Shown: positions 1-60,912 of the stretch, piece after piece
Layout of the letters: each line of letters opens with the position of its first letter
Position numbering within the stretch: the stretch's first letter is position 1
Virus record (IMG/VR): IMGVR_UViG_3300003691_000005
Location: 1 to 60,912 of that record
From: a virus
DNA: 60,912 bases
Reading direction: 5' to 3' (one strand)
Translations under genes and position numbers: made by a program
The notes under the pieces: generated by a model
The model's database searches: none
Told to the model about the DNA's origin: nothing
What the model saw: the letters and a program-made list of their open reading frames with translations, nothing else

Positions 1-2
1 CA

Positions 3-713
3 GCAGACAGGCGGGCCAGGGCTAAAGCAGAAATCAATGCCGACTATGTTCTCGCCCAGTCAGTCAAGTTACTCAATAGAGCAATGGGTGAGGAACCGGT
101 TATTACTGTCAAGCATCACACTGACGAGAAGGGCGTGGACCATGCCACCATAACTGAAGAGCAGGCCTATGATCCGAAACATGTTAAAGCAGCGCTGCAG
201 CTGATTGGACAGCATAAAGACGTGCAAGCGTTCGCTATCACTGTAGAGCACAGTCACACCCACAAACTAGAACAACGCCTCGCTGCTCGTTCCAAGGTAA
301 TAGAAGGGAGAGCATTGAACCTGGGTGCAGATAACCCTGCTGGATTACCTCATATTGTTGATGATCGCGAGGTTATCGAAGTAAATGGAAGTTATAACGA
401 TGATGATGCGATTAAAGTAGAAAACGGGCAGGAGTCCCAAAAGAGGGTGCATTCAGCGCGGAAAGACGAAATGAACGCGAACGAGGCAAAACCAGCTTTT
501 GACGCTCGGGGGCAACGGCCGAATGAGTATATAGACAAATCTAAAACCCCTGATATTCCTGAATCTGTGGTGTCTACAGAAAAAAAATTTTTGGGGGTAG
601 AAAAACCTTTGGATCCTGATCGAGTTATTAAGCGTAGGCGAAAGAAGTTGAAGGCTGGTGAGGAGTTTGTACGAAAATATAGTGGGAAGCCTAGTCCGAA
701 GTTGGGTGTATAA
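3..713 (+). CDS. Terminase small subunit, 5'-truncated by the window edge
   Basis: The reading frame is open from base 3 to a stop at 713, so the start codon and N-terminal DNA-binding domain lie outside the window. The visible start (KAEINADYVLAQSVKLLNR) and the later block YDPKHVKAALQLIGQHKDVQAF match the C-terminal half of terminase small subunits, where an alpha-helical oligomerisation region follows the HTH. In the family this protein recognises the packaging site and loads the large subunit. The C-terminal third is charged and low complexity and ends in a basic stretch. The family call comes from sequence recognition; the location upstream of the large terminase supports it. Confidence 0.75.
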   Translation, partial: ADRRARAKAEINADYVLAQSVKLLNRAMGEEPVITVKHHTDEKGVDHATITEEQAYDPKHVKAALQLIGQHKDVQAFAITVEHSHTHKLEQRLAARSKVIEGRALNLGADNPAGLPHIVDDREVIEVNGSYNDDDAIKVENGQESQKRVHSARKDEMNANEAKPAFDARGQRPNEYIDKSKTPDIPESVVSTEKKFLGVEKPLDPDRVIKRRRKKLKAGEEFVRKYSGKPSPKLGV

Positions 714-748
714 TGCGTTGAACGGGTGCTGAATATGGGTTACGGGTG

Positions 749-889
749 ATGAAAATGAGGGTATATGTCGTTTTATTGCTAGTATTGGCGTTGGCTGTGT
801 ATTTAAGGAGTGAGGGTTTATATAGGATTGTTATCGAATTTGCGGGGGTTATACCTTTCGGGTTTGATGTCGTTTTTTTAATAGTTTGA
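749..889 (+). CDS. Small single-span membrane protein, 46 aa
   Basis: An ORF of 46 codons starts at ATG 749. Residues 4-18 are strongly hydrophobic and a second hydrophobic stretch lies at the C-terminus, so one or two membrane passes are likely. The ribosome-binding site is weak. It sits between the two terminase genes. No family recognised; a phage-membrane or spurious ORF are both possible. Confidence 0.4.
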   Translation: MKMRVYVVLLLVLALAVYLRSEGLYRIVIEFAGVIPFGFDVVFLIV

Positions 890-899
890 GGAGATTGTT

Positions 900-965
900 A
901 TGAAAGGTAAGCGATGTGGTACTTGTGTTTTTTTTGGTGTTCATGAGAATAGGGAGGCGGTATGA
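900..965 (+). CDS. Tiny Cys-containing peptide, 21 aa
   Basis: A 21-codon ORF with a good ribosome-binding site (GAGGAG, 8 bases before ATG 900) holds one CxxC pair (RCGTC). Its stop overlaps the next start as ATGA at 962, which suggests translational coupling. It may be a true micro-protein or only a coupling leader for the next gene. Confidence 0.4.
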   Translation: MKGKRCGTCVFFGVHENREAV

Positions 966-1441
966 ATATCCTAAAATCTGTGTCGAACGCTTCGCGTTGG
1001 TTGAGTAGGTTCTTTTTCTTTTGGGTCCCGGAATATGATGGTGTATCGCCGGAGTTGGATGATAACGGCCGGCCTTTGGATTACTTTGATAACAAGCCCT
1101 TCCATGCTGATCGCGACATTGGATTTAAACCGCCTCCTGTTGGTTACCGGCCGGGTCTAAATATACCGGTTGAAAAAAAATCGAAGGCTCCGCCTTTTCA
1201 TGTAGAGGTATCTTCCGCCGCGCACGGTGTTATTGTCGATCGCGCTGACGGGACAGTGGTGCTTGGATTAAAGTCTCATGGTTACCGTGATGTTATGTGG
1301 TGCCCTTCGGTTGATGAACCGGTGTTTGTTGCGTGGGATGAAAGTGAATGTATGGCTACTTGCCCCATGTGCCATGATCAATACAGCCTGTCTACCCATC
1401 CTTTTATAGTGCACATTGGACCAGTGGAGTTGCAGTCATGA
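962..1441 (+). CDS. Hypothetical protein, 159 aa
   Basis: The gene starts in the ATGA overlap with the preceding mini-ORF and ends overlapping the next gene by four bases. Residues 14-22 form a short aromatic hydrophobic patch (FFFFWV), too short for a sure membrane span. The C-terminal half has a CxxC pair (ATCPMC) and several His residues that could bind zinc. No family recognised. Tight overlaps on both sides place it in the terminase operon. Confidence 0.7.
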   Translation: MNILKSVSNASRWLSRFFFFWVPEYDGVSPELDDNGRPLDYFDNKPFHADRDIGFKPPPVGYRPGLNIPVEKKSKAPPFHVEVSSAAHGVIVDRADGTVVLGLKSHGYRDVMWCPSVDEPVFVAWDESECMATCPMCHDQYSLSTHPFIVHIGPVELQS

Positions 1442-1719
1442 GTGGTGATAACCCGGTTATAAGCATACGAGAAGTTGAAGAGGATGAAGACGCATTATTG
1501 TACGCTGATGGTTTTGACGATGCGATCATTGGTATCGGTTACCGGTGTGGCCAGCAACCTTTAGTGGTTTACGATGTTGATAAATGTATTGAGATACTGG
1601 TAGCGGATCAGGATATGACTTGGGATGAAGCTAGGGAATACTTTGAGTTCAATGTTGAAGGTGCCTGGGTTGGTGATAAAACCCCGATATGGATGACTAC
1701 AGGGGACATTGATGACTGA
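1438..1719 (+). CDS. Small acidic hypothetical protein, 93 aa
   Basis: This very acidic protein (many Asp and Glu, few basic residues) starts in an ATGA overlap and ends overlapping the next start. No motif recognised. Small acidic phage proteins sometimes mimic DNA or inhibit host enzymes, but nothing here shows that directly. Confidence 0.65.
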   Translation: MSGDNPVISIREVEEDEDALLYADGFDDAIIGIGYRCGQQPLVVYDVDKCIEILVADQDMTWDEAREYFEFNVEGAWVGDKTPIWMTTGDIDD

Positions 1720-1900
1720 AGAAGTTGTTTTAAATACCGAGACGGATGATAAGGAGGCCCGTTTGATCTGCAACTGGTGTCAGACGGGCTTTGATTATTT
1801 TGAAAAAGCTGATGATTACCATAATCACACGACTTGCCCATGGTGCAAGGAGAAAATAACGGTGCCGCGCCAGCGTATACGGAGGGCTAGGCCGAAATGA
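1712..1900 (+). CDS. Zinc-ribbon protein, 62 aa
   Basis: Two CxxC knuckles (CNWC near residue 16 and CPWC near residue 40), with nearby His residues between them, form a probable treble-clef or zinc-ribbon fold, followed by a basic tail (RQRIRRARPK). ATG 1712 is preferred over the in-frame TTG at 1709. The gene overlaps both neighbours and directly precedes the large terminase. It may be a nucleic-acid-binding accessory; the role is inferred only from the fold. Confidence 0.65.
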   Translation: MTEEVVLNTETDDKEARLICNWCQTGFDYFEKADDYHNHTTCPWCKEKITVPRQRIRRARPK

Positions 1901-3336
1901 GTGCTAATGCCGATACACTAGAAGACCAGCTGCAAATGGTCATAGAGGATTGTTACGATGATCTTCACCAGTTTGTAATGGTGTCTTTCCCTTGGGGCGA
2001 ACCGGGCGAATTAGAGGACCATGACGGTCCTGATATATGGCAATTGGCCTTAATGGAGTCGACTAAGAGGCATTTAGAGACGAGTCCACTAGGTATTTAC
2101 CGTGATGCTACTGCTTCAGGCCATGGTATCGGCAAATCAACAATGTGTGCTTGGATAATGCTTTGGTTGATGAGTACCAGGCCGCATTTGAACGGCATTA
2201 TTACTGCCAATACGTGGACCCAGCTTAAGACAAAAACTTGGCGTGAGCTTGCGATCTGGCATAAACGCGTTATTAATCGCCACTGGTTTAAATGGACTGA
2301 AACAAGGTTCTTTCATGTTGACCACCAAGAGACTTGGTATTGTTCACCAATACCGAATAGTGAACACAATTCAGAAGCGTTTGCTGGACAGCATGGCCGC
2401 CACACACTCATCATCTATGACGAGGCAAGCGCGATCCCTGACAAAATTTGGGAAGTGTCTGGTGGTGTTAATGACCCTCGGGTGTTCTGGTTCGTTTTTG
2501 GGAACCCAACGCAAAATACAGGCCGCTTTAAACAATGTTTTGGTCGATTTAGAAACCGATGGATTACTAGAAGTGTCGATTCTCGAGACTGTAAGATGCC
2601 CAACAAGGAAGAGTTGCAGAAGGACGTTGATGAGTGGGGTGAAGACTCCGACTACGTTAGAGTACGGATCAGGGGTGTTTTCCCACGAATGGGTGAAGAA
2701 CAATTCATATCCGGGGAGCTTGTCCAGCTTGCCATGGAACGCCTTGTCGAAGTACCGTGGGGCACCCCGAAAATATTAGGTGTTGACGTGGCCAGGTACG
2801 GCAATGATATGACGGTATTTGTTGGCCGCCATGGTAGAAAGCTCGCTAAGATCCAGAAGTACCGCGATCTAAACACGATGGAAGTTGCTGATAAAATCAT
2901 TGAAGAAAAAGAACGATCCGGTATCGATGTGATTATGATCGACGGTATTGGTATTGGTGCTGGTGTCGTCGATCGGTGCCGGCAACTGGGACACGATGTC
3001 ATTGAGGTGATATCCGGGTCCAAGCCAGATAAGGACAATGAGGACGTTTGCTATAACAAGCGCTCTGAGATGTGGTTTAGGGGTAGGACTTGGTTGGAAA
3101 CAGCTGATATTCCAGACGATGCCGACCTTGAGAACGATCTTACTGAGATAAAGGCCTTCTACGACAATAAACATCGCATTCAGATGGAAAAGAAATCCGA
3201 TATGAAAAAGCGCGGATTAGCCTCACCTGACGTTGGAGACGCTTTAATGTTAACCTTCGCCTTTAATACACCCCCTGTTCGACGTTTAGGGGCTCGATCT
3301 CAATCGATGGACCCTGTTTATTCAGGAGATTATTAA
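1897..3336 (+). CDS. terL: Terminase large subunit (packaging ATPase and nuclease)
   Basis: This is the motor that translocates and cuts concatemeric phage DNA at the portal. The ATPase half shows a Walker A loop GHGIGKS at residues 75-81 and a Walker B motif TLIIYDEAS with D175 and E176. The nuclease half has the RNase H-like arrangement of acidic residues: D297 (GVDVARYG), D349 (IMIDGIG) and D445/D448 (SPDVGDAL). The length of 479 aa is normal for the family. The start overlaps the previous stop (ATGA). All key catalytic residues are present, so it should be functional. The motifs are visible; the function is family knowledge. Confidence 0.95.
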   Translation: MSANADTLEDQLQMVIEDCYDDLHQFVMVSFPWGEPGELEDHDGPDIWQLALMESTKRHLETSPLGIYRDATASGHGIGKSTMCAWIMLWLMSTRPHLNGIITANTWTQLKTKTWRELAIWHKRVINRHWFKWTETRFFHVDHQETWYCSPIPNSEHNSEAFAGQHGRHTLIIYDEASAIPDKIWEVSGGVNDPRVFWFVFGNPTQNTGRFKQCFGRFRNRWITRSVDSRDCKMPNKEELQKDVDEWGEDSDYVRVRIRGVFPRMGEEQFISGELVQLAMERLVEVPWGTPKILGVDVARYGNDMTVFVGRHGRKLAKIQKYRDLNTMEVADKIIEEKERSGIDVIMIDGIGIGAGVVDRCRQLGHDVIEVISGSKPDKDNEDVCYNKRSEMWFRGRTWLETADIPDDADLENDLTEIKAFYDNKHRIQMEKKSDMKKRGLASPDVGDALMLTFAFNTPPVRRLGARSQSMDPVYSGDY

Positions 3337-3611
3337 TGAAGTGCAATATATGCAATTCTGAGCTAGTTAAAACTCGTATAACGCCATTGGTGGTTGACGG
3401 AAGAAGCCGTAATGTGACAACGTATGAGTGCGATAAGTGTGCAAAAGACAATTCTCTTGACGTTTATCACTGTATTCCAGTCGAAGAAGTTGACACGCAT
3501 CAGATGGATTATGATTGCTGGTGCCACCCAACCCGATCTACTGAAGAAGGCGAATTAGTAGTTATGCACTACCCTTTAATTGAAGTCGGTACTACCGAGA
3601 GGTTAATGTAA
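3336..3611 (+). CDS. Zinc-finger-like hypothetical protein, 91 aa
   Basis: Two N-terminal Cys pairs, CNIC (residues 3-6) and CDKC (near residue 33), suggest a zinc ribbon. Further Cys and His follow near residues 65-69 (CWCH). The start overlaps the terminase stop as TAATG and the stop overlaps the next ATG in the same way, so it is translationally coupled on both sides. No family named. Confidence 0.65.
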   Translation: MKCNICNSELVKTRITPLVVDGRSRNVTTYECDKCAKDNSLDVYHCIPVEEVDTHQMDYDCWCHPTRSTEEGELVVMHYPLIEVGTTERLM

Positions 3612-3766
3612 TGGCAGATAGTAGTGAAATAATAGATTACAGAGTATTGGTCGCTGAATCGGAAGGGGAGGAGTACCCGTTCTTTGAGCATATTGCTTAT
3701 GAATTTTCCAGACGATATTTCAAAGAGGACGACAATGATGGCGTCTACAACTCAAACCCCAACTAG
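3611..3766 (+). CDS. Small acidic hypothetical protein, 51 aa
   Basis: A short ORF begins in a TAATG overlap with the upstream gene and encodes an acidic, aromatic-rich peptide (MADSSEIIDYRVLVAESEGE at the start). The overlap is the main support that it is translated. No family recognised. Confidence 0.5.
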   Translation: MADSSEIIDYRVLVAESEGEEYPFFEHIAYEFSRRYFKEDDNDGVYNSNPN

Positions 3767-3778
3767 CAGGAAATCCCT

Positions 3779-4021
3779 ATGAGTGCGGAAATTAAGCAAA
3801 AGAAAGCCCGGAAGCAAACTAAATATGCTGATGGGATGAAGGATGATGAAATTGTAAAAAAAGGGAAGCCGACAAAAACAGGCAAAGATCACCCTGATCA
3901 TATGGACACTGCCGCATGGTGGAAAAGAAAGGCAGGTGTAGGCAGCAAGGCTGGTGAAGGTGCTTTAGCTAAACGCAGGAAAGAGAAACTTGATAAAGAA
4001 ATAAAGGACGCTGGCGGCTAA
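3779..4021 (+). CDS. Lys-rich basic hypothetical protein, 80 aa
   Basis: A strongly basic, lysine-rich, probably disordered protein with a central WWKRK motif. It lies between packaging genes and the portal, where small DNA-binding or scaffold-like proteins can occur. The stop overlaps the next ATG (TAATG). Function unknown. Confidence 0.6.
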   Translation: MSAEIKQKKARKQTKYADGMKDDEIVKKGKPTKTGKDHPDHMDTAAWWKRKAGVGSKAGEGALAKRRKEKLDKEIKDAGG

Positions 4022-4116
4022 TGTTTCTGTACCACCTAATTGAGCTAGCAGCTTCGGTCATAGGTATCGGATTGCTGCTAGTTCATGTTTCAGCTCTTTT
4101 TTTTGGTAAAAGTTAA
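4021..4116 (+). CDS. Single-span membrane micro-protein, 31 aa
   Basis: The 31-residue product is nearly all hydrophobic from residues 5 to 28 and ends GKS. It starts and stops in TAATG overlaps with both neighbours, which is strong support for coupled translation despite the small size. Function unknown. Confidence 0.5.
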   Translation: MFLYHLIELAASVIGIGLLLVHVSALFFGKS

Positions 4117-4508
4117 TGCAGAATATACAAAAAGATCTAATGATGGTCGACGCGAATGGCGAATCCGTTATGGATGATATGGGCCAGGTAGTGCCAGGAT
4201 CGGTGGTCACATTGCACAACAATTTGATTACAGCTTTACGCAAGGCCTATCCTAAATGGGCTGATTATTGGAAAATAACCGTGGATACCAGAGGCGGTAT
4301 CGTTCAGGTTAGAAACCTCAGACTTTCGGGAGATATGGGGTTTGTATTGCACATAACTGAAATTGACCCTGAAATGAAAAGAGTTCGGGAGATGGCAGGG
4401 GAATTGTTTGAACGTTTTAATGTTGCGCGAGGGCGTGGTCTATCAATCAGGAAAGCAATGCAAGACGTGAAAACTGACGGCATTGGCAGAATCCAACACG
4501 AGAAATAG
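4116..4508 (+). CDS. Hypothetical protein upstream of portal, 130 aa
   Basis: Mixed alpha/beta protein with a central segment resembling a small sheet (WKITVDTRGGIVQVRNLRL) and a basic helical C-terminus. Starts in a TAATG overlap and ends two bases before the portal ATG. Conserved position suggests a head or packaging role, but no family is recognised. Confidence 0.65.
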   Translation: MQNIQKDLMMVDANGESVMDDMGQVVPGSVVTLHNNLITALRKAYPKWADYWKITVDTRGGIVQVRNLRLSGDMGFVLHITEIDPEMKRVREMAGELFERFNVARGRGLSIRKAMQDVKTDGIGRIQHEK

Positions 4509-4510
4509 TT

Positions 4511-6790
4511 ATGCCCCAAGGACTACAACAAGCGGGATCGACGCCGAATCAACTCAAAGCTGACTCTGATAACCCGAAAGGAACCGGAGCAGACGATCGA
4601 CCTAAACACGATGATCAATGGTTGCTAATAGCTCGAGACGCCTATAACGAGGCTGAAAGTTATTATGACGCGAATATCCGCGCTGATCATGAACGTAATA
4701 TGTCTCACTTCCATAGTAAGCATGCACCAGGCTCCAAGTATTACTCTGAAGCCTATAACTATCGTCACAAGGGTTTCCGGCCCAAGACTCGTAGTTTTGT
4801 ACGACGCCAGGAAGCGACATTATTGAAATCGATGTTCAGTACAGCTGACTTTGTAACGGTAAAGGCCGCTCGATCAAACCATCCGTCACATCAGGTAAGT
4901 GCTGAGATGAATCAGCATTTATTGCAATATCGTTTAGAAAACACCATTCCATGGTTCCAAACGGTACTGGCCGCTTATCAGGAAACGTTGAATTTAGGCA
5001 TCTGTATTAGCTATCAATATTGGGATTACGAAGAAGAAGGCGATACTACATCGTTTGAATTTGAGGCTAAAGAAGGGTTGGTCAGTGATGATGAACCGTA
5101 TACCTCTCCCAAGGATGAGCAAGAACAGATTATTCCCGGTGATGAATTTGATGCTGATAGCCCCGGTATTGGCAGCACTGAAGAATCGATGAGCGAACAA
5201 GACAATATACTTGACGGTTATTTTGGTGGAGGTGACCCACAAACGAGAGAAGCACCAATCCCTACCATCGTTAAAGACACGCCAGCTACCGCTCTTAGGC
5301 CAGCTGAAAACGTATTCTTCTCCGTCGCGGCAGACTTTCGAGATCCTGCAGGCACTAGCCCTTTCATTATTGATAAGATCCCAATGTTTATCGATGACGT
5401 TAAAGCGATGGCTAGCGGTAAAACAGGCAGTGGAAACATACCCTGGTTTGAGTTAACTGAATCTCAATTACTTATCGGTAAGACGGCAGATTATGACCCT
5501 GTGAGGCGTCAACGTGAAGGCAATCGTGAAGACAGTAAAGACCAAACTCATTTGCACCGTGGATTCGATACGGTCTGGGTCCATAGAAACATCATCAAAA
5601 AAGATGGAGTCGACTGGCTGTATTACACCCTTGGTGTTCACTACCGATTGTCAGATCCCATACCATTACGTCAGGAGTTCCCATGGCTCAAGCCTGGAGA
5701 AAGACCCTACGTCATCGGCTTCTCTAACATTGAAGCTCACAGAAATTATCCCGAATCCCTAGTCGGGTTAGGCGCTAGAACTCAGCAAGATGCCAACCAG
5801 TTAAACAATAGTCGATTTGATAATGTCGAACTCAGTTTGAATCGACGCTATATTGTGAAGCGATCAGCGATGATTGATTATCGAGGCCTTCAACGTAATG
5901 TTCCCGGTGGTGTAACCGAGACTGACGACCCGGTAAACGACATTAAAATAGAATCTCCACCAGACGTCACTTCTGGATCGTACAACGAGCAGGATCGCAT
6001 TAACGCTGATTATGACGAGCTTGTTGGCATGTTCAGTGGATCCTCAGTCAGTACGAATAGCGGTATGAATGAGACTGTCGGTGGCATGAAGTTACTGGCC
6101 GGCGATGCTGATTCACTTACCGAATACCCTATGATGGTTTTCATGATCACCTGGGTTATTCCAACACTGAAGCAGATTGTTCGACTCGAGCAAACTCATG
6201 AATCTGATGGAGCATTGTTAAACCTTCTGGGTGAGAAAGCCCAATTATGGCAACGTTATCGAGTAGAGCGCGTCACTGATAAATGGATTCAGGGAAGTAT
6301 GAATCTACAGGTATCGGCTAGTTTCGGATCAGCTAACCCTGAACAGCGCTTGCAGCGTCTTGCAGCTGGTTTCGGGTTGATCTTCCAACTAGCCCCAGGG
6401 TTAGCACAGAAGCTCGAAGGCAAGGAAGTTGGTAAGGAAATACTAGCTATTATGGGTTACCAAGGCACCGATCGATTCTTCCCTGAAGGCGGTCCAGAAG
6501 TACCGGGTGTTAATCCAGATAAGAACAAAGGCGACGTCACTGAGAATGATCAAGCCAAACTAGATCAAGATTTCGCTATGCATCAAGAGAAAATGCAGGC
6601 AGCTGAACGTAAGTTGCAGTGGGATATTGAGCGTTTCTTCAAAGAGGAGGAGCGGCATTTAAGGAAAGAACTACAAACACAAGAAATAGGTGCTCAAGAG
6701 TTTCAAGCGAAAATGGAAAGAATCGCGTCAGATCGACAAACAGCAGTAGATGAAATGAGGGTTAAACTACAAGTGGGGAGTGGTATATGA
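4511..6790 (+). CDS. Portal protein
   Basis: At 759 aa it has the size of podovirus portal (head-tail connector) subunits, which form the dodecameric channel through which DNA enters and leaves. The N-terminal part has the helix-rich region typical of portals (DHERNMSHFHSKHAPGSKYY, then RPKTRSFVRRQEATLLKSMF). The centre carries PYVIGFSNIEAHRNYPESLVGLGARTQ-like connector sequence, and the last 130 residues are a long charged coiled coil that could form a barrel extending into the capsid. An acidic insertion lies near residues 190-260. It is preceded by terminase and followed by a scaffold-like protein and coat. The call rests on overall pattern and position. Confidence 0.8.
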   Translation: MPQGLQQAGSTPNQLKADSDNPKGTGADDRPKHDDQWLLIARDAYNEAESYYDANIRADHERNMSHFHSKHAPGSKYYSEAYNYRHKGFRPKTRSFVRRQEATLLKSMFSTADFVTVKAARSNHPSHQVSAEMNQHLLQYRLENTIPWFQTVLAAYQETLNLGICISYQYWDYEEEGDTTSFEFEAKEGLVSDDEPYTSPKDEQEQIIPGDEFDADSPGIGSTEESMSEQDNILDGYFGGGDPQTREAPIPTIVKDTPATALRPAENVFFSVAADFRDPAGTSPFIIDKIPMFIDDVKAMASGKTGSGNIPWFELTESQLLIGKTADYDPVRRQREGNREDSKDQTHLHRGFDTVWVHRNIIKKDGVDWLYYTLGVHYRLSDPIPLRQEFPWLKPGERPYVIGFSNIEAHRNYPESLVGLGARTQQDANQLNNSRFDNVELSLNRRYIVKRSAMIDYRGLQRNVPGGVTETDDPVNDIKIESPPDVTSGSYNEQDRINADYDELVGMFSGSSVSTNSGMNETVGGMKLLAGDADSLTEYPMMVFMITWVIPTLKQIVRLEQTHESDGALLNLLGEKAQLWQRYRVERVTDKWIQGSMNLQVSASFGSANPEQRLQRLAAGFGLIFQLAPGLAQKLEGKEVGKEILAIMGYQGTDRFFPEGGPEVPGVNPDKNKGDVTENDQAKLDQDFAMHQEKMQAAERKLQWDIERFFKEEERHLRKELQTQEIGAQEFQAKMERIASDRQTAVDEMRVKLQVGSGI

Positions 6791-7104
6791 ATGATAAGCG
6801 CCAAGAAATAACTGCCGAGGAGTACGAGAAGGAGAGGGCGGTTTTGGGAAGTGATGCAGAGATGTTTAGCCGGTCAGAACTTGGGAAGTTCATTTACGAC
6901 CGGGCGAGAATGAGTGAGGAGCAATTGGTTGAGCAGCTGATAATGTCGGCATCTGCTTCGACTGATTTAATGCTGGTTAAAATGTCTATCGATATCCAGA
7001 TGCACCGAATGTTACCGAAGTATATTGAGGAAGCGATAGCTAGTGGGCATGCAGCTAGACGCAATCTGATGATGATGGAAGCGCAAGCACAACATAAAGA
7101 TTAA
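6787..7104 (+). CDS. Hypothetical helical protein after portal, 105 aa
   Basis: All-alpha, charged protein with Met-rich C-terminal helix, starting in an ATGA overlap with the portal gene. Small helical proteins often separate portal and scaffold genes in podoviruses. Function unknown; co-expression with the portal is certain from the overlap. Confidence 0.65.
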   Translation: MNDKRQEITAEEYEKERAVLGSDAEMFSRSELGKFIYDRARMSEEQLVEQLIMSASASTDLMLVKMSIDIQMHRMLPKYIEEAIASGHAARRNLMMMEAQAQHKD

Positions 7105-7144
7105 TAAACCGATCTACCCGTTAGGATGATCAATAGAGGATAAT

Positions 7145-8284
7145 ATGAACGTAAAAGTAAAAGAGCAAGAAGGGGATACAACCCGCACAGCAGCTGAGCC
7201 TGTTGTGGCGGCCCATGCGTCGAGAGATGATCCCGCGCCAGATAAATTGGTGGTCACTCCAGACGCAGTAGAAATTATCGAAGAAGTTGTCATTGAAGAC
7301 GAGAAACCGATTGATGATGATGACATTCGAGGCCAGATATACAAAAAGCATAGTGAAAAACAAACCAAGGAAGCAGAGGAGAGTGCGGCCCAGTTTGGTG
7401 AAAATAGTGATTTAGGCGTTGAAAATACTGGTACTGACGTTATAATCGATGAAACAGGCAAGACATCTACCCCCCCGGATGATGACTTATATGTTGATAT
7501 AAACGTATTTGGAAAGGTGCGGCAGGTACTGAAAGCAAAGGTCGATGAGGCTGGCGGAGTTCAGGTCTACCAGCTTAAAGAAGCAGCATACGAACAAATG
7601 CGTCAGAACAAGCAGATTAGCGATGATAATGTTAGTCGGCAAAAATCCCTTGACGAGCGGGAACGTCAAATCGGATTGAAAGAGGCTGTTGTACCCACCC
7701 TGGATCAACAAGAAGCCAAAGATACAAAACCCGATCGGTCTACCCCTACAGATGACCAATCCCTTGAAAAGATGGCACAGATATATCAAGACGCTGTGCT
7801 TGACGATGATGAAAACGCCCCGTCAATACTGGCTGATATGGTTCGCCAATCAGCACAAACTGGTGAGAAGTTTGATAAAGATGCTTTCCGCCAGGAAGTA
7901 AAGGACGAAATAGCTTTCGATCAACGTCAGTCCAAAGTTTTTAAGGCCAGAGATGCCCTGATTGAAAATAACCCAGAGCTGAATAAAAAGGATAAACGTT
8001 TTGATCCTCGACTATTCACAGCGATCGACGATGAAACAACCATAATCGATCGTCAGCATCCCAATTGGGAGCCTGCTGAAGTTATTGCTGAAGCGCTCAA
8101 ACGCGTCAATAAATGGAAGGGTGTAAAGGTCGATGAATCGATGTCGGACAAGCAAAATCTAAAACGGAAAATGAATACGCCGAAGGTAGGTAATCAGCGT
8201 TTTGCTACGCCGCCACCGCCTCCGGTAGAAACTAGCTCCGACTACGTGACTAAACTACGAAAGTCACGCGGTCAGGAAATTTAA
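7145..8284 (+). CDS. Putative scaffolding protein
   Basis: Between portal and coat lies a 379-aa, highly charged, low-complexity protein: an acidic N-terminal half (clusters of Asp and Glu near residues 45-65), a helical middle (residues 140-250) and a basic, Pro-containing C-terminus (PPPPPVETSS near residue 355). This composition and position match scaffold proteins, whose C-terminal helices bind coat during procapsid assembly and which leave afterwards. A good ribosome-binding site (GAGGATA) precedes ATG 7145. No sequence family is recognised, so the call depends on context. Confidence 0.65.
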   Translation: MNVKVKEQEGDTTRTAAEPVVAAHASRDDPAPDKLVVTPDAVEIIEEVVIEDEKPIDDDDIRGQIYKKHSEKQTKEAEESAAQFGENSDLGVENTGTDVIIDETGKTSTPPDDDLYVDINVFGKVRQVLKAKVDEAGGVQVYQLKEAAYEQMRQNKQISDDNVSRQKSLDERERQIGLKEAVVPTLDQQEAKDTKPDRSTPTDDQSLEKMAQIYQDAVLDDDENAPSILADMVRQSAQTGEKFDKDAFRQEVKDEIAFDQRQSKVFKARDALIENNPELNKKDKRFDPRLFTAIDDETTIIDRQHPNWEPAEVIAEALKRVNKWKGVKVDESMSDKQNLKRKMNTPKVGNQRFATPPPPPVETSSDYVTKLRKSRGQEI

Positions 8285-8292
8285 CTAGACTG

Positions 8293-8311
8293 TTTAAGGA
8301 ATCTCCTTAAA
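8293..8311 (+). promoter_or_regulatory. Perfect 8-bp hairpin in the coat gene leader
   Basis: TTTAAGGA (8293-8300) and TCCTTAAA (8304-8311) are a perfect inverted repeat around a 3-base loop, 26 bases before the coat start. There is no T-run after it, so it is not a standard terminator. It could be an mRNA end-stabiliser or processing site that raises coat yield. Confidence 0.5.
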
Positions 8312-8336
8312 GGGTCGACTTTTTGGAGATTTAATT

Positions 8337-9266
8337 ATGGCTGGTCAAGTTTGGGAAACCAATACAGCCGGAGGCTTTATGTACTCAGGGGAACTGTCAG
8401 ACGTTCTTCGTAATGCATTACAGCCAATGACTCGTTATTTACAGCACTGTGATGCTGACGACTTTACTGATAAAGGCCTGCATGCCGGTGACGCGTTCCA
8501 GTGGAATGTGTATTCTGATGTACAGACCCAGGGCGGTCGCATTGCAGAAAATCAACGCATGCCAGAAACTGGCTTTACCATTAGTCAAAAATCGGGAACG
8601 ATTTACGAGTTTGGTAACAGTGTTCCTTATTCTGGTCGTTTGGATAACGCGTCTCGCCATCCGGTGAAACAGATTATCCACAAGGCACTAAAGAACGATT
8701 GTGTGAAGGCCTTCGAGAACGAAGCTCACGCTCAATTTGCTTTAACGCCACTTACCGTTGCCGGTACTTCCGATTCAGCCGCTGCCTTCCGTACTGATGG
8801 TACGCATACAGTCGCTTCGCGAATCATGTTTAACGCTCATGTTAAGCTGATTTCAGACCAAATGAAGGAACGTAATATTCCTGTTTGGGCTGATGGCGAT
8901 TATCGTTGTATTGGTCGCCCGACTACTTTCCGTAACTTCAAAGATGAGCTGGAATCATTACACCAGCATACTGATGAAGGTTTTGGCCGCATGCTTAACG
9001 GCGAGGTTGGTCGGCATTGGGAAGGTATTCGCTTCTTCGAACAGACTCATATTGCTAATCAGGGCTACGGCGCTGGCGATCAGGCCTTCTTCTTTGGAGA
9101 AGACACTGTGATCGAAGCGATTGTTTGTCCTCCAGAAATGCGCGGTAAGTTGCCGGGTGATTATGGTCGCGACAAGGGTGTTGCCTGGTACGCCGAAGAA
9201 GGATTTTCACTGGTCCACGACACTGCTGTCGATGGTCGTATTTACGAATGGGGAGGAAATGCATAA
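8337..9266 (+). CDS. Major capsid protein (N4-gp56-like)
   Basis: The 309-aa product resembles the N4-gp56 family of HK97-fold coat proteins: N-terminal arm, then repeated aromatic/Gly segments such as FEFGNSVPYSGRL-like and RFFEQTHIANQGYGAGDQ, and a C-terminal GVAWYAEEGFSLVHDTAVDGRIYEWGG-like P-domain region. It follows a scaffold-like gene and has a strong ribosome-binding site (TTTGGAGA). The stop overlaps the next start (TAATG), which suggests coupled synthesis of a capsid-associated partner. The family is named from recognition of the sequence pattern without a database search. Confidence 0.85.
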   Translation: MAGQVWETNTAGGFMYSGELSDVLRNALQPMTRYLQHCDADDFTDKGLHAGDAFQWNVYSDVQTQGGRIAENQRMPETGFTISQKSGTIYEFGNSVPYSGRLDNASRHPVKQIIHKALKNDCVKAFENEAHAQFALTPLTVAGTSDSAAAFRTDGTHTVASRIMFNAHVKLISDQMKERNIPVWADGDYRCIGRPTTFRNFKDELESLHQHTDEGFGRMLNGEVGRHWEGIRFFEQTHIANQGYGAGDQAFFFGEDTVIEAIVCPPEMRGKLPGDYGRDKGVAWYAEEGFSLVHDTAVDGRIYEWGGNA

Positions 9267-9658
9267 TGAGTGGTTATTCTGATGGTCTAGTAATGACCTA
9301 CGCGTTTGCCGCGTTTGCAGGCATATCTTCTGCTGGCCAGTCAACTGAAAAGATTGCTGGTCCTGCAGGTCTCACTGGTCGAGTTGTTTCAATGGTTGCT
9401 GTACTGACCACTGGTAATACAACTGCCATTGGCGGTATTACATTGCGTAATAACGTCACCACTTCTGAGCTTTACGCTACCTTGGCCGTTGGTGTCTTGG
9501 CTGCCGAGCTGTCTGCTGGAGCCATGGTAATCAACGATGTTGATGCCGGGGCGACTGAAACTGGTCGTATTCCAGCTGACGCTGTATTAGAGCTTGACGG
9601 CGATGGTCTTGGCACTGCTGGTGTTGCGACTGTTTATGTTACCATTGAATGGTCTTAA
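9266..9658 (+). CDS. Capsid-associated or decoration-like protein, 130 aa
   Basis: A small, Gly/Ala/Thr-rich, nearly Cys-free beta-type protein translated from an ATG in the coat stop overlap (GGGGAGG lies 8 bases upstream; an in-frame ATG at 9248 lies inside the coat gene and is less likely). Composition and position fit a capsid decoration or stabilising protein. This is inference from context; no family is named. Confidence 0.55.
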   Translation: MSGYSDGLVMTYAFAAFAGISSAGQSTEKIAGPAGLTGRVVSMVAVLTTGNTTAIGGITLRNNVTTSELYATLAVGVLAAELSAGAMVINDVDAGATETGRIPADAVLELDGDGLGTAGVATVYVTIEWS

Positions 9659-9670
9659 AGGAGATCTAAC

Positions 9671-9865
9671 ATGAGTAAACCTTCAAAGTTAGGCCTTGGA
9701 GACAAGGCTACAATTAGCGGTGATCCTCAAGATATGGGATTGAACCACCGTAGCTCGCTGGATAAAACAGCAAAACTACGTGGTGAAACCAATATCGATG
9801 AACAGCGACCTACTGGACATAAAGAGTCTATTAGTTCGGATCGCGGCAAGTTTAAGTGTAGATAA
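9671..9865 (+). CDS. Small basic hypothetical protein with KLRGET motif, 64 aa
   Basis: Charged, probably disordered protein containing SSLDKTAKLRGET. The gene at 9941 encodes a similar segment (SS..., HKLRGET), so the two appear to be diverged paralogues on either side of a terminator. An AGGAG box lies 8 bases before ATG 9671. Function unknown. Confidence 0.6.
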   Translation: MSKPSKLGLGDKATISGDPQDMGLNHRSSLDKTAKLRGETNIDEQRPTGHKESISSDRGKFKCR

Positions 9866-9891
9866 CCGCTTAAGCGTGATGTGTAAATGTT

Positions 9892-9923
9892 AAAAGGGGC
9901 CTTAACCGGGCCCCTTTTGCTTT
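9892..9923 (+). terminator. Intrinsic terminator after the capsid genes
   Basis: AAAAGGGGCC (9892-9901) pairs with GGCCCCTTTT (9909-9918) over a 7-base loop, ending in a T-run interrupted by GC. It separates capsid from tail genes and probably only attenuates, because no obvious promoter follows. Confidence 0.85.
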
Positions 9924-9940
9924 AAAAAACGGAGAAAATT

Positions 9941-10189
9941 ATGTCTGATGGTACTTTTGAACGAAGCAATAAAGCGCCCAGGCGTGGAACGAAGTTGCAG
10001 CATCAAGGTAGTAATCCGACCGGCACGCAAACCAAATCATTCAAACCGGAGTATTCTGGCGATGGTGATATGGCTATTGGTGCTAGTTCATTGAATCACA
10101 ACGTCAGGGCGAAAGCCGATGACAATTCTACAGCCAGTCACAAATTGCGCGGTGAGACCGGTTTAACCTTTAAAGTGCCATTATTCTGA
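9941..10189 (+). CDS. Small basic protein, paralogue of the 64-aa neighbour
   Basis: An 82-aa Gly/Ser/Asn/Lys-rich protein, likely disordered, that shares the HKLRGET segment and an SSL motif with the product of 9671-9865. Good ribosome-binding site (CGGAGA). It may be a minor virion protein; no family is recognised. Confidence 0.6.
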   Translation: MSDGTFERSNKAPRRGTKLQHQGSNPTGTQTKSFKPEYSGDGDMAIGASSLNHNVRAKADDNSTASHKLRGETGLTFKVPLF

Positions 10190-10200
10190 GGAGAAATATT

Positions 10201-10485
10201 ATGCAAGACGTATCAACAATTGACTGGAAACAGCCTTACAGCGAAGTAAAAGAAAGCGATCCTTCGAAAATTGCCAAGCAAAAGGTATTTTTCGAGCAGA
10301 ACGGCATTGATTATAGTGTCCAAGGCAAAGCTATTAATGTGAAGCAAGTTAAGGCTTTCTTTGAAGCTCAAGCTGCTGATGCTCAGAAGGTCGTGGACGC
10401 TGCTACCTTAGCGAATGAAGTCGCTCAGGCTAATATCGACGAGATGCTGAAGGGTGTTGGTGGGTCTGAGAAGAAATCTAAGTAA
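10201..10485 (+). CDS. Hypothetical helical protein, 94 aa
   Basis: The C-terminal half (residues 45-85) is an Ala/Gln-rich helix with coiled-coil character and the last residues are basic. GAGGAGA precedes the start. The stop overlaps the adaptor ATG. Likely a minor head-tail protein; function unknown. Confidence 0.6.
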   Translation: MQDVSTIDWKQPYSEVKESDPSKIAKQKVFFEQNGIDYSVQGKAINVKQVKAFFEAQAADAQKVVDAATLANEVAQANIDEMLKGVGGSEKKSK

Positions 10486-11252
10486 TGAGTACATTCCTGG
10501 AATTAGCTCGGGAATGTCGATCGCTGTCTGGTATCGGTGGCACCGGTCCAGTCAGCGTGTTGACTGCCACTGGGATCGAAGCTCGAATAGTCAGTTATGT
10601 GAAAAACGCATGGATTGATATTCAAACTCACCCTAAGTCATGGAAATGGATGTGGGGTCGATATTTAGCCCCAGCCCCAGGCGGTGCGCCTTTGCTAACC
10701 ATATTAAATACTCGCGAGTACACTTTAACAGATGTTCAGGGTATTCGAGTCAGGTCGTTCCGGTCGTATTTGACCGCTACAGGGACAACCGATCGCCAGC
10801 GAATGGTATGGGTGCCTTGGCAGAAATTCGAAGGCCGTTATGGTTTGGTCAATGAAACAGCAAGCAGGCCTATTCAAGCCACTCGAGAGCCTACTGGCGG
10901 GTTGGTTTTTTACCCTAAGCCGAATGATGTTTATTCCATTGAGTTTGAGTATTTCAAAACAGCTCAAGTATTGCTGGATAATGATGATGTTCCTGAAATG
11001 CCTTCTGATTACCACCAATTGATCATTTATGAAGCATTGAAGCGGTTCGGAAAAGCAGAGGATGCCCCTGAGATCATTAAATTAGGTGAGGAAGCTGCTG
11101 GATCTGATGGTAATGAAGGCCGACCAATCTCTGGCTTGTGGCGAGCGCTAATCTGGGACCAGGAATTTAAAGATGCAGGCCTTGAAGGGGAAGATGAACA
11201 TATGACGGTTCGAACGCAATTGACGCCTAGTGGCTTCAACAGTAATTATTAA
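10485..11252 (+). CDS. Head-tail adaptor (gp6/gp4-like connector)
   Basis: The 255-aa protein starts with the pattern of podovirus adaptors that dock under the portal: ARECRSLSGIGGTGP, then ARIVSYVKNAWIDIQTHP with SWKWMW. Aromatic and beta-rich segments and a helical C-terminus with DYHQLIIYEALKRFG follow. In relatives, twelve copies extend the portal channel and carry the nozzle. It starts in a TAATG overlap and its stop overlaps the next gene, which encodes the probable nozzle. The family call rests on motif recognition plus gene order. Confidence 0.75.
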   Translation: MSTFLELARECRSLSGIGGTGPVSVLTATGIEARIVSYVKNAWIDIQTHPKSWKWMWGRYLAPAPGGAPLLTILNTREYTLTDVQGIRVRSFRSYLTATGTTDRQRMVWVPWQKFEGRYGLVNETASRPIQATREPTGGLVFYPKPNDVYSIEFEYFKTAQVLLDNDDVPEMPSDYHQLIIYEALKRFGKAEDAPEIIKLGEEAAGSDGNEGRPISGLWRALIWDQEFKDAGLEGEDEHMTVRTQLTPSGFNSNY

Positions 11253-13354
11253 TGACTCAGCGCACCTTCTCATTTGCATTGGAGGGCGGTCTTGATTTAA
11301 CGACGCCAGCCTCGAAAATTAAACCTGGGTTCGTTATTTCGGCCAAAAATTACGAGCCTGATGATGAAGGTGGTTATCGACGTATAAGCGGATATGAGCG
11401 CTTTGACGGACTACCAAGCCCTACCGATGCTAATTATTCACTTCTTAATTTTGATGCCGGCTCTGGTTCTGCTGTTGTAGCAACAGATATTATCACTGGA
11501 GCGACATCATCAGCCACCGCTGAAGTATTGTCAGTAACATTAAGCTCAGGATCCTGGGGCGTCGATGCCATTGGTTTTCTTGTAGTATTTAATGTTGTCG
11601 GTGTTTTCCAAAATGATGAAGATATTGAGGTTAGCGCTTCTGTTCGAGCGGTTGCCAATGGCATTGAAAGCCCTCGCGGGTCATTAGATCCTGCTGACGA
11701 TGAGACCAATCAACGAGCGGCGGTAGAGGCTACTCGAGCAGACATCTCTGCTGTGCCAGGTTCCGGGTCGGTTAACGGTGTTTGGTTGTATAACGGCCTT
11801 GTTTACGCGATCAGGAATAACGTTGGCGGCTCTGCTGCTGATATGTATGTTTCAAGCGCTTCAGGCTATGTTCTTATCGATCTTGGTGATTATGTTGATT
11901 ACGATACCGGTGCAATTGAATTATTTACTGAAGGTGAAACGATCACCTTTTCGCCATCAGCCGCGACTGCAGTGGTTGTTGGCGTTGGCGTTACCTCTGG
12001 ATCGACGTCAGGAGGCGACGCAGCTGGTCGTGTGTACCTTAAAACGGTTAGTGGCACCATAACTGCAGCTGACACCATGTTGGGCGGCTCAAGCGCTGCC
12101 ACAGGTAATTGTAATAGCGTTTTAACAGCCACAACACTCCCTATTGATGGTAAGTACGAGTTCAGGACCTATAATTTTGGTGGGTCATCCTCTACGAAAT
12201 ATATGTGGGGAGTTAATGGTGTTGGTCGTGGATTCAGGTTTGACGGCACTGATTTCTCTTATATTCATATAACAGGCCTAACAGACGCTCTTGATAAGCC
12301 AGAGCATATCCACGCGCATAAAAAACAGCTGTTTATGAGTATTCTGGCATCATTACAGCACTCTGGCGTCGGTACTCCGATGATATGGAACGCTGTGTTC
12401 GGTGCTGGCGAGCTCGCGACTGGCGATGTCATTACATCATTACGTGATCAACCGGGTGATATCCTGGGCATTTTCAATAGAAATAGAACGTACCTTTTAT
12501 ACGGCGATGACGCCAATAACTGGGATTTAGTTAACTTTTCCCTTGAGCGCGGTGCAATAGAATGGTCGGTGCAGGATTTAGGCTGGTCCTTCTATGCAGA
12601 CGATCGAGGCATTCAGAACCTGTCACAAACCGACGCTTACGGTGATTTAAAGAGTTCTTCCGTATCTGAACGAGTGGACCCAATATTCCAGCGACAAAAA
12701 CCATTAATTACTGATTCAATTCGAATTAAGTCAAAAAACCAGTACCGGTTATTTTATTCGGATGATACCGCCTTATTAATGCGATGGGATAACACCTCAA
12801 ACGGTCGCGGTAATATGCGGCATAAATTCATGGTTATTCAATATTCTCATAAAGTAGAATCTATTTGCGCTGAAGAAGACTTAAATGGATTTGAACAGGT
12901 GTATTTCGGCTCAGACGATGGCTTTGTTTACCATGCTGAAAAAGGAGATTCATTTGATGGTGCTTTAATTGATTACAATATTAGATTAGCGTTCTGCCAT
13001 TGCAGTGATGCAAGAAAAAAGAAGCGATTCCATAAAGCAACAATTCAAATAGATGCGCTGGACATTCCTATATTACAATTTTCACCGGAATTTTCTTACG
13101 GATCAACAGATCAACCGGCTCCCAGTGTGTTCGATTTCCCAGAAGGCACGCTAAATGTTGGTGGCGGTATTTGGGGTGAGACTTTTTGGGGTGACTTTAT
13201 TTGGGACGGTCAGTTAGTCGGTGAAGCCCAAGCCTATATTGATGGCCAGGGTATAAACGTGTCGCTGTTAATCCAGGGTTCGTCTAATTACGAGCGATCG
13301 CATGTTCTCCAGTCTTTAACCTATAACTATTCAACTCGAGGCCTGCAAAGATAA
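11252..13354 (+). CDS. Tail nozzle / tubular protein B-like
   Basis: A 700-aa, beta-rich protein with the characteristic start of podovirus nozzle proteins (FALEGGLDLTTPASKIKPG, then AKNYEPDDEGGYRRISGYERF). These proteins form the distal tail tube below the adaptor and usually fold as beta-propellers. Residues 40-280 are Ser/Thr/Gly-rich; residues 300-560 hold many Trp/Tyr segments (FNRNRTYLLYGDDANNWDL). Gene order after the adaptor supports the call. It is the largest standard tail component in the window. Confidence 0.75.
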   Translation: MTQRTFSFALEGGLDLTTPASKIKPGFVISAKNYEPDDEGGYRRISGYERFDGLPSPTDANYSLLNFDAGSGSAVVATDIITGATSSATAEVLSVTLSSGSWGVDAIGFLVVFNVVGVFQNDEDIEVSASVRAVANGIESPRGSLDPADDETNQRAAVEATRADISAVPGSGSVNGVWLYNGLVYAIRNNVGGSAADMYVSSASGYVLIDLGDYVDYDTGAIELFTEGETITFSPSAATAVVVGVGVTSGSTSGGDAAGRVYLKTVSGTITAADTMLGGSSAATGNCNSVLTATTLPIDGKYEFRTYNFGGSSSTKYMWGVNGVGRGFRFDGTDFSYIHITGLTDALDKPEHIHAHKKQLFMSILASLQHSGVGTPMIWNAVFGAGELATGDVITSLRDQPGDILGIFNRNRTYLLYGDDANNWDLVNFSLERGAIEWSVQDLGWSFYADDRGIQNLSQTDAYGDLKSSSVSERVDPIFQRQKPLITDSIRIKSKNQYRLFYSDDTALLMRWDNTSNGRGNMRHKFMVIQYSHKVESICAEEDLNGFEQVYFGSDDGFVYHAEKGDSFDGALIDYNIRLAFCHCSDARKKKRFHKATIQIDALDIPILQFSPEFSYGSTDQPAPSVFDFPEGTLNVGGGIWGETFWGDFIWDGQLVGEAQAYIDGQGINVSLLIQGSSNYERSHVLQSLTYNYSTRGLQR

Positions 13355-14697
13355 TGGCAAACGGATATTTTAATCACGCAACAAACGTCATTACCAGTGG
13401 TGTAAGAGCACTGGCAGCTCAGGTCAACAATATTGCGACTGAGATCGCATTAGGCTTTGATAAATTCCCTACTGAATCTGAGTTAAAAACGAATACAACT
13501 ATTTACGCGGGTGACGATACGGGCGTGGCTGACGCCTATGTGGTGGCGCTTACCTACACTCCAACTCTTTCGGATGGATTGAACTTCTTCTGGAAGGCAA
13601 AAAACGCAAATACTGGTGCCTCCACTATTAATGTAAATGCATTAGGTGCAAAAACGATATTACTGGCCAGTGGTGCTGCGTTGCAAAGTGGCGACATTCT
13701 GCTTAATCAGCAATTATGGGTTGCTTATGAATCAGTGAGTGATTCGTTTCGTATTATGTCTCAATCAAGCTCTGCAGGCGGCGGCGGCGGCAATGCAACA
13801 ACGATTGCTTTATTAGATGAAAGTTCTGATACCACGAATTTTATCCCATACGCTCCTGACGCCATCGGCAACCAACCATTGAGATCAGGAACGAATCTAA
13901 CGTTTAATGCAGCTACCGGCGATTTAGGGGTGACAACCGTTAATGGCCGTACTGTAGAGTCTGATGGCGGCAAATTAGACGGAATAGAAACAGCTGCTAC
14001 GGCAGATCAAACTGATGCAGAAATACGGGCGGCGGTTGAAGCGGCGGGTGATTCTAATGTTTTTGATGACGCCGATCATTCAAAATTAGATGCAATAGAG
14101 CCCTCTGCCACAGCCGATCAATCTAATGCAGAAATTAGATCAGCAGTGGAAGCGGCAACTGACAGTAATGTATTCACTGATGCCGACCATACGCTGCTAA
14201 ACACTATGATCGACCTGATTCACCCTATCGGTGACATTAAAGTTACTGTTGGCAATGTGAATCCAGGTGTCACGCTTGCGGGTACTACATGGACTCAAAT
14301 ATCAAAAGGCCGTGCATTAGTTGGTGAAGGCCCTAATGCAGAGTCGGGTTTAACTACCAGAGTAGGTGGTGACACTATTGGTGTTGAGGATTCAGTTGTT
14401 GTATCCCACACTCACCCTATTGACCATGACCACCCCAACCCAACGACCAGCTCCAACGGTGACCATACACATACTGGAGGTATCTCAACAGCCTCCCAAA
14501 AAGCTCCAACGGGGACTAATCAAACTCAAGTTGTAGTCTCTGCTAGTAACGCCACTGGTACTGATGGTGACCATACCCACACAGTTAACATAGAATCTCT
14601 GGCAGATACATCAGGTGCAGCTAGTAGCGGTGTGTCGGGGACAGATAAGAATATGCAGCCCTCATTGGTTGTTTATATCTGGGAGCGAACAGCGTAA
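13354..14697 (+). CDS. Tail fibre / collar-type receptor-binding protein
   Basis: The 447-aa protein has an N-terminal virion-attachment region, then two copies of a shaft repeat (TADQTDAEIRAAVEAAGDSN and TADQSNAEIRSAVEAATDSN, residues about 217-290, each followed by ADH and L). The C-terminal region (about 295-447) has the His-rich HTHPIDHDHP and DHTHT motifs typical of tail-collar-like tips, where His clusters bind metal ions along the fibre axis. It follows the nozzle and overlaps its stop. Likely contacts the host surface. Confidence 0.75.
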   Translation: MANGYFNHATNVITSGVRALAAQVNNIATEIALGFDKFPTESELKTNTTIYAGDDTGVADAYVVALTYTPTLSDGLNFFWKAKNANTGASTINVNALGAKTILLASGAALQSGDILLNQQLWVAYESVSDSFRIMSQSSSAGGGGGNATTIALLDESSDTTNFIPYAPDAIGNQPLRSGTNLTFNAATGDLGVTTVNGRTVESDGGKLDGIETAATADQTDAEIRAAVEAAGDSNVFDDADHSKLDAIEPSATADQSNAEIRSAVEAATDSNVFTDADHTLLNTMIDLIHPIGDIKVTVGNVNPGVTLAGTTWTQISKGRALVGEGPNAESGLTTRVGGDTIGVEDSVVVSHTHPIDHDHPNPTTSSNGDHTHTGGISTASQKAPTGTNQTQVVVSASNATGTDGDHTHTVNIESLADTSGAASSGVSGTDKNMQPSLVVYIWERTA

Positions 14698-14744
14698 TGA
14701 GTGGTAATATCATTTCAATTTAATTTGTATTTTCGGAGATAGTT

Positions 14745-16055
14745 ATGGGCATGTTGGAAGATGCGGCGTCAAGCCAGCAAAGCGCTTTTAAAGGTGCTCC
14801 AGATGGTAACGGTGGCGTATTGGCCAATCACACTGGAACAGGCACTGTTACCCCTGACGGTAATTGGGGCGGGACTCCTGGTCCTGACTCAATAGCAGGA
14901 ACACCAGTGACTCCCGGTAGTGGCTATAATGAAGCGTTTCCTGGAACGCCAGAAACCAGCGCTGTTGATAACTTGCCTGATGTTGCCGGGAACTTACCTG
15001 ATGTTAACACCAGTATTGACCCGACTGCCTTTGCTTCTGGTTCGGCTCAGCAATCGCAGGTTCAAACACTTCAGCCACCGACAGACATCGACGCGGCAAA
15101 TATTGGTGAATACTCTGCTTACGAATCAAATGCAGGAACGCTTGACGACAAATCTACGGTAGAAGGCCGGTTAAATGGATTACTGTCTCAAAACGGTGAT
15201 TACATTAAACGAGCCCGTACCAGCGCGTCACAAATGGCCAATCGAAGCGGTATGTTAAATACCTCGATGGCAGCCGGTGCTGCAGAAGGCGCGGCGATCG
15301 ATCGAGCATTACCTATTGCTCAACAAGACGCGGCGGCTATGAAAGAGCAGGAATTTTTAAATCAAGGTTATAGCGAAGACGCGGCTAAATACTTAGCTGA
15401 GCAGTCGGTCGAACGAGAGAACCTGGACGCTGGACTGAAGCAAGATACCAATCAATTCAATGCAACCCAGAAGTTCGAAGCTGACAAGCTGAATCAAGCT
15501 GCTACTAATACCTCTAACAGGGAATTTACAGCTGCGGAAAATAAGCAGAATTTTGCTGTATTGTCGGCCGATCTTCAGGGCCAGTTAGCGGGTATCGATA
15601 ATAAGCTCGCCCAGAACCTGGAGCAAATGACTCAAGAGTATGGGTTACTTGAAAATCTCGACAGCGTTAATGGTGCTATTTACCAGCAAATGGTTTCTGA
15701 GATCGGGACTATTCTCGCAAATGAGGACCGCCCGGACGTTGCAGAAGCCAAGATCAATGCGTTAATTGAAGCATCTGGTGTTGAATTTGAATTTTCTTCT
15801 GGCCAATCATCGGCTCTTAGCGAGTTAGAGACTACGCCAGATCCCGTGAGTAGCAACACTGTTAATTCCGAAGACGGTAACGGTGGCGATGGTAATGCCG
15901 GGCAAGATGGTCCAGATAATGATGACAATGATGCTAATAATGCTGGATTTGACGGTTTTGGGCCAGATCAGCAAGACGCCGACAATACTCCAGGCTACGG
16001 AGACGACTACGGCTACGGTGGTGAGCCTGATGAAGGCCCAGAGTCTTACCATTAA
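14745..16055 (+). CDS. Probable internal virion protein, 436 aa
   Basis: The product has a Gly/Pro-rich N-terminus, a long helical centre (residues 130-340, with AAGAAEGAAIDRALP and Gln/Ala-rich helices) and a very acidic Asp/Asn/Gly-rich tail. It opens a block of similar low-complexity genes ending in two giant polyvalent proteins, the place where podoviruses encode proteins ejected with DNA. No enzymatic motif is seen. A clear ribosome-binding site (CGGAGA) precedes ATG 14745. Confidence 0.55.
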   Translation: MGMLEDAASSQQSAFKGAPDGNGGVLANHTGTGTVTPDGNWGGTPGPDSIAGTPVTPGSGYNEAFPGTPETSAVDNLPDVAGNLPDVNTSIDPTAFASGSAQQSQVQTLQPPTDIDAANIGEYSAYESNAGTLDDKSTVEGRLNGLLSQNGDYIKRARTSASQMANRSGMLNTSMAAGAAEGAAIDRALPIAQQDAAAMKEQEFLNQGYSEDAAKYLAEQSVERENLDAGLKQDTNQFNATQKFEADKLNQAATNTSNREFTAAENKQNFAVLSADLQGQLAGIDNKLAQNLEQMTQEYGLLENLDSVNGAIYQQMVSEIGTILANEDRPDVAEAKINALIEASGVEFEFSSGQSSALSELETTPDPVSSNTVNSEDGNGGDGNAGQDGPDNDDNDANNAGFDGFGPDQQDADNTPGYGDDYGYGGEPDEGPESYH

Positions 16056-16067
16056 GAGATGAAATAA

Positions 16068-16499
16068 ATGCTAATTCGTGACGCAACATTCCGTGATTTA
16101 GAGTCTCTTTTGCCGCTAGCTCGAGAAGCGTTATTAAACTCAGTGTTTGCTGGCCTCGAAGTCGATGAGTCGGTGATCCAGCGTAGCTACGTTACAGCGA
16201 TGCAATTTGACGATGGTTTTGCTAAAGTGGTTACCAGTAAAGGCGAGGTCGTTGGCGGGATGATTGGTATAGTCACGAATAATCATTTAGGCCTTAGATG
16301 CGCGATTGACCTGTTCACGTATTCCCGTATGGGCACAGACAGATTGATTAAACTTTTTAAACAATGGGCCAAAAAGAAAGAAGTACAGTTTATACAAATC
16401 ACTGATCTTTCGGGCAAGAAGCGATATCAGAAACTTATTACTAGCTTAGGTTTTGAATCAGCTGGCACTAACTTTATTGGAGTAATTCAAAATGGGTGA
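16068..16499 (+). CDS. GNAT-like acetyltransferase fold protein, 143 aa
   Basis: The start MLIRDATFRDLESLLPLARE and the pattern of strands (FAKVVTSKGEVVGGMIGIV, then a basic helix and YQKLITSLGFESAGTNFIGV at the end) match the GNAT fold. GNAT-like genes are often found among podovirus virion genes. The acetyl-CoA pyrophosphate loop is poorly conserved (around RMGTDRLIKLFKQW), so catalysis is uncertain. It overlaps the next gene by eight bases. Confidence 0.65.
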   Translation: MLIRDATFRDLESLLPLAREALLNSVFAGLEVDESVIQRSYVTAMQFDDGFAKVVTSKGEVVGGMIGIVTNNHLGLRCAIDLFTYSRMGTDRLIKLFKQWAKKKEVQFIQITDLSGKKRYQKLITSLGFESAGTNFIGVIQNG

Positions 16500-17199
16500 A
16501 ACAGTCGTATCACAAGTAATCGTCGGGGCGCTGGTTTCGCAAGCCGCAACAGTAGTCGCTGAGCGAATAGGGCTTAGCCCGTCAGCTGCAGGCCTTGTTG
16601 GTGTGATGGCTGGGGTATACGCCGGAACCGAAATGGTTGGAACTGAACCGCCTGCAGATGTAGTAGCAGCGCCTGGTGATGTTGCAGCACCGCAAGTTGC
16701 CGCGCCAGAAGTGGCACCAGCGGGAGCCCCAGTAGACGCTATGTCGAACATTGGCGTGGGACAAACGGCAAATAACAATCCGGGTGATCTTGCGACCGGT
16801 GGCGATAATAGTGGGCTTGGTAACAACCCATTAACGCCCAATCCAGCGAATAGAGCGCCAGAAGGCATGCTAAGCCAGCCAAATCCAGCAGTGACACCGA
16901 CAGTGACACCAACAGCGGCACCAACCGGTGATACAGCTGACTCTCTGATAAAAGCTGGTACAACGCCCGGACCCAATCAAACAAAGCAAAGCTGGTGGGA
17001 TAAGTTAATGAATTCCGAAAAAACGGCAGATATGCTTGTTGCCGGTATCGGTGGTATAGCCTCTGCAGGAATGGCCAAAGAAGATAGAGAATATGCACAG
17101 CGGGTGAATGAAGGTAATGCCGCGCTTTGGTCAGCGTCTAATACTAGTGGCGGAATGTTATCATTGAGCCGAAATACACCATCACAAGGCGGAGGTTAA
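16492..17199 (+). CDS. Ala/Pro-rich putative internal virion protein, 235 aa
   Basis: The N-terminal 45 residues are hydrophobic and Ala/Val/Gly-rich and could insert in a membrane. The middle is Pro/Ala/Asn-rich linker, and residues 175-200 (ADMLVAGIGGIASAGMA) form a second hydrophobic helix. Starts inside the GNAT-like gene (overlap). Two possible membrane segments within the ejected-protein block suggest a role in the transfer conduit, but this is inference. Confidence 0.5.
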   Translation: MGETVVSQVIVGALVSQAATVVAERIGLSPSAAGLVGVMAGVYAGTEMVGTEPPADVVAAPGDVAAPQVAAPEVAPAGAPVDAMSNIGVGQTANNNPGDLATGGDNSGLGNNPLTPNPANRAPEGMLSQPNPAVTPTVTPTAAPTGDTADSLIKAGTTPGPNQTKQSWWDKLMNSEKTADMLVAGIGGIASAGMAKEDREYAQRVNEGNAALWSASNTSGGMLSLSRNTPSQGGG

Positions 17200-17203
17200 C
17201 GCT

Positions 17204-17797
17204 ATGCCTGGAATGTTAAGTCAACCACAAGGTGCACCACCACAAGCACCACAACCGAGTTCAGGCCCAGTTACGCAGACTCCTCCCGAAGCGGGCCCTG
17301 GCGCAGGGAATCCCTCCCGTGACGGTGCACCTGGGTCTGGACAACCCCAGGACGTCGAGGAGCTGAAGAAACAGGCTATTAAATTGGTTTACGGAGAACG
17401 CTTCGACCAATTGATTAAAATGTTTGAAACCAATGGAACCGATGGTTTTCCTCGTTCGATGGCGATAGCTGTCAATACGGCGCTGGATTCACTTGAAAAA
17501 GAGAATGGGCCCCTTCCACAGGAACAAGCTGCCGATGTTGGCATGCATCTTATGATGAAGCTCATGGAAGATATAATAGCCGATGGAGTGTTGCCTGACG
17601 TGACGCTAGAGCAGGCTAACGAGGCGCTACCAGCTACGTTGGTCATGTATGCTGACTCGCACCCAGATGTCAGTAAAGAAGACGTACAGATGCTTGTGAA
17701 GCAGGTTGCTGAAGGCGTAGCACAAGCCCAGCCTGGAGGAGAAGCACAACCCCCAGCAGAACCAGTACCTCAACTGCCACCGACTGGAGCAATGTAA
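17204..17797 (+). CDS. Pro/Gln-rich putative internal virion protein, 197 aa
   Basis: A disordered Pro/Gly/Gln N-terminus (residues 1-50), a helical middle (residues 50-165: LKKQAIKLVYGERFDQLIKM, then a probable helical bundle) and a Pro-rich tail. The stop overlaps the next ATG (TAATG). No family recognised. Context suggests a minor virion component. Confidence 0.5.
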   Translation: MPGMLSQPQGAPPQAPQPSSGPVTQTPPEAGPGAGNPSRDGAPGSGQPQDVEELKKQAIKLVYGERFDQLIKMFETNGTDGFPRSMAIAVNTALDSLEKENGPLPQEQAADVGMHLMMKLMEDIIADGVLPDVTLEQANEALPATLVMYADSHPDVSKEDVQMLVKQVAEGVAQAQPGGEAQPPAEPVPQLPPTGAM

Positions 17798-18897
17798 TGG
17801 GAATGCTAGCATTAGGTGCCATGAAAGGGGCTTCTGACGAGTATTTAAAGCAGGGCGATGAGAAGCGTAAAAGCAAGTATCAGGAAATTCGCGATCGCCG
17901 GTTAGCTGAGATTCAATCAGATCAAAACATTCAGCGTGCAGAATTGACGTCAACTGAGGCTCAGCGAGCTGAAGGAGTGGCACAGATAGCTACTGAGCAG
18001 AACCAAGGTTATCTTTCTAAAGAAGCTGAATTAGCAGGGGCTCGAAAGACAAACGATAATCGAGATACTATTAAAGGTCGATCAGATGATAACCGAGCCA
18101 ATATAGATGCGAGTCTCCACAACGCCCCAACAGATGTAAACACCTATGACTCAAAAGGGAATTTAATACAACAAGGAGTGCCAGATCCCGCTACCGGCGG
18201 AGCAGGGTCAGCAGCTAATCTGCAATTTATGCACGAGTCTGTCGAGCTTAAAAGTGCTGGTGAAGCGGGCACTGGCACGCGTAGAAAGTCAGGTGATTTG
18301 TATAAAGAATGGCGGAAACTGGCTTATGACGAACATGAAGATGAAATGGGTAAAACCTTTTCACGTAATGATGAACTTGACTGGGTAGCCTGGCATAACT
18401 CTATGGTAATCGACGCAGATTATTTAAAGCCAAGCGACCCAAAATATTTGGTTGGTGACCCAGATGCATTACTCGAGCTCGCAGAGAAGGACACTCCTAA
18501 CTTTCAGTACAAACGGGAAGCATCAATCGCTAAACTTAAAGAACAGTACCCTTGGTGGAATGGACCAGAAAAAAAGAGCGGCGGCATGCTATCAAGCGGA
18601 GCTAGCCAAGATCCCAGAAATACAGAACCTGATGCTGAAAAAACACCCGGAACACCACCTGATGACAGCTTAGGTATAGTCTCTCAAGGCTCAGGCGGTC
18701 AAGGGGAGAGCAATCAAGCTCCGCGTGGAGTAACGTCACGCAATGCTATTACTGGTCCTTTAAGGAAAAAGTTGATTAAACTAGAAGCTGAATTAGCTGC
18801 GCTGTCAACAAAGGGAGGTCGAGCTGGATCCGGTTCTAAAGCGAAGGTGTTGCAAAATGAGATTAACACCATCGAAGGAATGTTAAGTGGAGAATAA
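17797..18897 (+). CDS. Putative internal virion protein, 366 aa
   Basis: Starts in a TAATG overlap. The N-terminus (MGMLALGAMKGASDEYLKQG) is followed by a charged helical region (residues 25-100) and a mostly disordered C-terminal half ending in a coiled coil. It contains the short GGMLS motif also seen in neighbouring proteins (16492 and 17204 products contain GGMLS or PGMLS), which may mark a shared interaction site. Function unknown. Confidence 0.5.
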   Translation: MGMLALGAMKGASDEYLKQGDEKRKSKYQEIRDRRLAEIQSDQNIQRAELTSTEAQRAEGVAQIATEQNQGYLSKEAELAGARKTNDNRDTIKGRSDDNRANIDASLHNAPTDVNTYDSKGNLIQQGVPDPATGGAGSAANLQFMHESVELKSAGEAGTGTRRKSGDLYKEWRKLAYDEHEDEMGKTFSRNDELDWVAWHNSMVIDADYLKPSDPKYLVGDPDALLELAEKDTPNFQYKREASIAKLKEQYPWWNGPEKKSGGMLSSGASQDPRNTEPDAEKTPGTPPDDSLGIVSQGSGGQGESNQAPRGVTSRNAITGPLRKKLIKLEAELAALSTKGGRAGSGSKAKVLQNEINTIEGMLSGE

Positions 18898-21800
18898 TCA
18901 AGATTATTTTGATAAATATTTTCCTTCACCAGCAGGCTCTAATAACCCGGCTACTGATGACGGCTCTACTGATGGCGGCCTTAGTCAAGGAGCTGATGGC
19001 GAAACATCTGCTTATCTAGCTAAATACTTCCCAGATCCCGGTGGAACACCACCAGCACCAGAGCCGGTTCCAGAACCTGGCCTGCTTGATCCTGTTGCTA
19101 ACATTGGCGAAGGTATTGCTGAGCGTACTGCTTCGATACTGGGTAATATGGTTGGTTTCGCTGAAACAGCTGGTGAAAATGTTGAGAACGCGGCCGGTGT
19201 TCTTGATTGGGTGCCACAATTGGGCGGCGTCACTTATGACGAACAAGGTCTTCAATACCTAAACCCCACTGAATGGGAAGAATTCAATTCCGGTGGTGGC
19301 GAGAAAATACTTCGAAACCTACAAGAGAGCCTGACAAACTCTGACTTTGGTTATGACCCAGGGACTACTTGGGAAGACTTTAAGTCGGCTGATGGCTTAT
19401 TAGATAGCACTATTCAATTATCTGCTTTTGGCCTTGAGAACGGCCTTATATCAATCGCTGATATGGCTGGATCGCTGGTTAATCTACCTGCTTACATGGT
19501 ATCTCGAGGCGAGGAAATCGCTCAAGAACGGGCAAAAAATCAAGGTCACGCCTCTCCTACCCCAGAAGATCTCGCTATTGGCACAGCGGTAGCTGCTTTC
19601 GTTTCTGCATCAGAAAAATTTGGTGCTGAAAAAGTATTAGCTGCCTTCGTCAAAGGCGGTGGGGCGGTAAAGAAAATATTAAAAGCGGCCTTCACTGAGG
19701 CAGGTACTGAGGCGATCCAGGAGCCTTTTGAATACGTTGGTGAGACTTACGGCACTCCAGTAGAGCAAGGCATGACCCGTGAAGAATATCGTGCGGCGTC
19801 GGCTGAGCGATCTTTGCAAGGTGCGGCCGGTGGTTTCTTTGGTGGTGGTGTGATTTCGTCACCAAGCGCGTTAATGAGCGGAAAGGATGATCCTGTTGAT
19901 GATCCGATATCTCCTACTGTACAACCTCTTAGTGAGAATCAGAACACCATAACTGATGCTTTAGCCGCATCAGCTGGGAATATAGCGGCAAGTAACCGGG
20001 CTCAGATGAACGCTGATGAGCTGGCCCAGCTTGATGCTCAGCAGGAAGAAGCCAGAACAAACCAAACAGCCCGGATGGAGCAAGAAGTTGCGGAGATTGA
20101 TGCTCAAGAGCAGGTCTATAAAACACCCGCACATGCAAGGCTAGCTCAGCTTAAGTTAGAAAATCAATTCGGATCAACCAAACTAAGGGCGGTTAAGAAT
20201 CGCGCTGGTGAATGGGTTCTGCAAAAACCGGTAACTAGCGGTGCCTCTGAGCTATTGAAAGTAACAGGACTTGATTCTGGATTTGAGCCGGTCACAGTGT
20301 CCTTACCTGAAAGGCTTACTGGGCGAGAGCCATTAAATCCCGAAAGGCGCGGCGAGCAACCGGTTGAAAGGACCGATCTTGAGCCGACTACGAATAGAGA
20401 TGACTTATTAAAGCCAACTGAGCCGAAACCTGTTGAATCTATCGACTCTGTTGAATCTAAGATTCCAGAACGACTAGTGGGCCGGCCTCCTTTAAGGAAT
20501 GCCCATAACAATACTGGCATTGAAGTTGAGGAACTAGTACCAGAAGATATTAGTAATGAAGGATTACCTCAAATTGGCGTCAGTGATGTCGTAGCTGATG
20601 AAGAAATTGATATTGACGATATTGCCTCTGAAGAAATTGATATTCAGGGTAAGCGGATTTATATCCCTAAAGATGAGAGGGTTCCACGTGAAACCCCAGC
20701 AGCAGATCCTCTTGACGCTAAAAAGGCAGCTGAAAAAACAGCTAAAGAACAAAAATATAAGTCAGGCTTGGCTGTTAAAGTAGCTGTTAGAAAACTAGAA
20801 AAGGATCACGGTTCCACGGATCTAGTACCGGTTAGGAACGACAGAAAGGGCGAGTGGGAATTAACCAGCAAAAGCATGGCTGATGTTATTCGCATGCAAA
20901 ACGAGAGTGATGCTAAAAACCCTAAGCCACCAACTCCACCAGAAGACGATGGTGGATCACCGGTTGAGCCATCTGATAAACCTAATACGGATAGCGGTGG
21001 TAATGGAAGTGATTTTGATATATCCAATGTTAAGCGCCCTAATGGAGCAATTGGCACCCAGGGTGTTACTGAGGAAAGCGTTAGGGATCTTCTGAAAAAC
21101 GTAGCAGGGATGGACGTTAATGATGGTATGACCATGAAAGAAATGGTTGAATCGTTTAAAGCAAATCCAGAGGCTCAACAGAAGTTACGAGATTTTACCG
21201 CTAAAAACCCGGTTCAAATCGACACTTTACCCGATGGGACATATCACCTCGAAGATGGTCATCATAGGACGTTTTTGTTAGATCAGGCTGGTGATACAAC
21301 TGTGTCGGCTAATTTAGATGGTGCGGCAGCTCCATCACCAACGGATAAGCCTGGACCATCTGACGATCAGGTAGCGGCCAGTAAAGAGTTAGAAAAAGTA
21401 ACGGCTGAACTGGATAAGATGCCGAAGAATTTTGACATCAATGACGATCCCGACGTGGTTGGCAGGGCTCAGGAATTAATAAAGAAAAAACGGGACCTAA
21501 CAGACGTCGTTGAAGGCGGGTTATCTGCGGAAGACGCTAAGACCGAACGGGCTCGTTTAATCGCAGAATTATGGGAAAAAGGTAAAACTGGTAACAGATC
21601 TCAAACTCTGTCCCAGCTACAAAAGAAACTGGATGAAGCAAGTACCCCTGATGCCGATGCACCGGGAAAGCCTTTTGATCGTAGTGCTTATCGAAGAAAG
21701 CTCGATAGCATGAGTAATACGGTTCTTAAAAAATTCGCCAAAGACGCCCGATTAAAGCAAGCTGGGACCACAGAAGAACTTAAAGAAAGAATTACAACTG

Positions 21801-24800
21801 CACGCGAAGCCATTGAAGTCATTGGAGGTAAATATAAAACTGAAGATGAGATAATGGACGCGGCGGCATCTGGTGAAATAAGCAAGAGTGACTTGCAGCG
21901 TTTCGCTTTTTCTATGTCTGGTGCGAAAAAACCCCCAAGTGACGTAGCCACTGAAACAAATGCAAGAAAAATTATCGGGTATTTAAACTCCGTAATGGGG
22001 AAAGACGGCCCTACTCGAGTTACTAAAGAGGAGGGAGCTCGCAGGGAAAACGAAAAGATAGCCGCCTCTGAAAAGGCGCATGCTGAAAAATACCCAAAAA
22101 AGAGCCCTGTACTTCATCGGCCAGTTAGTGAGATAAATGAGCTTGAGTCGTATGCCAAGCAGGATTTTTCTAATATAAACCCCGGCCTTTACGACGCGGC
22201 GGTTAATTTTATTAATGAGCAGCTAAAAGATTTAGCGGCTCTTGGTTATCGGTATGATGATATAAATCATGAGTCAGTATCAATGCTGCCTGATTATTTG
22301 AACCAGTTAAAATCAAATATAACAGCTGCAGGGTCCGGCCTAATGGCTTTAGATTCGAAACTAAAGACGTTCAATAAAGGTGATAAACGGGCCAATATTG
22401 GGAACATCTTTGATCAGTTTATCCATTATGCTAAGTCTATTAATTTTGCCGAAGAATGGACTGAGATTAAAGCCCATATTCAGGCCGAATACCCAAAACT
22501 AGCCAAGGCCCTTCAAGCCCAAAGTGATGCTAAACAACCCTTAACTCCAGAAGAAGACCAGGAAGCTAGAGCTAAAGCCGACCAGAAAGAAGCGAAAAGT
22601 GTCGCGCAAAAAAAGCGAGTAGATGAAGCCAATAAGCCGGATGAAAACGATGATTTAGTCACCTTCCTTCGAAAGTTGGGCGGTCTAAATATGGACACTC
22701 AATCGGACATACCAGCCGATAGCCTGGGTGGTTTGGATGAATCAAATAGTACCATTGGTTTAAAGAAGTTACGCCAGTATAAGGATGCCGGATTAGATAT
22801 CGATGAAGCCACTGAAGCCGCGTGGGAAGCTGGTTATATCAAGGAAAATGATAAGAGATTACTAGCTGATGAATTATTCAATTCAAAGATAGATCCTGTT
22901 TACACCCCTGCTGGATATGAGACCAAGGCTCGAATAGAGGAGCAGGCCGCGTATGAAGAACAGTTAGCGGAAAGCATTGAAAACTGGACCGATTATGTCG
23001 GTAGTTCGGAGATGTCTAATCAGGTAAATCCTGAGACAACTCGATTAATGGTTCTGGCCAGTGATATTGATGCAGATAGGGTAATTGATATCACAAGCAG
23101 AGAAGCCCCAGAGGCTTTTATTCATTCCCAATTACAGGAGATGATCGATGAAAAAGACGCTGAAAATGAAGCAGCAAGCCAGAGCGAGAGTGAAGTTAGC
23201 CCAATTGATGAAGGACAATCCGAAGGGACCACCGACTCAGAAGGCCAAACAGACTTCGTAGGAAAAACTGACGATGAAGTATCTCAGCAAGCCATCCAAG
23301 CGGAGAAAGAAAAGAAAGATAAAACCCCTATTGATCGGCCATCAGAATCACAGTCAGGCGATGATCTTTTCTCTAATGGCGGTCAGTTAGAGCCTGATTT
23401 ATTCAGTCAACCGGAGTCAGAAAGCCAAAGCACCGCAAGTGTAATTATTATTCCCGATGAAACGAAGGTAGTTCGTCAGATTAATAGCTCAAAAGAGGCT
23501 TTGAATGATTTACGGGAACTCGGAAAAACTACGATTGGCAAGTGGGAAATAGAGGTTAATGAGAACGGGGGAGGAAGCGCTATTTACATGAGCAATCCCG
23601 ACATCGAAGAAGATTTGTCGTATGGTTGGTCGGAATTATATTTTGGTGTAGCGTCTGACTCCAATTTTAGCGGTCATTACCCGGAACTGTACAAAGCCGC
23701 CGCCGAATATAAGTTTGGTGAAATGGCAAACAAATTCGATGAAATGGCGAAGCTATTTTCTAAAGATAATTTAACGGAAGCTGAGCTATCGAGAAGAAAT
23801 GACATTGCTGCTGTCCAGTCACAGATGGCATCTGACTTGTTATCTTCTGGTTTGGCAGGTAAATCGATAGGTTTTAAAACAAAAAAAGTAGACGATATCA
23901 CTTTCGATATCTATCTGCGCGGCGTAAAGATGCTTGAAAATACGTCGATGACCTTCAATACAAGGGAATATATCAGTGATGCGTTAATTAGCGCTTATCC
24001 ATTACAAGAGGAAACTGTTAATGAAAACGAAACAACCCAAGCAGAAGATGGAAGCAAGTCAGCTCAAGGAAAATCGGAAGAAACGATCGAAGAAACTATC
24101 AGCAATGATAATGACAGCGATCAATACAGAGGAATCGAAGACTACCCCTGGGCGAAGTTAGCCGAACAGAAAGGCGTAGAGATTCTTATTGGGAAACCAA
24201 CAGACTACGAAGGCGAGCGTGCTTATGTTATTGATGAATATTCAGACCGAGAAAGAACTCAATTTGTACGCCAAATTTATGCGGCTAACTTCAGTCGACA
24301 TCGTGACGTAGAGTCATATTACGCCAATGAACATGGTGGCAAGGGTTATGTTAATGTCAGTAAAATGGCATCTGAGGAAAGCGATCTAAGTCTAGTTGAT
24401 TACATTCATGATGGTTTCGGTCACGATAGTCCATACGCTGGAATAACTCCTATTACTGATATTAAGGAAGAAAGGCTGGAAGCTCGAGCTAATCAATTAT
24501 CAGATACTGAATGGAGAGAAACTGTAGGGCACCGTGACGGCATGTTTATGGAGCCAGGGAAAGACGATGTAAAGAAATTCTGGGGTGAAGAATTCAAGAA
24601 AGGCGATACGCCTCGCAATTACATCAGCAAAGAGGAATCTAAAACCATTGTTGATGGCTGGAAAGCGGAGGCTAAAAGTCATAACACCTATGAAATGGGC
24701 AGCGGTAATAGCACCAAAATTGTTCTTTCATTATTCGATGACAGTGGACAATGGGTTCAACCGTGGGTTGACGCCGGGTATGACGTTCGTGTTATAGATC

Positions 24801-25876
24801 TTAAGCGCGATGATGTTGATATTCGCGATATGGATCGAGGATGGTTCGAGTCTAATGGTTTGGATGATGTTTATGTTGTTCTGGCCGCGTGTCCATGCAC
24901 TTATTTTACCGGCACAAGCGCTAGAGATCGCAAACCAACTGAATTAGGCGGAAGCCCGAGACCAATTAACGAAGGCGGAACCGACTATATTGGGAAAACT
25001 CATGATGCTGTCGATTTAGTTAACCACACTCTCGATATTATAGATTTCCTGATACCTCGTTTTTGGGCGCTTGAGAATCCAGTAGGCCGAATTAAAGACA
25101 TTACTGGCGTTCCAGAGCCAAGGCTATCGTTTAACCCGAATAATTTCGGTGATGACTACACCAAGAAAACACAGATATATGGCAATTTTAACGCTGACTT
25201 GCCTACTGCTAATGTTGATCCGCGCATTAAAAACGGTGGTCGTGGATCATTAATGCAAAACAGTCTTGGAAGCAGCGACGAGGCTAAATCAGGTGCCAGA
25301 TCGGTTACGCCAGAAGGGTTTGCTTATGCGTTCTACATGGCTAACAACGATGCTAGTAATCCTGTCTATAAAGAAATTATTGAAGAAAATATAGCTCACC
25401 TACCGGAAAGCGCGAAGTCTCATCCGTTCACTGATCAAGCACGCGCAGCGATGACCCTTGGTATCTTTGAGAATCACGATCCAGGGTATATGACGGGGAA
25501 TAGCGACCCTTATTACATTGATGAAAAACTAGAAGAAAGTGCCCCTGATTTTATTCAGCAAGCCATTAAAAACGGGAAAGAGGAGGCTAATGAAGACTGG
25601 CGGTTAATGGATCTCTCAATGCCAATGGACGAGCTAAGGGCGATTGAGGCTAAATTAATAAACGATCTGGGGCTTAATGAAGATCAATCATCTACCGAAA
25701 CAGTAGATTCCATATTAGACCAGACTCGCGAAAATTCCGGTGACGCTAAGCCATTAAATAAAGTTAACCTCTCAGCGACTGACGGTGATCGAACGATACC
25801 GGTAACAGCCGATCAATTGGTGGAGGCTATTGATGATAGACTCAAGGCTATTAATAAATTGCGAGGTTGTGTATGA
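18887..25876 (+). CDS. Giant polyvalent protein with ParB-like, SAP-like and C5-methyltransferase-like domains
   Basis: At 2329 aa this is the largest product. It begins with two copies of a short motif (YFDKYFPSP, YLAKYFPDP), then an Ala/Gly hydrophobic helical region (about 225-310). A ParB/Srx-like nuclease domain spans about 705-805 with the signature EDGHHRTFLLD near residue 790. A SAP-like DNA-binding segment lies at about 935-970. After acidic linkers and unnamed domains, residues about 1930-2150 match solo phage cytosine-C5 methyltransferases: SAM-binding IVLSLFDDSG, the catalytic-type ACPCTYF near 2000 and ALENPVGRI near 2062. Polyvalent proteins are thought to be packaged, delivered with DNA and cut into effectors. 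Domain calls are from motif reading; delivery is inferred. It overlaps both neighbours. Confidence 0.75.
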   Translation: MENNQDYFDKYFPSPAGSNNPATDDGSTDGGLSQGADGETSAYLAKYFPDPGGTPPAPEPVPEPGLLDPVANIGEGIAERTASILGNMVGFAETAGENVENAAGVLDWVPQLGGVTYDEQGLQYLNPTEWEEFNSGGGEKILRNLQESLTNSDFGYDPGTTWEDFKSADGLLDSTIQLSAFGLENGLISIADMAGSLVNLPAYMVSRGEEIAQERAKNQGHASPTPEDLAIGTAVAAFVSASEKFGAEKVLAAFVKGGGAVKKILKAAFTEAGTEAIQEPFEYVGETYGTPVEQGMTREEYRAASAERSLQGAAGGFFGGGVISSPSALMSGKDDPVDDPISPTVQPLSENQNTITDALAASAGNIAASNRAQMNADELAQLDAQQEEARTNQTARMEQEVAEIDAQEQVYKTPAHARLAQLKLENQFGSTKLRAVKNRAGEWVLQKPVTSGASELLKVTGLDSGFEPVTVSLPERLTGREPLNPERRGEQPVERTDLEPTTNRDDLLKPTEPKPVESIDSVESKIPERLVGRPPLRNAHNNTGIEVEELVPEDISNEGLPQIGVSDVVADEEIDIDDIASEEIDIQGKRIYIPKDERVPRETPAADPLDAKKAAEKTAKEQKYKSGLAVKVAVRKLEKDHGSTDLVPVRNDRKGEWELTSKSMADVIRMQNESDAKNPKPPTPPEDDGGSPVEPSDKPNTDSGGNGSDFDISNVKRPNGAIGTQGVTEESVRDLLKNVAGMDVNDGMTMKEMVESFKANPEAQQKLRDFTAKNPVQIDTLPDGTYHLEDGHHRTFLLDQAGDTTVSANLDGAAAPSPTDKPGPSDDQVAASKELEKVTAELDKMPKNFDINDDPDVVGRAQELIKKKRDLTDVVEGGLSAEDAKTERARLIAELWEKGKTGNRSQTLSQLQKKLDEASTPDADAPGKPFDRSAYRRKLDSMSNTVLKKFAKDARLKQAGTTEELKERITTAREAIEVIGGKYKTEDEIMDAAASGEISKSDLQRFAFSMSGAKKPPSDVATETNARKIIGYLNSVMGKDGPTRVTKEEGARRENEKIAASEKAHAEKYPKKSPVLHRPVSEINELESYAKQDFSNINPGLYDAAVNFINEQLKDLAALGYRYDDINHESVSMLPDYLNQLKSNITAAGSGLMALDSKLKTFNKGDKRANIGNIFDQFIHYAKSINFAEEWTEIKAHIQAEYPKLAKALQAQSDAKQPLTPEEDQEARAKADQKEAKSVAQKKRVDEANKPDENDDLVTFLRKLGGLNMDTQSDIPADSLGGLDESNSTIGLKKLRQYKDAGLDIDEATEAAWEAGYIKENDKRLLADELFNSKIDPVYTPAGYETKARIEEQAAYEEQLAESIENWTDYVGSSEMSNQVNPETTRLMVLASDIDADRVIDITSREAPEAFIHSQLQEMIDEKDAENEAASQSESEVSPIDEGQSEGTTDSEGQTDFVGKTDDEVSQQAIQAEKEKKDKTPIDRPSESQSGDDLFSNGGQLEPDLFSQPESESQSTASVIIIPDETKVVRQINSSKEALNDLRELGKTTIGKWEIEVNENGGGSAIYMSNPDIEEDLSYGWSELYFGVASDSNFSGHYPELYKAAAEYKFGEMANKFDEMAKLFSKDNLTEAELSRRNDIAAVQSQMASDLLSSGLAGKSIGFKTKKVDDITFDIYLRGVKMLENTSMTFNTREYISDALISAYPLQEETVNENETTQAEDGSKSAQGKSEETIEETISNDNDSDQYRGIEDYPWAKLAEQKGVEILIGKPTDYEGERAYVIDEYSDRERTQFVRQIYAANFSRHRDVESYYANEHGGKGYVNVSKMASEESDLSLVDYIHDGFGHDSPYAGITPITDIKEERLEARANQLSDTEWRETVGHRDGMFMEPGKDDVKKFWGEEFKKGDTPRNYISKEESKTIVDGWKAEAKSHNTYEMGSGNSTKIVLSLFDDSGQWVQPWVDAGYDVRVIDLKRDDVDIRDMDRGWFESNGLDDVYVVLAACPCTYFTGTSARDRKPTELGGSPRPINEGGTDYIGKTHDAVDLVNHTLDIIDFLIPRFWALENPVGRIKDITGVPEPRLSFNPNNFGDDYTKKTQIYGNFNADLPTANVDPRIKNGGRGSLMQNSLGSSDEAKSGARSVTPEGFAYAFYMANNDASNPVYKEIIEENIAHLPESAKSHPFTDQARAAMTLGIFENHDPGYMTGNSDPYYIDEKLEESAPDFIQQAIKNGKEEANEDWRLMDLSMPMDELRAIEAKLINDLGLNEDQSSTETVDSILDQTRENSGDAKPLNKVNLSATDGDRTIPVTADQLVEAIDDRLKAINKLRGCV

Positions 25877-26235
25877 GCCCGAGAATAAGCAAATCAACAG
25901 CTGACAAACTAATAAAAGGCGGTGCTAAGGTACGTGAAGAAGGGTACGTGCCTAAACCGGCCCCTACGGCAGCCCCTGAGACTGATTTAACGGCCCTTAC
26001 AGGCGCGATCGGTAAATTAGTACAATCCCTTCAAGAGCAGCTGATAGTCGCTCAGCAACAATTGGGCGCTGTTGAGGCAAGCAATTCAGAGCTCCGCTCA
26101 ATGGTCGCGGCAATTTCGACTAAAAACCCGGTCCGATTGAAGCCGGTCCGTGATATGGATCGTGGATCACCTACCTATTTATTGACCCAGCATATCGATA
26201 TGATCCCAGTAACCCACCGGAAGCTAGATTCGTGA
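25873..26235 (+). CDS. Coiled-coil protein between the polyvalent genes, 120 aa
   Basis: Starts in an ATGA overlap with the giant polyvalent gene and ends overlapping the next GTG. Residues 50-85 form a Leu/Gln coiled coil (LVQSLQEQLIVAQQQLG). Basic N- and C-termini. It may be an assembly partner or a split-off domain of its large neighbours. No family recognised. Confidence 0.6.
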   Translation: MSPRISKSTADKLIKGGAKVREEGYVPKPAPTAAPETDLTALTGAIGKLVQSLQEQLIVAQQQLGAVEASNSELRSMVAAISTKNPVRLKPVRDMDRGSPTYLLTQHIDMIPVTHRKLDS

Positions 26236-29200
26236 GTGTAAAAGACTGTTTAAAACTAACTGATAAGCTCGATGTAGAAGACACAGCTAATCTAAACAAA
26301 CAGTTAAAGCGCTTAATGGATGCGGGAATTCCTACGAGTGACGCATACACCCAGGCAGCCGAGCTGGTGATGGAAGACGTTCTAACCGAACGGAACGAGC
26401 TTGCTAAAGACATCGGCAAAAAGAAAGGATTTCTGCAGGAAGTTGATATTGAAAACCTTCTGAATCCCGCAAGTTTTAAAGCATCAGAGAAAGTCAAAAA
26501 AGTCACCGCAAAAAACCTGACAGAGGAAATCGAGGACGAAGTAGTAGAAGAAACCCCATTAGATTTGCCGCCTGATGATATCGACGGTGGGCCCGACTGG
26601 GTTGAGAAAGGCGCGTTCATGCGAACCGGTGAAAGTCGGGTTGATATGAATCATAAAGACGTACTAAAAAGGGTCCCTGAGCTACAAGCTGCGGCCAAAA
26701 AAGTACAGTCTGGTGATATGACGGCCAAGGAATATGACGACCTAGTAAACAAACATAAGCTCATCTCGCCATATAAAACAGTACCGGCCCCCGCAACTAC
26801 CGACGAAATGACGGGCGCTTTGCATTCAAACAAGGTTGAGAAGGTTGGTAAGGGTAAGAATATCCCTGACGGTCAAGCTGTTGGATTGCGATTAGATATC
26901 CCTGCTTACCGGGATCATGATGTTTGGGTGCCAACAGTACATGAAGGCCGGCCAGGACAAGGTAAGTCTCCGATCGCGCACGAAGCAACTGCAGTGATGG
27001 ATAACCCTACGTTCCCAGAAGATAAGCATTCTCTTAAAGTAGCTGCGGGTAAATCAAAAGCGCCATCAGCTGTTATCAAGGGATCATGGAAGAACCAAAC
27101 AGAAGCGGAAACAATAGCGGAAGCGAAAGCGGCCATTAAAGATCCAGCCTGGGTCCAGGTTGGGTTTGATCCAGAACGGCACAGTTACTTCTACGATCGG
27201 GCGACTACTGAGCCAGTGGTTAGCGGTAGCAAGGTCATCCAGATCGGCGGCATGGTGTTGGTCAAAGACCCTGTACATGGGAGCAAAGCTGACTTTGTAT
27301 TCCTTCGTAAAGAGAAAGAGAAGGCTGAAGCCGCGCTGGATCAAAAGAAACAGACTCGTAAAGTTAAATCATGGGTTAAGCCGTTACAGAAAAGAATGGG
27401 TGATCGAGTACCGGTAACGATTCTCGATACCCCTGCAGATGCTGATTTTGATATCCCTGCAGATGCAGCTGGCTACTATCACGACGGCCGCGTTTACCTT
27501 ATTGCCAGTAACATAAAGAACGAGGCCATGGCACGCCAAGCGCTTGAGCACGAAGCGATCGGGCACTTAGGCCTTGAAGGTGCGTTAGGCCGAAAGAAAT
27601 TCAATGAATTGATAGGTGATATCAACAATATCCAGGTCGAGATGATCATGGATGAGAGCGCTCACCCAGTTATTCGAAAATTAGTAGCTGAATTAAAAGC
27701 CACTTATGTCGACGAGGATGGCAATTATGCCCTTAACGACCGAGAAGAAGCCCGAGAAATACTAGCTCATATAGCTCATAACAAGCCGCGATTAGGCTTT
27801 CTACGTGAGATTTATAACAAAATTTCAGCTTGGGTTGGTGAATGGGCCGCAAAAATGGGCCTTGCTGATCCAGATCTAGCAATGATTGAAAGCATGATGG
27901 TTCGGGCTACCCATTACGTTCGATCTACTGGGCAGTCATACACCCAGGCAGATGCTAAAGGCGTGTCAGTACGAACTGATGCTCCAATGGATGAGGCACC
28001 ATCTACAGAAAAACCAGCACTAATGCGACGTCGGCAAGATGAAGATTTTGATAAAATGTCTGATGCTGATAAAGAGCTGTATACCAAATTAGGTATAGGG
28101 AAATCTGGTGCTACTAGCTTATGGGCAAAAATATCCAATCTAAAGAGTAAAGATATAAAGGAAGCGGCTAAAACAGCCACTGCCAGAGGGTATGAAGGCT
28201 TGTTCGACGGCATGATTGAGACAAAACGTCATGAAGAATCGGCCGGTGTCGGAATGGGTAAGGAAACAACCTATATCGATAAAAAAGGGATTGTTCAAAA
28301 GACCGTCGATTACGCTAATTCTGCTTATGTCTCGATGAGACTGGCTACCGGTGTGTCAGATATGATGACTCACCTATTAAATTATGGATCCCTGCAGTGG
28401 AATAACGGCATTGTTGTTGGTGTTGAAAATACTCGCGGATTTCTTGATGTGCTTGGCGACCTGGGTGCGGGAAATGTTAATGACTGGCTGGTATGGATGG
28501 CTGGAAACCGTGGTGCGGAATTAATGGCACAAAACCGGGAACATAACCTAAGCCCTGAAGATATAGCTTTAGCTCAAACAAAAAACATCGGTAATGAGAC
28601 GCTATTTACTCGCATTAAAGACGAGTATAACGCGATGAATAACTTGCAACTCGAGTTTGCGGAAAAGGCTGGTTTAATTAACCCGGAAAAACGTAAAGAA
28701 TGGGAAAGTGAGTGGTACGTTCCATTTTATCGGCAGGGCGAAGATGAATTTACTTCTGGTCCTCGCAGTAAGAAGGGCTTTTCTCATCAAAGCGCCGGCA
28801 TTAAGCGCTTAACAGGTGGTGAGGCCGATACGAATGACTTACTGGAAAACCTTTTAAGTAACTGGATTAAACTGACTGATGCTAGCGTAAAGAATAACGC
28901 TCTGAGACAGATGGTTGATAATTTCAAGGATACCGAAACCCAGGAACTCGGTTATATCCAGAACGAAACACTGGCTTACACTAAAGCGATAGTGCCAAAA
29001 TCACAGATAGCTAAGTTCGTGAAAATGGATCGTGACTTCGCTATGAAAGTAGCTGAATACATGGGCATGGATGGCACGGCAGCAGATCTCGAAATCATAA
29101 ACGAAATGAATAAGCTGGATAAAGAAGGCTTTGAAGGTTTATGGGCTATCACGGCACCAACGGATCCTGACATTGTTAGGATTCAGCGCGACGGAAAGAA

Positions 29201-30920
29201 TGAATACTGGCGTATTAAGACTCCAGGCCTATTGAGGGCGGTAGGTGCACTCAATGGTGATCAAACATCGAATAGTGGCGGCATGCGTGCTGCCAGAGCT
29301 TTTAAGCGGTTACTGACTACTGGTGTCACAGCATCTCCTGACTTCATGTTACGAAACTTTATCCGTGATGCCACGCATAGCTGGGCGATCAACAAGGATG
29401 GAATGAGGTTTACAGCTGATTCATTGAAGGGGTTGCAACATGCGAGAACTGAAGGCCCTATCCACCGCGCCATGATGGCAGCAGGCGCGTCGTTCCAGGG
29501 CGGGTATGTGCACGGCACTGACCCAGAGGCTACAGCTCATATTCTTCGTAGAGAGCTTGAGAAATCAGGCCTATCTAAATCATCCATTGATGAATATGTG
29601 GGCAAAATCATATCTACTCCGGGAAAACTTGAGAGCGTCCTTAAACAAGGTTGGCAGCATTATCGTGATGCAGGCGACAAGATCGAGAACGCTAGTCGTG
29701 TGGCAACAGCTATAGCTGGCCGCGAGGCTGGTAAGCCTGATGCTCAATGGTTGTTCGAATCTAAGGATTTAATGGATTACTCTCGACGCGGCAATTTTGG
29801 AATGTTGGTTATGATGACCGATATGTTGCCGTTCTTTAATGCTCGACTGCAAGGACTGGATAAACTGGGACGAGCAGCTGCTACTGGCGATCAAGTGAAA
29901 TTAATCCCATACGCACCGGGAAAATGGATCACAACGAATAAAGTATTAGCCAAGAGAGTAGCCATGATCGGCGCGTTCAGCATCGGATTAGCCATGCTGA
30001 ACGATGATGATGATAGATATAAAGAGCTTCAGGATTGGGAAAAAGATGCGTATTGGCATTTCTTCCTTCCTGATGAGTGGCCAATGGGTGGTCATTGGGT
30101 TATTCCTAAGCCGTTTGAGCTCGGGTTTGTTGCTGGAACCATACCAGAGCGCATGTATCGAACCTGGGTAAGCGAGACCCAACCAAGTGAAAAACTAAAA
30201 TGGTCCTTAATGCACGGCACCCTTGAGACGCTAAACGTTAACCCTATACCGCAATTCATACTTCCTGTTGCAGAGATAGTGGCAAACCGCAGCTTTTACT
30301 TTGATAGGCCTGTTGAGAGTATGTCGGATAAAAAAATGGAGTCGTTTGAGCGATATAACCAGTACACCAGTGAAACCGCTATTGCTGCAGGCGATACCGC
30401 TCTGGCTAAGTGGTTAGAAATATCACCGAAACAGCTTCAACACCTATGGAACGGCTATTTAGGAACAATGGGCACTTATGCTCTAACAATGGCCGATATG
30501 TTTACTCGCGCTGCTGGCGGCTACCCATCTAAAGAGTCAGTGACTCCCGGTGATATCCCTCTATTGGGCGCTGTCTACAAGGGATCTCGCAAGTCTACGA
30601 GCCAGTGGCAGGTTGATTTTTATGATCGATTACAGGAAGTGACAGAGCTTCACGGAACCTTGCAAAAGTATCGAACGGAAGGCAATAAGGTAAAATACAA
30701 AGAATATCGCGATAAACACGCTAAGAAACTAAGGGTGCGTAAATTGCTTATTAAGGTGCAAAAGAGCTTTTCGGTCCTGAAGAAGCGTAGAGAGCGTATT
30801 TTGAGAGATCCTAAATTAACTCGATCGGAAAAATATGAGCAATCCCAGGTTATTGTTTCCCGTATCAGCGCTCTGGCTAAGAAGGTTGAGGGTAGAACTC
30901 GAGAGGCCTTTACAGACTAA
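26232..30920 (+). CDS. Polyvalent protein with zincin-like domain and LPD38-like C-terminus
   Basis: A 1562-aa protein starting at GTG 26232. Residues about 150-370 resemble a region frequent in polyvalent proteins (VQVGFDPERHSYFYDRAT). A metallopeptidase-like domain follows (about 385-560) with HEAIGHLGLE at 440-449, where H440, E441 and H445 would bind zinc in the HExxxH form seen in PolyVal zincins. The rest (about 690-1562), including a hydrophobic stretch near RVAMIGAFSIGLAMLND and the end KGSRKSTSQWQVDFYDRLQE, resembles the large polyvalent-associated domain LPD38. Such peptidases may process the polyvalent chain or act in the host. Motifs are visible; delivery with DNA is inferred. Confidence 0.7.
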   Translation: MSVKDCLKLTDKLDVEDTANLNKQLKRLMDAGIPTSDAYTQAAELVMEDVLTERNELAKDIGKKKGFLQEVDIENLLNPASFKASEKVKKVTAKNLTEEIEDEVVEETPLDLPPDDIDGGPDWVEKGAFMRTGESRVDMNHKDVLKRVPELQAAAKKVQSGDMTAKEYDDLVNKHKLISPYKTVPAPATTDEMTGALHSNKVEKVGKGKNIPDGQAVGLRLDIPAYRDHDVWVPTVHEGRPGQGKSPIAHEATAVMDNPTFPEDKHSLKVAAGKSKAPSAVIKGSWKNQTEAETIAEAKAAIKDPAWVQVGFDPERHSYFYDRATTEPVVSGSKVIQIGGMVLVKDPVHGSKADFVFLRKEKEKAEAALDQKKQTRKVKSWVKPLQKRMGDRVPVTILDTPADADFDIPADAAGYYHDGRVYLIASNIKNEAMARQALEHEAIGHLGLEGALGRKKFNELIGDINNIQVEMIMDESAHPVIRKLVAELKATYVDEDGNYALNDREEAREILAHIAHNKPRLGFLREIYNKISAWVGEWAAKMGLADPDLAMIESMMVRATHYVRSTGQSYTQADAKGVSVRTDAPMDEAPSTEKPALMRRRQDEDFDKMSDADKELYTKLGIGKSGATSLWAKISNLKSKDIKEAAKTATARGYEGLFDGMIETKRHEESAGVGMGKETTYIDKKGIVQKTVDYANSAYVSMRLATGVSDMMTHLLNYGSLQWNNGIVVGVENTRGFLDVLGDLGAGNVNDWLVWMAGNRGAELMAQNREHNLSPEDIALAQTKNIGNETLFTRIKDEYNAMNNLQLEFAEKAGLINPEKRKEWESEWYVPFYRQGEDEFTSGPRSKKGFSHQSAGIKRLTGGEADTNDLLENLLSNWIKLTDASVKNNALRQMVDNFKDTETQELGYIQNETLAYTKAIVPKSQIAKFVKMDRDFAMKVAEYMGMDGTAADLEIINEMNKLDKEGFEGLWAITAPTDPDIVRIQRDGKNEYWRIKTPGLLRAVGALNGDQTSNSGGMRAARAFKRLLTTGVTASPDFMLRNFIRDATHSWAINKDGMRFTADSLKGLQHARTEGPIHRAMMAAGASFQGGYVHGTDPEATAHILRRELEKSGLSKSSIDEYVGKIISTPGKLESVLKQGWQHYRDAGDKIENASRVATAIAGREAGKPDAQWLFESKDLMDYSRRGNFGMLVMMTDMLPFFNARLQGLDKLGRAAATGDQVKLIPYAPGKWITTNKVLAKRVAMIGAFSIGLAMLNDDDDRYKELQDWEKDAYWHFFLPDEWPMGGHWVIPKPFELGFVAGTIPERMYRTWVSETQPSEKLKWSLMHGTLETLNVNPIPQFILPVAEIVANRSFYFDRPVESMSDKKMESFERYNQYTSETAIAAGDTALAKWLEISPKQLQHLWNGYLGTMGTYALTMADMFTRAAGGYPSKESVTPGDIPLLGAVYKGSRKSTSQWQVDFYDRLQEVTELHGTLQKYRTEGNKVKYKEYRDKHAKKLRVRKLLIKVQKSFSVLKKRRERILRDPKLTRSEKYEQSQVIVSRISALAKKVEGRTREAFTD

Positions 30921-33883
30921 TGGCCATTGAAGAAGTCGAAGACTGGGCACCGGTCACTAAGGACAATGTAGCCAACCATCCGACAGGGCCCCAGGGTAAT
31001 CAAGCTAGCCGTATATCTACGAGCTTTCGAGAGATCCAGGCCGCGATCGCTCGCTGGTCAGTCACGCTTATAACCACGATTGGTGGTCAGACTATTGCTG
31101 GCGCTTTAAATATCGATGGTACGCTCACCGCTAACGATGTTCAGGCACCTAATGCGACGAATATAGTGGCCAGGAACGCAACACTTAACCAGATTGCTAT
31201 TACTCAGGGCGAGTCAACTCAATCTGGTTTTAGTGCTGCTATTTACAGTGGCAATAACGAGGCAGCCCAGAGTATTAACCATGGTCTGGATATGGCTACT
31301 GGCGACAACGGTGGTTTGATATGGACTAAGAAGCGATCTGGTGGCACAGCGAGAGCGCATATTCTGACTGATTCAGTCAGAGGTGATGATCTCTACTTAA
31401 CTAGTCAGGATACTGATGCAGAATCTTTTACAGCAGGTGCGTACGTTAGCAACTTTTCAGCAACCGGCTTCGACGTAGGAACAAGCCTCAATGTGAACGA
31501 AGATAGCGATCTGAATGTCGCATGGTCATGGCAGACAACTAAGAAGTTTGAGCCTACTTTGGGTTCTGAGCTTTTAACCAACGGCGACTTTTCTGCTAAT
31601 GTCACTGGTTGGACTAACGCTACAGGTCTTATTACTTGGGTGTCTGGTAAAGCTAGGGTAGATAGAAATGGTGGTTCGACAAGGGGTGCAGACTACGATG
31701 GTGATTTAGGGCTTATTGAAGGTGAAACCTATGTAATATCAAGTGTCACCACTATAGTCTCAGGTACACCTACTGTGGCATACTTTAGAATTGGGCTGGC
31801 GATTGGTGATTTAGACGTACTAGATTACATAAAACTAGGAGACATGAATGTATCATTTGTCGCAGGTGCAACCAACTTCCTCTACATCGGGGTTGGTGGT
31901 GATTCGGCGGGAGTTATAGATTATGATGATATAACAATTAAACAGGTCACCAACGATGCAGTCACCAATCGCGGTCTAGCATACACCTGCCACTACAACC
32001 CAGACCTTGGATTTTCCATTGTGGGCTATACAGGTGATGGACTAGTAGGGCATGAGCTACCTCACCATTTGGGTGTTACACCTGAGTTGAGTATCTACAA
32101 AAATAGAGATGAGGCACAAAACTGGATAGTGAAGTCCGAGCTAATCGATAATGATAAGTACCTTTTGTTAGACACGACAGCGGCGGTAAGTGCGACACAC
32201 GCTGCTACAACGATGTTAATGACAGACACTACGATATCGCTAGGGACAGCCAACAGCACTAACCAATATGCGGACAACCACATATCCTACCACTTCGCCT
32301 CAGTAGCAGGTGTATCCAAGATCGGTACCTATATCGGCACAGACGCTTCTGGAAATTACGTGCCGTTAGATTTTAAACCAGCTTTCGTGATGATTAAAGG
32401 TTTATCCGTTATATCTAGCTGGCGTATTGTGGACAGTGCGCGAGGTGCTTTTGTAATTAACCCAAATGTGACTGACGCAGAAAGCGCAACAGCTCAAATC
32501 GTGTTTGACGATACAGGGTTCCATGTTAACGGTACATCTGATAATCAAAATGGTATCAATGAAGAATACCTCTTCATGGCATTCGCTGAGACTAGTACGG
32601 GTGGTTCAGGCTCAAACACTTATTCTTACAGTGATTACCCTTACCCAACTGATGCTGACACCTTAACGATCGAGCAGAACACGCTAATAGCTTTTGCTCA
32701 GGGTTTCGACTCTACTGGGCAGCTTGACGCTAGAGAAAATGTTGGCGCGGGTATCACTTACGACTTGGGTGCTGGGCATGAGAACAAGCACTACTATATT
32801 TATAAAGACCTAGCTGGGTCATACGGTGTCACTGAAAACCGACCGTTAACTGGTATCACTCGAAACGATGCTGACAAGTGGGGTGTTATTGCACCGCTGG
32901 ATGCTTCACTACGAACTACCGCTCGACACTTTGACTATGAGAGTCCAACTGGTGTGGCTAGTGCTAGTGGTCAGTATACCACTTGGGCTGCACACCATGC
33001 TTTTGATAAAGATGCTAATGATATTCCAGCCAATAACGGTTGGCGTATAGATGTAACAAGTGCGTCATGGTTGCAGTACAAGGGAACTGAGAAACGTATC
33101 CTAAAGTCTTGGAGACTGAGAGAAGGTTCTGACCAGACTGAAACCCCAGATAACTTTGATATTGAAGGGTCTAACGATGGTCTTAACTGGACTGTCATTG
33201 ATTCAGCTTATAACACAACTAACTTTGATACGGTCACTAACGGGGCAGCCTTATGGAGTCCGTTGCAAAGTACGTCAGGTAACGCTACTGCTTATTTATA
33301 TCATCGTATTAATATCTCAGATAACAATGGGGATGCAACATACACAAGGATAATGCAGCTTGAGTTCAACACAATCCTACCATCAGATTACTACTTAATC
33401 AGTAAAGGCGTGATGTACTCAGGTGCGACTGACCTAGCCATCAACCGTACTTACCTCGCTGAGTTCAGGACTGACTCGGACGGTGATGTAATAAACTCGA
33501 CTATCGTTAACGTCCCAGTAGCTAAACAACGGTTCAGTTCGGTTGATGTGCATGAAGATCTTGAGGTGTTTGGTGATATTAAAAACCAACAGGTCGCTAC
33601 GGCTTGGGTTCGGTTTAACGGGGCAGTGTCGCCACCATTAATAGAGGCTAGCTATAATGTGTCTGATATCGTATACACTAATTTAGGCAGGTATGAGGTA
33701 GTGTTCGCTGAACCAATGGACAACAACGTTTACGTGGTGCTAGCAACTACTGCTACCTCTCTATATAACGCTACTGCTGGTGGTGCAGGTACAACACTAA
33801 GAACGCCCGTCACTATCAGGAATGATGCTGCTACCTATGTCGATTCAAAGATGCATATCGCAATATTTGGAGGGAAAGATTAA
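30920..33883 (+). CDS. Multidomain tail fibre with carbohydrate-binding-like and discoidin-like domains
   Basis: A 987-aa protein. The N-terminal 60 residues look like a virion-binding region. Residues about 214-340 match a carbohydrate-binding-module jelly roll (LLTNGDFSANVTGW start). Residues about 355-560 resemble the DUF7483 fold often found in aquatic phage fibres (YTGDGLVGHELPHHLGVTPE, SWRIVDSARG). Residues about 665-820 resemble F5/8 type C (discoidin) domains (GSNDGLNWTVIDSAYNT). The final 100 residues are a fibre-tip type (VRFNGAVSPPLIEASYNVSD). It follows the polyvalent gene with a TAATG overlap. Likely binds cell-surface polysaccharide. Confidence 0.7.
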   Translation: MAIEEVEDWAPVTKDNVANHPTGPQGNQASRISTSFREIQAAIARWSVTLITTIGGQTIAGALNIDGTLTANDVQAPNATNIVARNATLNQIAITQGESTQSGFSAAIYSGNNEAAQSINHGLDMATGDNGGLIWTKKRSGGTARAHILTDSVRGDDLYLTSQDTDAESFTAGAYVSNFSATGFDVGTSLNVNEDSDLNVAWSWQTTKKFEPTLGSELLTNGDFSANVTGWTNATGLITWVSGKARVDRNGGSTRGADYDGDLGLIEGETYVISSVTTIVSGTPTVAYFRIGLAIGDLDVLDYIKLGDMNVSFVAGATNFLYIGVGGDSAGVIDYDDITIKQVTNDAVTNRGLAYTCHYNPDLGFSIVGYTGDGLVGHELPHHLGVTPELSIYKNRDEAQNWIVKSELIDNDKYLLLDTTAAVSATHAATTMLMTDTTISLGTANSTNQYADNHISYHFASVAGVSKIGTYIGTDASGNYVPLDFKPAFVMIKGLSVISSWRIVDSARGAFVINPNVTDAESATAQIVFDDTGFHVNGTSDNQNGINEEYLFMAFAETSTGGSGSNTYSYSDYPYPTDADTLTIEQNTLIAFAQGFDSTGQLDARENVGAGITYDLGAGHENKHYYIYKDLAGSYGVTENRPLTGITRNDADKWGVIAPLDASLRTTARHFDYESPTGVASASGQYTTWAAHHAFDKDANDIPANNGWRIDVTSASWLQYKGTEKRILKSWRLREGSDQTETPDNFDIEGSNDGLNWTVIDSAYNTTNFDTVTNGAALWSPLQSTSGNATAYLYHRINISDNNGDATYTRIMQLEFNTILPSDYYLISKGVMYSGATDLAINRTYLAEFRTDSDGDVINSTIVNVPVAKQRFSSVDVHEDLEVFGDIKNQQVATAWVRFNGAVSPPLIEASYNVSDIVYTNLGRYEVVFAEPMDNNVYVVLATTATSLYNATAGGAGTTLRTPVTIRNDAATYVDSKMHIAIFGGKD

Positions 33884-34323
33884 TGTTTGCTTACGAACAA
33901 GATGATTTGACAGTAGCCGTTTGTTCTAAGCTGACAAGTATTCCCGACGGTGCAGCTTGGATTGAAGTTAATACTGTACCTGACCGGAAGCATAGATCCG
34001 CTTGGCGTATTACTGGTGACTCAGTAACCGCCGACGCATCTCTAGCGTTAGAAATTAATCGATTAGAGCGTGTAGAATTACTTAAAACCTTAGCTATCGA
34101 GAAGATAGTGGCATTTGTTCCAGCCATCAACACGATTGCTATGATCGATTTAATGACTGAGCTTTGGGCTATGCTGGATCAAGGCGCTGCAGGAGCCGAT
34201 ATAATCGCGGTAAAGAATATTTATGTTTATGCTAAAGGGAAGATTAGCGAGGCAAAGAACTCGACCCAGGCCGAGCTCGATGCTTATGATCCTTCAACAG
34301 ATAACCAATGGCCGTCAAGCTAA
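33883..34323 (+). CDS. Tail-fibre-associated protein, possible assembly chaperone
   Basis: The 146-aa product starts in a TAATG overlap with the fibre gene. Its C-terminal half (AIDLMTELWAMLDQ-like helix, then KGKISEAKNSTQAELDAYDP) resembles short proteins that follow fibre genes and help trimerise or cap fibres. The 3' end converges with the minus-strand gene at 34315, overlapping by nine bases. The role is inferred from position. Confidence 0.5.
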   Translation: MFAYEQDDLTVAVCSKLTSIPDGAAWIEVNTVPDRKHRSAWRITGDSVTADASLALEINRLERVELLKTLAIEKIVAFVPAINTIAMIDLMTELWAMLDQGAAGADIIAVKNIYVYAKGKISEAKNSTQAELDAYDPSTDNQWPSS

Positions 34324-34620
34324 TAGCTTACGCTGTAACCCTTCGTTTAGTGCCGTCAAATCTTTAACTCGATCATTTAACGCGTCGATCTCTGCTTTAC
34401 TAGCAGTCGGATATGTAGATGACTCGCTTTCCAGTCGGTTATTCTCATTAGTCAAAGCGTCGTTCTGAACTCCCAGGGAGTTGATTGAGCTCTTAAACCC
34501 AGCTTTCTCGTTAACGTGAGTTTCTATCGTGTTTTGCAGCTGGATAACTAGGTCCACTAATTGCGATGGGCTTAGCTCAGAGATCTGGGCTCGCATATTT
34601 GTTTCTTGTAAGGGTGTCAT
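34315..34620 (-). CDS. Coiled-coil hypothetical protein, 101 aa
   Basis: A minus-strand gene whose last bases overlap the convergent fibre-partner gene. Residues 45-95 form a long coiled coil (NDALTNENNRLESESS, then ALNDRVKDLTALNEGLQ). AAAGGAAAA precedes the start. It is the last gene of the leftward recombination operon. Function unknown. Confidence 0.65.
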   Translation of the reverse strand: MTPLQETNMRAQISELSPSQLVDLVIQLQNTIETHVNEKAGFKSSINSLGVQNDALTNENNRLESESSTYPTASKAEIDALNDRVKDLTALNEGLQRKLLA

Positions 34621-34630
34621 AGGTTTTCCT

Positions 34631-34735
34631 TTAATTAAGACAATACATTAATGAGTAATAGCCGGCAGCAATGCCACCGACGAATATCACCCAACCAGGC
34701 GGTTCATTCATTAACGCTGACCAGATGGTTTTCAT
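34631..34735 (-). CDS. Single-span membrane micro-protein, 34 aa
   Basis: The start overlaps the exonuclease stop (ATGA). Residues 13-31 are a likely membrane span (WVIFVGGIAAGYYSLMYCL). The overlap favours real translation. Function unknown. Confidence 0.5.
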   Translation of the reverse strand: MKTIWSALMNEPPGWVIFVGGIAAGYYSLMYCLN

Positions 34736-36378
34736 GGCGCGTTAGAGAGGCATTTAGCTAATGCATCAGCAGGATATTTTTGAAATTCACCCCGATAAAT
34801 TTCTATGCCGTCGATCTCTATTATTGGCAAAAACCCATAAGCAGGAACAACCCTAATAATGTAATCAATAGCCTGATTTTCTTTTACGGTAGGTTTTTCA
34901 CCGCCTTCATAATCGCGCACCCATTCCTCGTTGGCTTGGTCTTGAGGACGTTTAATTGGCTCTTTTTTATCTTGATTAATAGGGTTGACTTCTTCTGGAG
35001 TAAATGCCGCTTCCTCCTCCAACCGATCGGCTTCTTTAGCGTCAGCAATTCGTTTAGCCTGTTCAGCCTTAGTTTTTTCCTCGGCGTCATATTCATTGAT
35101 CCGATTCTTAATGATAGCGATTAAGGCCTCATTATCTTTCATCACCAAATCATTAGTGTCCTTGAATAGGAATTTGTGATCACCACCATATTCCCGCAGC
35201 GACTCCAGGTTCTTAACAATCTTGTCCTTTACAGTAGTAACCTCAATTTTGCACCGCGCAAGCTCTTGATCGACACCAGCCTGCAGTGAGGCGCTGGTGC
35301 GCTTACCCTTCATGGATCCAGCCCAGTCAGGCTCAATAGGAGCAACAATCATGATACGGATTGGTTCAATAGCTTTATTTGCTGAAGATATATGCTTATT
35401 TAATTTGTCGACAGCATCAGATTGAACGGCGTTTTTCTTGGCGTCCTCGCCTTCTTTAACCTGTTTTTCACCATGAGATTGCATTTTTTGTAACACGCCA
35501 TCTAGCTCGGTGACCATTTTTGCGAATTCATCTTGTGTGGTGAAATTAGAACGAACCTTTTCAGCCATCGATTTAAGGTCTGCCCTAGCCTGTTTAGTGG
35601 CTTTATTGAATTCCTTTTTATCAGCGAAGTCCTGGTCCGACTCAAGAACGGTACTCATCTCAAGTTTCGCCCTATCCTTAATACCAGCAAGCACCTCTGA
35701 GATATTGGAGGATATTTCTGTGCCTGTAATTTCATAGTTTATAAGCTGAAACCCTTCGAATTGAGAAGCCACGACAACCTCTTTACGAGCCTCGATCACA
35801 TAGGTCTCAAGATCCTCATCAAACTGATCCCAGCCAGCTATTAAATCGATCCGACGTTGTGGCACCGACTCATATATAAACTCGACCTTTTTATCTTCAG
35901 TACCATCTGAAACGGTGAATTGCACTGTTTCAACATCAGCAACCAGCATCTGATGCTCTAACTGCCAGTAATGCTGACCAGTTAAGGTGGCATTTCTAAC
36001 GTTTTCGACAAGAATCTCGTTCCAGATCTTGTGTTCCCATAGTAGCCAGGGTGTTACGTCCATGCAGAGGCCGTCAAACGACGCTAAGAGCAGCATGCCG
36101 TCAACCACGCGGCTACCTACAATTGGCGGTAAGTCCTCACAGTGGTCCATTTCTACTAGATCACGGGCACTGTCCTCGCCGTCATGACCACTCTGGAATA
36201 GCATTTCCATAAAAGGACCGTTAGGGTTACTTTCCCAGCCTTTTTTCAATGCCAGTAATTGGTTCCTGGTCATGAATTTAGAATCGCCCATCATTGCAGG
36301 GGCTTCACTGGCTGTATATTGGCTTAATCGAGCTTCTAACCACTCATCAGAGCCTTGATCTAAGTCTAAAACGTCCAT
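34732..36378 (-). CDS. YqaJ-type phage exonuclease with long C-terminal extension
   Basis: The N-terminal 200 residues match the YqaJ/lambda-exonuclease (PD-(D/E)XK) fold: start QGSDEWLEARLSQYTASEAP, then GHDGEDSARDLVE, ASFDGLC (metal-binding Asp) and LLWEHKIWNE (E-x-K). These enzymes resect double-strand ends 5' to 3' for annealing by RecT. The remaining 350 residues, mostly coiled coil and highly charged, resemble DUF1351-type regions found beside RecT in other phages, so the 548-aa protein looks like a fusion of exonuclease and accessory protein. It overlaps the recT gene upstream, showing co-translation. Confidence 0.75.
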   Translation of the reverse strand: MDVLDLDQGSDEWLEARLSQYTASEAPAMMGDSKFMTRNQLLALKKGWESNPNGPFMEMLFQSGHDGEDSARDLVEMDHCEDLPPIVGSRVVDGMLLLASFDGLCMDVTPWLLWEHKIWNEILVENVRNATLTGQHYWQLEHQMLVADVETVQFTVSDGTEDKKVEFIYESVPQRRIDLIAGWDQFDEDLETYVIEARKEVVVASQFEGFQLINYEITGTEISSNISEVLAGIKDRAKLEMSTVLESDQDFADKKEFNKATKQARADLKSMAEKVRSNFTTQDEFAKMVTELDGVLQKMQSHGEKQVKEGEDAKKNAVQSDAVDKLNKHISSANKAIEPIRIMIVAPIEPDWAGSMKGKRTSASLQAGVDQELARCKIEVTTVKDKIVKNLESLREYGGDHKFLFKDTNDLVMKDNEALIAIIKNRINEYDAEEKTKAEQAKRIADAKEADRLEEEAAFTPEEVNPINQDKKEPIKRPQDQANEEWVRDYEGGEKPTVKENQAIDYIIRVVPAYGFLPIIEIDGIEIYRGEFQKYPADALAKCLSNAP

Positions 36379-37163
36379 TATTTATCTCCCTCTGGCGCAT
36401 CTACTTCAACAGCTTGCAGCAGCTCTTTCTGTTTATCGGTTAACTTTCTTTTTTTGTCCAAGAAAGCGATCATTTCATCATTGGTTTTTTTACCGGATTT
36501 GATCTTTCCTTCGCAAGTGGGGAAGGCCTTGTTAAATTGCTCATCAGAACAGAATTCATCAACGCCGATCTGTGCTACTTCACTATTAACAGGCCGATGG
36601 ATCTCACCAGTATTAGTATCAACAGGGTAGTCCTGAGCTTCTTCAGCAGAGATAAGGCCAAGCAAGGCATCAGCGAACTGGTTACGAAGCGCAAAGCCTC
36701 TGGCACGCATGGACAGCATTCGCTTAGGGTGCTGGACCCAGGGCCCTTGTTTGCCCCATAGATTAGCTTTTACTGCATCAGCCTGTGCGTAGGTCTGGGT
36801 GTGCGGTGATCCGCCTTTACGAGTGACTGTACACGTAGCGGTCATCGTCTTTTCATCAAAGCTCTCGTCGATCGACTTAAATGATGGGTGAGCCTGGACG
36901 AGCGCAAGCATTGCATCACCATAGATCGATGGACGACCATTGATTACAGCTATATTTTGGATGGCTTGCATTGGGTTTAACCCAAGCTCAGTACCCATCA
37001 TCATTGCAACCAGGGTATCTTCAGGCCTACCAGAAAAAGATTTAGGCGCTAAAGTAGATCGAGAGATCATAGACGCTAATTCCATTGCTTCAGATAGATT
37101 AGCCGGCTTTAAGTCAAATCCAGTAGACGGTTTTGTACTGGGTATGGTGTTTAGTTCATTCAT
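36378..37163 (-). CDS. recT: RecT-family single-strand annealing protein
   Basis: The 261-aa protein matches the RecT core: RPEDTLVAMMMGTELGLNPM, QNIAVINGRPSIYGDAMLAL, then GPWVQHPKRMLSMRARGFA. RecT proteins coat the single strand left by the exonuclease and anneal it to a homologous strand. The gene overlaps its exonuclease partner and is preceded by AGGGAA at 8 bases. The last 50 residues are a Lys/Asp-rich tail. The pair, together with SSB on the opposite strand, forms the phage recombination system. Confidence 0.85.
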   Translation of the reverse strand: MNELNTIPSTKPSTGFDLKPANLSEAMELASMISRSTLAPKSFSGRPEDTLVAMMMGTELGLNPMQAIQNIAVINGRPSIYGDAMLALVQAHPSFKSIDESFDEKTMTATCTVTRKGGSPHTQTYAQADAVKANLWGKQGPWVQHPKRMLSMRARGFALRNQFADALLGLISAEEAQDYPVDTNTGEIHRPVNSEVAQIGVDEFCSDEQFNKAFPTCEGKIKSGKKTNDEMIAFLDKKRKLTDKQKELLQAVEVDAPEGDK

Positions 37164-37171
37164 GTTATTCC

Positions 37172-37381
37172 CTATTTAGTTAGATCGAAAAGGCGCAGAA
37201 AACTCAGCTTAAAACCCTTATGCTTATACATCGCAAGCACGTACTTAGCTTTAAAATCGGGCCTCACCCCGGTCTTTAACTTATGTACCATATCTGGGCT
37301 ACAGCCTAAAATAACCGATGCTGGTGTGTTCCCACCGACAAAGGTAACGAATCTTATTATTTCACGGTTTGGTTTATTCAT
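37172..37381 (-). CDS. Small HTH protein, probable repressor or Cro/YdaS-like regulator
   Basis: The 69-aa product from ATG 37381 (MNKPNREIIRFVTFVG) has a helix-turn-helix pattern in NTPASVILGCSPDMVHKLKTG: Ala/Val helix, turn after Gly, and recognition helix ending Lys-Thr-Gly-Val-Arg-Pro, as in YdaS/Cro-type proteins. An upstream in-frame TTG exists but lies in the promoter, so ATG 37381 is chosen. It is first in the leftward recombination operon. It may set the early switch, or be a toxin-antitoxin style regulator. Confidence 0.6.
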   Translation of the reverse strand: MNKPNREIIRFVTFVGGNTPASVILGCSPDMVHKLKTGVRPDFKAKYVLAMYKHKGFKLSFLRLFDLTK

Positions 37382-37388
37382 TCGCGGG

Positions 37389-37417
37389 ATTATATACACT
37401 ATGTCTAGCAAGCGCAA
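37389..37417 (-). promoter_or_regulatory. Leftward sigma70 promoter giving a near-leaderless mRNA
   Basis: On the minus strand a perfect TATAAT (37389-37394) lies 17 bases after TTGCGC (37412-37417). Only seven bases separate the -10 box from ATG 37381, so transcription should start at or next to the start codon. Leaderless mRNA is known for some phage repressor genes, such as lambda cI from PRM. Confidence 0.7.
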
Positions 37418-37482
37418 AGGAATTAGAGTACAATTTGTCTTGGAAAATTAGCAGTATTTCGTTGGTTACTGAGGATTAAATA

Positions 37483-37609
37483 ATGCCAAATGATGAGATA
37501 GTGGAAAAAGTGTGATACGGGCTATCAAACATTAAGTCGCACCCCAGTACAAGAAGGGGTAGCTTTACAGGAAGTTGATTATTACTGTGATTTACAGATT
37601 TTAGAATAA
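37483..37609 (+). pseudogene. Possible frameshifted small ORF opposite the HTH gene
   Basis: ATG 37483 opens a reading frame that stops after ten codons (TGA 37513-37515). Another frame continues without stops from about 37508 to TAA 37607 and encodes DTGYQTLSRTPVQEGVALQE and nine more residues. A five-A run (37505-37509) sits at the junction. The pieces could be one broken or recoded gene of about 41 codons, in the position where a Cro-type gene is expected. A terminator-like hairpin follows directly. It could also be a sequencing error or chance. Confidence 0.3.
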
Positions 37610-37612
37610 GAA

Positions 37613-37637
37613 AAGGCCCCACGAATGAGGCCTTATT
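37613..37637 (+). terminator. Weak intrinsic terminator
   Basis: AAGGCC (37613-37618) pairs with GGCCTT (37629-37634) over a 10-base loop and is followed by ATTT. It ends the small rightward ORF remnant. Confidence 0.5.
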
Positions 37638-37717
37638 TGCTAACGGGCTAGAACCCTATGTCCCAGAGATACTAGCACTGGGCAATTTTTCAAGCGTTGA
37701 CGGTAAGTATTCACAAT

Positions 37718-37751
37718 CTGGCACCATTGTCAACAGGTAACTGGCACCATT
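37718..37751 (+). repeat. Two direct repeats CTGGCACCATT at 23-base spacing
   Basis: CTGGCACCATT occurs at 37718-37728 and 37741-37751, so copies begin 23 bases apart, near two helical turns. They lie in the 320-base gap between the switch region and ssb, which holds no other gene. A regulator-binding pair is likely. A weaker match, CTGGGCAATTT, begins at 37678. Confidence 0.5.
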
Positions 37752-37931
37752 AACTACAGGAAGCGTTAAAATAAGCATTAAAAATAGGTTAAACCGATTC
37801 ATCAAAGAGCAAAAAAAGAAGGCCATGAAAAGCTATTTTCTTCGAGTTGGCCATATCAATGTACAACCCAGAACACAAAAACCCGGCAGGCGTAGAGCTT
37901 GTGATTTCACTTTAAGACGAGGATAGGCAGT

Positions 37932-38408
37932 ATGAAAGGCGTAAATAAAGCAATTATCGTAGGCACCCTTGGCCAGGATCCAGATGTTAAGTATCTGACC
38001 AATGGTGATCCGGTCGTCAATATCAGTGTGGCGACCAATGAGAGCTGGAAAGATAAAGCTACTGGTGAACCAGTCGAAAAAACTGAATGGCACCGAATTG
38101 TCGTGTTCGGCAAACTGGCTCAGATTTGTGCTGATTACCTAAAGAAAGGGTCCCAGGTGTATTTTGAAGGATCCCTTCAAACAAGGAAGTGGCAAGACCA
38201 GTCAGGTGCCGATCGGTACAGCACCGAAATCAAGGCTAATGAAATGCAAATGTTAGGTGGAAAAAATGATGGTGGAGGGGACAGACCTTCAAGCAGTGCC
38301 CCTTCTCAGCCGGTACAATCGCAAAGGCCAATGGCATCGCACCAGTCTCAAGCAGCACCGGCACAACAAGCGCCAGTAGACGATGGATTCGATGATATCC
38401 CATTTTAA
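37932..38408 (+). CDS. ssb: Single-stranded DNA-binding protein
   Basis: The 158-aa protein has the N-terminal OB-fold of bacterial and phage SSB ([60 protein letters not shown]), a Gln/Ala/Pro-rich linker (residues 115-148) and the acidic tip DDGFDDIPF that recruits host replication and repair proteins. The canonical tip suggests direct use of the host replisome, consistent with the lack of a phage polymerase here. It heads the rightward early region. Confidence 0.95.
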
Positions 38409-38437
38409 AAAGCACCTAAGACCATTAGGAGAAACCC

Positions 38438-38704
38438 GTGACAGCAGAACTAGCAGAAAAGTTTAAAAAATATCATAATGAAAACCCGCATATTTACGAC
38501 GCATTCGAGAAATTCTCTTTGATAGCCGCTTCGCGAAGAAAACATTTTGCAGGCATAACAGTTATTAACCGGATCAGATGGGACACAATGATGAGCGGTA
38601 ATGATGACTTCAAGGTTAACAATAATTACGCGGCTTATTACGCAAGATTATTTGAGAAAAATCATCCAAAACATAATGGTTTTTTTCGTAAACGAACTGT
38701 GTGA
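38438..38704 (+). CDS. Hypothetical phage protein, 88 aa
   Basis: GTG start at 38438 with TAGGAGA at 7 bases. The sequence MTAELAEKFKKYHNENPHIY, then RIRWDTMM and NNYAAYYARLFEKNHP, is a pattern I recognise as a conserved small early phage or prophage protein of unknown function. Basic and helical. It directly follows ssb and probably shares its transcript. Confidence 0.7.
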   Translation: MTAELAEKFKKYHNENPHIYDAFEKFSLIAASRRKHFAGITVINRIRWDTMMSGNDDFKVNNNYAAYYARLFEKNHPKHNGFFRKRTV

Positions 38705-38705
38705 C

Positions 38706-38803
38706 CAATAAAAAGCCCTTGACCGAATGGATCGGCAAGGGCTAATATCTAGCAGTCGGCTTAATCAGAGCCTACAAAATGACACAAAACTGTCGAAGAT
38801 TGT
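38706..38803 (-). ncRNA. Candidate small RNA with its own promoter and terminator
   Basis: On the minus strand a promoter (TTGAAG 38832-38837, 16-base spacer, perfect TATAAT 38810-38815) would start a transcript near 38803. It runs into a strong hairpin (38714-38743: AGCCCTTG pairs with CAAGGGCT, CCGA with TCGG) followed by TTTTTATT, a textbook intrinsic terminator in this direction. The 98-nt RNA has no ORF of note and two further small hairpins (GACA/TGTC, GGCT/AGCC). All parts are seen in the sequence; expression is inferred. Confidence 0.6.
38714..38743 (-). terminator. Strong hairpin terminator, bidirectional but best leftward
   Basis: AGCCCTTG and CAAGGGCT form an 8-bp stem extended by CCGA/TCGG. 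The T-run follows only on the minus strand (38706-38713). On the plus strand it comes 9 bases after the 88-aa gene stop but lacks a T-run. Confidence 0.75.
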
Positions 38804-39128
38804 GACTACATTATAGTCCAATCCCGTCCAACTTCAAACCTCATTTTGTAACTCTCTTTATCCGATGATTTAAATACGGTGTGACCTTAACGGTGCGGTG
38901 GCGTGTTTATCTTATCTGGCTACCATGTGGTACGTTACAAAGCCAAATCGAAAAGAGTGGTTAATTTAGTCTTAACTGGTTCATAGGGTAATACCTTGCC
39001 TTGATAGACGACGGTTAACGGGATCGAACCGGGTAACGGCCCTAGCTATAGGGGTAATCGATTCAGAGCGTTAGATAGCGATAGGCGCTCCCTGTGACTC
39101 AATATACGGAATACTCGTAAACTAGTTG

Positions 39129-39179
39129 CAGGTACTCACTAAAGTTCGATTTATTCGTTCTTTAGGTGAGTATTGCCTG
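39129..39179 (+). repeat. Long imperfect hairpin
   Basis: CAGG-TACTCAC-TAAAG on the left arm (39129-39144) pairs with CTTTA-g-GTGAGTA-ttg-CCTG on the right arm (39160-39179), sixteen base pairs with two small bulges around a loop of about 15. It sits immediately before the paired direct repeats. Confidence 0.65.
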
Positions 39180-39210
39180 AAATCTAATAGCCATTACCTG
39201 AAAACTAATA
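39176..39210 (+). repeat. Paired 14-base direct repeats at 21-base spacing
   Basis: CCTGAAATCTAATA (39176-39189) and CCTGAAAACTAATA (39197-39210) differ at one base and begin 21 bases apart, exactly two helical turns. The first overlaps the end of the hairpin. This resembles an iteron pair or tandem operator. Confidence 0.6.
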
Positions 39211-39226
39211 AAAACGGGAAGACTAT

Positions 39227-39307
39227 ATGAAAGATCTGACAGGATTTTATAAATTCTCTAGTAGTGATTATATTAAGAAGCCTAAAAAAAGCGCTAAAGA
39301 TTTATAA
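39227..39307 (+). CDS. Basic micro-protein, 26 aa
   Basis: ATG 39227 follows a good ribosome-binding site (GGGAAGA, 5 bases). The 26 residues end in a Lys-rich tail (KKPKKSAKDL). Could be a leader peptide or small DNA-binding peptide. Evidence is the ribosome-binding site alone. Confidence 0.4.
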   Translation: MKDLTGFYKFSSSDYIKKPKKSAKDL

Positions 39308-39376
39308 CAAAATTTTCCCGACAGTTAACAAAAAGTAATAAGGTTCCCAGCAGGAAACAAGCAGACACTATAAAAG

Positions 39377-39427
39377 TTGACGAACCTAAAGACAAAGTGT
39401 ATTGTGCTCTAACTAACTAGAGAGCCT
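39377..39427 (+). promoter_or_regulatory. Regulon promoter 1: TTGACG-17-TATTGT with ACA-N3-TGT operator and GAGAGCC leader
   Basis: TTGACG (39377-39382), 17 bases, TATTGT (39400-39405). The near-palindrome AGACA-AAG-TGTAT (39391-39402) overlaps the spacer and -10 box. The leader segment GCTCT (39406-39410) can pair with AGAGC (39421-39425), which is part of GAGAGCCT just before ATG 39431. Confidence 0.65.
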
Positions 39428-39430
39428 ATT

Positions 39431-39823
39431 ATGAAACAAGAAAGTGAACTCGATCAATTGCGTAAAGAGAATTTACAGCTGAAATCTTTACTGGGTCGTA
39501 TCAACTCAGCAACCCAGGTCTTTTTCAAGCCAAAGGAAGTTAAGTCTGATAACTGTCCTTATGAGCAAATAATGATTTCATATCATCGATTACTCCCAAT
39601 GCTGCCAAGAGTAGCAAAGTTGACCACGAAACGAAAAGCGGCCATGCGAAACCGGTGGCAAAACGATCTATCTACGATAAACGACTGGGAATCATACTTT
39701 GAGGACGCTTCAACCAAGCCGTTCTTGAGGGGTGAGAATGGTCGTGCCTGGGTAGCTAATATTGATTTTTTACTCCGCGAGGATTCAATCGCAAAAATGC
39801 AGGAAGGTAAATATGACTCTTGA
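39431..39823 (+). CDS. Replication-associated protein, replisome-organiser C-terminal-like
   Basis: The N-terminal 25 residues form a coiled coil (ELDQLRKENLQLKSLLG). From residue 42 the sequence YEQIMISYHRLLPMLPRVAK, then WESYFEDASTKPFL and ENGRAWVANIDFLL up to EGKY, is the pattern seen at the C-terminus of many phage replication initiator or helicase-loader proteins. Here it exists as a short stand-alone protein, without the usual N-terminal DNA-binding domain. It probably recruits host helicase near the putative origin just upstream. Its promoter belongs to the shared regulon. Confidence 0.6.
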   Translation: MKQESELDQLRKENLQLKSLLGRINSATQVFFKPKEVKSDNCPYEQIMISYHRLLPMLPRVAKLTTKRKAAMRNRWQNDLSTINDWESYFEDASTKPFLRGENGRAWVANIDFLLREDSIAKMQEGKYDS

Positions 39824-40019
39824 AGAAAAAAATACCGAAATAAATCGCCGGTTAGATAACCTGGAAACAATGATTTTAGGTTTGACTGCTTTTTTACAGG
39901 AAAACCTGAACAGTAATGCGGGTGAATCCGTTGGAAGAATGGGCGAAGACTACGTGGCATATATGACGCCAGAGCAACTAGAATCAGCACCACCGCCATT
40001 TAAAGCACCACCGGCTTAA
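39813..40019 (+). CDS. Coiled-coil protein, 68 aa
   Basis: ATG 39813 has AGGAAGG at 6 bases inside the end of the previous gene. Residues 5-40 form a coiled coil (NTEINRRLDNLETMILGLTA), followed by a Pro/Ala-rich tail. It is translationally coupled to the replication-associated gene. Function unknown. Confidence 0.6.
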   Translation: MTLEEKNTEINRRLDNLETMILGLTAFLQENLNSNAGESVGRMGEDYVAYMTPEQLESAPPPFKAPPA

Positions 40020-40172
40020 ATTCTTGGCTTGTAATGCACGAGTTATGAAACATCGAGCCTGCCGACCAGTACCTTGCCGTGAGGTATAGATAATAGGTGA
40101 ATCTATGATCCCGTCGTTAGAGTGACTTCTTTGTTTGACGGGTTATCACTAAATTAATTAAGGAGTGTTGAT

Positions 40173-40217
40173 ATGAAAATTTTACTAGCAGTATTTATCT
40201 TGATCCTAGCCAGCTGA
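40173..40217 (+). CDS. Signal-peptide-like mini-ORF ending at a lipobox position
   Basis: An excellent ribosome-binding site (AAGGAGTG) precedes ATG 40173. The 14 residues MKILLAVFILILAS look like a lipoprotein signal peptide, and the TGA stop stands where the lipobox Cys would be. Reading through TGA would add 21 codons up to 40280. It may be a broken lipoprotein gene or a leader peptide. Confidence 0.35.
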   Translation: MKILLAVFILILAS

Positions 40218-40275
40218 TCAACCAGGGTCCGGCTACCAAGCGAACTATGGGTTTTGTATCTAATTGAGGTGAGTT

Positions 40276-40710
40276 ATGAGTGAGGAAACGGCAGCACTGT
40301 ACGACGAGCGTGAAGAACTGTGCGAAAGAGTTAGAGAGCTTGAGAACAATAACAAGCATCTAATCGAATTAAATGCATTCCTGCGTCAACGCCCAGACTT
40401 GAGTGTAGATAGGATTCCCGCTTACGGTGTTATGAGGAAGCGTATCGATGATCTTGAAGACTACAAGCAAAAGTCTGGGCGTATAATCAGCGTATCAGAT
40501 TCGCATGTTTGCAAACTCAAAGCCGATATCGATGAGCTTGAGACTGAGTTGCACTGGTTGAGAAATACAACGCTACCCGCTGTCCGGCTATCTCGCGAGA
40601 AGAATAAAACTAAAGTCACTGAGCTTAAGATGAGTGTAGAGCGGATCATAGCTTTCGCTCTGGACAATGGTTTAGACGTTACTGATGTTACTGAGGTGAG
40701 TGATGAGTAA
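40276..40710 (+). CDS. Coiled-coil early protein, 144 aa
   Basis: Almost entirely heptad-type helix: CERVRELENNNKHLIELNAF, RKRIDDLEDYKQ, then ADIDELETELHWL. The C-terminus EVSDE is encoded by GAGGTGAGTGATGAG, which also serves as ribosome-binding site of the next gene; the same DNA block recurs at the end of the 42156 gene. It belongs to a family of small coiled-coil genes in this cluster that share RI-x-ELEA segments. Function unknown. Confidence 0.65.
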   Translation: MSEETAALYDEREELCERVRELENNNKHLIELNAFLRQRPDLSVDRIPAYGVMRKRIDDLEDYKQKSGRIISVSDSHVCKLKADIDELETELHWLRNTTLPAVRLSREKNKTKVTELKMSVERIIAFALDNGLDVTDVTEVSDE

Positions 40711-41062
40711 GTATTCAAAATTTAATAAAGCAAATCTAATCGCAGGGATCACTGTTAGGGATGAGATGCTTTTTGATGCGAGTAAAAAAAAGATAGAAAT
40801 GCAGAAGCGTATCGATGAGCTTGAGGCTGAAGTCAAGAGGCTGCAATTTGCAGGACATGCAATTAATATTATCCTGGATGATAGTGACACTCAGAATCCT
40901 AGACGATCACTACCTTATTTCTTACCTGACAGGGAAGTCGGCATTGATAGGGATAATCGGGGCTATATTGTCATTTACGGAAATAAAGATCAGTACGCCT
41001 TAACACCACAACGGTATGAAACTTTTGAATTGGCAGAAGCTTCGATACTGGCCGAGTTATAA
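40703..41062 (+). CDS. Coiled-coil early protein, 119 aa
   Basis: ATG 40703 is preferred over the GTG three bases upstream because GAGGTGAG is well spaced from it. Residues 30-55 (KKIEMQKRIDELEAEVKRLQ) are a coiled coil built from the shared DNA block. The C-terminal 60 residues form a compact domain (REVGIDRDNRGYIVIYGNKD, then YETFELAEASILAEL). It overlaps the preceding gene by eight bases. Confidence 0.65.
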   Translation: MSKYSKFNKANLIAGITVRDEMLFDASKKKIEMQKRIDELEAEVKRLQFAGHAINIILDDSDTQNPRRSLPYFLPDREVGIDRDNRGYIVIYGNKDQYALTPQRYETFELAEASILAEL

Positions 41063-41138
41063 CCTTTTAAATAAGATGCAAATACAAGCTTTATAGGCGC
41101 AGCCGACTGTATTTGTCATTTTGATTTTGTTGTTAGGC
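41061..41138 (+). repeat. attC-like imperfect hairpin site 1
   Basis: From AACCTTTT at 41061 to GTTAGGC at 41132-41138. Inner arms CAAATACA (41079-41086) and TGTATTTG (41108-41115) pair perfectly; the next bases (GATG versus CATT after one unpaired T) continue the stem with an extrahelical base, and TAAC faces GTTA at the outer end. The 3' end GTTAGGC fits the integron core GTTRRRY. The element is homologous to site 2 at 41602. Confidence 0.5.
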
Positions 41139-41160
41139 GGTAACTATTGGAGATAGAGAA

Positions 41161-41325
41161 ATGAAATTAACACCGGAACAAATGTTTGCAGCTATAGAAA
41201 ATTATGCCGCGCAAGAATTAGGTATTGTAGGAACACCAACGATAAATATTATTGCCAACAATGATGTTGAAGCAGGGAGTATCATTGCAATTACTGATGT
41301 TTATGAGGTACGGGTTGAGCTCTAA
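41161..41325 (+). CDS. Small hypothetical protein in cassette-like unit, 54 aa
   Basis: TTGGAGATAG precedes ATG 41161. Sequence starts MKLTPEQMFAAIENYAAQEL and ends in beta-like IIAITDVYEVRVEL. The gene is flanked by complementary elements: TGTTAGGCGGTAA before it and TAACCGCCTAACA after it (12 of 13 positions complementary). This is the arrangement expected of a small mobile cassette. Confidence 0.5.
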   Translation: MKLTPEQMFAAIENYAAQELGIVGTPTINIIANNDVEAGSIIAITDVYEVRVEL

Positions 41326-41326
41326 C

Positions 41327-41359
41327 CGCCTAACACCCTAATTCAAGGGTAACTTTTAA
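41327..41359 (+). repeat. Intercistronic repeat Y, copy 1
   Basis: GCCTAAC (41328-41334) is followed by ACCCTAATTCAAGGGTAACT and TTTAATAAA. ACCCT/AGGGT can form a small hairpin. Copy 2 lies at 41874 with one change (AAGAGT). Both copies precede a gene starting ATGAGT. Confidence 0.6.
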
Positions 41360-41376
41360 TAAAAATAGGTGATCGA

Positions 41377-41601
41377 ATGAGTGAGTATTTAGAATGTATA
41401 GAAGTATCCAGCGTGATGCATTTTGTAGATAACTTTATCAAAGATAAAAAGTATGAAATTACAAATGTTTCTGGAATTAGCGTCATCACAGGCGAGAATG
41501 GCACTCAATACCCCGTGAACATTTCAAACGGGCTAGCCGAAATGGTGAGCGTCGATTTGTCATTTACATGGCAACCAAAGTTTAAATTGGGTTATGCCTG
41601 A
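41377..41601 (+). CDS. Small hypothetical protein, 74 aa
   Basis: Starts ATGAGTGAGTAT after AGGTGATCGA, a ribosome-binding-site block similar to that of 41918. Mixed alpha/beta composition with two halves: an acidic helix and a small sheet (YEITNVSGISVITGENGTQY). Lies between repeat Y copy 1 and attC-like site 2. Function unknown. Confidence 0.55.
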   Translation: MSEYLECIEVSSVMHFVDNFIKDKKYEITNVSGISVITGENGTQYPVNISNGLAEMVSVDLSFTWQPKFKLGYA

Positions 41602-41658
41602 TAACCTTTACGATAAAAGGCGCAGCTTTACCGCGTCCTTTTGATTGCGTTGTTAACT
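41602..41658 (+). repeat. attC-like imperfect hairpin site 2
   Basis: TAACCTTTACGATAAAAGG opens the element. AAAAGG-CGC (41615-41623) pairs with GCG-T-CCTTTT (41633-41642), leaving one extrahelical T, and the element ends GTTGTTAACT. It shares with site 1 the pieces ATAACCTTT, GGCGCAGC, AGCTTTA, TTTTGATT and GTTGTTA, so the two are homologous. Confidence 0.5.
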
Positions 41659-41678
41659 GTTATTACGGAGTAAATAAA

Positions 41679-41873
41679 ATAAAACATTTAGGATGCGAAT
41701 GTACCTACTGTCCCCTTGCATGCAATGGAACAGTAAACAGGCTGGAATTTGAGGCCGAGGAAGCAGAGGCCGCGCATCTTTGGCTAGACGATCAATGTGT
41801 ATCCCGAACTGACATTGCTACTGGCAACGAGCTATCGCTTGTGGGAAGAATTATGAGATACAAAGACAGTTAA
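41679..41873 (+). CDS. Cys-rich small protein with apparent ATA start, 64 aa
   Basis: The frame encodes xKHLGCECTYCPLACNG and then an acidic helix, ending at TAA 41871-41873. CGGAG lies 8 bases before ATA 41679, exactly where an ATG is expected, and there is no ATG, GTG or TTG that fits. Either ATA is used as a rare start or a single change inactivated the gene. The CxCxxC...C pattern suggests metal binding. It is flanked by complementary GTTAACT (41652-41658) and AGTTAAC (41868-41874). Confidence 0.45.
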   Translation: MKHLGCECTYCPLACNGTVNRLEFEAEEAEAAHLWLDDQCVSRTDIATGNELSLVGRIMRYKDS

Positions 41874-41902
41874 CACCCTAATTCAAGAGTAACTTTTAAT
41901 AA
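41871..41902 (+). repeat. Intercistronic repeat Y, copy 2
   Basis: TAACACCCTAATTCAAGAGT followed by AACTTTTAATAAA matches copy 1 at 41331-41360 with one substitution. It overlaps the stop codon of the 64-aa gene and leads into a ribosome-binding site and ATGAGT start. Confidence 0.6.
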
Positions 41903-41917
41903 ACAAAGAGGTGCTCG

Positions 41918-42154
41918 ATGAGTAAATACGAAGAAAGAGATTGCAGGAATTTGGAGCCGCACTATTCCGAGCATGTGCTGGCGATGACTGAAGAGAATCT
42001 ACGCAGCAAAGCAGATATATGCGCTGAGTTGGCTTTTAGAGATGCGCGTATCAAAGAGCTTGAGGCTGCAATCATTCTGTATAGGTCGTGTAAAACATCC
42101 AAGAACCGCTACAACTTATTTAATCTAATAAGAAAAGAAGATGGGAGCGCATAG
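41918..42154 (+). CDS. Coiled-coil early protein, 78 aa
   Basis: GAGGTGCTCG precedes ATG 41918. The core RDARIKELEAAIIL is encoded by the shared block CGTATC-AAA-GAGCTTGAGGCT. Member of the local coiled-coil family; function unknown. Confidence 0.6.
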   Translation: MSKYEERDCRNLEPHYSEHVLAMTEENLRSKADICAELAFRDARIKELEAAIILYRSCKTSKNRYNLFNLIRKEDGSA

Positions 42155-42155
42155 G

Positions 42156-42449
42156 ATGAATCCAATAATCTTTGAAAATGAAGATGGTGCATATGACGTA
42201 GATGATATAGCTAATCTGATTAAAAGAGTTGATGAGTTTGAGGCTGAGATGAAAGCTCAAGCAGCCTTCACTCATCAGACTGTAGAGAAGTATAGAGCGC
42301 GTATCACTGAGCTTGAGGCTAAGTTGGATACAGTGAGTGATGAATGCTCTAACTTAGAGACTGAAAATAGTTATCTTCGGGAGATTATAGAAGACTCGGG
42401 AGTTGATGCCGATGAATTACTAGAATTGATGGAGGTGAGTGATGAGTGA
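42156..42449 (+). CDS. Coiled-coil acidic early protein, 97 aa
   Basis: ATG 42156 is chosen because GGGAG is 8 bases upstream; an in-frame ATG at 42141 has no good ribosome-binding site. Long coiled coil through YRARITELEAKLDTVSDE and NLETENSYLREIIE, ending EVSDE like the 40276 product. Its last codons form the ribosome-binding site of the next gene. Confidence 0.6.
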   Translation: MNPIIFENEDGAYDVDDIANLIKRVDEFEAEMKAQAAFTHQTVEKYRARITELEAKLDTVSDECSNLETENSYLREIIEDSGVDADELLELMEVSDE

Positions 42450-42612
42450 TATGACAGAAGTATTGATGGAAATAATGGACGAAATACCGGAAGGCTGGAC
42501 AGTTAAGTACAACCCAGCTGACTACGAGTTCAGTCACGAGAATGGGACTTATGGCACCGGCTCGAGCATTGTCGATTGCATCAGGCAGATAAACGAAATT
42601 GAATCTAGTTAA
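42442..42612 (+). CDS. Small acidic hypothetical protein, 56 aa
   Basis: Starts at ATG 42442 after GGAGGTGAGTG, overlapping the previous gene by eight bases. Sequence includes IMDEIPEGWTVKYNPADYEF, a pattern typical of small phage early proteins with a short alpha-beta fold. Function unknown. Confidence 0.6.
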   Translation: MSDMTEVLMEIMDEIPEGWTVKYNPADYEFSHENGTYGTGSSIVDCIRQINEIESS

Positions 42613-42623
42613 CCAGAGGATAG

Positions 42624-43094
42624 ATGATGGCATACGCCAAGCAAAATAATAAACCGGTAGACAGAAGCTGTCCGTCACCGGCTGATCGAGTGGTTCACTA
42701 CCTCACGAACACGAGGCAAGCGAGACCCAGGTGCTTCCCTATTGACCCTCATGCAGCTGCTATGTTTTGGATATCACATCAGCCAGCGATCGATGGATTC
42801 ACTGAATCAGCGACTCCACCAGTAACACCAGGAGGCAGTTGGAAAACCCCGTATCATGATCGACTTGTAGAGAGGCTGAGAATTTTTGCCCAGTTATCAG
42901 CTGATGAGCAAATGTTTGTAATTACGAGTATTGAGGCTGGCGTTCCTTGGCGCGGCGATCCGATAGATATGTATAAATCGATAATTGAAGAAGAAGCCAA
43001 AATGCAATCAAGGATCCAGGCGGGACAGAAGGAGGACTATCGAGACGACGTATTTAAACAGATGAAGCGCAAACTAAAGGGGTTATTGGTATGA
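42624..43094 (+). CDS. Hypothetical protein, 156 aa
   Basis: GAGGATAG precedes two consecutive ATG codons (42624 and 42627). The N-terminal half is basic with Pro; the C-terminal half is helical (YHDRLVERLRIFAQLSADEQ, then basic helix). The end overlaps the next start. No family recognised; position suggests early function. Confidence 0.65.
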   Translation: MMAYAKQNNKPVDRSCPSPADRVVHYLTNTRQARPRCFPIDPHAAAMFWISHQPAIDGFTESATPPVTPGGSWKTPYHDRLVERLRIFAQLSADEQMFVITSIEAGVPWRGDPIDMYKSIIEEEAKMQSRIQAGQKEDYRDDVFKQMKRKLKGLLV

Positions 43095-43282
43095 GTAAAG
43101 ACACTGAGGCCATTAAAGAAATGATGGATAAGCTGATCAATGCGATGAAGGAGTCTGGTAAGGAGCCTGAATCGATCCATATTACAAAGGATCAATACTC
43201 GAAGCTGCAGAACGAGTTTGAGCGTCGAGGGAAAAAGCATTTTAAGCCCAGATATCGAGGGTATGAAATTAAAAGCACATAA
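43091..43282 (+). CDS. Small basic helical protein, 63 aa
   Basis: Starts in an ATGA overlap. Helix AIKEMMDKLINAMKESG, then ITKDQYSKLQNEFERRGKKH and a basic tail. May bind nucleic acid. No family recognised. Confidence 0.6.
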   Translation: MSKDTEAIKEMMDKLINAMKESGKEPESIHITKDQYSKLQNEFERRGKKHFKPRYRGYEIKST

Positions 43283-43295
43283 CAATGGAGTAAAG

Positions 43296-43475
43296 ATGAC
43301 TAGAAAAGAATTAGAAAAAAGAGGCGTTCATAAATTTGAGATTCGATCAGAAGGTGCACCAAAGCCAGTTGATCGCACGCACCGGAGCCCAGAGGCTTTG
43401 GCCAGGATGGAGGCGCTAAAAGTTTATAACGATCAGGCTGATAAGAAGGCCGAAAACGACTACTGGGGAGACTAA
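43296..43475 (+). CDS. Small charged protein, 59 aa
   Basis: ATG 43296 with GGAG at 7 bases is chosen over upstream in-frame starts that lie inside the previous gene. Basic N-terminus (MTRKELEKRGVHKFEIRSEG) and acidic C-terminus. Stop overlaps the next ATG. Function unknown. Confidence 0.6.
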   Translation: MTRKELEKRGVHKFEIRSEGAPKPVDRTHRSPEALARMEALKVYNDQADKKAENDYWGD

Positions 43476-43828
43476 TGAAAGAATCACTAGCAAGAACAAA
43501 ATTATGCCCTCATCAATACGCTGGTGCGATGACGGTTCAAATGACAATTTTAAGCGTGAGCGAAAAAGTAGCGGAAGAGAATTTTAAAGATTTAAAAACT
43601 ATATCAGATGCTGCTGATGCTAAATGTGCTGGTTCTGGTTGCATGATGTGGGAAGCAGAGTTCAGGCGGGAAGAATTATTTATAAGCGAGAATGAAGATC
43701 CACCAGAAAGTGATCAGACCTGGAGAAAGGGAAGGTTAGATAAACCCTCAGGGCAACAGCAATGGTTTCGGTGGAATCCAGGGCCCGATGGTACTTGTGG
43801 ATTAATCACCAAAGAGTGTGAACATTGA
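43475..43828 (+). CDS. Cys-containing hypothetical protein, 117 aa
   Basis: Cysteines at CPHQY (residue 11), CAGSGCMMWEAEF (residues 50-55) and near the C-terminus (CGLITKECEH) could coordinate a metal. The W-rich tail WFRWNPGPDGTCG is distinctive. Overlaps both neighbours. No family recognised. Confidence 0.6.
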   Translation: MKESLARTKLCPHQYAGAMTVQMTILSVSEKVAEENFKDLKTISDAADAKCAGSGCMMWEAEFRREELFISENEDPPESDQTWRKGRLDKPSGQQQWFRWNPGPDGTCGLITKECEH

Positions 43829-44262
43829 AAATTAACATGATCAAGGCCCCTGGTGGCATGTTGGTCCCCGCTGACGATATGGAGCTCGAGCAGCTGAATA
43901 AGTTTAAAACTGGCTGTGAATATCCGGTCGAGATAAAGCTATCGAGAAACCCAGCATTTCACGGGAAGGTTATGGCTTTCTTCCGGTTCTGTTTCGCGCA
44001 CTGGCGTAGTGATCAGGAGTTTAAGAGCGAGACGGGCCAGTTTGAGAATTTTCGAAAGGAGTTGACTGTACTGGCCGGTTACAAGGACGTTTATTACAAG
44101 CTCGATGGGAGCCTTCGGGTTGAGGCTAAATCATTGTCGTTCGGTGCAATGGATGAGTTAGTTTTTCAGGACTGCTATAAAGCGCTGATACAGGCCGCGA
44201 TGACAAACCTGTTCCTGGACGGTGATGAAGATACTTATAACCAATTAGTGGGGTTTTTCTGA
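43825..44262 (+). CDS. DUF1367 family protein
   Basis: The sequence MIKAPGGMLVPADDMELEQL, then ARNPAFHGKVMAFFRFCFAHW-like (here SRNPAFHGKVMAFFRFCFAH), matches DUF1367, a family often found in lambdoid nin-type regions with unknown function. TTG 43825 in an overlap with the previous stop is the likely start; ATG 43837 is the alternative. Lies two genes upstream of ninG, as expected for a recombination or replication accessory. Confidence 0.75.
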   Translation: MKINMIKAPGGMLVPADDMELEQLNKFKTGCEYPVEIKLSRNPAFHGKVMAFFRFCFAHWRSDQEFKSETGQFENFRKELTVLAGYKDVYYKLDGSLRVEAKSLSFGAMDELVFQDCYKALIQAAMTNLFLDGDEDTYNQLVGFF

Positions 44263-44471
44263 TGAGTGAAAAAATACAATATTTCATGGACGTTTTATTA
44301 CCAGACGACACGAAAAAACGCATATCAATAAACGGCACTGAGGATGACGGTGAGCGGTTTGATATTGATGAGGCTCGATTCAATGACAGTTTGATGGAAA
44401 CGTATTTTCACGATCATTGTGTAAAAAACAATCTCAGGCAATTATCTCCCATGGAAAAGAAGTATCTATAA
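44262..44471 (+). CDS. Acidic hypothetical protein, 69 aa
   Basis: Starts in a TGATG overlap with the DUF1367 gene and ends in a TAATG overlap with ninG. Beta-type N-terminus (KIQYFMDVLLPDDTKKRISI) and acidic helix. Function unknown, probably co-translated with both neighbours. Confidence 0.6.
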   Translation: MSEKIQYFMDVLLPDDTKKRISINGTEDDGERFDIDEARFNDSLMETYFHDHCVKNNLRQLSPMEKKYL

Positions 44472-45109
44472 TGGCTGTAGGCAAACACCGATGTACAGGC
44501 TGTAAAAAGTATTTCCCAGCTGAAACGATGATTAAAGTGACAGCTGGTAAATTTCACGACCATTCTTGTTTAGTTGACTACGGTATGAAAAATACCTGCA
44601 AGCTGATTAATGTTGGTAAAAAAGCCAAAAAACAAAGGAACGCTCAAGAGAAAAAGGATTATTACGCCAATGATCTGCCTAAACAAAAGAAGCTAACCCA
44701 GGACGTTTTTAACAAGCTCCGCAAACTGCAGGAATACAAATGGTTTGCTGATCGGAACCAGGCACCAACATGCATATCGTGCGGGAAAGAGAATATGGAC
44801 TGGGCTTGTGGCCATTTCAAAACAGTGGCGTCTCAAGGCAATCTCCGGTACGATCCGTTGAACACGTATCTACAGTGCAACCGAGCATGTAATTCGTCGT
44901 TGGCTGGGAATATTGAAGGAAACAAAAATAGTCGAGGTTTTAAGAATGGGTTAATCGAGCGTTTCGGTAATGCCGAAGGGCAGAAAATAATCGATTACTG
45001 TACTAATAACACACAAGTTAGAAAATGGACCTGCGACGAGCTGATCGTTATGCGGTCGGTCATGAATAAAGAGATCAGGTTACTGGAAAGCGCTAACAGC
45101 TTGATCTAG
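44471..45109 (+). CDS. ninG: NinG recombination protein (Rap-like)
   Basis: The 212-aa product matches NinG/Rap: N-terminal zinc finger (CTGCKKYFP, then HDHSC), a basic linker, the central CISCGKENMDWACGHFKT motif with conserved Cys and His, LQCNRACNSSLAGN, and a helical end. Lambda Rap is a structure-specific nuclease that resolves branched recombination intermediates, working with Red-type annealing. Here it would act with the RecT/exonuclease pair. ATG 44471 overlaps the preceding stop and gives the usual family length. Confidence 0.85.
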   Translation: MAVGKHRCTGCKKYFPAETMIKVTAGKFHDHSCLVDYGMKNTCKLINVGKKAKKQRNAQEKKDYYANDLPKQKKLTQDVFNKLRKLQEYKWFADRNQAPTCISCGKENMDWACGHFKTVASQGNLRYDPLNTYLQCNRACNSSLAGNIEGNKNSRGFKNGLIERFGNAEGQKIIDYCTNNTQVRKWTCDELIVMRSVMNKEIRLLESANSLI

Positions 45110-45225
45110 CCCCGAAACAAGAGTAAATTAAGACCTACACATCACGCTTTGATTCACTATGAGCGTAAAGCAGCACTTACATATCATCTTCGGCACGAAG
45201 AAAGAATCGGCGTCGGAGATTTATC

Positions 45226-45705
45226 GTGGGTGATATCTCCCTACACTTAAGCACCAAAGAAATAATCTGTCCAGGCAAGACCTGTGGATATGACGGGAAA
45301 CCTTGCGGCACAGTTACGCATGACTCAAAGCTGAACGCTGCTATTGAATCGTGTTGCCACCATTTCCTACTTCAACGCACCTCGGCCGAAAGAATTTCAT
45401 TACATGTGAATTCTGGCAATCGGTGCAAAGTCTACGATCGTGAAATGAAAGAGCGTGATGGACTACACTTCGACCCAGATAAGAAACCTTCAGAACACAC
45501 ACGTTACTGGGCTATGGATTTCTGGATCGAATGGGTATTCCCTGGTGGTGCTAGAGAGAGGGTGACGGAAGAAGATCTATATGACTACCTTGACGACACA
45601 TACCCAAATAGCGCTGGCATAGGCTTTTACTCTGGGCGCATTCACTTTGATCCACGCCCGAATCGAGCGCGATGGGGGAACAGGCCAGGATCAACGAGCC
45701 CCTAA
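45226..45705 (+). CDS. M15-type peptidase endolysin
   Basis: The 159-aa protein from GTG 45226 (GGAGATTTATC upstream) starts MGDISLHLSTKEIICPG, as in phage VanY/M15A-like endolysins. Zinc ligands can be read in GNRCKVYDREM, EHTRYWAMDFWI (Asp in the usual H-x6-D region) and the final SGRIHFDPRPNRARW (His). It would cut peptidoglycan peptide stems at lysis. The catalytic arrangement is not fully standard, but the compact size and adjacent membrane genes support lysis. No signal peptide is seen, so it needs a holin. Confidence 0.7.
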   Translation: MGDISLHLSTKEIICPGKTCGYDGKPCGTVTHDSKLNAAIESCCHHFLLQRTSAERISLHVNSGNRCKVYDREMKERDGLHFDPDKKPSEHTRYWAMDFWIEWVFPGGARERVTEEDLYDYLDDTYPNSAGIGFYSGRIHFDPRPNRARWGNRPGSTSP

Positions 45706-45723
45706 TTAATTGGAGTTATTACT

Positions 45724-46233
45724 ATGAGTTTTGATTGGAAAAGTATTGTTAGCACCGTCGCCCCTGTACTGGGCATGGCGATTGGTGGGCCCTTTGGCGG
45801 TATAGCCTCGAAAGTAATTCAAGATGCTCTTGGTGTTGACAGTGAAGAAGCGATGGTCGACGCGATTCAGCACGATCCTGAGGCCTTAATCAAACTGAAA
45901 ACGGCTAACAACGATTTCAGGGTGAGAATGAAAGAGCTAGGCATTAAGGAAGAACAACTCCATCAGCAAGATAGAAGTAACGCCAGGGATCTAGCTAAAT
46001 CTAACGGCATCTACTTCCAGGCATTTCTTACTGTCGTGTTTATTGTCGGCTATTTTGGCCTGTTCTACCTGTTCTTTGGTGGCGCGGTCAGTGAGCTCAA
46101 TGACTGGCAACGTGGGCAGGTTGGCGTCCTGATCGGTGTCTTGACTGGTGCCATACCTCAATTATTGTCTTTTTGGTTTGGATCCTCGAAGGGTTCAAGC
46201 GATAAGACGCGTTTAATGGCAGGGAATAAATAG
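45724..46233 (+). CDS. Holin-like protein (3TM type)
   Basis: The 169-aa protein has a Gly-rich N-terminal hydrophobic stretch (residues 12-32), a charged helix with KTANNDFRVRMKELGIKEEQ, then two clear membrane spans (about 100-123, FQAFLTVVFIVGYFGLFYLF; and 137-158). This matches holin-type proteins that follow phage endolysins, such as the GTA-holin group. GGAG precedes ATG 45724. It likely releases the M15 peptidase through the inner membrane. Confidence 0.65.
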   Translation: MSFDWKSIVSTVAPVLGMAIGGPFGGIASKVIQDALGVDSEEAMVDAIQHDPEALIKLKTANNDFRVRMKELGIKEEQLHQQDRSNARDLAKSNGIYFQAFLTVVFIVGYFGLFYLFFGGAVSELNDWQRGQVGVLIGVLTGAIPQLLSFWFGSSKGSSDKTRLMAGNK

Positions 46234-46529
46234 TGAGGGATGATGCAATCTCTAACGATTCCAGAGGCACTACAAGAAGAATCGAAGATGTTAATGCTGC
46301 GTCAGATATTAGGCTGTTGAAGCATGAGCTTGAAACACTCAAGCAAAGAGTACGCGACGATGAGATCACTCTGGGAAAGCGAGTGGCTTCACTTGAAGCA
46401 GACAATATTGAATTGGCCAGAAAACTTAGCACTGGCAAAGGGGTTCTCTATGGCGTGCTGTTCTCTCTTGGCGGTCTGGGCCTTGTGGTGGTTGATCGGC
46501 TGAAAGACTTCCTTGGGGTTATCAAGTGA
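46233..46529 (+). CDS. XhlA-like lysis accessory protein, 98 aa
   Basis: A GTG start overlaps the holin stop. Residues 20-65 are coiled coil (DIRLLKHELETLKQRVRDDE) and residues 70-90 one membrane span (VLYGVLFSLGGLGLVVV), the topology of XhlA-type holin partners. The stop overlaps the next GTG. Role inferred from topology and location. Confidence 0.6.
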   Translation: MRDDAISNDSRGTTRRIEDVNAASDIRLLKHELETLKQRVRDDEITLGKRVASLEADNIELARKLSTGKGVLYGVLFSLGGLGLVVVDRLKDFLGVIK

Positions 46530-46618
46530 AAGGAATTAAGCGGGATCCTATTGATTTTATTATATTAATCCTTGGCTTTATGGCTCTTGGGATGATGTTC
46601 TATGTGGAGTTTGGGTAA
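46526..46618 (+). CDS. Single-span membrane micro-protein, 30 aa
   Basis: GTG 46526 overlaps the previous stop and its own stop overlaps the next ATG (TAATG). One membrane span (FIILILGFMALGMMFYV). The double overlap inside a lysis operon suggests it is a real lysis or spanin-like accessory. Confidence 0.5.
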   Translation: MKGIKRDPIDFIILILGFMALGMMFYVEFG

Positions 46619-47079
46619 TGGTTGAATACTTAGAAACGATTGTAGCTTCGGGCGGCATGTGGTTAGTGCCGGCCTTGATAATGGCGATGATATTAATGCA
46701 GGGTGTAAAAGCTGTGCTGAAAGAAGTTCTGGGTAAGCTCCAGGCTAATCATCGTAAGTGGGTAATTTTTGTATGTGCTTATGCGGTCGGCTACGGTTGT
46801 GGTTGGTTCCTATTGACGGGTCCAGACGCTCATAAATGGTCGGTACTAGTTGGCATTATTAATCCGTTCATATATTTCAGCTTGGTTCAATGGGCTACGG
46901 CTAGGAATAAATTAGTGGTATTATCGGTTCTGAAGATGAGACCTCTTAGGCGGAAAGAAAATGATACTGAAATTGAACTGGATCAAACTACCACCTTTAT
47001 GAGCACTGAATCAGCTAAGGTTGTAGCTAACGCGTCCATTGATAGCCTTGTCAGCGCCGTGACCAGGAAGAAGAAATAG
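46618..47079 (+). CDS. Multi-span membrane protein, possible second holin
   Basis: A 153-aa protein with three hydrophobic spans (about 14-30, 48-66 and 74-92) and a charged soluble C-terminus with basic end RKKK. Topology and location fit a class I holin or a holin regulator. Starts in a TAATG overlap, so it is co-expressed with the holin set. Confidence 0.55.
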   Translation: MVEYLETIVASGGMWLVPALIMAMILMQGVKAVLKEVLGKLQANHRKWVIFVCAYAVGYGCGWFLLTGPDAHKWSVLVGIINPFIYFSLVQWATARNKLVVLSVLKMRPLRRKENDTEIELDQTTTFMSTESAKVVANASIDSLVSAVTRKKK

Positions 47080-47148
47080 TATGGTTAATTATTCGTTCTG
47101 CATACACTTCCGGCACCGTTAGTTATTATTTTGGGTAATAGGTGATAT

Positions 47149-47265
47149 ATGAGCAAGAAGGCGAAAAAAACTAAACCTAAGAATGAGATTTTGTTAATGT
47201 CTCCTTCGAGGATTAAAGCGAACCAACTTAAACGGCGTAAAGCTAATAAACAAAAGGTGATTTAA
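47149..47265 (+). CDS. Lys-rich basic micro-protein, 38 aa
   Basis: AGGTG lies 5 bases before ATG 47149. The 38 residues contain 13 Lys or Arg in the first and last thirds and could bind nucleic acid. Ends one base before the next start. Function unknown. Confidence 0.5.
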   Translation: MSKKAKKTKPKNEILLMSPSRIKANQLKRRKANKQKVI

Positions 47266-47266
47266 C

Positions 47267-49711
47267 ATGTCATTAGTAACCTCAAGAACTGGCCTAAGCC
47301 AGGGAACCTCCAGCCTCGCGGCTACAGACGTAGCTTGGACTTCTTCTTCTGGCGCAAACAGCACGCTGACCAGTGGCGGCTTAATGCCCAACTATTCGGC
47401 GAACGAAATATTCGAGATTCGTAGCTCCCCTATTGCTGGTAACAATGGCCTATACATTGCGACCGGATCACCGACAGCATCTAACTTACCCTGTACTAAG
47501 ATATTCGGTGCGAATCCTATCGATGATGCTGCGGAAGCGGTGGAATTCTTAGGCACTGGTGGCGGTTCTCCCGATAAGTCAGTCTTTATCGATGCCCAGG
47601 GTTTGGGTGTAGCTCTTATCGAACAAGGCAACGTCGATGCGGCTGGTGTAGTAGGCCAAGCGACTTACTCATTCTTGATGCAGGAATACAAAAACGATTC
47701 ATACCTGATTGCTAACGCACCTTTCCCAATGCTGGCGATCGACTCGGACGCTGGTAAGTACATCATCGGCCAAGACATATCTGGTAACAACAACGGCTTC
47801 AATTGGCTGGATGACTCAGCTACTGCTGTAACAATTCGTACTAGAAAAATGCATAGAAATATGGGCTGGGACGAAGTGAACGCGGCTGGTATAACTACAG
47901 CGCGAAGTGTTGGTGTTACAACTCTTGGTGTATTTGAGAGCTCAGCTGATACAGCCTACTACCAGTTTGGTAATGATACGACCGTAGATGATACGATCGA
48001 TTTCACATTCTCTGATGCTGTTAATGAGGCAGTAGAATTCTTTAAATTAATCGGTGACCTTTCTGGTGACACTCCAGCATTCGGCTCAACAACTACTTTC
48101 ACTCGCGCAAGCGGTGACTTCGTAGCCGATGGATTCAAGGTTGGCGGTCAGATTACTATCTCCAATTCGACTTCAAACGATGGCACTTATGAGCTGTCTG
48201 TTGTATCAGCTACGTCGATGACCATCACTACCACTTGGACAGCTGAAGCGATCAGCACAACTGAGATCGCGGTGGACAACGACAACGCTATGACACTTCG
48301 CCTTCGTGTTCGAGATGGCGATCCAAAGGGTAAGACATTTGCCCAGGCTGACCTTGGTTCAGCTGGTAAGTTGATACTTGGTAACTTCGTATATGCATTC
48401 CCGCTAGCGAACGGCTCGGATCAGAAGCTCGATATAACCGATGCTGGCATTGACGTGAGTTCGTCTGGTGCGGCTGATCAGGCCCCGTACAGTGGAATGA
48501 GTATCACATACCATTCATCACCCCAGGCTCGAACCGATTTAGTCGGCGGATCTGCTGACTTCGGTATTATCATCGAAGGTAACGACGGCACGTCTCAACA
48601 AGTATTTGAATTCATCCAGTGGTCATTACGATCAACAGGTGGTAATGGTACTGGTGACATCGATGCTGATGCTGATACAGCGATCGGTCGCGCGATGGAC
48701 GGTCTAGCTCGGTTTGTTGGTGATACCGGCCACTTTGGTACAGCTGACGGACTTAACTTTCCCTCGAATCCAGATGGTGGTGGGTCGGGTGTATATGTAG
48801 ACACACTTAATTCGGCGTCCAAGAATGACGTTATATTCTATGACAATACCAACGCGGCTCTCCAGTTCCCTGAGACCATTCTGGTTACACTCGACTTCAA
48901 CCAGATCGCTCTGGATGACGCGGCTGTAGAGTACGATTTGTTCTATGATCGAACAGTACGGTCCTCACCTACTGGCGTAACTTTGACAACCTCTACTGAT
49001 GTATTAGCTGGCACCGGTTTACCGAATACAGCTGGTGTTGGTGTTGGTAGTTATGTTCGTATCACTGGCTTGGCTGATGCTACGATGGATGGTGTTTATC
49101 AGATTGTAACTGAGACAACTCCAGGGGCTTCCTGGGTAGTTGCTCGCTATGACGGCGCGACTATTACCACAGTCGGCTCATCCACCCCAACGATCGATAT
49201 TAACTGTGTTGATACACCTGATGCGATTCATGTTCACACTAACGTCAGAGCAGCTGGTACAGCCTCATTAGCTCCGGTTGGAACAGCGGTTATCGATTTC
49301 ACTGCCCCTGACACTATTGACGATACTCAAAACTTATTCGGTAGTTTTGTTTCGGGTGATATCATCCAGATTGAAGGGTCAACTGCCCAAGATGGAACCT
49401 ATACCATCGATTCAGCGGCAGCGGGTCAGATCACTTTGATCGAGCAAACCATTACTACTGAATCAACGGCCACCAGTGTATCGGTGACTAAGATTGTTTC
49501 CGGCGCGGATCCAGCGTCTGACTTTAGTTTCAGTTACGATTTCAGTAACAACAGTCAGGGTGATCGTTCAGGTACGCCAACAGTCAACGTGAAAGCGAAG
49601 GCGATCGGTGCGGCTGGTGCTCAGTATGTCCAGTCGTCAGTAGCGGCAATCGTGACCGGAACACCTCTGACAATACCTGTTGCTCCAGCTACGGAACGTA
49701 ACTACGCATAA
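47267..49711 (+). CDS. Virion structural protein with three related beta modules, 814 aa
   Basis: A Ser/Thr/Gly/Asp-rich, beta-type protein without Cys-rich or enzymatic motifs, typical of phage surface or tail proteins. Three related modules occur near residues 277-330, 571-640 and 675-740, each with a G-x-I-x-I...DGTYxI...IT pattern. First gene of a second structural cluster located after lysis. Could be a head fibre, tail appendage or large decoration protein. The module repeats are visible; the function is inferred. Confidence 0.55.
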   Translation: MSLVTSRTGLSQGTSSLAATDVAWTSSSGANSTLTSGGLMPNYSANEIFEIRSSPIAGNNGLYIATGSPTASNLPCTKIFGANPIDDAAEAVEFLGTGGGSPDKSVFIDAQGLGVALIEQGNVDAAGVVGQATYSFLMQEYKNDSYLIANAPFPMLAIDSDAGKYIIGQDISGNNNGFNWLDDSATAVTIRTRKMHRNMGWDEVNAAGITTARSVGVTTLGVFESSADTAYYQFGNDTTVDDTIDFTFSDAVNEAVEFFKLIGDLSGDTPAFGSTTTFTRASGDFVADGFKVGGQITISNSTSNDGTYELSVVSATSMTITTTWTAEAISTTEIAVDNDNAMTLRLRVRDGDPKGKTFAQADLGSAGKLILGNFVYAFPLANGSDQKLDITDAGIDVSSSGAADQAPYSGMSITYHSSPQARTDLVGGSADFGIIIEGNDGTSQQVFEFIQWSLRSTGGNGTGDIDADADTAIGRAMDGLARFVGDTGHFGTADGLNFPSNPDGGGSGVYVDTLNSASKNDVIFYDNTNAALQFPETILVTLDFNQIALDDAAVEYDLFYDRTVRSSPTGVTLTTSTDVLAGTGLPNTAGVGVGSYVRITGLADATMDGVYQIVTETTPGASWVVARYDGATITTVGSSTPTIDINCVDTPDAIHVHTNVRAAGTASLAPVGTAVIDFTAPDTIDDTQNLFGSFVSGDIIQIEGSTAQDGTYTIDSAAAGQITLIEQTITTESTATSVSVTKIVSGADPASDFSFSYDFSNNSQGDRSGTPTVNVKAKAIGAAGAQYVQSSVAAIVTGTPLTIPVAPATERNYA

Positions 49712-49723
49712 GGAGTATCTTAA

Positions 49724-51349
49724 ATGGCCGTTGCTACTTATGCGACTGACCTTACACTTATAGATGATGCTCAAGATGTTGCCACCTTTGTAGCAACTGG
49801 CGGTGGCGGTGCTTCTATCGGAGATGAGACTGACTATTTTATCAATGATGTACAGTGTGTAAGTAAGGCAGGTTTCACTGCAACACAGAAAGGGTTGATG
49901 GCAGATGATGTATCAGCCCCTTCTATTACTGCGGGTGATGCGGTATTTGTATGGGGCAGACAAGCCAATCGAAACATCATGGACACTATTGCGCTCCAAG
50001 GTGGCACTGTGATTATGGGGACATCAAACTCAGCGTTTGCTGGGTTTAATGTGGATGGTAGTAATGCTGTTGGTTCCCTTCTTTTAAGCTGGGTAAATTA
50101 CGCTGTAGATCCAACTCAAACTGAATCCTACACTTCGGGATCTCCTGGCTCCCCCAGTGGCTGGGATCACTTCGGGATGGAGTGGAAGATATTAAGTTCA
50201 GGCTCTTTAAAAGGCTCCCCAAATGCAGTGGGTATTATCCGATATGGTAGGGAGCTGCAAATTATTGATGGACAAGCTGCTGCCTACGGAACTTTCACAG
50301 GTGCCGGTGATTGGGACGCTGCAAACACTCGCAAGTGGGGAATACTTACTCCGGTTACAGGTGGTTACTTATTTCACGGTGCATTTGTCATGGGCCAAAG
50401 TGGAACGTCTGTAGACTTTCGTGATACAGGCCAGAGCATTAACGTATTAGATGACCCGTTTCTACCTGCTGGATTCAACGAGTTTCAAATTGTTCATGCG
50501 TCATCCAATGTAGAATGGACTAGCATCTTAATCACGGCACTAGGCACCAACTCTCCTTTCGTGATGACCTTAGATGTTGGCACATTTACCGGAGATTTAT
50601 GCACATTCACCGGAGCAGACACAACTACTTTTAACTCCTCTGGAGCTTGCACCAATTCGACCTGGGAGAATTGTGGGCTTATAACGCTTGGTGAAGCGGA
50701 TTTAAGCGGATCTTCCTTCCTAACGCCCACTGTAGCGGCAGATGAGGGAGCAGTATTTGACGACAGGACAACGACTGGCACAACTGCATTAACGGAATTA
50801 TCCAACACTACATTTACTCAAGGCGCTAATGCTCATCATGCCATTAGATTCGGGGTTAACGTCGACGACGATCTAACGCTGGACGGCGTGGAGTTTACCG
50901 GCTTTTCTAGTAGTGATAATGTTAATGGCTCAACTCTGAGATTCGACGCAACAAGCGGATCTTTGACGCTCACATTAATAAATTGTACTGTTGGTGGCGC
51001 AGCTGCCTCATCCAGTAATATTGGTATAGATGACGCTGCCGGAATATCCGTTACAATCAGCACTGACATTGTTGGAACTTTTGTAGGTATGAAAGATAAT
51101 AGTGAAGTTAGAGTTTACGCAGCTGGAACAAACACAGAGTTGGCTGGCATTGAGGACGCGACTTCTGGATCAGTAGATGAACGAACCTTTGCGGCCTCAA
51201 TATCATCGGGAACATCGGTGGATTATGTGATACACAATTTTGAACCTGGCGAAGTCATATACCAAACAATTAGGGTTGATGGCTTCACTTGGCCAAGCGT
51301 GGCACAGAATATAAACATCAGTCAGCAGATCGATAGGAACGCTGTCTAA
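49724..51349 (+). CDS. Virion structural beta-rich protein, 541 aa
   Basis: AAGGAG precedes ATG 49724. Gly/Ser/Thr-rich with regular short beta segments in the C-terminal half (TFNSSGACTNSTWENCGL, LTLINCTVGGAAASSSN), resembling a beta-helix. The stop overlaps the next ATG. Likely a fibre-like or appendage subunit expressed with its neighbours; no family is named. Confidence 0.55.
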   Translation: MAVATYATDLTLIDDAQDVATFVATGGGGASIGDETDYFINDVQCVSKAGFTATQKGLMADDVSAPSITAGDAVFVWGRQANRNIMDTIALQGGTVIMGTSNSAFAGFNVDGSNAVGSLLLSWVNYAVDPTQTESYTSGSPGSPSGWDHFGMEWKILSSGSLKGSPNAVGIIRYGRELQIIDGQAAAYGTFTGAGDWDAANTRKWGILTPVTGGYLFHGAFVMGQSGTSVDFRDTGQSINVLDDPFLPAGFNEFQIVHASSNVEWTSILITALGTNSPFVMTLDVGTFTGDLCTFTGADTTTFNSSGACTNSTWENCGLITLGEADLSGSSFLTPTVAADEGAVFDDRTTTGTTALTELSNTTFTQGANAHHAIRFGVNVDDDLTLDGVEFTGFSSSDNVNGSTLRFDATSGSLTLTLINCTVGGAAASSSNIGIDDAAGISVTISTDIVGTFVGMKDNSEVRVYAAGTNTELAGIEDATSGSVDERTFAASISSGTSVDYVIHNFEPGEVIYQTIRVDGFTWPSVAQNINISQQIDRNAV

Positions 51350-53244
51350 TGCCTGCATTTGACGGTATCAATTTAACCGTAACTCTTGACTCGGGTGTAA
51401 CTGAAGTAGATGTGCTCAGTGATATATACGAACCTTGGAAAGATTGGTTGCTATCAGATCCTGCTAACCGTCGATATCCTCAAGCATTCATATCGGACGG
51501 CGGTAACCCGCTCTCCTCGATTATTAATCAGGGCTCGTACATCTTCTTACAGAACCAATACGGCTGGAGAATTCGCCCACCGGAAGAAGATATAACCATC
51601 TATACGACTGGAAATTTGGCTGTTGATGACACTACGCTACCTGCCTTTATACCGACTATTGGGGCTTTCACAGCTGCGATCCTGGGCTTACAGCCAGTAA
51701 CTCAGGGTGTTACCCCAGCGATGGCAGATCAATTAGCATTTACAGCATTCCAGGGTATTGTCTGTTTAGATCCGGCTAATGGGCTTGCCGGAACCGGTTC
51801 CAGTGGTTCTGACAAGATAGGCACTCGACGTGCGCCAAGCAATAACCCAAGCGACGCACTCCTCATCGCACAACGCGAAGGCTTGCATACAATTCAGATA
51901 CTCTCAGATACCGTGCTATCAGCGGCTGATGACTTTTCTGGAGGGTTCGAGTTTGCTGGTGATTCCCCGTTTACTTTTCTAACGATTAATAGTGCGCCTA
52001 ATGTCACCGGTTGCTCAGTTAAAAATCTATCCCTGGTCGGTGAGCTCGATGGCCTGAATAAGATCGTAGGTTCCGAGATAGGAAACATTACTAATGTCTC
52101 TGGGGATATGCATGACTGCGACCTGGATGGCACGATCGGCATCAATGCGAAGATGCATATTATCAATTGCTTCTCGGGTAGGGCGGCACTCGGATTTCCT
52201 ACCCTGACTGACATTGGCGCTAACGAAGTCATCATCCGAAATATGCGCGGCTCTATCTGCCTGGAAGACATGACAGGTGGGGCTCACTCAGCTGGTATTT
52301 ATGGTGGTAGATTAATCATTGCCGCTAGCTGTACTGGTGGCACTGTCTATGCCAGGGGAGAGCCCTACGCTATCGATGATTTATCGGGTGGATTGGTCAC
52401 TGTTATTGACCAGACATCCAGCTTTAAAGTGTCAGACATTCATGGCCATGTCGACCGGGCTGTTCACGTTAATACTGAAGAGCCCACCAACGGCAATGGC
52501 TACCAGCAGTCACCCTATAACAACTGGTCTGATGCTGTTGATTACGCTGAGGCTAACGGTCTACTGACCCTTGAAGTAATGGCTGACGCTACTATCGATA
52601 GGCAGCTCAAGAACTTTGAGATCCGCGGTATTGGTAACCCGGTTATCGATCTCAATGGCCAGGACATATCAGGAACAATCGTTGAACGGTGTACCCTAAC
52701 CGGGTCGATGATCGGGTCATTGAATGTTAACGAATGTGCATTGGTTAATACTCAGAACATGGCCGGTATATATCTAACCGTATCGGTTGCCGGTACATTA
52801 ACCGTGGCCAATAGCGCGGACCTGATAATTTCAAGAGTAGCGCCAGCTCTAGCCGGATTCCCTTGGACCATGGATATGGATAACGGTGGCATATCTCATG
52901 TGGCGGTACATAACATTAGTGGTGGCATGAGAGTAATAAACATGGATCACGCAGATGACGTTGGTCATTTCCATTTCTCCCAAGGTGAAATTGTTATCGA
53001 CTCGACATGTATCCTGGGTAACCTGGTTATCACCGGAGTTGTTTCGGTGATCGATAATTCAGGCCCTGGTTGTACTGTCAACCAGGTAGATTTCACTCAC
53101 CAAAATATAGATGAGTCTCACACCAGGCTCGGTCTTAATCCGCTAAAACCATTAACAAATAAAGATGATGGTGGCATCACGGCCGACGGTATCAACATCG
53201 TAGCAACGCCAAGCGGCAATGATATAATTCAAACAAGGCAATGA
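51349..53244 (+). CDS. Virion structural protein with duplicated beta-helix-like domain, 631 aa
   Basis: The N-terminal 120 residues match a phage pattern (DVLSDIYEPWKDWLLSDPAN, QYGWRIRPPEEDITIYTTGN) probably used for virion attachment. Two similar domains follow at about 165-350 and 393-580; each starts with a short helix (N-x-x-SDA...A...GL) and continues with beta-solenoid-like rungs ending in a GG-x-V...S...V-IDN pattern. This suggests an internal duplication, as in receptor-binding or depolymerase-like proteins. No catalytic motif is seen. Confidence 0.55.
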   Translation: MPAFDGINLTVTLDSGVTEVDVLSDIYEPWKDWLLSDPANRRYPQAFISDGGNPLSSIINQGSYIFLQNQYGWRIRPPEEDITIYTTGNLAVDDTTLPAFIPTIGAFTAAILGLQPVTQGVTPAMADQLAFTAFQGIVCLDPANGLAGTGSSGSDKIGTRRAPSNNPSDALLIAQREGLHTIQILSDTVLSAADDFSGGFEFAGDSPFTFLTINSAPNVTGCSVKNLSLVGELDGLNKIVGSEIGNITNVSGDMHDCDLDGTIGINAKMHIINCFSGRAALGFPTLTDIGANEVIIRNMRGSICLEDMTGGAHSAGIYGGRLIIAASCTGGTVYARGEPYAIDDLSGGLVTVIDQTSSFKVSDIHGHVDRAVHVNTEEPTNGNGYQQSPYNNWSDAVDYAEANGLLTLEVMADATIDRQLKNFEIRGIGNPVIDLNGQDISGTIVERCTLTGSMIGSLNVNECALVNTQNMAGIYLTVSVAGTLTVANSADLIISRVAPALAGFPWTMDMDNGGISHVAVHNISGGMRVINMDHADDVGHFHFSQGEIVIDSTCILGNLVITGVVSVIDNSGPGCTVNQVDFTHQNIDESHTRLGLNPLKPLTNKDDGGITADGINIVATPSGNDIIQTRQ

Positions 53245-53486
53245 GCGCTCTCAGCTTAGCAACGCTTGGAGTACAGTGTGAAGCCCGATCATTGTCGATG
53301 GCTACCCTTGGCGTATTCTGCTTAGATGAAGCGGTTATCACAACCAACCTCCCAGGCGGAGGGTCCAGCAAGAAACTTCGTAAACATATCCCAGGCGTTA
53401 CCAGTAACTACTCGCTCGCCCTGCGTGAAGACGAGGAATTATTAGAAATGATTCAATCCCTACTGAGTACAGGGTATAAATTTTAA
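53241..53486 (+). CDS. Small structural-cluster protein with repeated LATLGV motif, 81 aa
   Basis: The N-terminus holds two copies of a short motif (LSLATLGVQC and LSMATLGVFC). Small proteins with LxLATLG-x-LC repeats follow similar structural genes in other phages. The rest is a basic linker and acidic helix. Starts in an ATGA overlap and closes the second structural cluster. Confidence 0.6.
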   Translation: MSALSLATLGVQCEARSLSMATLGVFCLDEAVITTNLPGGGSSKKLRKHIPGVTSNYSLALREDEELLEMIQSLLSTGYKF

Positions 53487-53540
53487 CTTCCATCAATACA
53501 TTCTGTATGTAATAATAGGCTTTCCAACAACGGAGAGCCC
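53483..53540 (+). promoter_or_regulatory. Regulon promoter 2 with ACA-N3-TGT operator and SD hairpin
   Basis: TTAACT (53483-53488), 17 bases, TATGTA (53506-53511), or TTCCAT-17-AATAAT shifted downstream. ATACA-TTC-TGTAT (53496-53508) is a perfect inverted repeat in the spacer. In the leader GGCTTTCC (53518-53525) pairs with GGAGAGCC (53532-53539) over AACAAC, hiding the ribosome-binding site before ATG 53546. Confidence 0.65.
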
Positions 53541-53545
53541 AACGA

Positions 53546-54022
53546 ATGACACCTTTCAGAGTAAGCAAGCTGGATTTGCCACCAGCTGAAATATTTGTCC
53601 AACAGTTAATGGACGACCACGGCCTAACTAGAATTGACGCCTACCAACAATACAAACTGATCAAAGACGATGAAATATTCGTTAATGATCTTTATCAGGT
53701 CAATATCGACCGGAATCCGCCCAACGGGTTTCACGCTGATCTAATACATCTATCAATTAAACGCCGTGACAAGGCCCCTATTCACGACTGGCGGCATTTG
53801 CAGCAAATTAAGACCATGCTATGCGGCCCAGAAGCCGAAGGCCTTGAGCTGTACCCAGCTGAGAGCAGGGTGGTAGACACAGCCAACCAATACCATATTT
53901 TTGTAGTTCCCTCAGGTCAAAGCGTGCCCTTTGGCTTTGCTAGTCGAGCGGTAAGCTATGAATCAAAGGGTGGTGTAGTTCAACGACCGTTAGAAACGGA
54001 GGAATCTAATGCCGAAATATAG
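53546..54022 (+). CDS. Hypothetical accessory protein, 158 aa
   Basis: First gene of a small rightward operon with its own regulated promoter. Mixed fold, with motif FHADLIHLSIKRRDKAPIHD followed by WRHLQQIKTMLCGPEAEGLE and a C-terminal QYHIFVVPSGQSVPFGFASR. I recognise this as a type of small phage early protein seen in several phages, function unknown. Confidence 0.6.
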   Translation: MTPFRVSKLDLPPAEIFVQQLMDDHGLTRIDAYQQYKLIKDDEIFVNDLYQVNIDRNPPNGFHADLIHLSIKRRDKAPIHDWRHLQQIKTMLCGPEAEGLELYPAESRVVDTANQYHIFVVPSGQSVPFGFASRAVSYESKGGVVQRPLETEESNAEI

Positions 54023-54185
54023 GGTTTTAGCCACAATGTCGACTGATCTTTTTTTAGAGTTAGAAGCTGAAGATTTGAACGCCGCGAAAAAGATGGCTCG
54101 AGAAGCCTGTGGATCTGAATTCACCGAGATACCCAATAGCGGTGATTGGGATCTTTATGAAGTGCAACTAGCAGAACCAGCCTAA
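54009..54185 (+). CDS. Small acidic hypothetical protein, 58 aa
   Basis: ATG 54009 lies inside the end of the previous gene with CGGAGG upstream. Fold pattern: beta strand, helix AEDLNAAKKMAREACG, beta strand with WDLYEVQL. Similar helix-strand modules occur in small phage proteins. Function unknown. Confidence 0.55.
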   Translation: MPKYRVLATMSTDLFLELEAEDLNAAKKMAREACGSEFTEIPNSGDWDLYEVQLAEPA

Positions 54186-54284
54186 ATGATTAGAAGTATA
54201 TTTATAGCGGTAGTGGTCACCATTCCGTGCGCGGCGATGGTGATCGCTTTAACTGTCTCGATCATTCACCGAGCTTTTACATGA
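54186..54284 (+). CDS. Single-span membrane micro-protein, 32 aa
   Basis: Directly follows the previous stop and overlaps the next ATG. Residues 4-27 form one membrane span (SIFIAVVVTIPCAAMVIALT). Function unknown. Confidence 0.5.
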   Translation: MIRSIFIAVVVTIPCAAMVIALTVSIIHRAFT

Positions 54285-54553
54285 ATAAACAACTCGAATA
54301 CTATGGCCGGTGTTGGCTTAAAAACAAACTGGCCATCTTAACCCAGGTCCACCGGACTAGTTTTAAGCGAATGTACTCCTACGCCTTCAAGACCGATAAG
54401 GACGGGGCCACCTATGTTCCGCCCAACGGCAAATGTGATATGAATAAAGATATTGACATCGTAGTTGATGAGCTACCGGCCGACCGACTGAACTGGGCCA
54501 TGAATCAAGTCGAAAATTCATTACTAGGACTTGATCAAAAAACACCGGTATAA
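54281..54553 (+). CDS. Hypothetical protein, 90 aa
   Basis: Start ATG 54281 in an ATGA overlap is chosen. Basic N-terminal half (LEYYGRCWLKNKLAILTQVH) and an acidic C-terminus. Last gene of its operon. No family recognised. Confidence 0.55.
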   Translation: MNKQLEYYGRCWLKNKLAILTQVHRTSFKRMYSYAFKTDKDGATYVPPNGKCDMNKDIDIVVDELPADRLNWAMNQVENSLLGLDQKTPV

Positions 54554-54686
54554 TAACCATATTACGTGCTTATGACACGAAATCGGCAACGGGTAGCCGC
54601 GAAGGAGAGGCCAGCGAAACTTGCTAATGCCGCCTCTTAGTCCAGATGTAGGGGGGAAGGAATGGGTTCTCGACCCCCTGCATTAA

Positions 54687-54750
54687 ATTAAATTAAACTA
54701 GACAAACTGTATTACCTCTGATACTTTGGTTTTTCATTAATCAGAGAGCC
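54687..54750 (+). promoter_or_regulatory. Regulon promoter 3 with ACA-N3-TGT operator and SD hairpin
   Basis: The operator TAGACA-AAC-TGTATT lies at about 54699-54712; a -10-like TATTAC begins at 54710 and a weak -35 near 54687. The leader GGTTTTT (54728-54734) pairs, using G-U pairs, with GAGAGCC (54744-54750) before ATG 54756. The 130 bases upstream (54554-54686) hold only a GC hairpin (AGGGGG 54650-54655, CCCCCT 54674-54679), a possible terminator without T-run. Confidence 0.6.
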
Positions 54751-54755
54751 CGACC

Positions 54756-54932
54756 ATGAAACACTACGCACCAACTCAACACTCACCAGAGTCATTCGAC
54801 GAGAGTATCGACGAACTGGCCGATGATCCACGCGACTATGACAAGTGGGAAAGACTAAACGACATTCGCACCAGACTCGCCGGACAAGATAATCCAGTGC
54901 CAAAATTCAAGCCAGGGTACGGTAATGAATAA
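54756..54932 (+). CDS. Small acidic protein, 58 aa
   Basis: Asp/Glu-rich with helix DELADDPRDYDKWERLNDIR. First gene of its operon, with regulated leader. The stop overlaps the next start. Function unknown. Confidence 0.55.
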   Translation: MKHYAPTQHSPESFDESIDELADDPRDYDKWERLNDIRTRLAGQDNPVPKFKPGYGNE

Positions 54933-55248
54933 GTGCTACGAACATATCAAACTCAACCCCAAGGCCGTCGAGCACGCTGGCAGTTGTAAACGCGCCACTG
55001 TAGTCGCTAACATCGCCCAAATCGAGAGACTGTTCGGGGATCGACATACCGAGGGCGATATGGATAAAGTGAGCGCTGTCTGGTTTTTCGAGACACCCAG
55101 GGGGCGCGTATCTATTCGCGATTGGTGGGCAGCACCTACCGATCACCAGACTATCGCATCAACCAACAGCAAGGCCGCGCTGTGGATGGTTGGTTATGTC
55201 CGAAAACTTGGACTAGTTGCCAGCATGGGGACACGTCATGGGACTTAA
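54925..55248 (+). CDS. Hypothetical protein, 107 aa
   Basis: Starts inside the end of the previous gene. Basic, with WFFETPRGRVSIRDWWAAPT and a C-terminal helix KAALWMVGYVRKLG. It overlaps the zinc-ribbon gene. No family recognised. Confidence 0.55.
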   Translation: MNKCYEHIKLNPKAVEHAGSCKRATVVANIAQIERLFGDRHTEGDMDKVSAVWFFETPRGRVSIRDWWAAPTDHQTIASTNSKAALWMVGYVRKLGLVASMGTRHGT

Positions 55249-55417
55249 TAATAAATGTCCTGTTTGCTTTTCTGAAAACGATATAGGTAGTGAACTGGTT
55301 GAGATAACTGACGGCTACGCATCCCAACAATGTAATTGCATTAATTGCGGTAGTGAGTGGGAAGACACCTATATCCTATTTAAGCAGGTAGTCACCTTTA
55401 GACCAAAGGAGCAATAA
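55238..55417 (+). CDS. Zinc-ribbon protein, 59 aa
   Basis: Two knuckles, CPVC (residues 7-10) and CINCG (near residue 38), preceded by another Cys. ATG 55238 is chosen over upstream TTG 55217. This small zinc ribbon resembles those in phage transcription-factor-like or nucleic-acid-binding proteins. Confidence 0.6.
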   Translation: MGLNNKCPVCFSENDIGSELVEITDGYASQQCNCINCGSEWEDTYILFKQVVTFRPKEQ

Positions 55418-55418
55418 A

Positions 55419-55739
55419 ATGGCCAGAATCAAAAACATTACTCATTCAGACGATTGCTGCACCATACGGATCGAAGGTAATAAAGCGAAACCCGAACCGT
55501 CGACCGTAGTTGTCGCGTTCCCAGGAGGCAATATTGAAGTGTCTCGAACCAGTACCGGCACGTACTGGGCCCATATCACCATTGCAGATACTGACTTTGA
55601 TCCAGCTATTGAGAGGGAAAATAGAGGGAAAATAGTAGGGTCCAGGATTAATCGGGTAGGGATGAAAGTCGAAAACTTTACGGACCCAGGGCCAATCACT
55701 AGCATAGCGATTGAGGTCGAGGCCTTCACTTACCCATAA
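55419..55739 (+). CDS. Beta-rich hypothetical protein, 106 aa
   Basis: Regular beta strands (TVVVAFPGGNIEVSRTSTGT, YWAHITIADTD) suggest a small beta-sandwich. The gene begins one base after the previous stop. Function unknown. Confidence 0.6.
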   Translation: MARIKNITHSDDCCTIRIEGNKAKPEPSTVVVAFPGGNIEVSRTSTGTYWAHITIADTDFDPAIERENRGKIVGSRINRVGMKVENFTDPGPITSIAIEVEAFTYP

Positions 55740-55745
55740 ATAAAC

Positions 55746-55799
55746 TAGACACCCTGTCTATAGTATGCAATAGTGGGTTTTCTATTTAGGAGAACCCAC
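55746..55799 (+). promoter_or_regulatory. Regulon promoter 4 with perfect TAGACA-N3-TGTCTA operator and 10-bp SD hairpin
   Basis: TAGACA-CCC-TGTCTA (55746-55760) is a perfect 6-bp inverted repeat, with TATAGT at 55759-55764 as the best -10. The leader GTGGGTTTTC (55773-55782) pairs with GAGAACCCAC (55790-55799) over TATTTAG: ten pairs with one G-U, covering the ribosome-binding site of ATG 55803. It is the strongest of the six leaders. Confidence 0.7.
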
Positions 55800-55802
55800 A
55801 GC

Positions 55803-55982
55803 ATGATGATTTTAACAAAAAAACAACGGGCCACGGTCAAACGAAAGTTCGACGAGAACCCTGACGGATCTAAGACCTATCGCGAATTCCGTCGACGAGT
55901 AGCCCCAGGCTTTGACTGTGCAATGATCCATTATTGCAATTACTGGCTAGGCATTGAAACTGATGGGTATGCACACTCATGA
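55803..55982 (+). CDS. Small basic protein, 59 aa
   Basis: Start at ATG 55803 (or the adjacent 55806). Sequence TKKQRATVKRKFDENPDGSK and TYREFRRRVAPGFDCAMIHY, with a WLGIETDG end, is a pattern seen in small phage proteins of unknown function. The upstream in-frame TTG lies in the leader hairpin and is rejected. Confidence 0.65.
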   Translation: MMILTKKQRATVKRKFDENPDGSKTYREFRRRVAPGFDCAMIHYCNYWLGIETDGYAHS

Positions 55983-56149
55983 AGGTTCAACTGGTCGGCC
56001 ATCGCCGGAAAGATGGAAAGCAGAAAGTTAAATATATATTCGAAGGAGGCCCCAACGGTTTTGGGGGCCACTACTCAGGGAAAACAATAACAAAAATCTT
56101 AACTCTGGACGAAGTAAAAAAGGCATTCGAGGAGGCGCAACAGTCATGA
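55979..56149 (+). CDS. Small basic hypothetical protein, 56 aa
   Basis: ATGA overlap at the start and end. Basic N-terminus, Gly-rich turn (EGGPNGFGGHYSG) and a C-terminal helix. Function unknown. Confidence 0.55.
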   Translation: MKVQLVGHRRKDGKQKVKYIFEGGPNGFGGHYSGKTITKILTLDEVKKAFEEAQQS

Positions 56150-56283
56150 TTAAAACTATCGAGCATAAAGTTTATACAAAGGCTGTGCACGACGAGGGCG
56201 AATATAGCAGCACAAACGAGGCATTGCGCGAAATGTGCAACAGTAACGAATATTATTTTCAGGAAAATGGAGCGATAGAATGA
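56146..56283 (+). CDS. Small acidic hypothetical protein, 45 aa
   Basis: ATG 56146 overlaps the previous stop; the stop overlaps the next ATG (ATGA at 56280). Mixed fold. The double overlap is its main support. Confidence 0.5.
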   Translation: MIKTIEHKVYTKAVHDEGEYSSTNEALREMCNSNEYYFQENGAIE

Positions 56284-56921
56284 GCAATCAAATTCAAATA
56301 GATGCAACGAATTTAGATTCAGTAGGCATTAAAATAAACGACCATCAGGAAATGGTGGTAACTATAGACCGACATGTAAATGGAACTTTCGAGCAGTTTT
56401 ATAGTGATGTTTATGATTCGAAACGAGAAGGAGGGTACGTTACAACTCAAATAACAGAAGTCGAAGGTGGCGAATGGATAATGCCGGAAGAAGTGGCCCC
56501 TCCCACTGATAAAGCCTATACCGTTGAAGTTGATATTCAGGGAACCAGGAAGCTAAAAATTGAGGCCCCTAACTTTATGATGGCCGCGAAAATGGCCGAG
56601 AAAGAAATGGCTAATTTATCAATCGACGATTTAGATCAAGTTGAATATAACGAACCGACTTATACAATATATCGAGAATTGGACCCGATCGACCTACTGG
56701 ACACCCAGGAGACCGACCGACTGGTTACCCATTTAGTTAATCAATGGGATGGTGATATCAATTTCTTAACGGGCTATATATTGCCTGAATTAGCCGCCAG
56801 CCTTGAGGATGATATTGCTAATCAATCCGTAAACACTGGAGTAGAAGAATTAATAAAAGAGTTGCAGGGAAAAATCGCGAGAATCAATAAGATAAAAGAA
56901 AATATATTGAATATGGAGTAA
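56280..56921 (+). CDS. Hypothetical protein, 213 aa
   Basis: Starts in an ATGA overlap with the previous gene. Contains a beta N-terminus, a helix-strand pattern around YTVEVDIQGTRKLKIEAPNF, MMAAKMAEKEM, and a C-terminal coiled coil (VEELIKELQGKIARINKIKE). The central segment resembles the fold of the 58-aa protein at 54009. Last gene before a strong terminator. Function unknown. Confidence 0.6.
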   Translation: MSNQIQIDATNLDSVGIKINDHQEMVVTIDRHVNGTFEQFYSDVYDSKREGGYVTTQITEVEGGEWIMPEEVAPPTDKAYTVEVDIQGTRKLKIEAPNFMMAAKMAEKEMANLSIDDLDQVEYNEPTYTIYRELDPIDLLDTQETDRLVTHLVNQWDGDINFLTGYILPELAASLEDDIANQSVNTGVEELIKELQGKIARINKIKENILNME

Positions 56922-56954
56922 GCCAGGAACCGAACCCCGTTAGCCCCCCCTATT

Positions 56955-56980
56955 GGCCTGCAATATCGCAGGCCTTTTTT
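56955..56980 (+). terminator. Strong intrinsic terminator
   Basis: GGCCTGC (56955-56961) pairs with GCAGGCC (56968-56974) over AATATC, followed by six T. Confidence 0.9.
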
Positions 56981-56995
56981 ATTTCATCTAATCGC

Positions 56996-57072
56996 TTGAC
57001 GACCACTATTCATTATGTATATAGTGGGGCACCTCATTTGAGGCGATCAACTAACCATAACAAAGAGAACCC
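56996..57072 (+). promoter_or_regulatory. DUF932 gene promoter with its own operator and shared GAGAACCC leader
   Basis: TTGACG (56996-57001), 18 bases, TATAGT (57020-57025). CCACTAT (57003-57009) and ATAGTGG (57021-57027) are a 7-bp inverted repeat overlapping the -10. GAGAACCC (57065-57072) lies 5 bases before ATG 57078. The ACA-N3-TGT palindrome is not present here, only a TGTATA half-site. A small CCTC/GAGG hairpin lies in the leader. Confidence 0.7.
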
Positions 57073-57077
57073 GCATC

Positions 57078-58166
57078 ATGAAAACAGGCAAAAGTTTAAC
57101 CGAAATGGCTCAAGAGATTGAGCGCCAGAACAACACTAAACGCGACTTTGTAGCAGATAGCCGCAAGGTGTTTATGTCTCATGAGACCAATAACCTCGAG
57201 GTCAACCTCACTGAGGCCGGAGCGGATATTCAGCGTATAGAAGAATTCCCCGTTAAAAAGCACGCTCACGGCCAGCTTGCCCAGACTCTCAGCATTCCTA
57301 AACAGTATTATGATCGTATGCCGAACACCTTGCGAGCCGCGAACGTTAATCATTGGCTGAAAAATGAGCCTAAGACCAGAATGATTCGAACCCTGGACGA
57401 CGAAGTTAGAGCGGTTGTATCTAGTCGCTATCGTCAGTTGGACAACTTCGACTTAGCTCAGTCAATCATTCCGGTATTGATGGAGCAGGAGGATATGGTA
57501 GTAGAATCGTGCGATATCACAGAGACCAGAATGTACATTAAAGCCCTTTTCCCAAAAATTACGGGCGAATTAGGTTTGAATGACGCTGTACAGGCTGGGA
57601 TCGCAATCGGCAATAGTGAAGTAGGGGCCGGTTCGTTATATTCCGATCCTTTGGTTTATCGTTTGGTTTGTCTTAATGGCATGATCTCACCGGTCGGCAT
57701 GCGTCGAAACCATGTGGGAAAAAACCAAGGCAACCAGCAAGAGGCCGCCGAGCTATTCAGCGACCGAACGCGAGACCTTGACGATCGCGCATTTTGGGCG
57801 AAAACCCAAGACATCGTAAGGGCTACGGTTAATCAAGCCAGCTTTGAGCAGATAGTCAACAAGATGAAAGACACTAAAACCCAAGAATTGGGCGACCCTA
57901 TCGCGGTAGTTGAGCGAACCGTCAAAAAGTTTTCGTTAACTGAGGGCGAAGGTTCTGGAATTCTTGAACACCTTGTAACAGGTGGCGACCTTTCGGGCTT
58001 TGGCTTGTTGAATGCTGTAACTCGTTATAGCCAAGATATCGAAGATTATGATAGAGCTACCGACTTCGAGCGTTTAGGCGGTCAGATCATCGAATTGAAC
58101 CCGACCCAATGGTCTGAAATTGCAGCGCCTAAAGTATCGGTTAATCTTGGCGGTGTTGCAGCGTGA
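57078..58166 (+). CDS. DUF932 family protein
   Basis: The 362-aa product has the DUF932 pattern: MSHETNNLEVNLTEAGADIQ-like start region, HGQLAQTLSIPKQYYDRMP, VRAVVSSRYRQLDNFDLA, RLVCLNGMISPVGMRRNHVG and DYDRATDFERLGGQIIELNP. The family is common on plasmids and phages, with unknown biochemical role, often near defence or DNA-metabolism genes. Own regulated promoter, followed by two coupled genes. Confidence 0.85.
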   Translation: MKTGKSLTEMAQEIERQNNTKRDFVADSRKVFMSHETNNLEVNLTEAGADIQRIEEFPVKKHAHGQLAQTLSIPKQYYDRMPNTLRAANVNHWLKNEPKTRMIRTLDDEVRAVVSSRYRQLDNFDLAQSIIPVLMEQEDMVVESCDITETRMYIKALFPKITGELGLNDAVQAGIAIGNSEVGAGSLYSDPLVYRLVCLNGMISPVGMRRNHVGKNQGNQQEAAELFSDRTRDLDDRAFWAKTQDIVRATVNQASFEQIVNKMKDTKTQELGDPIAVVERTVKKFSLTEGEGSGILEHLVTGGDLSGFGLLNAVTRYSQDIEDYDRATDFERLGGQIIELNPTQWSEIAAPKVSVNLGGVAA

Positions 58167-58387
58167 ACGATCAACCTAAAGTCGATTTCAATTTTTGGTT
58201 TAACGAGCTAAGCAAACCAGCGCCCAGGGAGGGGCGCAAGTTTCATCATTCAATGGACATAAATTTCGAAGTGATAAGTTCAGACGAGCAGGGCCAGGAC
58301 GTAACAGGTGCCCAAGTTCGCGAGGCCTTAATTCTCAGAATGGACACCTTGAGCGATGACGAGCTTTTGAGCAATTGCGATGAATAA
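58163..58387 (+). CDS. Acidic hypothetical protein, 74 aa
   Basis: GTG start in an overlap with the DUF932 stop. Acidic, with helix GAQVREALILRMDTLSDDEL. The end overlaps the next ATG by eight bases. Likely works with DUF932; function unknown. Confidence 0.6.
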   Translation: MNDQPKVDFNFWFNELSKPAPREGRKFHHSMDINFEVISSDEQGQDVTGAQVREALILRMDTLSDDELLSNCDE

Positions 58388-58577
58388 CCCAGCGAGCGGG
58401 ATAATCTACCTTTGCTATTATTTGGCCGCAGTATTGGTCGGATCGGCTTGGTATTTATTGCTATCGATTAAGCCACCACTCCAACTGATCACGGGCGCGA
58501 TGCTTTTAATTCTGGTTATGGCTGGCTATGGCTTAATGGAAATTGGCGACCGATTAAGGGATAGCCCAGACAATTAA
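58380..58577 (+). CDS. Two-span membrane protein, 65 aa
   Basis: Hydrophobic spans at residues 6-27 (IIYLCYYLAAVLVGSAWYLL) and 36-53. ATG 58380 overlaps the preceding gene. Function unknown. Confidence 0.6.
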   Translation: MNNPASGIIYLCYYLAAVLVGSAWYLLLSIKPPLQLITGAMLLILVMAGYGLMEIGDRLRDSPDN

Positions 58578-58658
58578 AACTATTTTTCATGTGCGCCCTT
58601 ATACCTCTTAATTGAGGTATTTTTTTGGCCAAAATGTTACAATATAATCATGAATAGC

Positions 58659-58716
58659 TTGCAAGACATCTATACAATCTGTATAAAAGGAGGCTCTAGC
58701 CACAGAACCGAGAACC
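58659..58716 (+). promoter_or_regulatory. Regulon promoter 5 with ATACA-N3-TGTAT operator and GAGAACC leader
   Basis: TTGCAA (58659-58664), 17 bases, TATAAA (58682-58687). TATACA-ATC-TGTATA (58671-58685) is a perfect 6-bp inverted repeat in the spacer and -10. The leader GGCTCT (58692-58697) pairs with AGAACC (58711-58716) except at one position. The real start is therefore ATG 58719. Confidence 0.65.
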
Positions 58717-58718
58717 TT

Positions 58719-59564
58719 ATGCAAAATCAAACAGTACAAACCTTCACAACTGGCCGAACTTATAACGGACCCCAAGTATTAGAATTTATAATAATCGCGC
58801 AAACCTTCGAACCTGACTGGGGCGATCATACTAGTACAGTAATCATGCGCGATGAGTCGCGTGGTCTATCGTATAAGATGGAAGTTATAGGAGGCGCCAC
58901 GGTGACAGGTAGCCAAGTTTTGGCAAAGTATGACGCCGGTTTTAATAGTCACGTCTCGCATTTAGAAGTTGAGGCCGTTTTTAATGAAGTGGTCGAGATG
59001 GATTTCACAGCTGAGCACGCCGAGCCCGACGAACTGCACGAGACCGGTTTATTACTCAAAGAGTACGACGAGAACGCCTCAAGATTCCCCCCAATCACAA
59101 CACCTCGTAAACGAGCGCAAATTAAAGCCTTGGCTAGCCACTTGATCAATACTGTTATCAGTTACAAGGATCACAACCGCTTCGACCTTGAGCGAGAAAT
59201 AGCCGTTACACCTGATTCTTTCATGCTTAACATTTATCAAGCTGGTTTTGATTTCGGGAATGTAGAGGGATTCAAAGAGGGCCGCGAGAGCGAATCCGGC
59301 AAGGTTGATTCAAGCATACGCTTCTTTTATAGGGCAGCTGATGAGCTAGCACACAAGGGAAGTGATAAAGGGGTTGAAGTTTATCGAGTAGTAAACGGTA
59401 AACCAACCTGCTACGCCTTCGACTACAGCTTAAAAGGCGCCAGCTGGGCAGGCTACCGAACAGAGGCAAATATAGCGCTAGCCGAAGCGCTCAAGATTGA
59501 ATTAGCCGATCCTTACAAGGTGAACGGGTTTAAAGATAGCTCTATCAGCATGGAGGAGTTTTAA
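58719..59564 (+). CDS. Hypothetical protein, 281 aa
   Basis: ATG 58719 is chosen over ATG 58650 because the promoter -10 lies between them. Beta-rich N-terminal half (residues 1-100), a basic helical segment around [20 protein letters not shown], and a C-terminal [20 protein letters not shown] domain. No family recognised. First gene of the operon with RadC-like protein. Confidence 0.6.
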
Positions 59565-59566
59565 TT

Positions 59567-60085
59567 ATGAAAAATAAAATAAACTCTGAAACCGCGCCAC
59601 TTTATGCCGCCATCAGCAAAAAAGACGACGAGCAAAACGAGCGTATAGCGGAAAACGAAAAAATGATATTAGCGAGCGCTATAGCGATTATTGATAAGCG
59701 CTTTGAACGTGGCGAGGCTTTGATCAATCCCGAGCAAACTTCTAATTATCTCAAAATTCAAATCGGTGCAGAGACTAGCGAAGTATTTATGATGATATCA
59801 CTAGATAATCGAAACCAAGTTATAGCCTGCCATCGTTTATTTTTTGGCACTATCGATGGCGCTAGCGTATACCCTCGAGAAGTAGTCAAGCAGGCATTGG
59901 CCGACAATGCTGCCGCTGTTATATTTGCACATAATCACCCTTCCGGAGTGGCCGAACCAAGTCAGCCCGATATACGAATAACTGGCCAACTGAAAAAAGC
60001 GCTAGCTCTTATCGATATACGGGTACTAGATCATTTTATCATCGGCGCGAAAGTTGTTAGCTTTGCTGAAAGGGGATTAATATAA
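59567..60085 (+). CDS. RadC-like JAB/MPN+ metalloprotein
   Basis: The 172-aa protein contains the RadC C-terminal domain: [20 protein letters not shown], then HNHPSG (H122, H124) and D135 in PSQPD, the JAMM zinc motif, followed by [13 protein letters not shown]. No N-terminal helix-hairpin-helix of full RadC. Such short RadC-like proteins are common on mobile elements and are suspected of anti-restriction or DNA-processing roles; the activity is unproven. Confidence 0.85.
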
Positions 60086-60480
60086 TGAAATACCTTAGCC
60101 ACTATATCGAACAGCAACAAACCCAGTTATTCAACGACCTGGGCGCATTCTTCGCTTTCAGTGATAAACAATATGAGGAAGCTAAAAAACCTGATGTTGT
60201 TTATGTCTCTTGCGGTGGTGGATTAATCGCGCCAAAAGGCACAGTAGCTAAGCTGGCTGAAGGCCTCGCAACGATCCGCGCAGAAGGAATAAAGGAAGAT
60301 ATTGCAGAGAACGGCAAGGCCGCAATAATTCAGCGCGAACTAGGGAACTATGCGGCGCAGATCACCGGAGACATTGACGACACTGTAAGCGCTCTCGATG
60401 GCTATGACATATCGCGTGATGACGTTCGTTCGGCATATCCTGAATATCTCGCCCTTTGTGTTAAATATGATCATTTCTGA
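60085..60480 (+). CDS. Hypothetical protein, 131 aa
   Basis: Starts in a TAATG overlap with the RadC-like gene. The pattern FNDLGAFFAFSDKQYEEAKK and VVYVSCGGGLIAPKG is found in small proteins of phages and plasmids, often near RadC-like or DUF932 genes. Function unknown. Confidence 0.65.
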   Translation: MKYLSHYIEQQQTQLFNDLGAFFAFSDKQYEEAKKPDVVYVSCGGGLIAPKGTVAKLAEGLATIRAEGIKEDIAENGKAAIIQRELGNYAAQITGDIDDTVSALDGYDISRDDVRSAYPEYLALCVKYDHF

Positions 60481-60490
60481 GGGTCCGGGC

Positions 60491-60718
60491 ATGGTCAGCC
60501 AGCCAATCGGGAAAAGATCATCTATTGCACATTCCTATAAGGGGAAACTAAACGCTTTTATTCACTGGGCGCTCGTTTCTTTTATTGTCGTCGCTTGTGG
60601 GTTTCTTATCGATATCGCAATACAGGCCCCTAGCTCTCTGCTCTTTTCAGGTCCCGCCCTGCTCGCGTTCGCTGGGATCCTTTGGGACATAGTCGACGAA
60701 TACCAGCACGACACGTAA
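60491..60718 (+). CDS. Two-span membrane protein, 75 aa
   Basis: ATG 60491 has GAGGGT upstream; ATG 60467 overlapping the previous gene is possible. Spans at about 20-42 (IHWALVSFIVVACGFLIDIA) and 50-63. Last gene before a terminator. Confidence 0.55.
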   Translation: MVSQPIGKRSSIAHSYKGKLNAFIHWALVSFIVVACGFLIDIAIQAPSSLLFSGPALLAFAGILWDIVDEYQHDT

Positions 60719-60762
60719 AGAATACAAACCACGCACCACAAACCAACCGAAACATTAAAACG

Positions 60763-60789
60763 GCCCTTTTCTCTGATTAGGGCTTTTTT
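60763..60789 (+). terminator. Intrinsic terminator
   Basis: GCCCT (60763-60767) pairs with AGGGC (60779-60783) over an 11-base loop, followed by six T. It ends the right operon. The remaining 123 bases have no gene, but an ATG with TTGAGG upstream stands at the last three bases. Confidence 0.75.
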
Positions 60790-60912
60790 ATGCCTGTATA
60801 CAATCACTTAGACGCCCCAGTTTAGCCGCTAAGCTATTATTATTAGTACACCAAGGCCCTGCTATGGCTATAATTGTTTAAATTCACTGCGTTTATCCCT
60901 TGAGGTCTCATG

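Follow-up and report, generated by a model that had tools for sequence, protein, structure and literature searches.

Among phage repressors, P1 C1 is one that acts at dispersed operators. A different arrangement is seen in the PeSL cassettes of T4-type phages, which place a repeated early promoter and a stem-loop before accessory genes; the cassettes described here have that combination in common with them, a likeness drawn from description only, and we know of no operator dyad in PeSL promoters. Dispersed operators have also been described for phiC31 and L5, with 18-30 sites, and for BPs gp33 (PMC4557955). Lambda and lambdoid Cro and YdaS of CP-933P are encoded by small repressor genes beside a control region in which operators overlap promoters, and the lambda cI and paaR2 genes are leaderless (PMC8630535). 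The cassette as a whole has its nearest precedent in the ESAS/SAS system of cluster K mycobacteriophages (Pope et al. 2011, PMC3203893; Adephagia, PMC11373665). As in the locus described here, -35 and -10 elements spaced 17-18 bp form an ESAS promoter that overlaps an inverted repeat (imperfect, in ESAS) upstream of a start-associated sequence (PMC11373665); Pope et al. saw little evidence that the ESAS/SAS repeats form an mRNA hairpin (PMC3203893).

We analysed a window of 60,912 nt, the whole of IMG/VR record IMGVR_UViG_3300003691_000005, from a phage whose host, judged by its relatives, is probably gammaproteobacterial. We propose, with a probability of roughly 0.6, that the dyad WAKACA-N3-TGTMTW serves as operator for a dimeric phage repressor, most likely a Cro-like, self-regulating 69-aa protein, and that it defines a regulon of early genes.

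A dyad at fixed positions in phage promoters

A sequence-only reading of the window had reported five ACA-N3-TGT near-palindromes at promoters. All five dyads are present as reported, but the number of such promoters is at least seven, including that of the leftward operon, which holds the 69-aa gene, RecT and RecE. The sites are:

37393-37407, minus strand: dyad TAGACATAGTGTATA (plus strand: TATACACTATGTCTA), an exact TANACA-N3-TGTNTA in the 69-aa gene promoter; matrix score 17.7
37389-37417, minus strand: promoter TTGCGC-17-TATAAT of the leftward operon, read from the sequence
37427-37441, minus strand: weaker second dyad AAGACAAATTGTACT, core ACA-ATT-TGT; scores 9.0 (19-bp matrix) and 13.1 (15-bp matrix)
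39389-39403, plus strand: dyad AAGACAAAGTGTATT; promoter TTGACG-17-TATTGT at 39377-39405
53495-53509, plus strand: dyad AATACATTCTGTATG; promoter TTAACT-17-TATGTA
54699-54713, plus strand: dyad TAGACAAACTGTATT; -10 TATTAC, -35 weak
55746-55760, plus strand: perfect dyad TAGACACCCTGTCTA; -10 TATAGT at 55759-55764, -35 weak
57007-57021, plus strand: dyad TATTCATTATGTATA; promoter TTGACG-18-TATAGT at 56996-57025; matrix score 13.8
58671-58685, plus strand: perfect dyad TATACAATCTGTATA; promoter TTGCAA-17-TATAAA at 58659-58687
1380-1394, plus strand: doubtful site AATACAGCCTGTCTA, inside the end of ORF 962-1441, 43 nt before ATG 1438

The sites at 37393 and 57007, the weaker dyad at 37427 and the start-associated element described below were absent from the earlier reading.

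The bare core ACA-N3-TGT occurs 14 times in the whole window against 14.75 expected, so its count by itself is no proof, and a looser consensus with two mismatches is likewise at expectation (33 versus 28.6). Such totals would suit a few AT-rich near-palindromes that happen to lie upstream of genes. However, we find that explanation hardly credible, as it is largely refuted by the fuller pattern, the held-out matrix matches, the fixed geometry and the independent start-associated sequence. Among 832 triplet dyads tested, ACA-N3-TGT has the strongest intergenic bias, with 7 of 14 copies in the intergenic 7.7% of the window (p=3.4e-5, ~0.03 after correction). The form WAKACA-N3-TGTMT gives seven dyads (13 strand matches) in the whole window against 0.15 expected, a count equalled in 0 of 100 shuffles, and six of the seven are intergenic, the remaining one being the site at 1380. 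Because this form was taken from the five sites of the earlier reading and then used to count them, the fair evidence comes from the held-out promoter sites at 37393 and 57007.

Both of these sites are among the next-best matches to a matrix built from the five sites, a scan that the sequence-only reading had suggested as a check. The 69-aa gene promoter is the best match outside the training sites (17.7), followed by the site at 1380 (16.0), the DUF932 promoter (13.8) and then a match at 11.1; by chance, 0.28 matches are expected to score at least 13.7, or 0.53 with permuted columns. The site at 1380 scores highly yet lies inside coding sequence, so a matrix score alone is not proof. It has neither a -10 at the usual offset nor the start-associated sequence; given its coding location and the lack of a fitting -10, we set it aside as an operator and regard it as probably a chance match. 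Another intergenic site, AATACAAGCTTTATA at 41081, has TATAGG at +4 and was excluded from the set as too weak.

The -10 box of each of the seven promoters begins at +4 or +6 relative to the dyad centre, and with this fixed spacing a bound protein should block RNA polymerase. That the -10 box opens with the last T of TGT, as had been noticed for at least three sites, is true of four of the original five; at 55746 a better -10 (TATAGT) begins two bases later. Measured from the end of TGT, the start codons lie 30, 39, 45, 45 and 36 bases away (previously put at 31-46) when the gene at 55803 is taken to start at ATG 55803 and not at an upstream GTG.

A host-type promoter consensus, with TG beside a TATAAT-like -10, would explain part of this geometry with no operator at all: every copy has its right half TGTATA overlapping the -10 hexamer, and just two intergenic TTGNNN-16..18-TANNNT strings precede genes, both of which include the element. 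The left half argues otherwise. WAKACA sits in the promoter spacer, for which sigma70 has no preferred sequence, and still six of the seven copies, as well as the related phage L012, retain it; it stands nine bases upstream of 12 of the 114 TGTMTW words (dyads counted on both strands) against 0.14 expected. Moreover, symmetry is complete at all 12 specified bases in the two best dyads. We conclude that a promoter consensus without an operator is very unlikely, and that the earlier suggestion of a dimeric regulator and a phage regulon is supported, the main new evidence being a perfect dyad that it had not included, in the 69-aa gene's own promoter.

L012, whose terminase is 82% identical, has the same layout of promoter, dyad and hairpin at one accessory operon: TTGACA-18-TATTGT with TATACAGAGAGTATT and the hairpin ACTCCA-ACAACAC-TGGAGT, all before ATG 1582. 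This is the best-scoring promoter-hairpin match in 1.1 Mb of related phage DNA, and the L012 leader and the leader of gene 53546 have TCCAACAAC...GGAG in common. The dyad is kept in part at this one site, its right half being imperfect (AGTATT); a match of equal strength in the 17.5 kb of L012 would arise by chance about once in every 6-8 tries. L012 is the one relative that reaches the region, the close terminase relatives L010, L011 and L018 covering the structural region only. Relatives of the DUF932 and RadC proteins come from other phages, and no cassette was found there. Among 155 loci taken from other phages or genomes, WAKACAN3TGTMT is present in only 6, mostly as chance-like matches, and TAGACAN3TGT-N8-36-GAGARCCC-N2-8-ATG occurs at four places in IMG/VR, all judged to be chance, and at two in the window.

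A start-associated sequence at the putatively controlled genes

All six plus-strand controlled genes have GAG-RR-CC 2-6 nt upstream of the start codon:

39420-39426, plus strand: GAGAGCC, 4 nt before ATG 39431; inverted repeat GCTCTA/TAGAGC around the element
53518-53539, plus strand: hairpin GGCTTTCC-AACAAC-GGAGAGCC (-13.5 kcal/mol, z -5.7) containing the Shine-Dalgarno and GAGAGCC (53533-53539)
54744-54750, plus strand: GAGAGCC, 5 nt before ATG 54756; pairing possible with an upstream GGTTTTT
55773-55799, plus strand: hairpin GTGGGTTTTCT-ATTTA-GGAGAACCCAC (-16.7 kcal/mol, z -5.6), with GAGAACC at 55790-55796
57065-57071, plus strand: GAGAACC, 6 nt before ATG 57078
58710-58716, plus strand: GAGAACC, 2 nt before ATG 58719

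GAG-N2-CC within 25 nt of the start codon is found at 6/6 controlled genes and 0/69 others, and none of 2000 random sets of six starts had a comparable pattern. Strong leader hairpins that hold the Shine-Dalgarno are present in two of the six leaders. The transcription start may lie downstream of the hairpin's 5' arm at 39431 and 57078, and downstream of part of it at 58719. The idea of a Shine-Dalgarno hairpin in every leader was dropped, as the fold difference in fixed windows was weak (p=0.04) and some 5' arms may be untranscribed. Rfam and tRNA searches were negative. The plus-strand cassette would combine promoter and leader, with GAGRRCC overlapping the Shine-Dalgarno and, in several copies, forming part of a predicted hairpin; this leader probably tunes translation or mRNA stability.

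The cassettes could instead resemble one another through recent shared descent more than through function, as promoter-leader modules spread by recombination. Several pairs among the leaders of 53546, 54756, 55803 and 58719 do align above shuffles (z up to 5.4), and the sites at 54699 and 55746 have TAAACTAGACA upstream in common. However, the copies diverge widely beyond the dyad, the -10 and GAGRRCC, so that exactly the functional positions are kept, and the minus-strand copy has the dyad without such a leader. We consider shared descent quite unlikely as the main explanation, and an origin by copying would in any case be compatible with operator function.

The candidate regulator and its proposed regulon

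Genes of the leftward operon and those assigned at the other promoters are:

37172-37381, minus strand: 69-aa candidate regulator, possibly a YdaS/Cro-like helix-turn-helix (HTH) protein (Pfam YdaS_toxin E=0.16)
36378-37163, minus strand: RecT-like annealing protein, second gene of the leftward operon (Pfam RecT 3.7e-9, phrog_561 2.9e-48)
34732-36378, minus strand: RecE-like exonuclease, third gene of the leftward operon (phrog_7655 2.1e-124)
39431-39823, plus strand: replication protein with an O-like C-terminal region (phrog_345 2.1e-23)
53546-54022, plus strand: DUF7694 protein, first in a controlled operon (3.1e-14)
57078-58166, plus strand: DUF932 protein (Pfam 1.2e-6, phrog_1362 3.9e-53)
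58719-60085, plus strand: operon encoding an unknown protein of 281 aa and, at 59567-60085, a RadC-like JAB-domain protein (RadC 7.8e-44)

The earlier reading had named the 69-aa protein, described there as a small HTH protein, or a gene outside the window as possible regulator. The candidacy of the protein gains from the dyad in its own promoter. The HTH assignment is only weakly supported: the match to Pfam YdaS_toxin (12.2 bits) is below the curated cut-off of 30. There is no relative or family in PDB, Pfam, PHROGs or NCBIfam, and no homologue in IMG/VR, INPHARED phages, PLSDB plasmids or 369 genomes of the class of G001. Its single-sequence structure model (pLDDT 50) did not reach the quality needed to search by fold. 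Given the lack of a significant family match and the low quality of the model, even the HTH fold is tentative.

These properties of the protein would also suit a regulon of true operators that the 69-aa gene merely joins as a target, the regulator being a host transcription factor or a phage gene that was not recognised or was lost at the record end. Nearly all other early proteins were scanned and no clear repressor family appeared among the listed matches, so the regulator may lie outside the window; the TerS gene of the record is slightly cut short. On the other hand, an exact dyad and a weaker second one in the 69-aa promoter are the usual sign of autoregulation. The centre of the weaker dyad is 34 bp upstream of that at 37393, making it a possible auxiliary operator. 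Only 7 nt separate the -10 from the ATG of the 69-aa gene, whose transcript therefore probably has little or no leader, a trait shared with known phage repressor genes. As for a host factor, the LexA box CTGT-N8-ACAG has 0 matches in the window; the earlier reading had not recognised the dyad as a LexA or other known box. We consider a different regulator unlikely.

Regulation by the 69-aa protein would proceed as follows. Upon infection the early promoters would fire and the protein would accumulate; it would then bind the dyad over the spacer and -10 and block RNA polymerase, limiting its own operon and the other operons of the regulon. The predicted regulon comprises the leftward operon, the O-like replication gene and five right-end accessory operons. 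For a phage group known only from sequence, this provides one candidate regulator and seven promoters, each with a clear prediction.

Comparison with known systems

The arrangement is like that of dispersed-operator systems in having one short site at many phage promoters, including that of the (candidate) regulator itself. Unlike phiC31 and L5, it has about seven sites and a candidate regulator of 69 aa without known relatives, and no integrase or CI-like repressor was recognised in the phage. Lambdoid phages likewise have a small repressor gene beside a control region, with a leaderless regulatory gene close by and operators that overlap promoters, and their early region also holds recombination genes and genes of the NinB/NinG type. 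However, the candidate operators here are spread across separate operons up to 20 kb away, and not gathered in one control region as in lambda and CP-933P; they also differ from the GTTTAGTAA-type palindromes of CP-933P, whose YdaS family the 69-aa protein fails to enter at the Pfam cut-off.

The likeness to ESAS/SAS extends to the start-associated element. GAGRRCC, like SAS, is a short sequence a few nt before the start codon that joins a Shine-Dalgarno to conserved bases beyond it (ending in CCC in SAS), and it is confined to some of the non-structural genes, which occupy one half of a ~60-kb genome. The sequences themselves are unrelated, the SAS consensus GGGATAGGAGCCC, placed just before start codons, not being enriched here (7 matches with three mismatches versus 10.2 expected), as are host group and genome. 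The repeat of this phage is also more compact, a dyad of 15 bp with 3 bp at its centre, and it would control the operon of the 69-aa gene as well.

We suggest, tentatively and with less than even confidence, that this phage and the cluster K mycobacteriophages independently evolved a two-level cassette, an operator dyad in an early promoter and a start-associated RNA element that traps the Shine-Dalgarno beside CC(C), which one or two phage products would read. If so, a convergent cassette would coordinate accessory early genes in both transcription and translation, as a general regulatory design. With a host that is probably gammaproteobacterial, it may be easier to study than the mycobacteriophage case. 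GAGRRCC, tied to exactly the operator-controlled genes, would then provide the SAS elements, unexplained since 2011, with a second and unrelated case.

Dyad promoters in the window

All five ACA-N3-TGT near-palindromes that the sequence-only reading had placed in the first-gene promoters of operons (39389, 53495, 54699, 55746 and 58671) were confirmed as described. The bare core is not in excess in the window (14 found versus 14.75 expected), and it shows the strongest intergenic bias among 832 triplet dyads tested; the longer form WAKACAN3TGTMT gives seven dyads versus 0.15 expected. The five sites were turned into a symmetric 19-bp matrix, with which the whole window was searched. After the five themselves, the best matches were 37393 (17.7), 1380 (16.0) and 57007 (13.8); scores then dropped to 11.1. 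About 0.3-0.5 such extra matches would be expected by chance. Two of the three lie in promoters, those of the gene for a 69-aa protein (37393) and the DUF932 gene (57007), whereas the match at 1380 lies within coding sequence, lacks a fitting -10 and is probably due to chance. We conclude that the predicted operator regulon is real, and that its reported size of five promoters was too small, 37393 and 57007 having to be added. Separately, AATACAAGCTTTATA at 41081-41095 is intergenic and has TATAGG at the usual -10 offset, without the start-associated sequence described below; it is a possible degenerate eighth promoter site.

In the aligned sites, the -10 hexamer starts 4 bp from the dyad centre at 39389, 53495, 54699 and 58671, and 6 bp from it at 55746, 57007 and 37393. 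The right half of the dyad overlaps the -10 box and the left half lies within the spacer. The right half could be promoter consensus; when dyads are counted on both strands, a left half nine bases before TGTMTW is roughly 85-fold more frequent than the background predicts. Since a protein bound at the dyad as predicted would exclude RNA polymerase, repression would be the natural reading of this placement.

The start-associated sequence and leaders

GAG[AG][AG]CC lies 2-6 nt ahead of the start codon in all six plus-strand genes behind dyad promoters, and at none of the 69 other starts. Only GAG-N2-CC and its overlapping form AGA-N-CC, among 5,120 gapped patterns, gave a perfect separation of the two gene sets; no comparable pattern came from any of 2,000 random draws of six starts. 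The CC following GAG falls outside the Shine-Dalgarno complement of the 16S rRNA 3' end. It closes strong hairpins in the leaders of the genes starting at 53546 and 55803 (z about -5.6); weaker pairings are present in the 54756 and 58719 leaders, and the transcripts of 39431 and 57078 may begin downstream of the opposite arm.

The candidate regulator and the phage map

Family matches outline the map as follows:
Left part of the window: terminase, with podovirus-type portal and tail proteins
34.7-37.4 kb, leftward operon: RecE, RecT and the 69-aa protein (first gene, minus strand, 37172..37381)
Right of the leftward operon, early region: SSB, O-like replication protein, NinB (DUF1367), NinG, DUF932 and RadC

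The promoter of the 69-aa gene carries an exact dyad and a weaker second dyad 34 bp upstream. Only 7 nt separate its -10 box from the ATG, so the transcript would be leaderless or nearly so, as are those of lambda cI and paaR2 (PMC8630535). The protein matched no family above the cut-off; the best was YdaS_toxin (E=0.16, residues 10-53), and YdaS of prophage CP-933P acts like lambda Cro (PMC8630535). A single-sequence structure model was too uncertain for use as well, and the case for this protein as the candidate regulator is therefore circumstantial. For the early proteins, the listed family matches include neither an integrase nor a CI-like repressor.

The window is one virus record of 60,912 bases. 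Its 5' end falls inside the small terminase gene (1-83) and its 3' end (60880-60912) just upstream of that gene's expected start; the window is therefore close to a full circular map, nearly closed with a short stretch absent. In a 2329-aa ORF (18887-25876), residues 1939-2158, close to the C-terminus, form a DNA methyltransferase domain (phrog_757); two ORFs, of 1562 and 987 aa, come next, and all three probably encode very large injected virion proteins. About 0.7 kb directly before the O-like replication gene (38705-39390) holds no convincing gene and could seat an origin or small RNA; Rfam and tRNA searches of it were empty. A near-identical direct repeat (taacaccctaattcaag-gtaacttttaataaa; 41330-41376 and 41873-41917) precedes two small genes and is unrelated to the operator.

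Relatives and known systems

Terminase searches found related phage contigs L012 (82% identical), L010 and L013 (81%) and L018 (80%); L012 alone extends as far as the map's right end. One promoter in L012 is built in the same way: TTGACA-18-TATTGT with the dyad TATACAGAGAGTATT, whose left half is exact and whose right half reads AGTATT, and a leader hairpin, ACTCCA-ACAACAC-TGGAGT, containing the Shine-Dalgarno, then ATG 1582. Across 1.1 Mb of related phage sequence it ranked first among promoter-hairpin matches. Its leader has TCCAACAAC...GGAG in common with the 53546 leader, and the GAGRRCC element is absent. A combined cassette scan of IMG/VR gave four places, versus two in the window alone, and all four were judged chance matches. 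Another palindrome, GGACA(A/T/-)TGTCC with TTT/AAA-type flanks, occurs nine times over 18.8 kb in a different phage contig (L103:175-11500; RadC 52%, w55419 57%); six copies were called intergenic, and several lie 25-35 nt before start codons.

Dispersed operators of a phage repressor are known from phiC31, L5 and BPs (PMC4557955). The whole cassette most closely matches ESAS/SAS of cluster K mycobacteriophages, in which an inverted repeat overlapped by the promoter is followed by a start-associated sequence comprising the Shine-Dalgarno and conserved flanking bases, confined to the non-structural half (PMC3203893; PMC11373665). The sequences are unrelated, however, so the resemblance is one of design rather than membership. 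The operator sequence is new and is accompanied by a second shared element, the start-associated sequence; the kind of system is already known, and the combination is rare.
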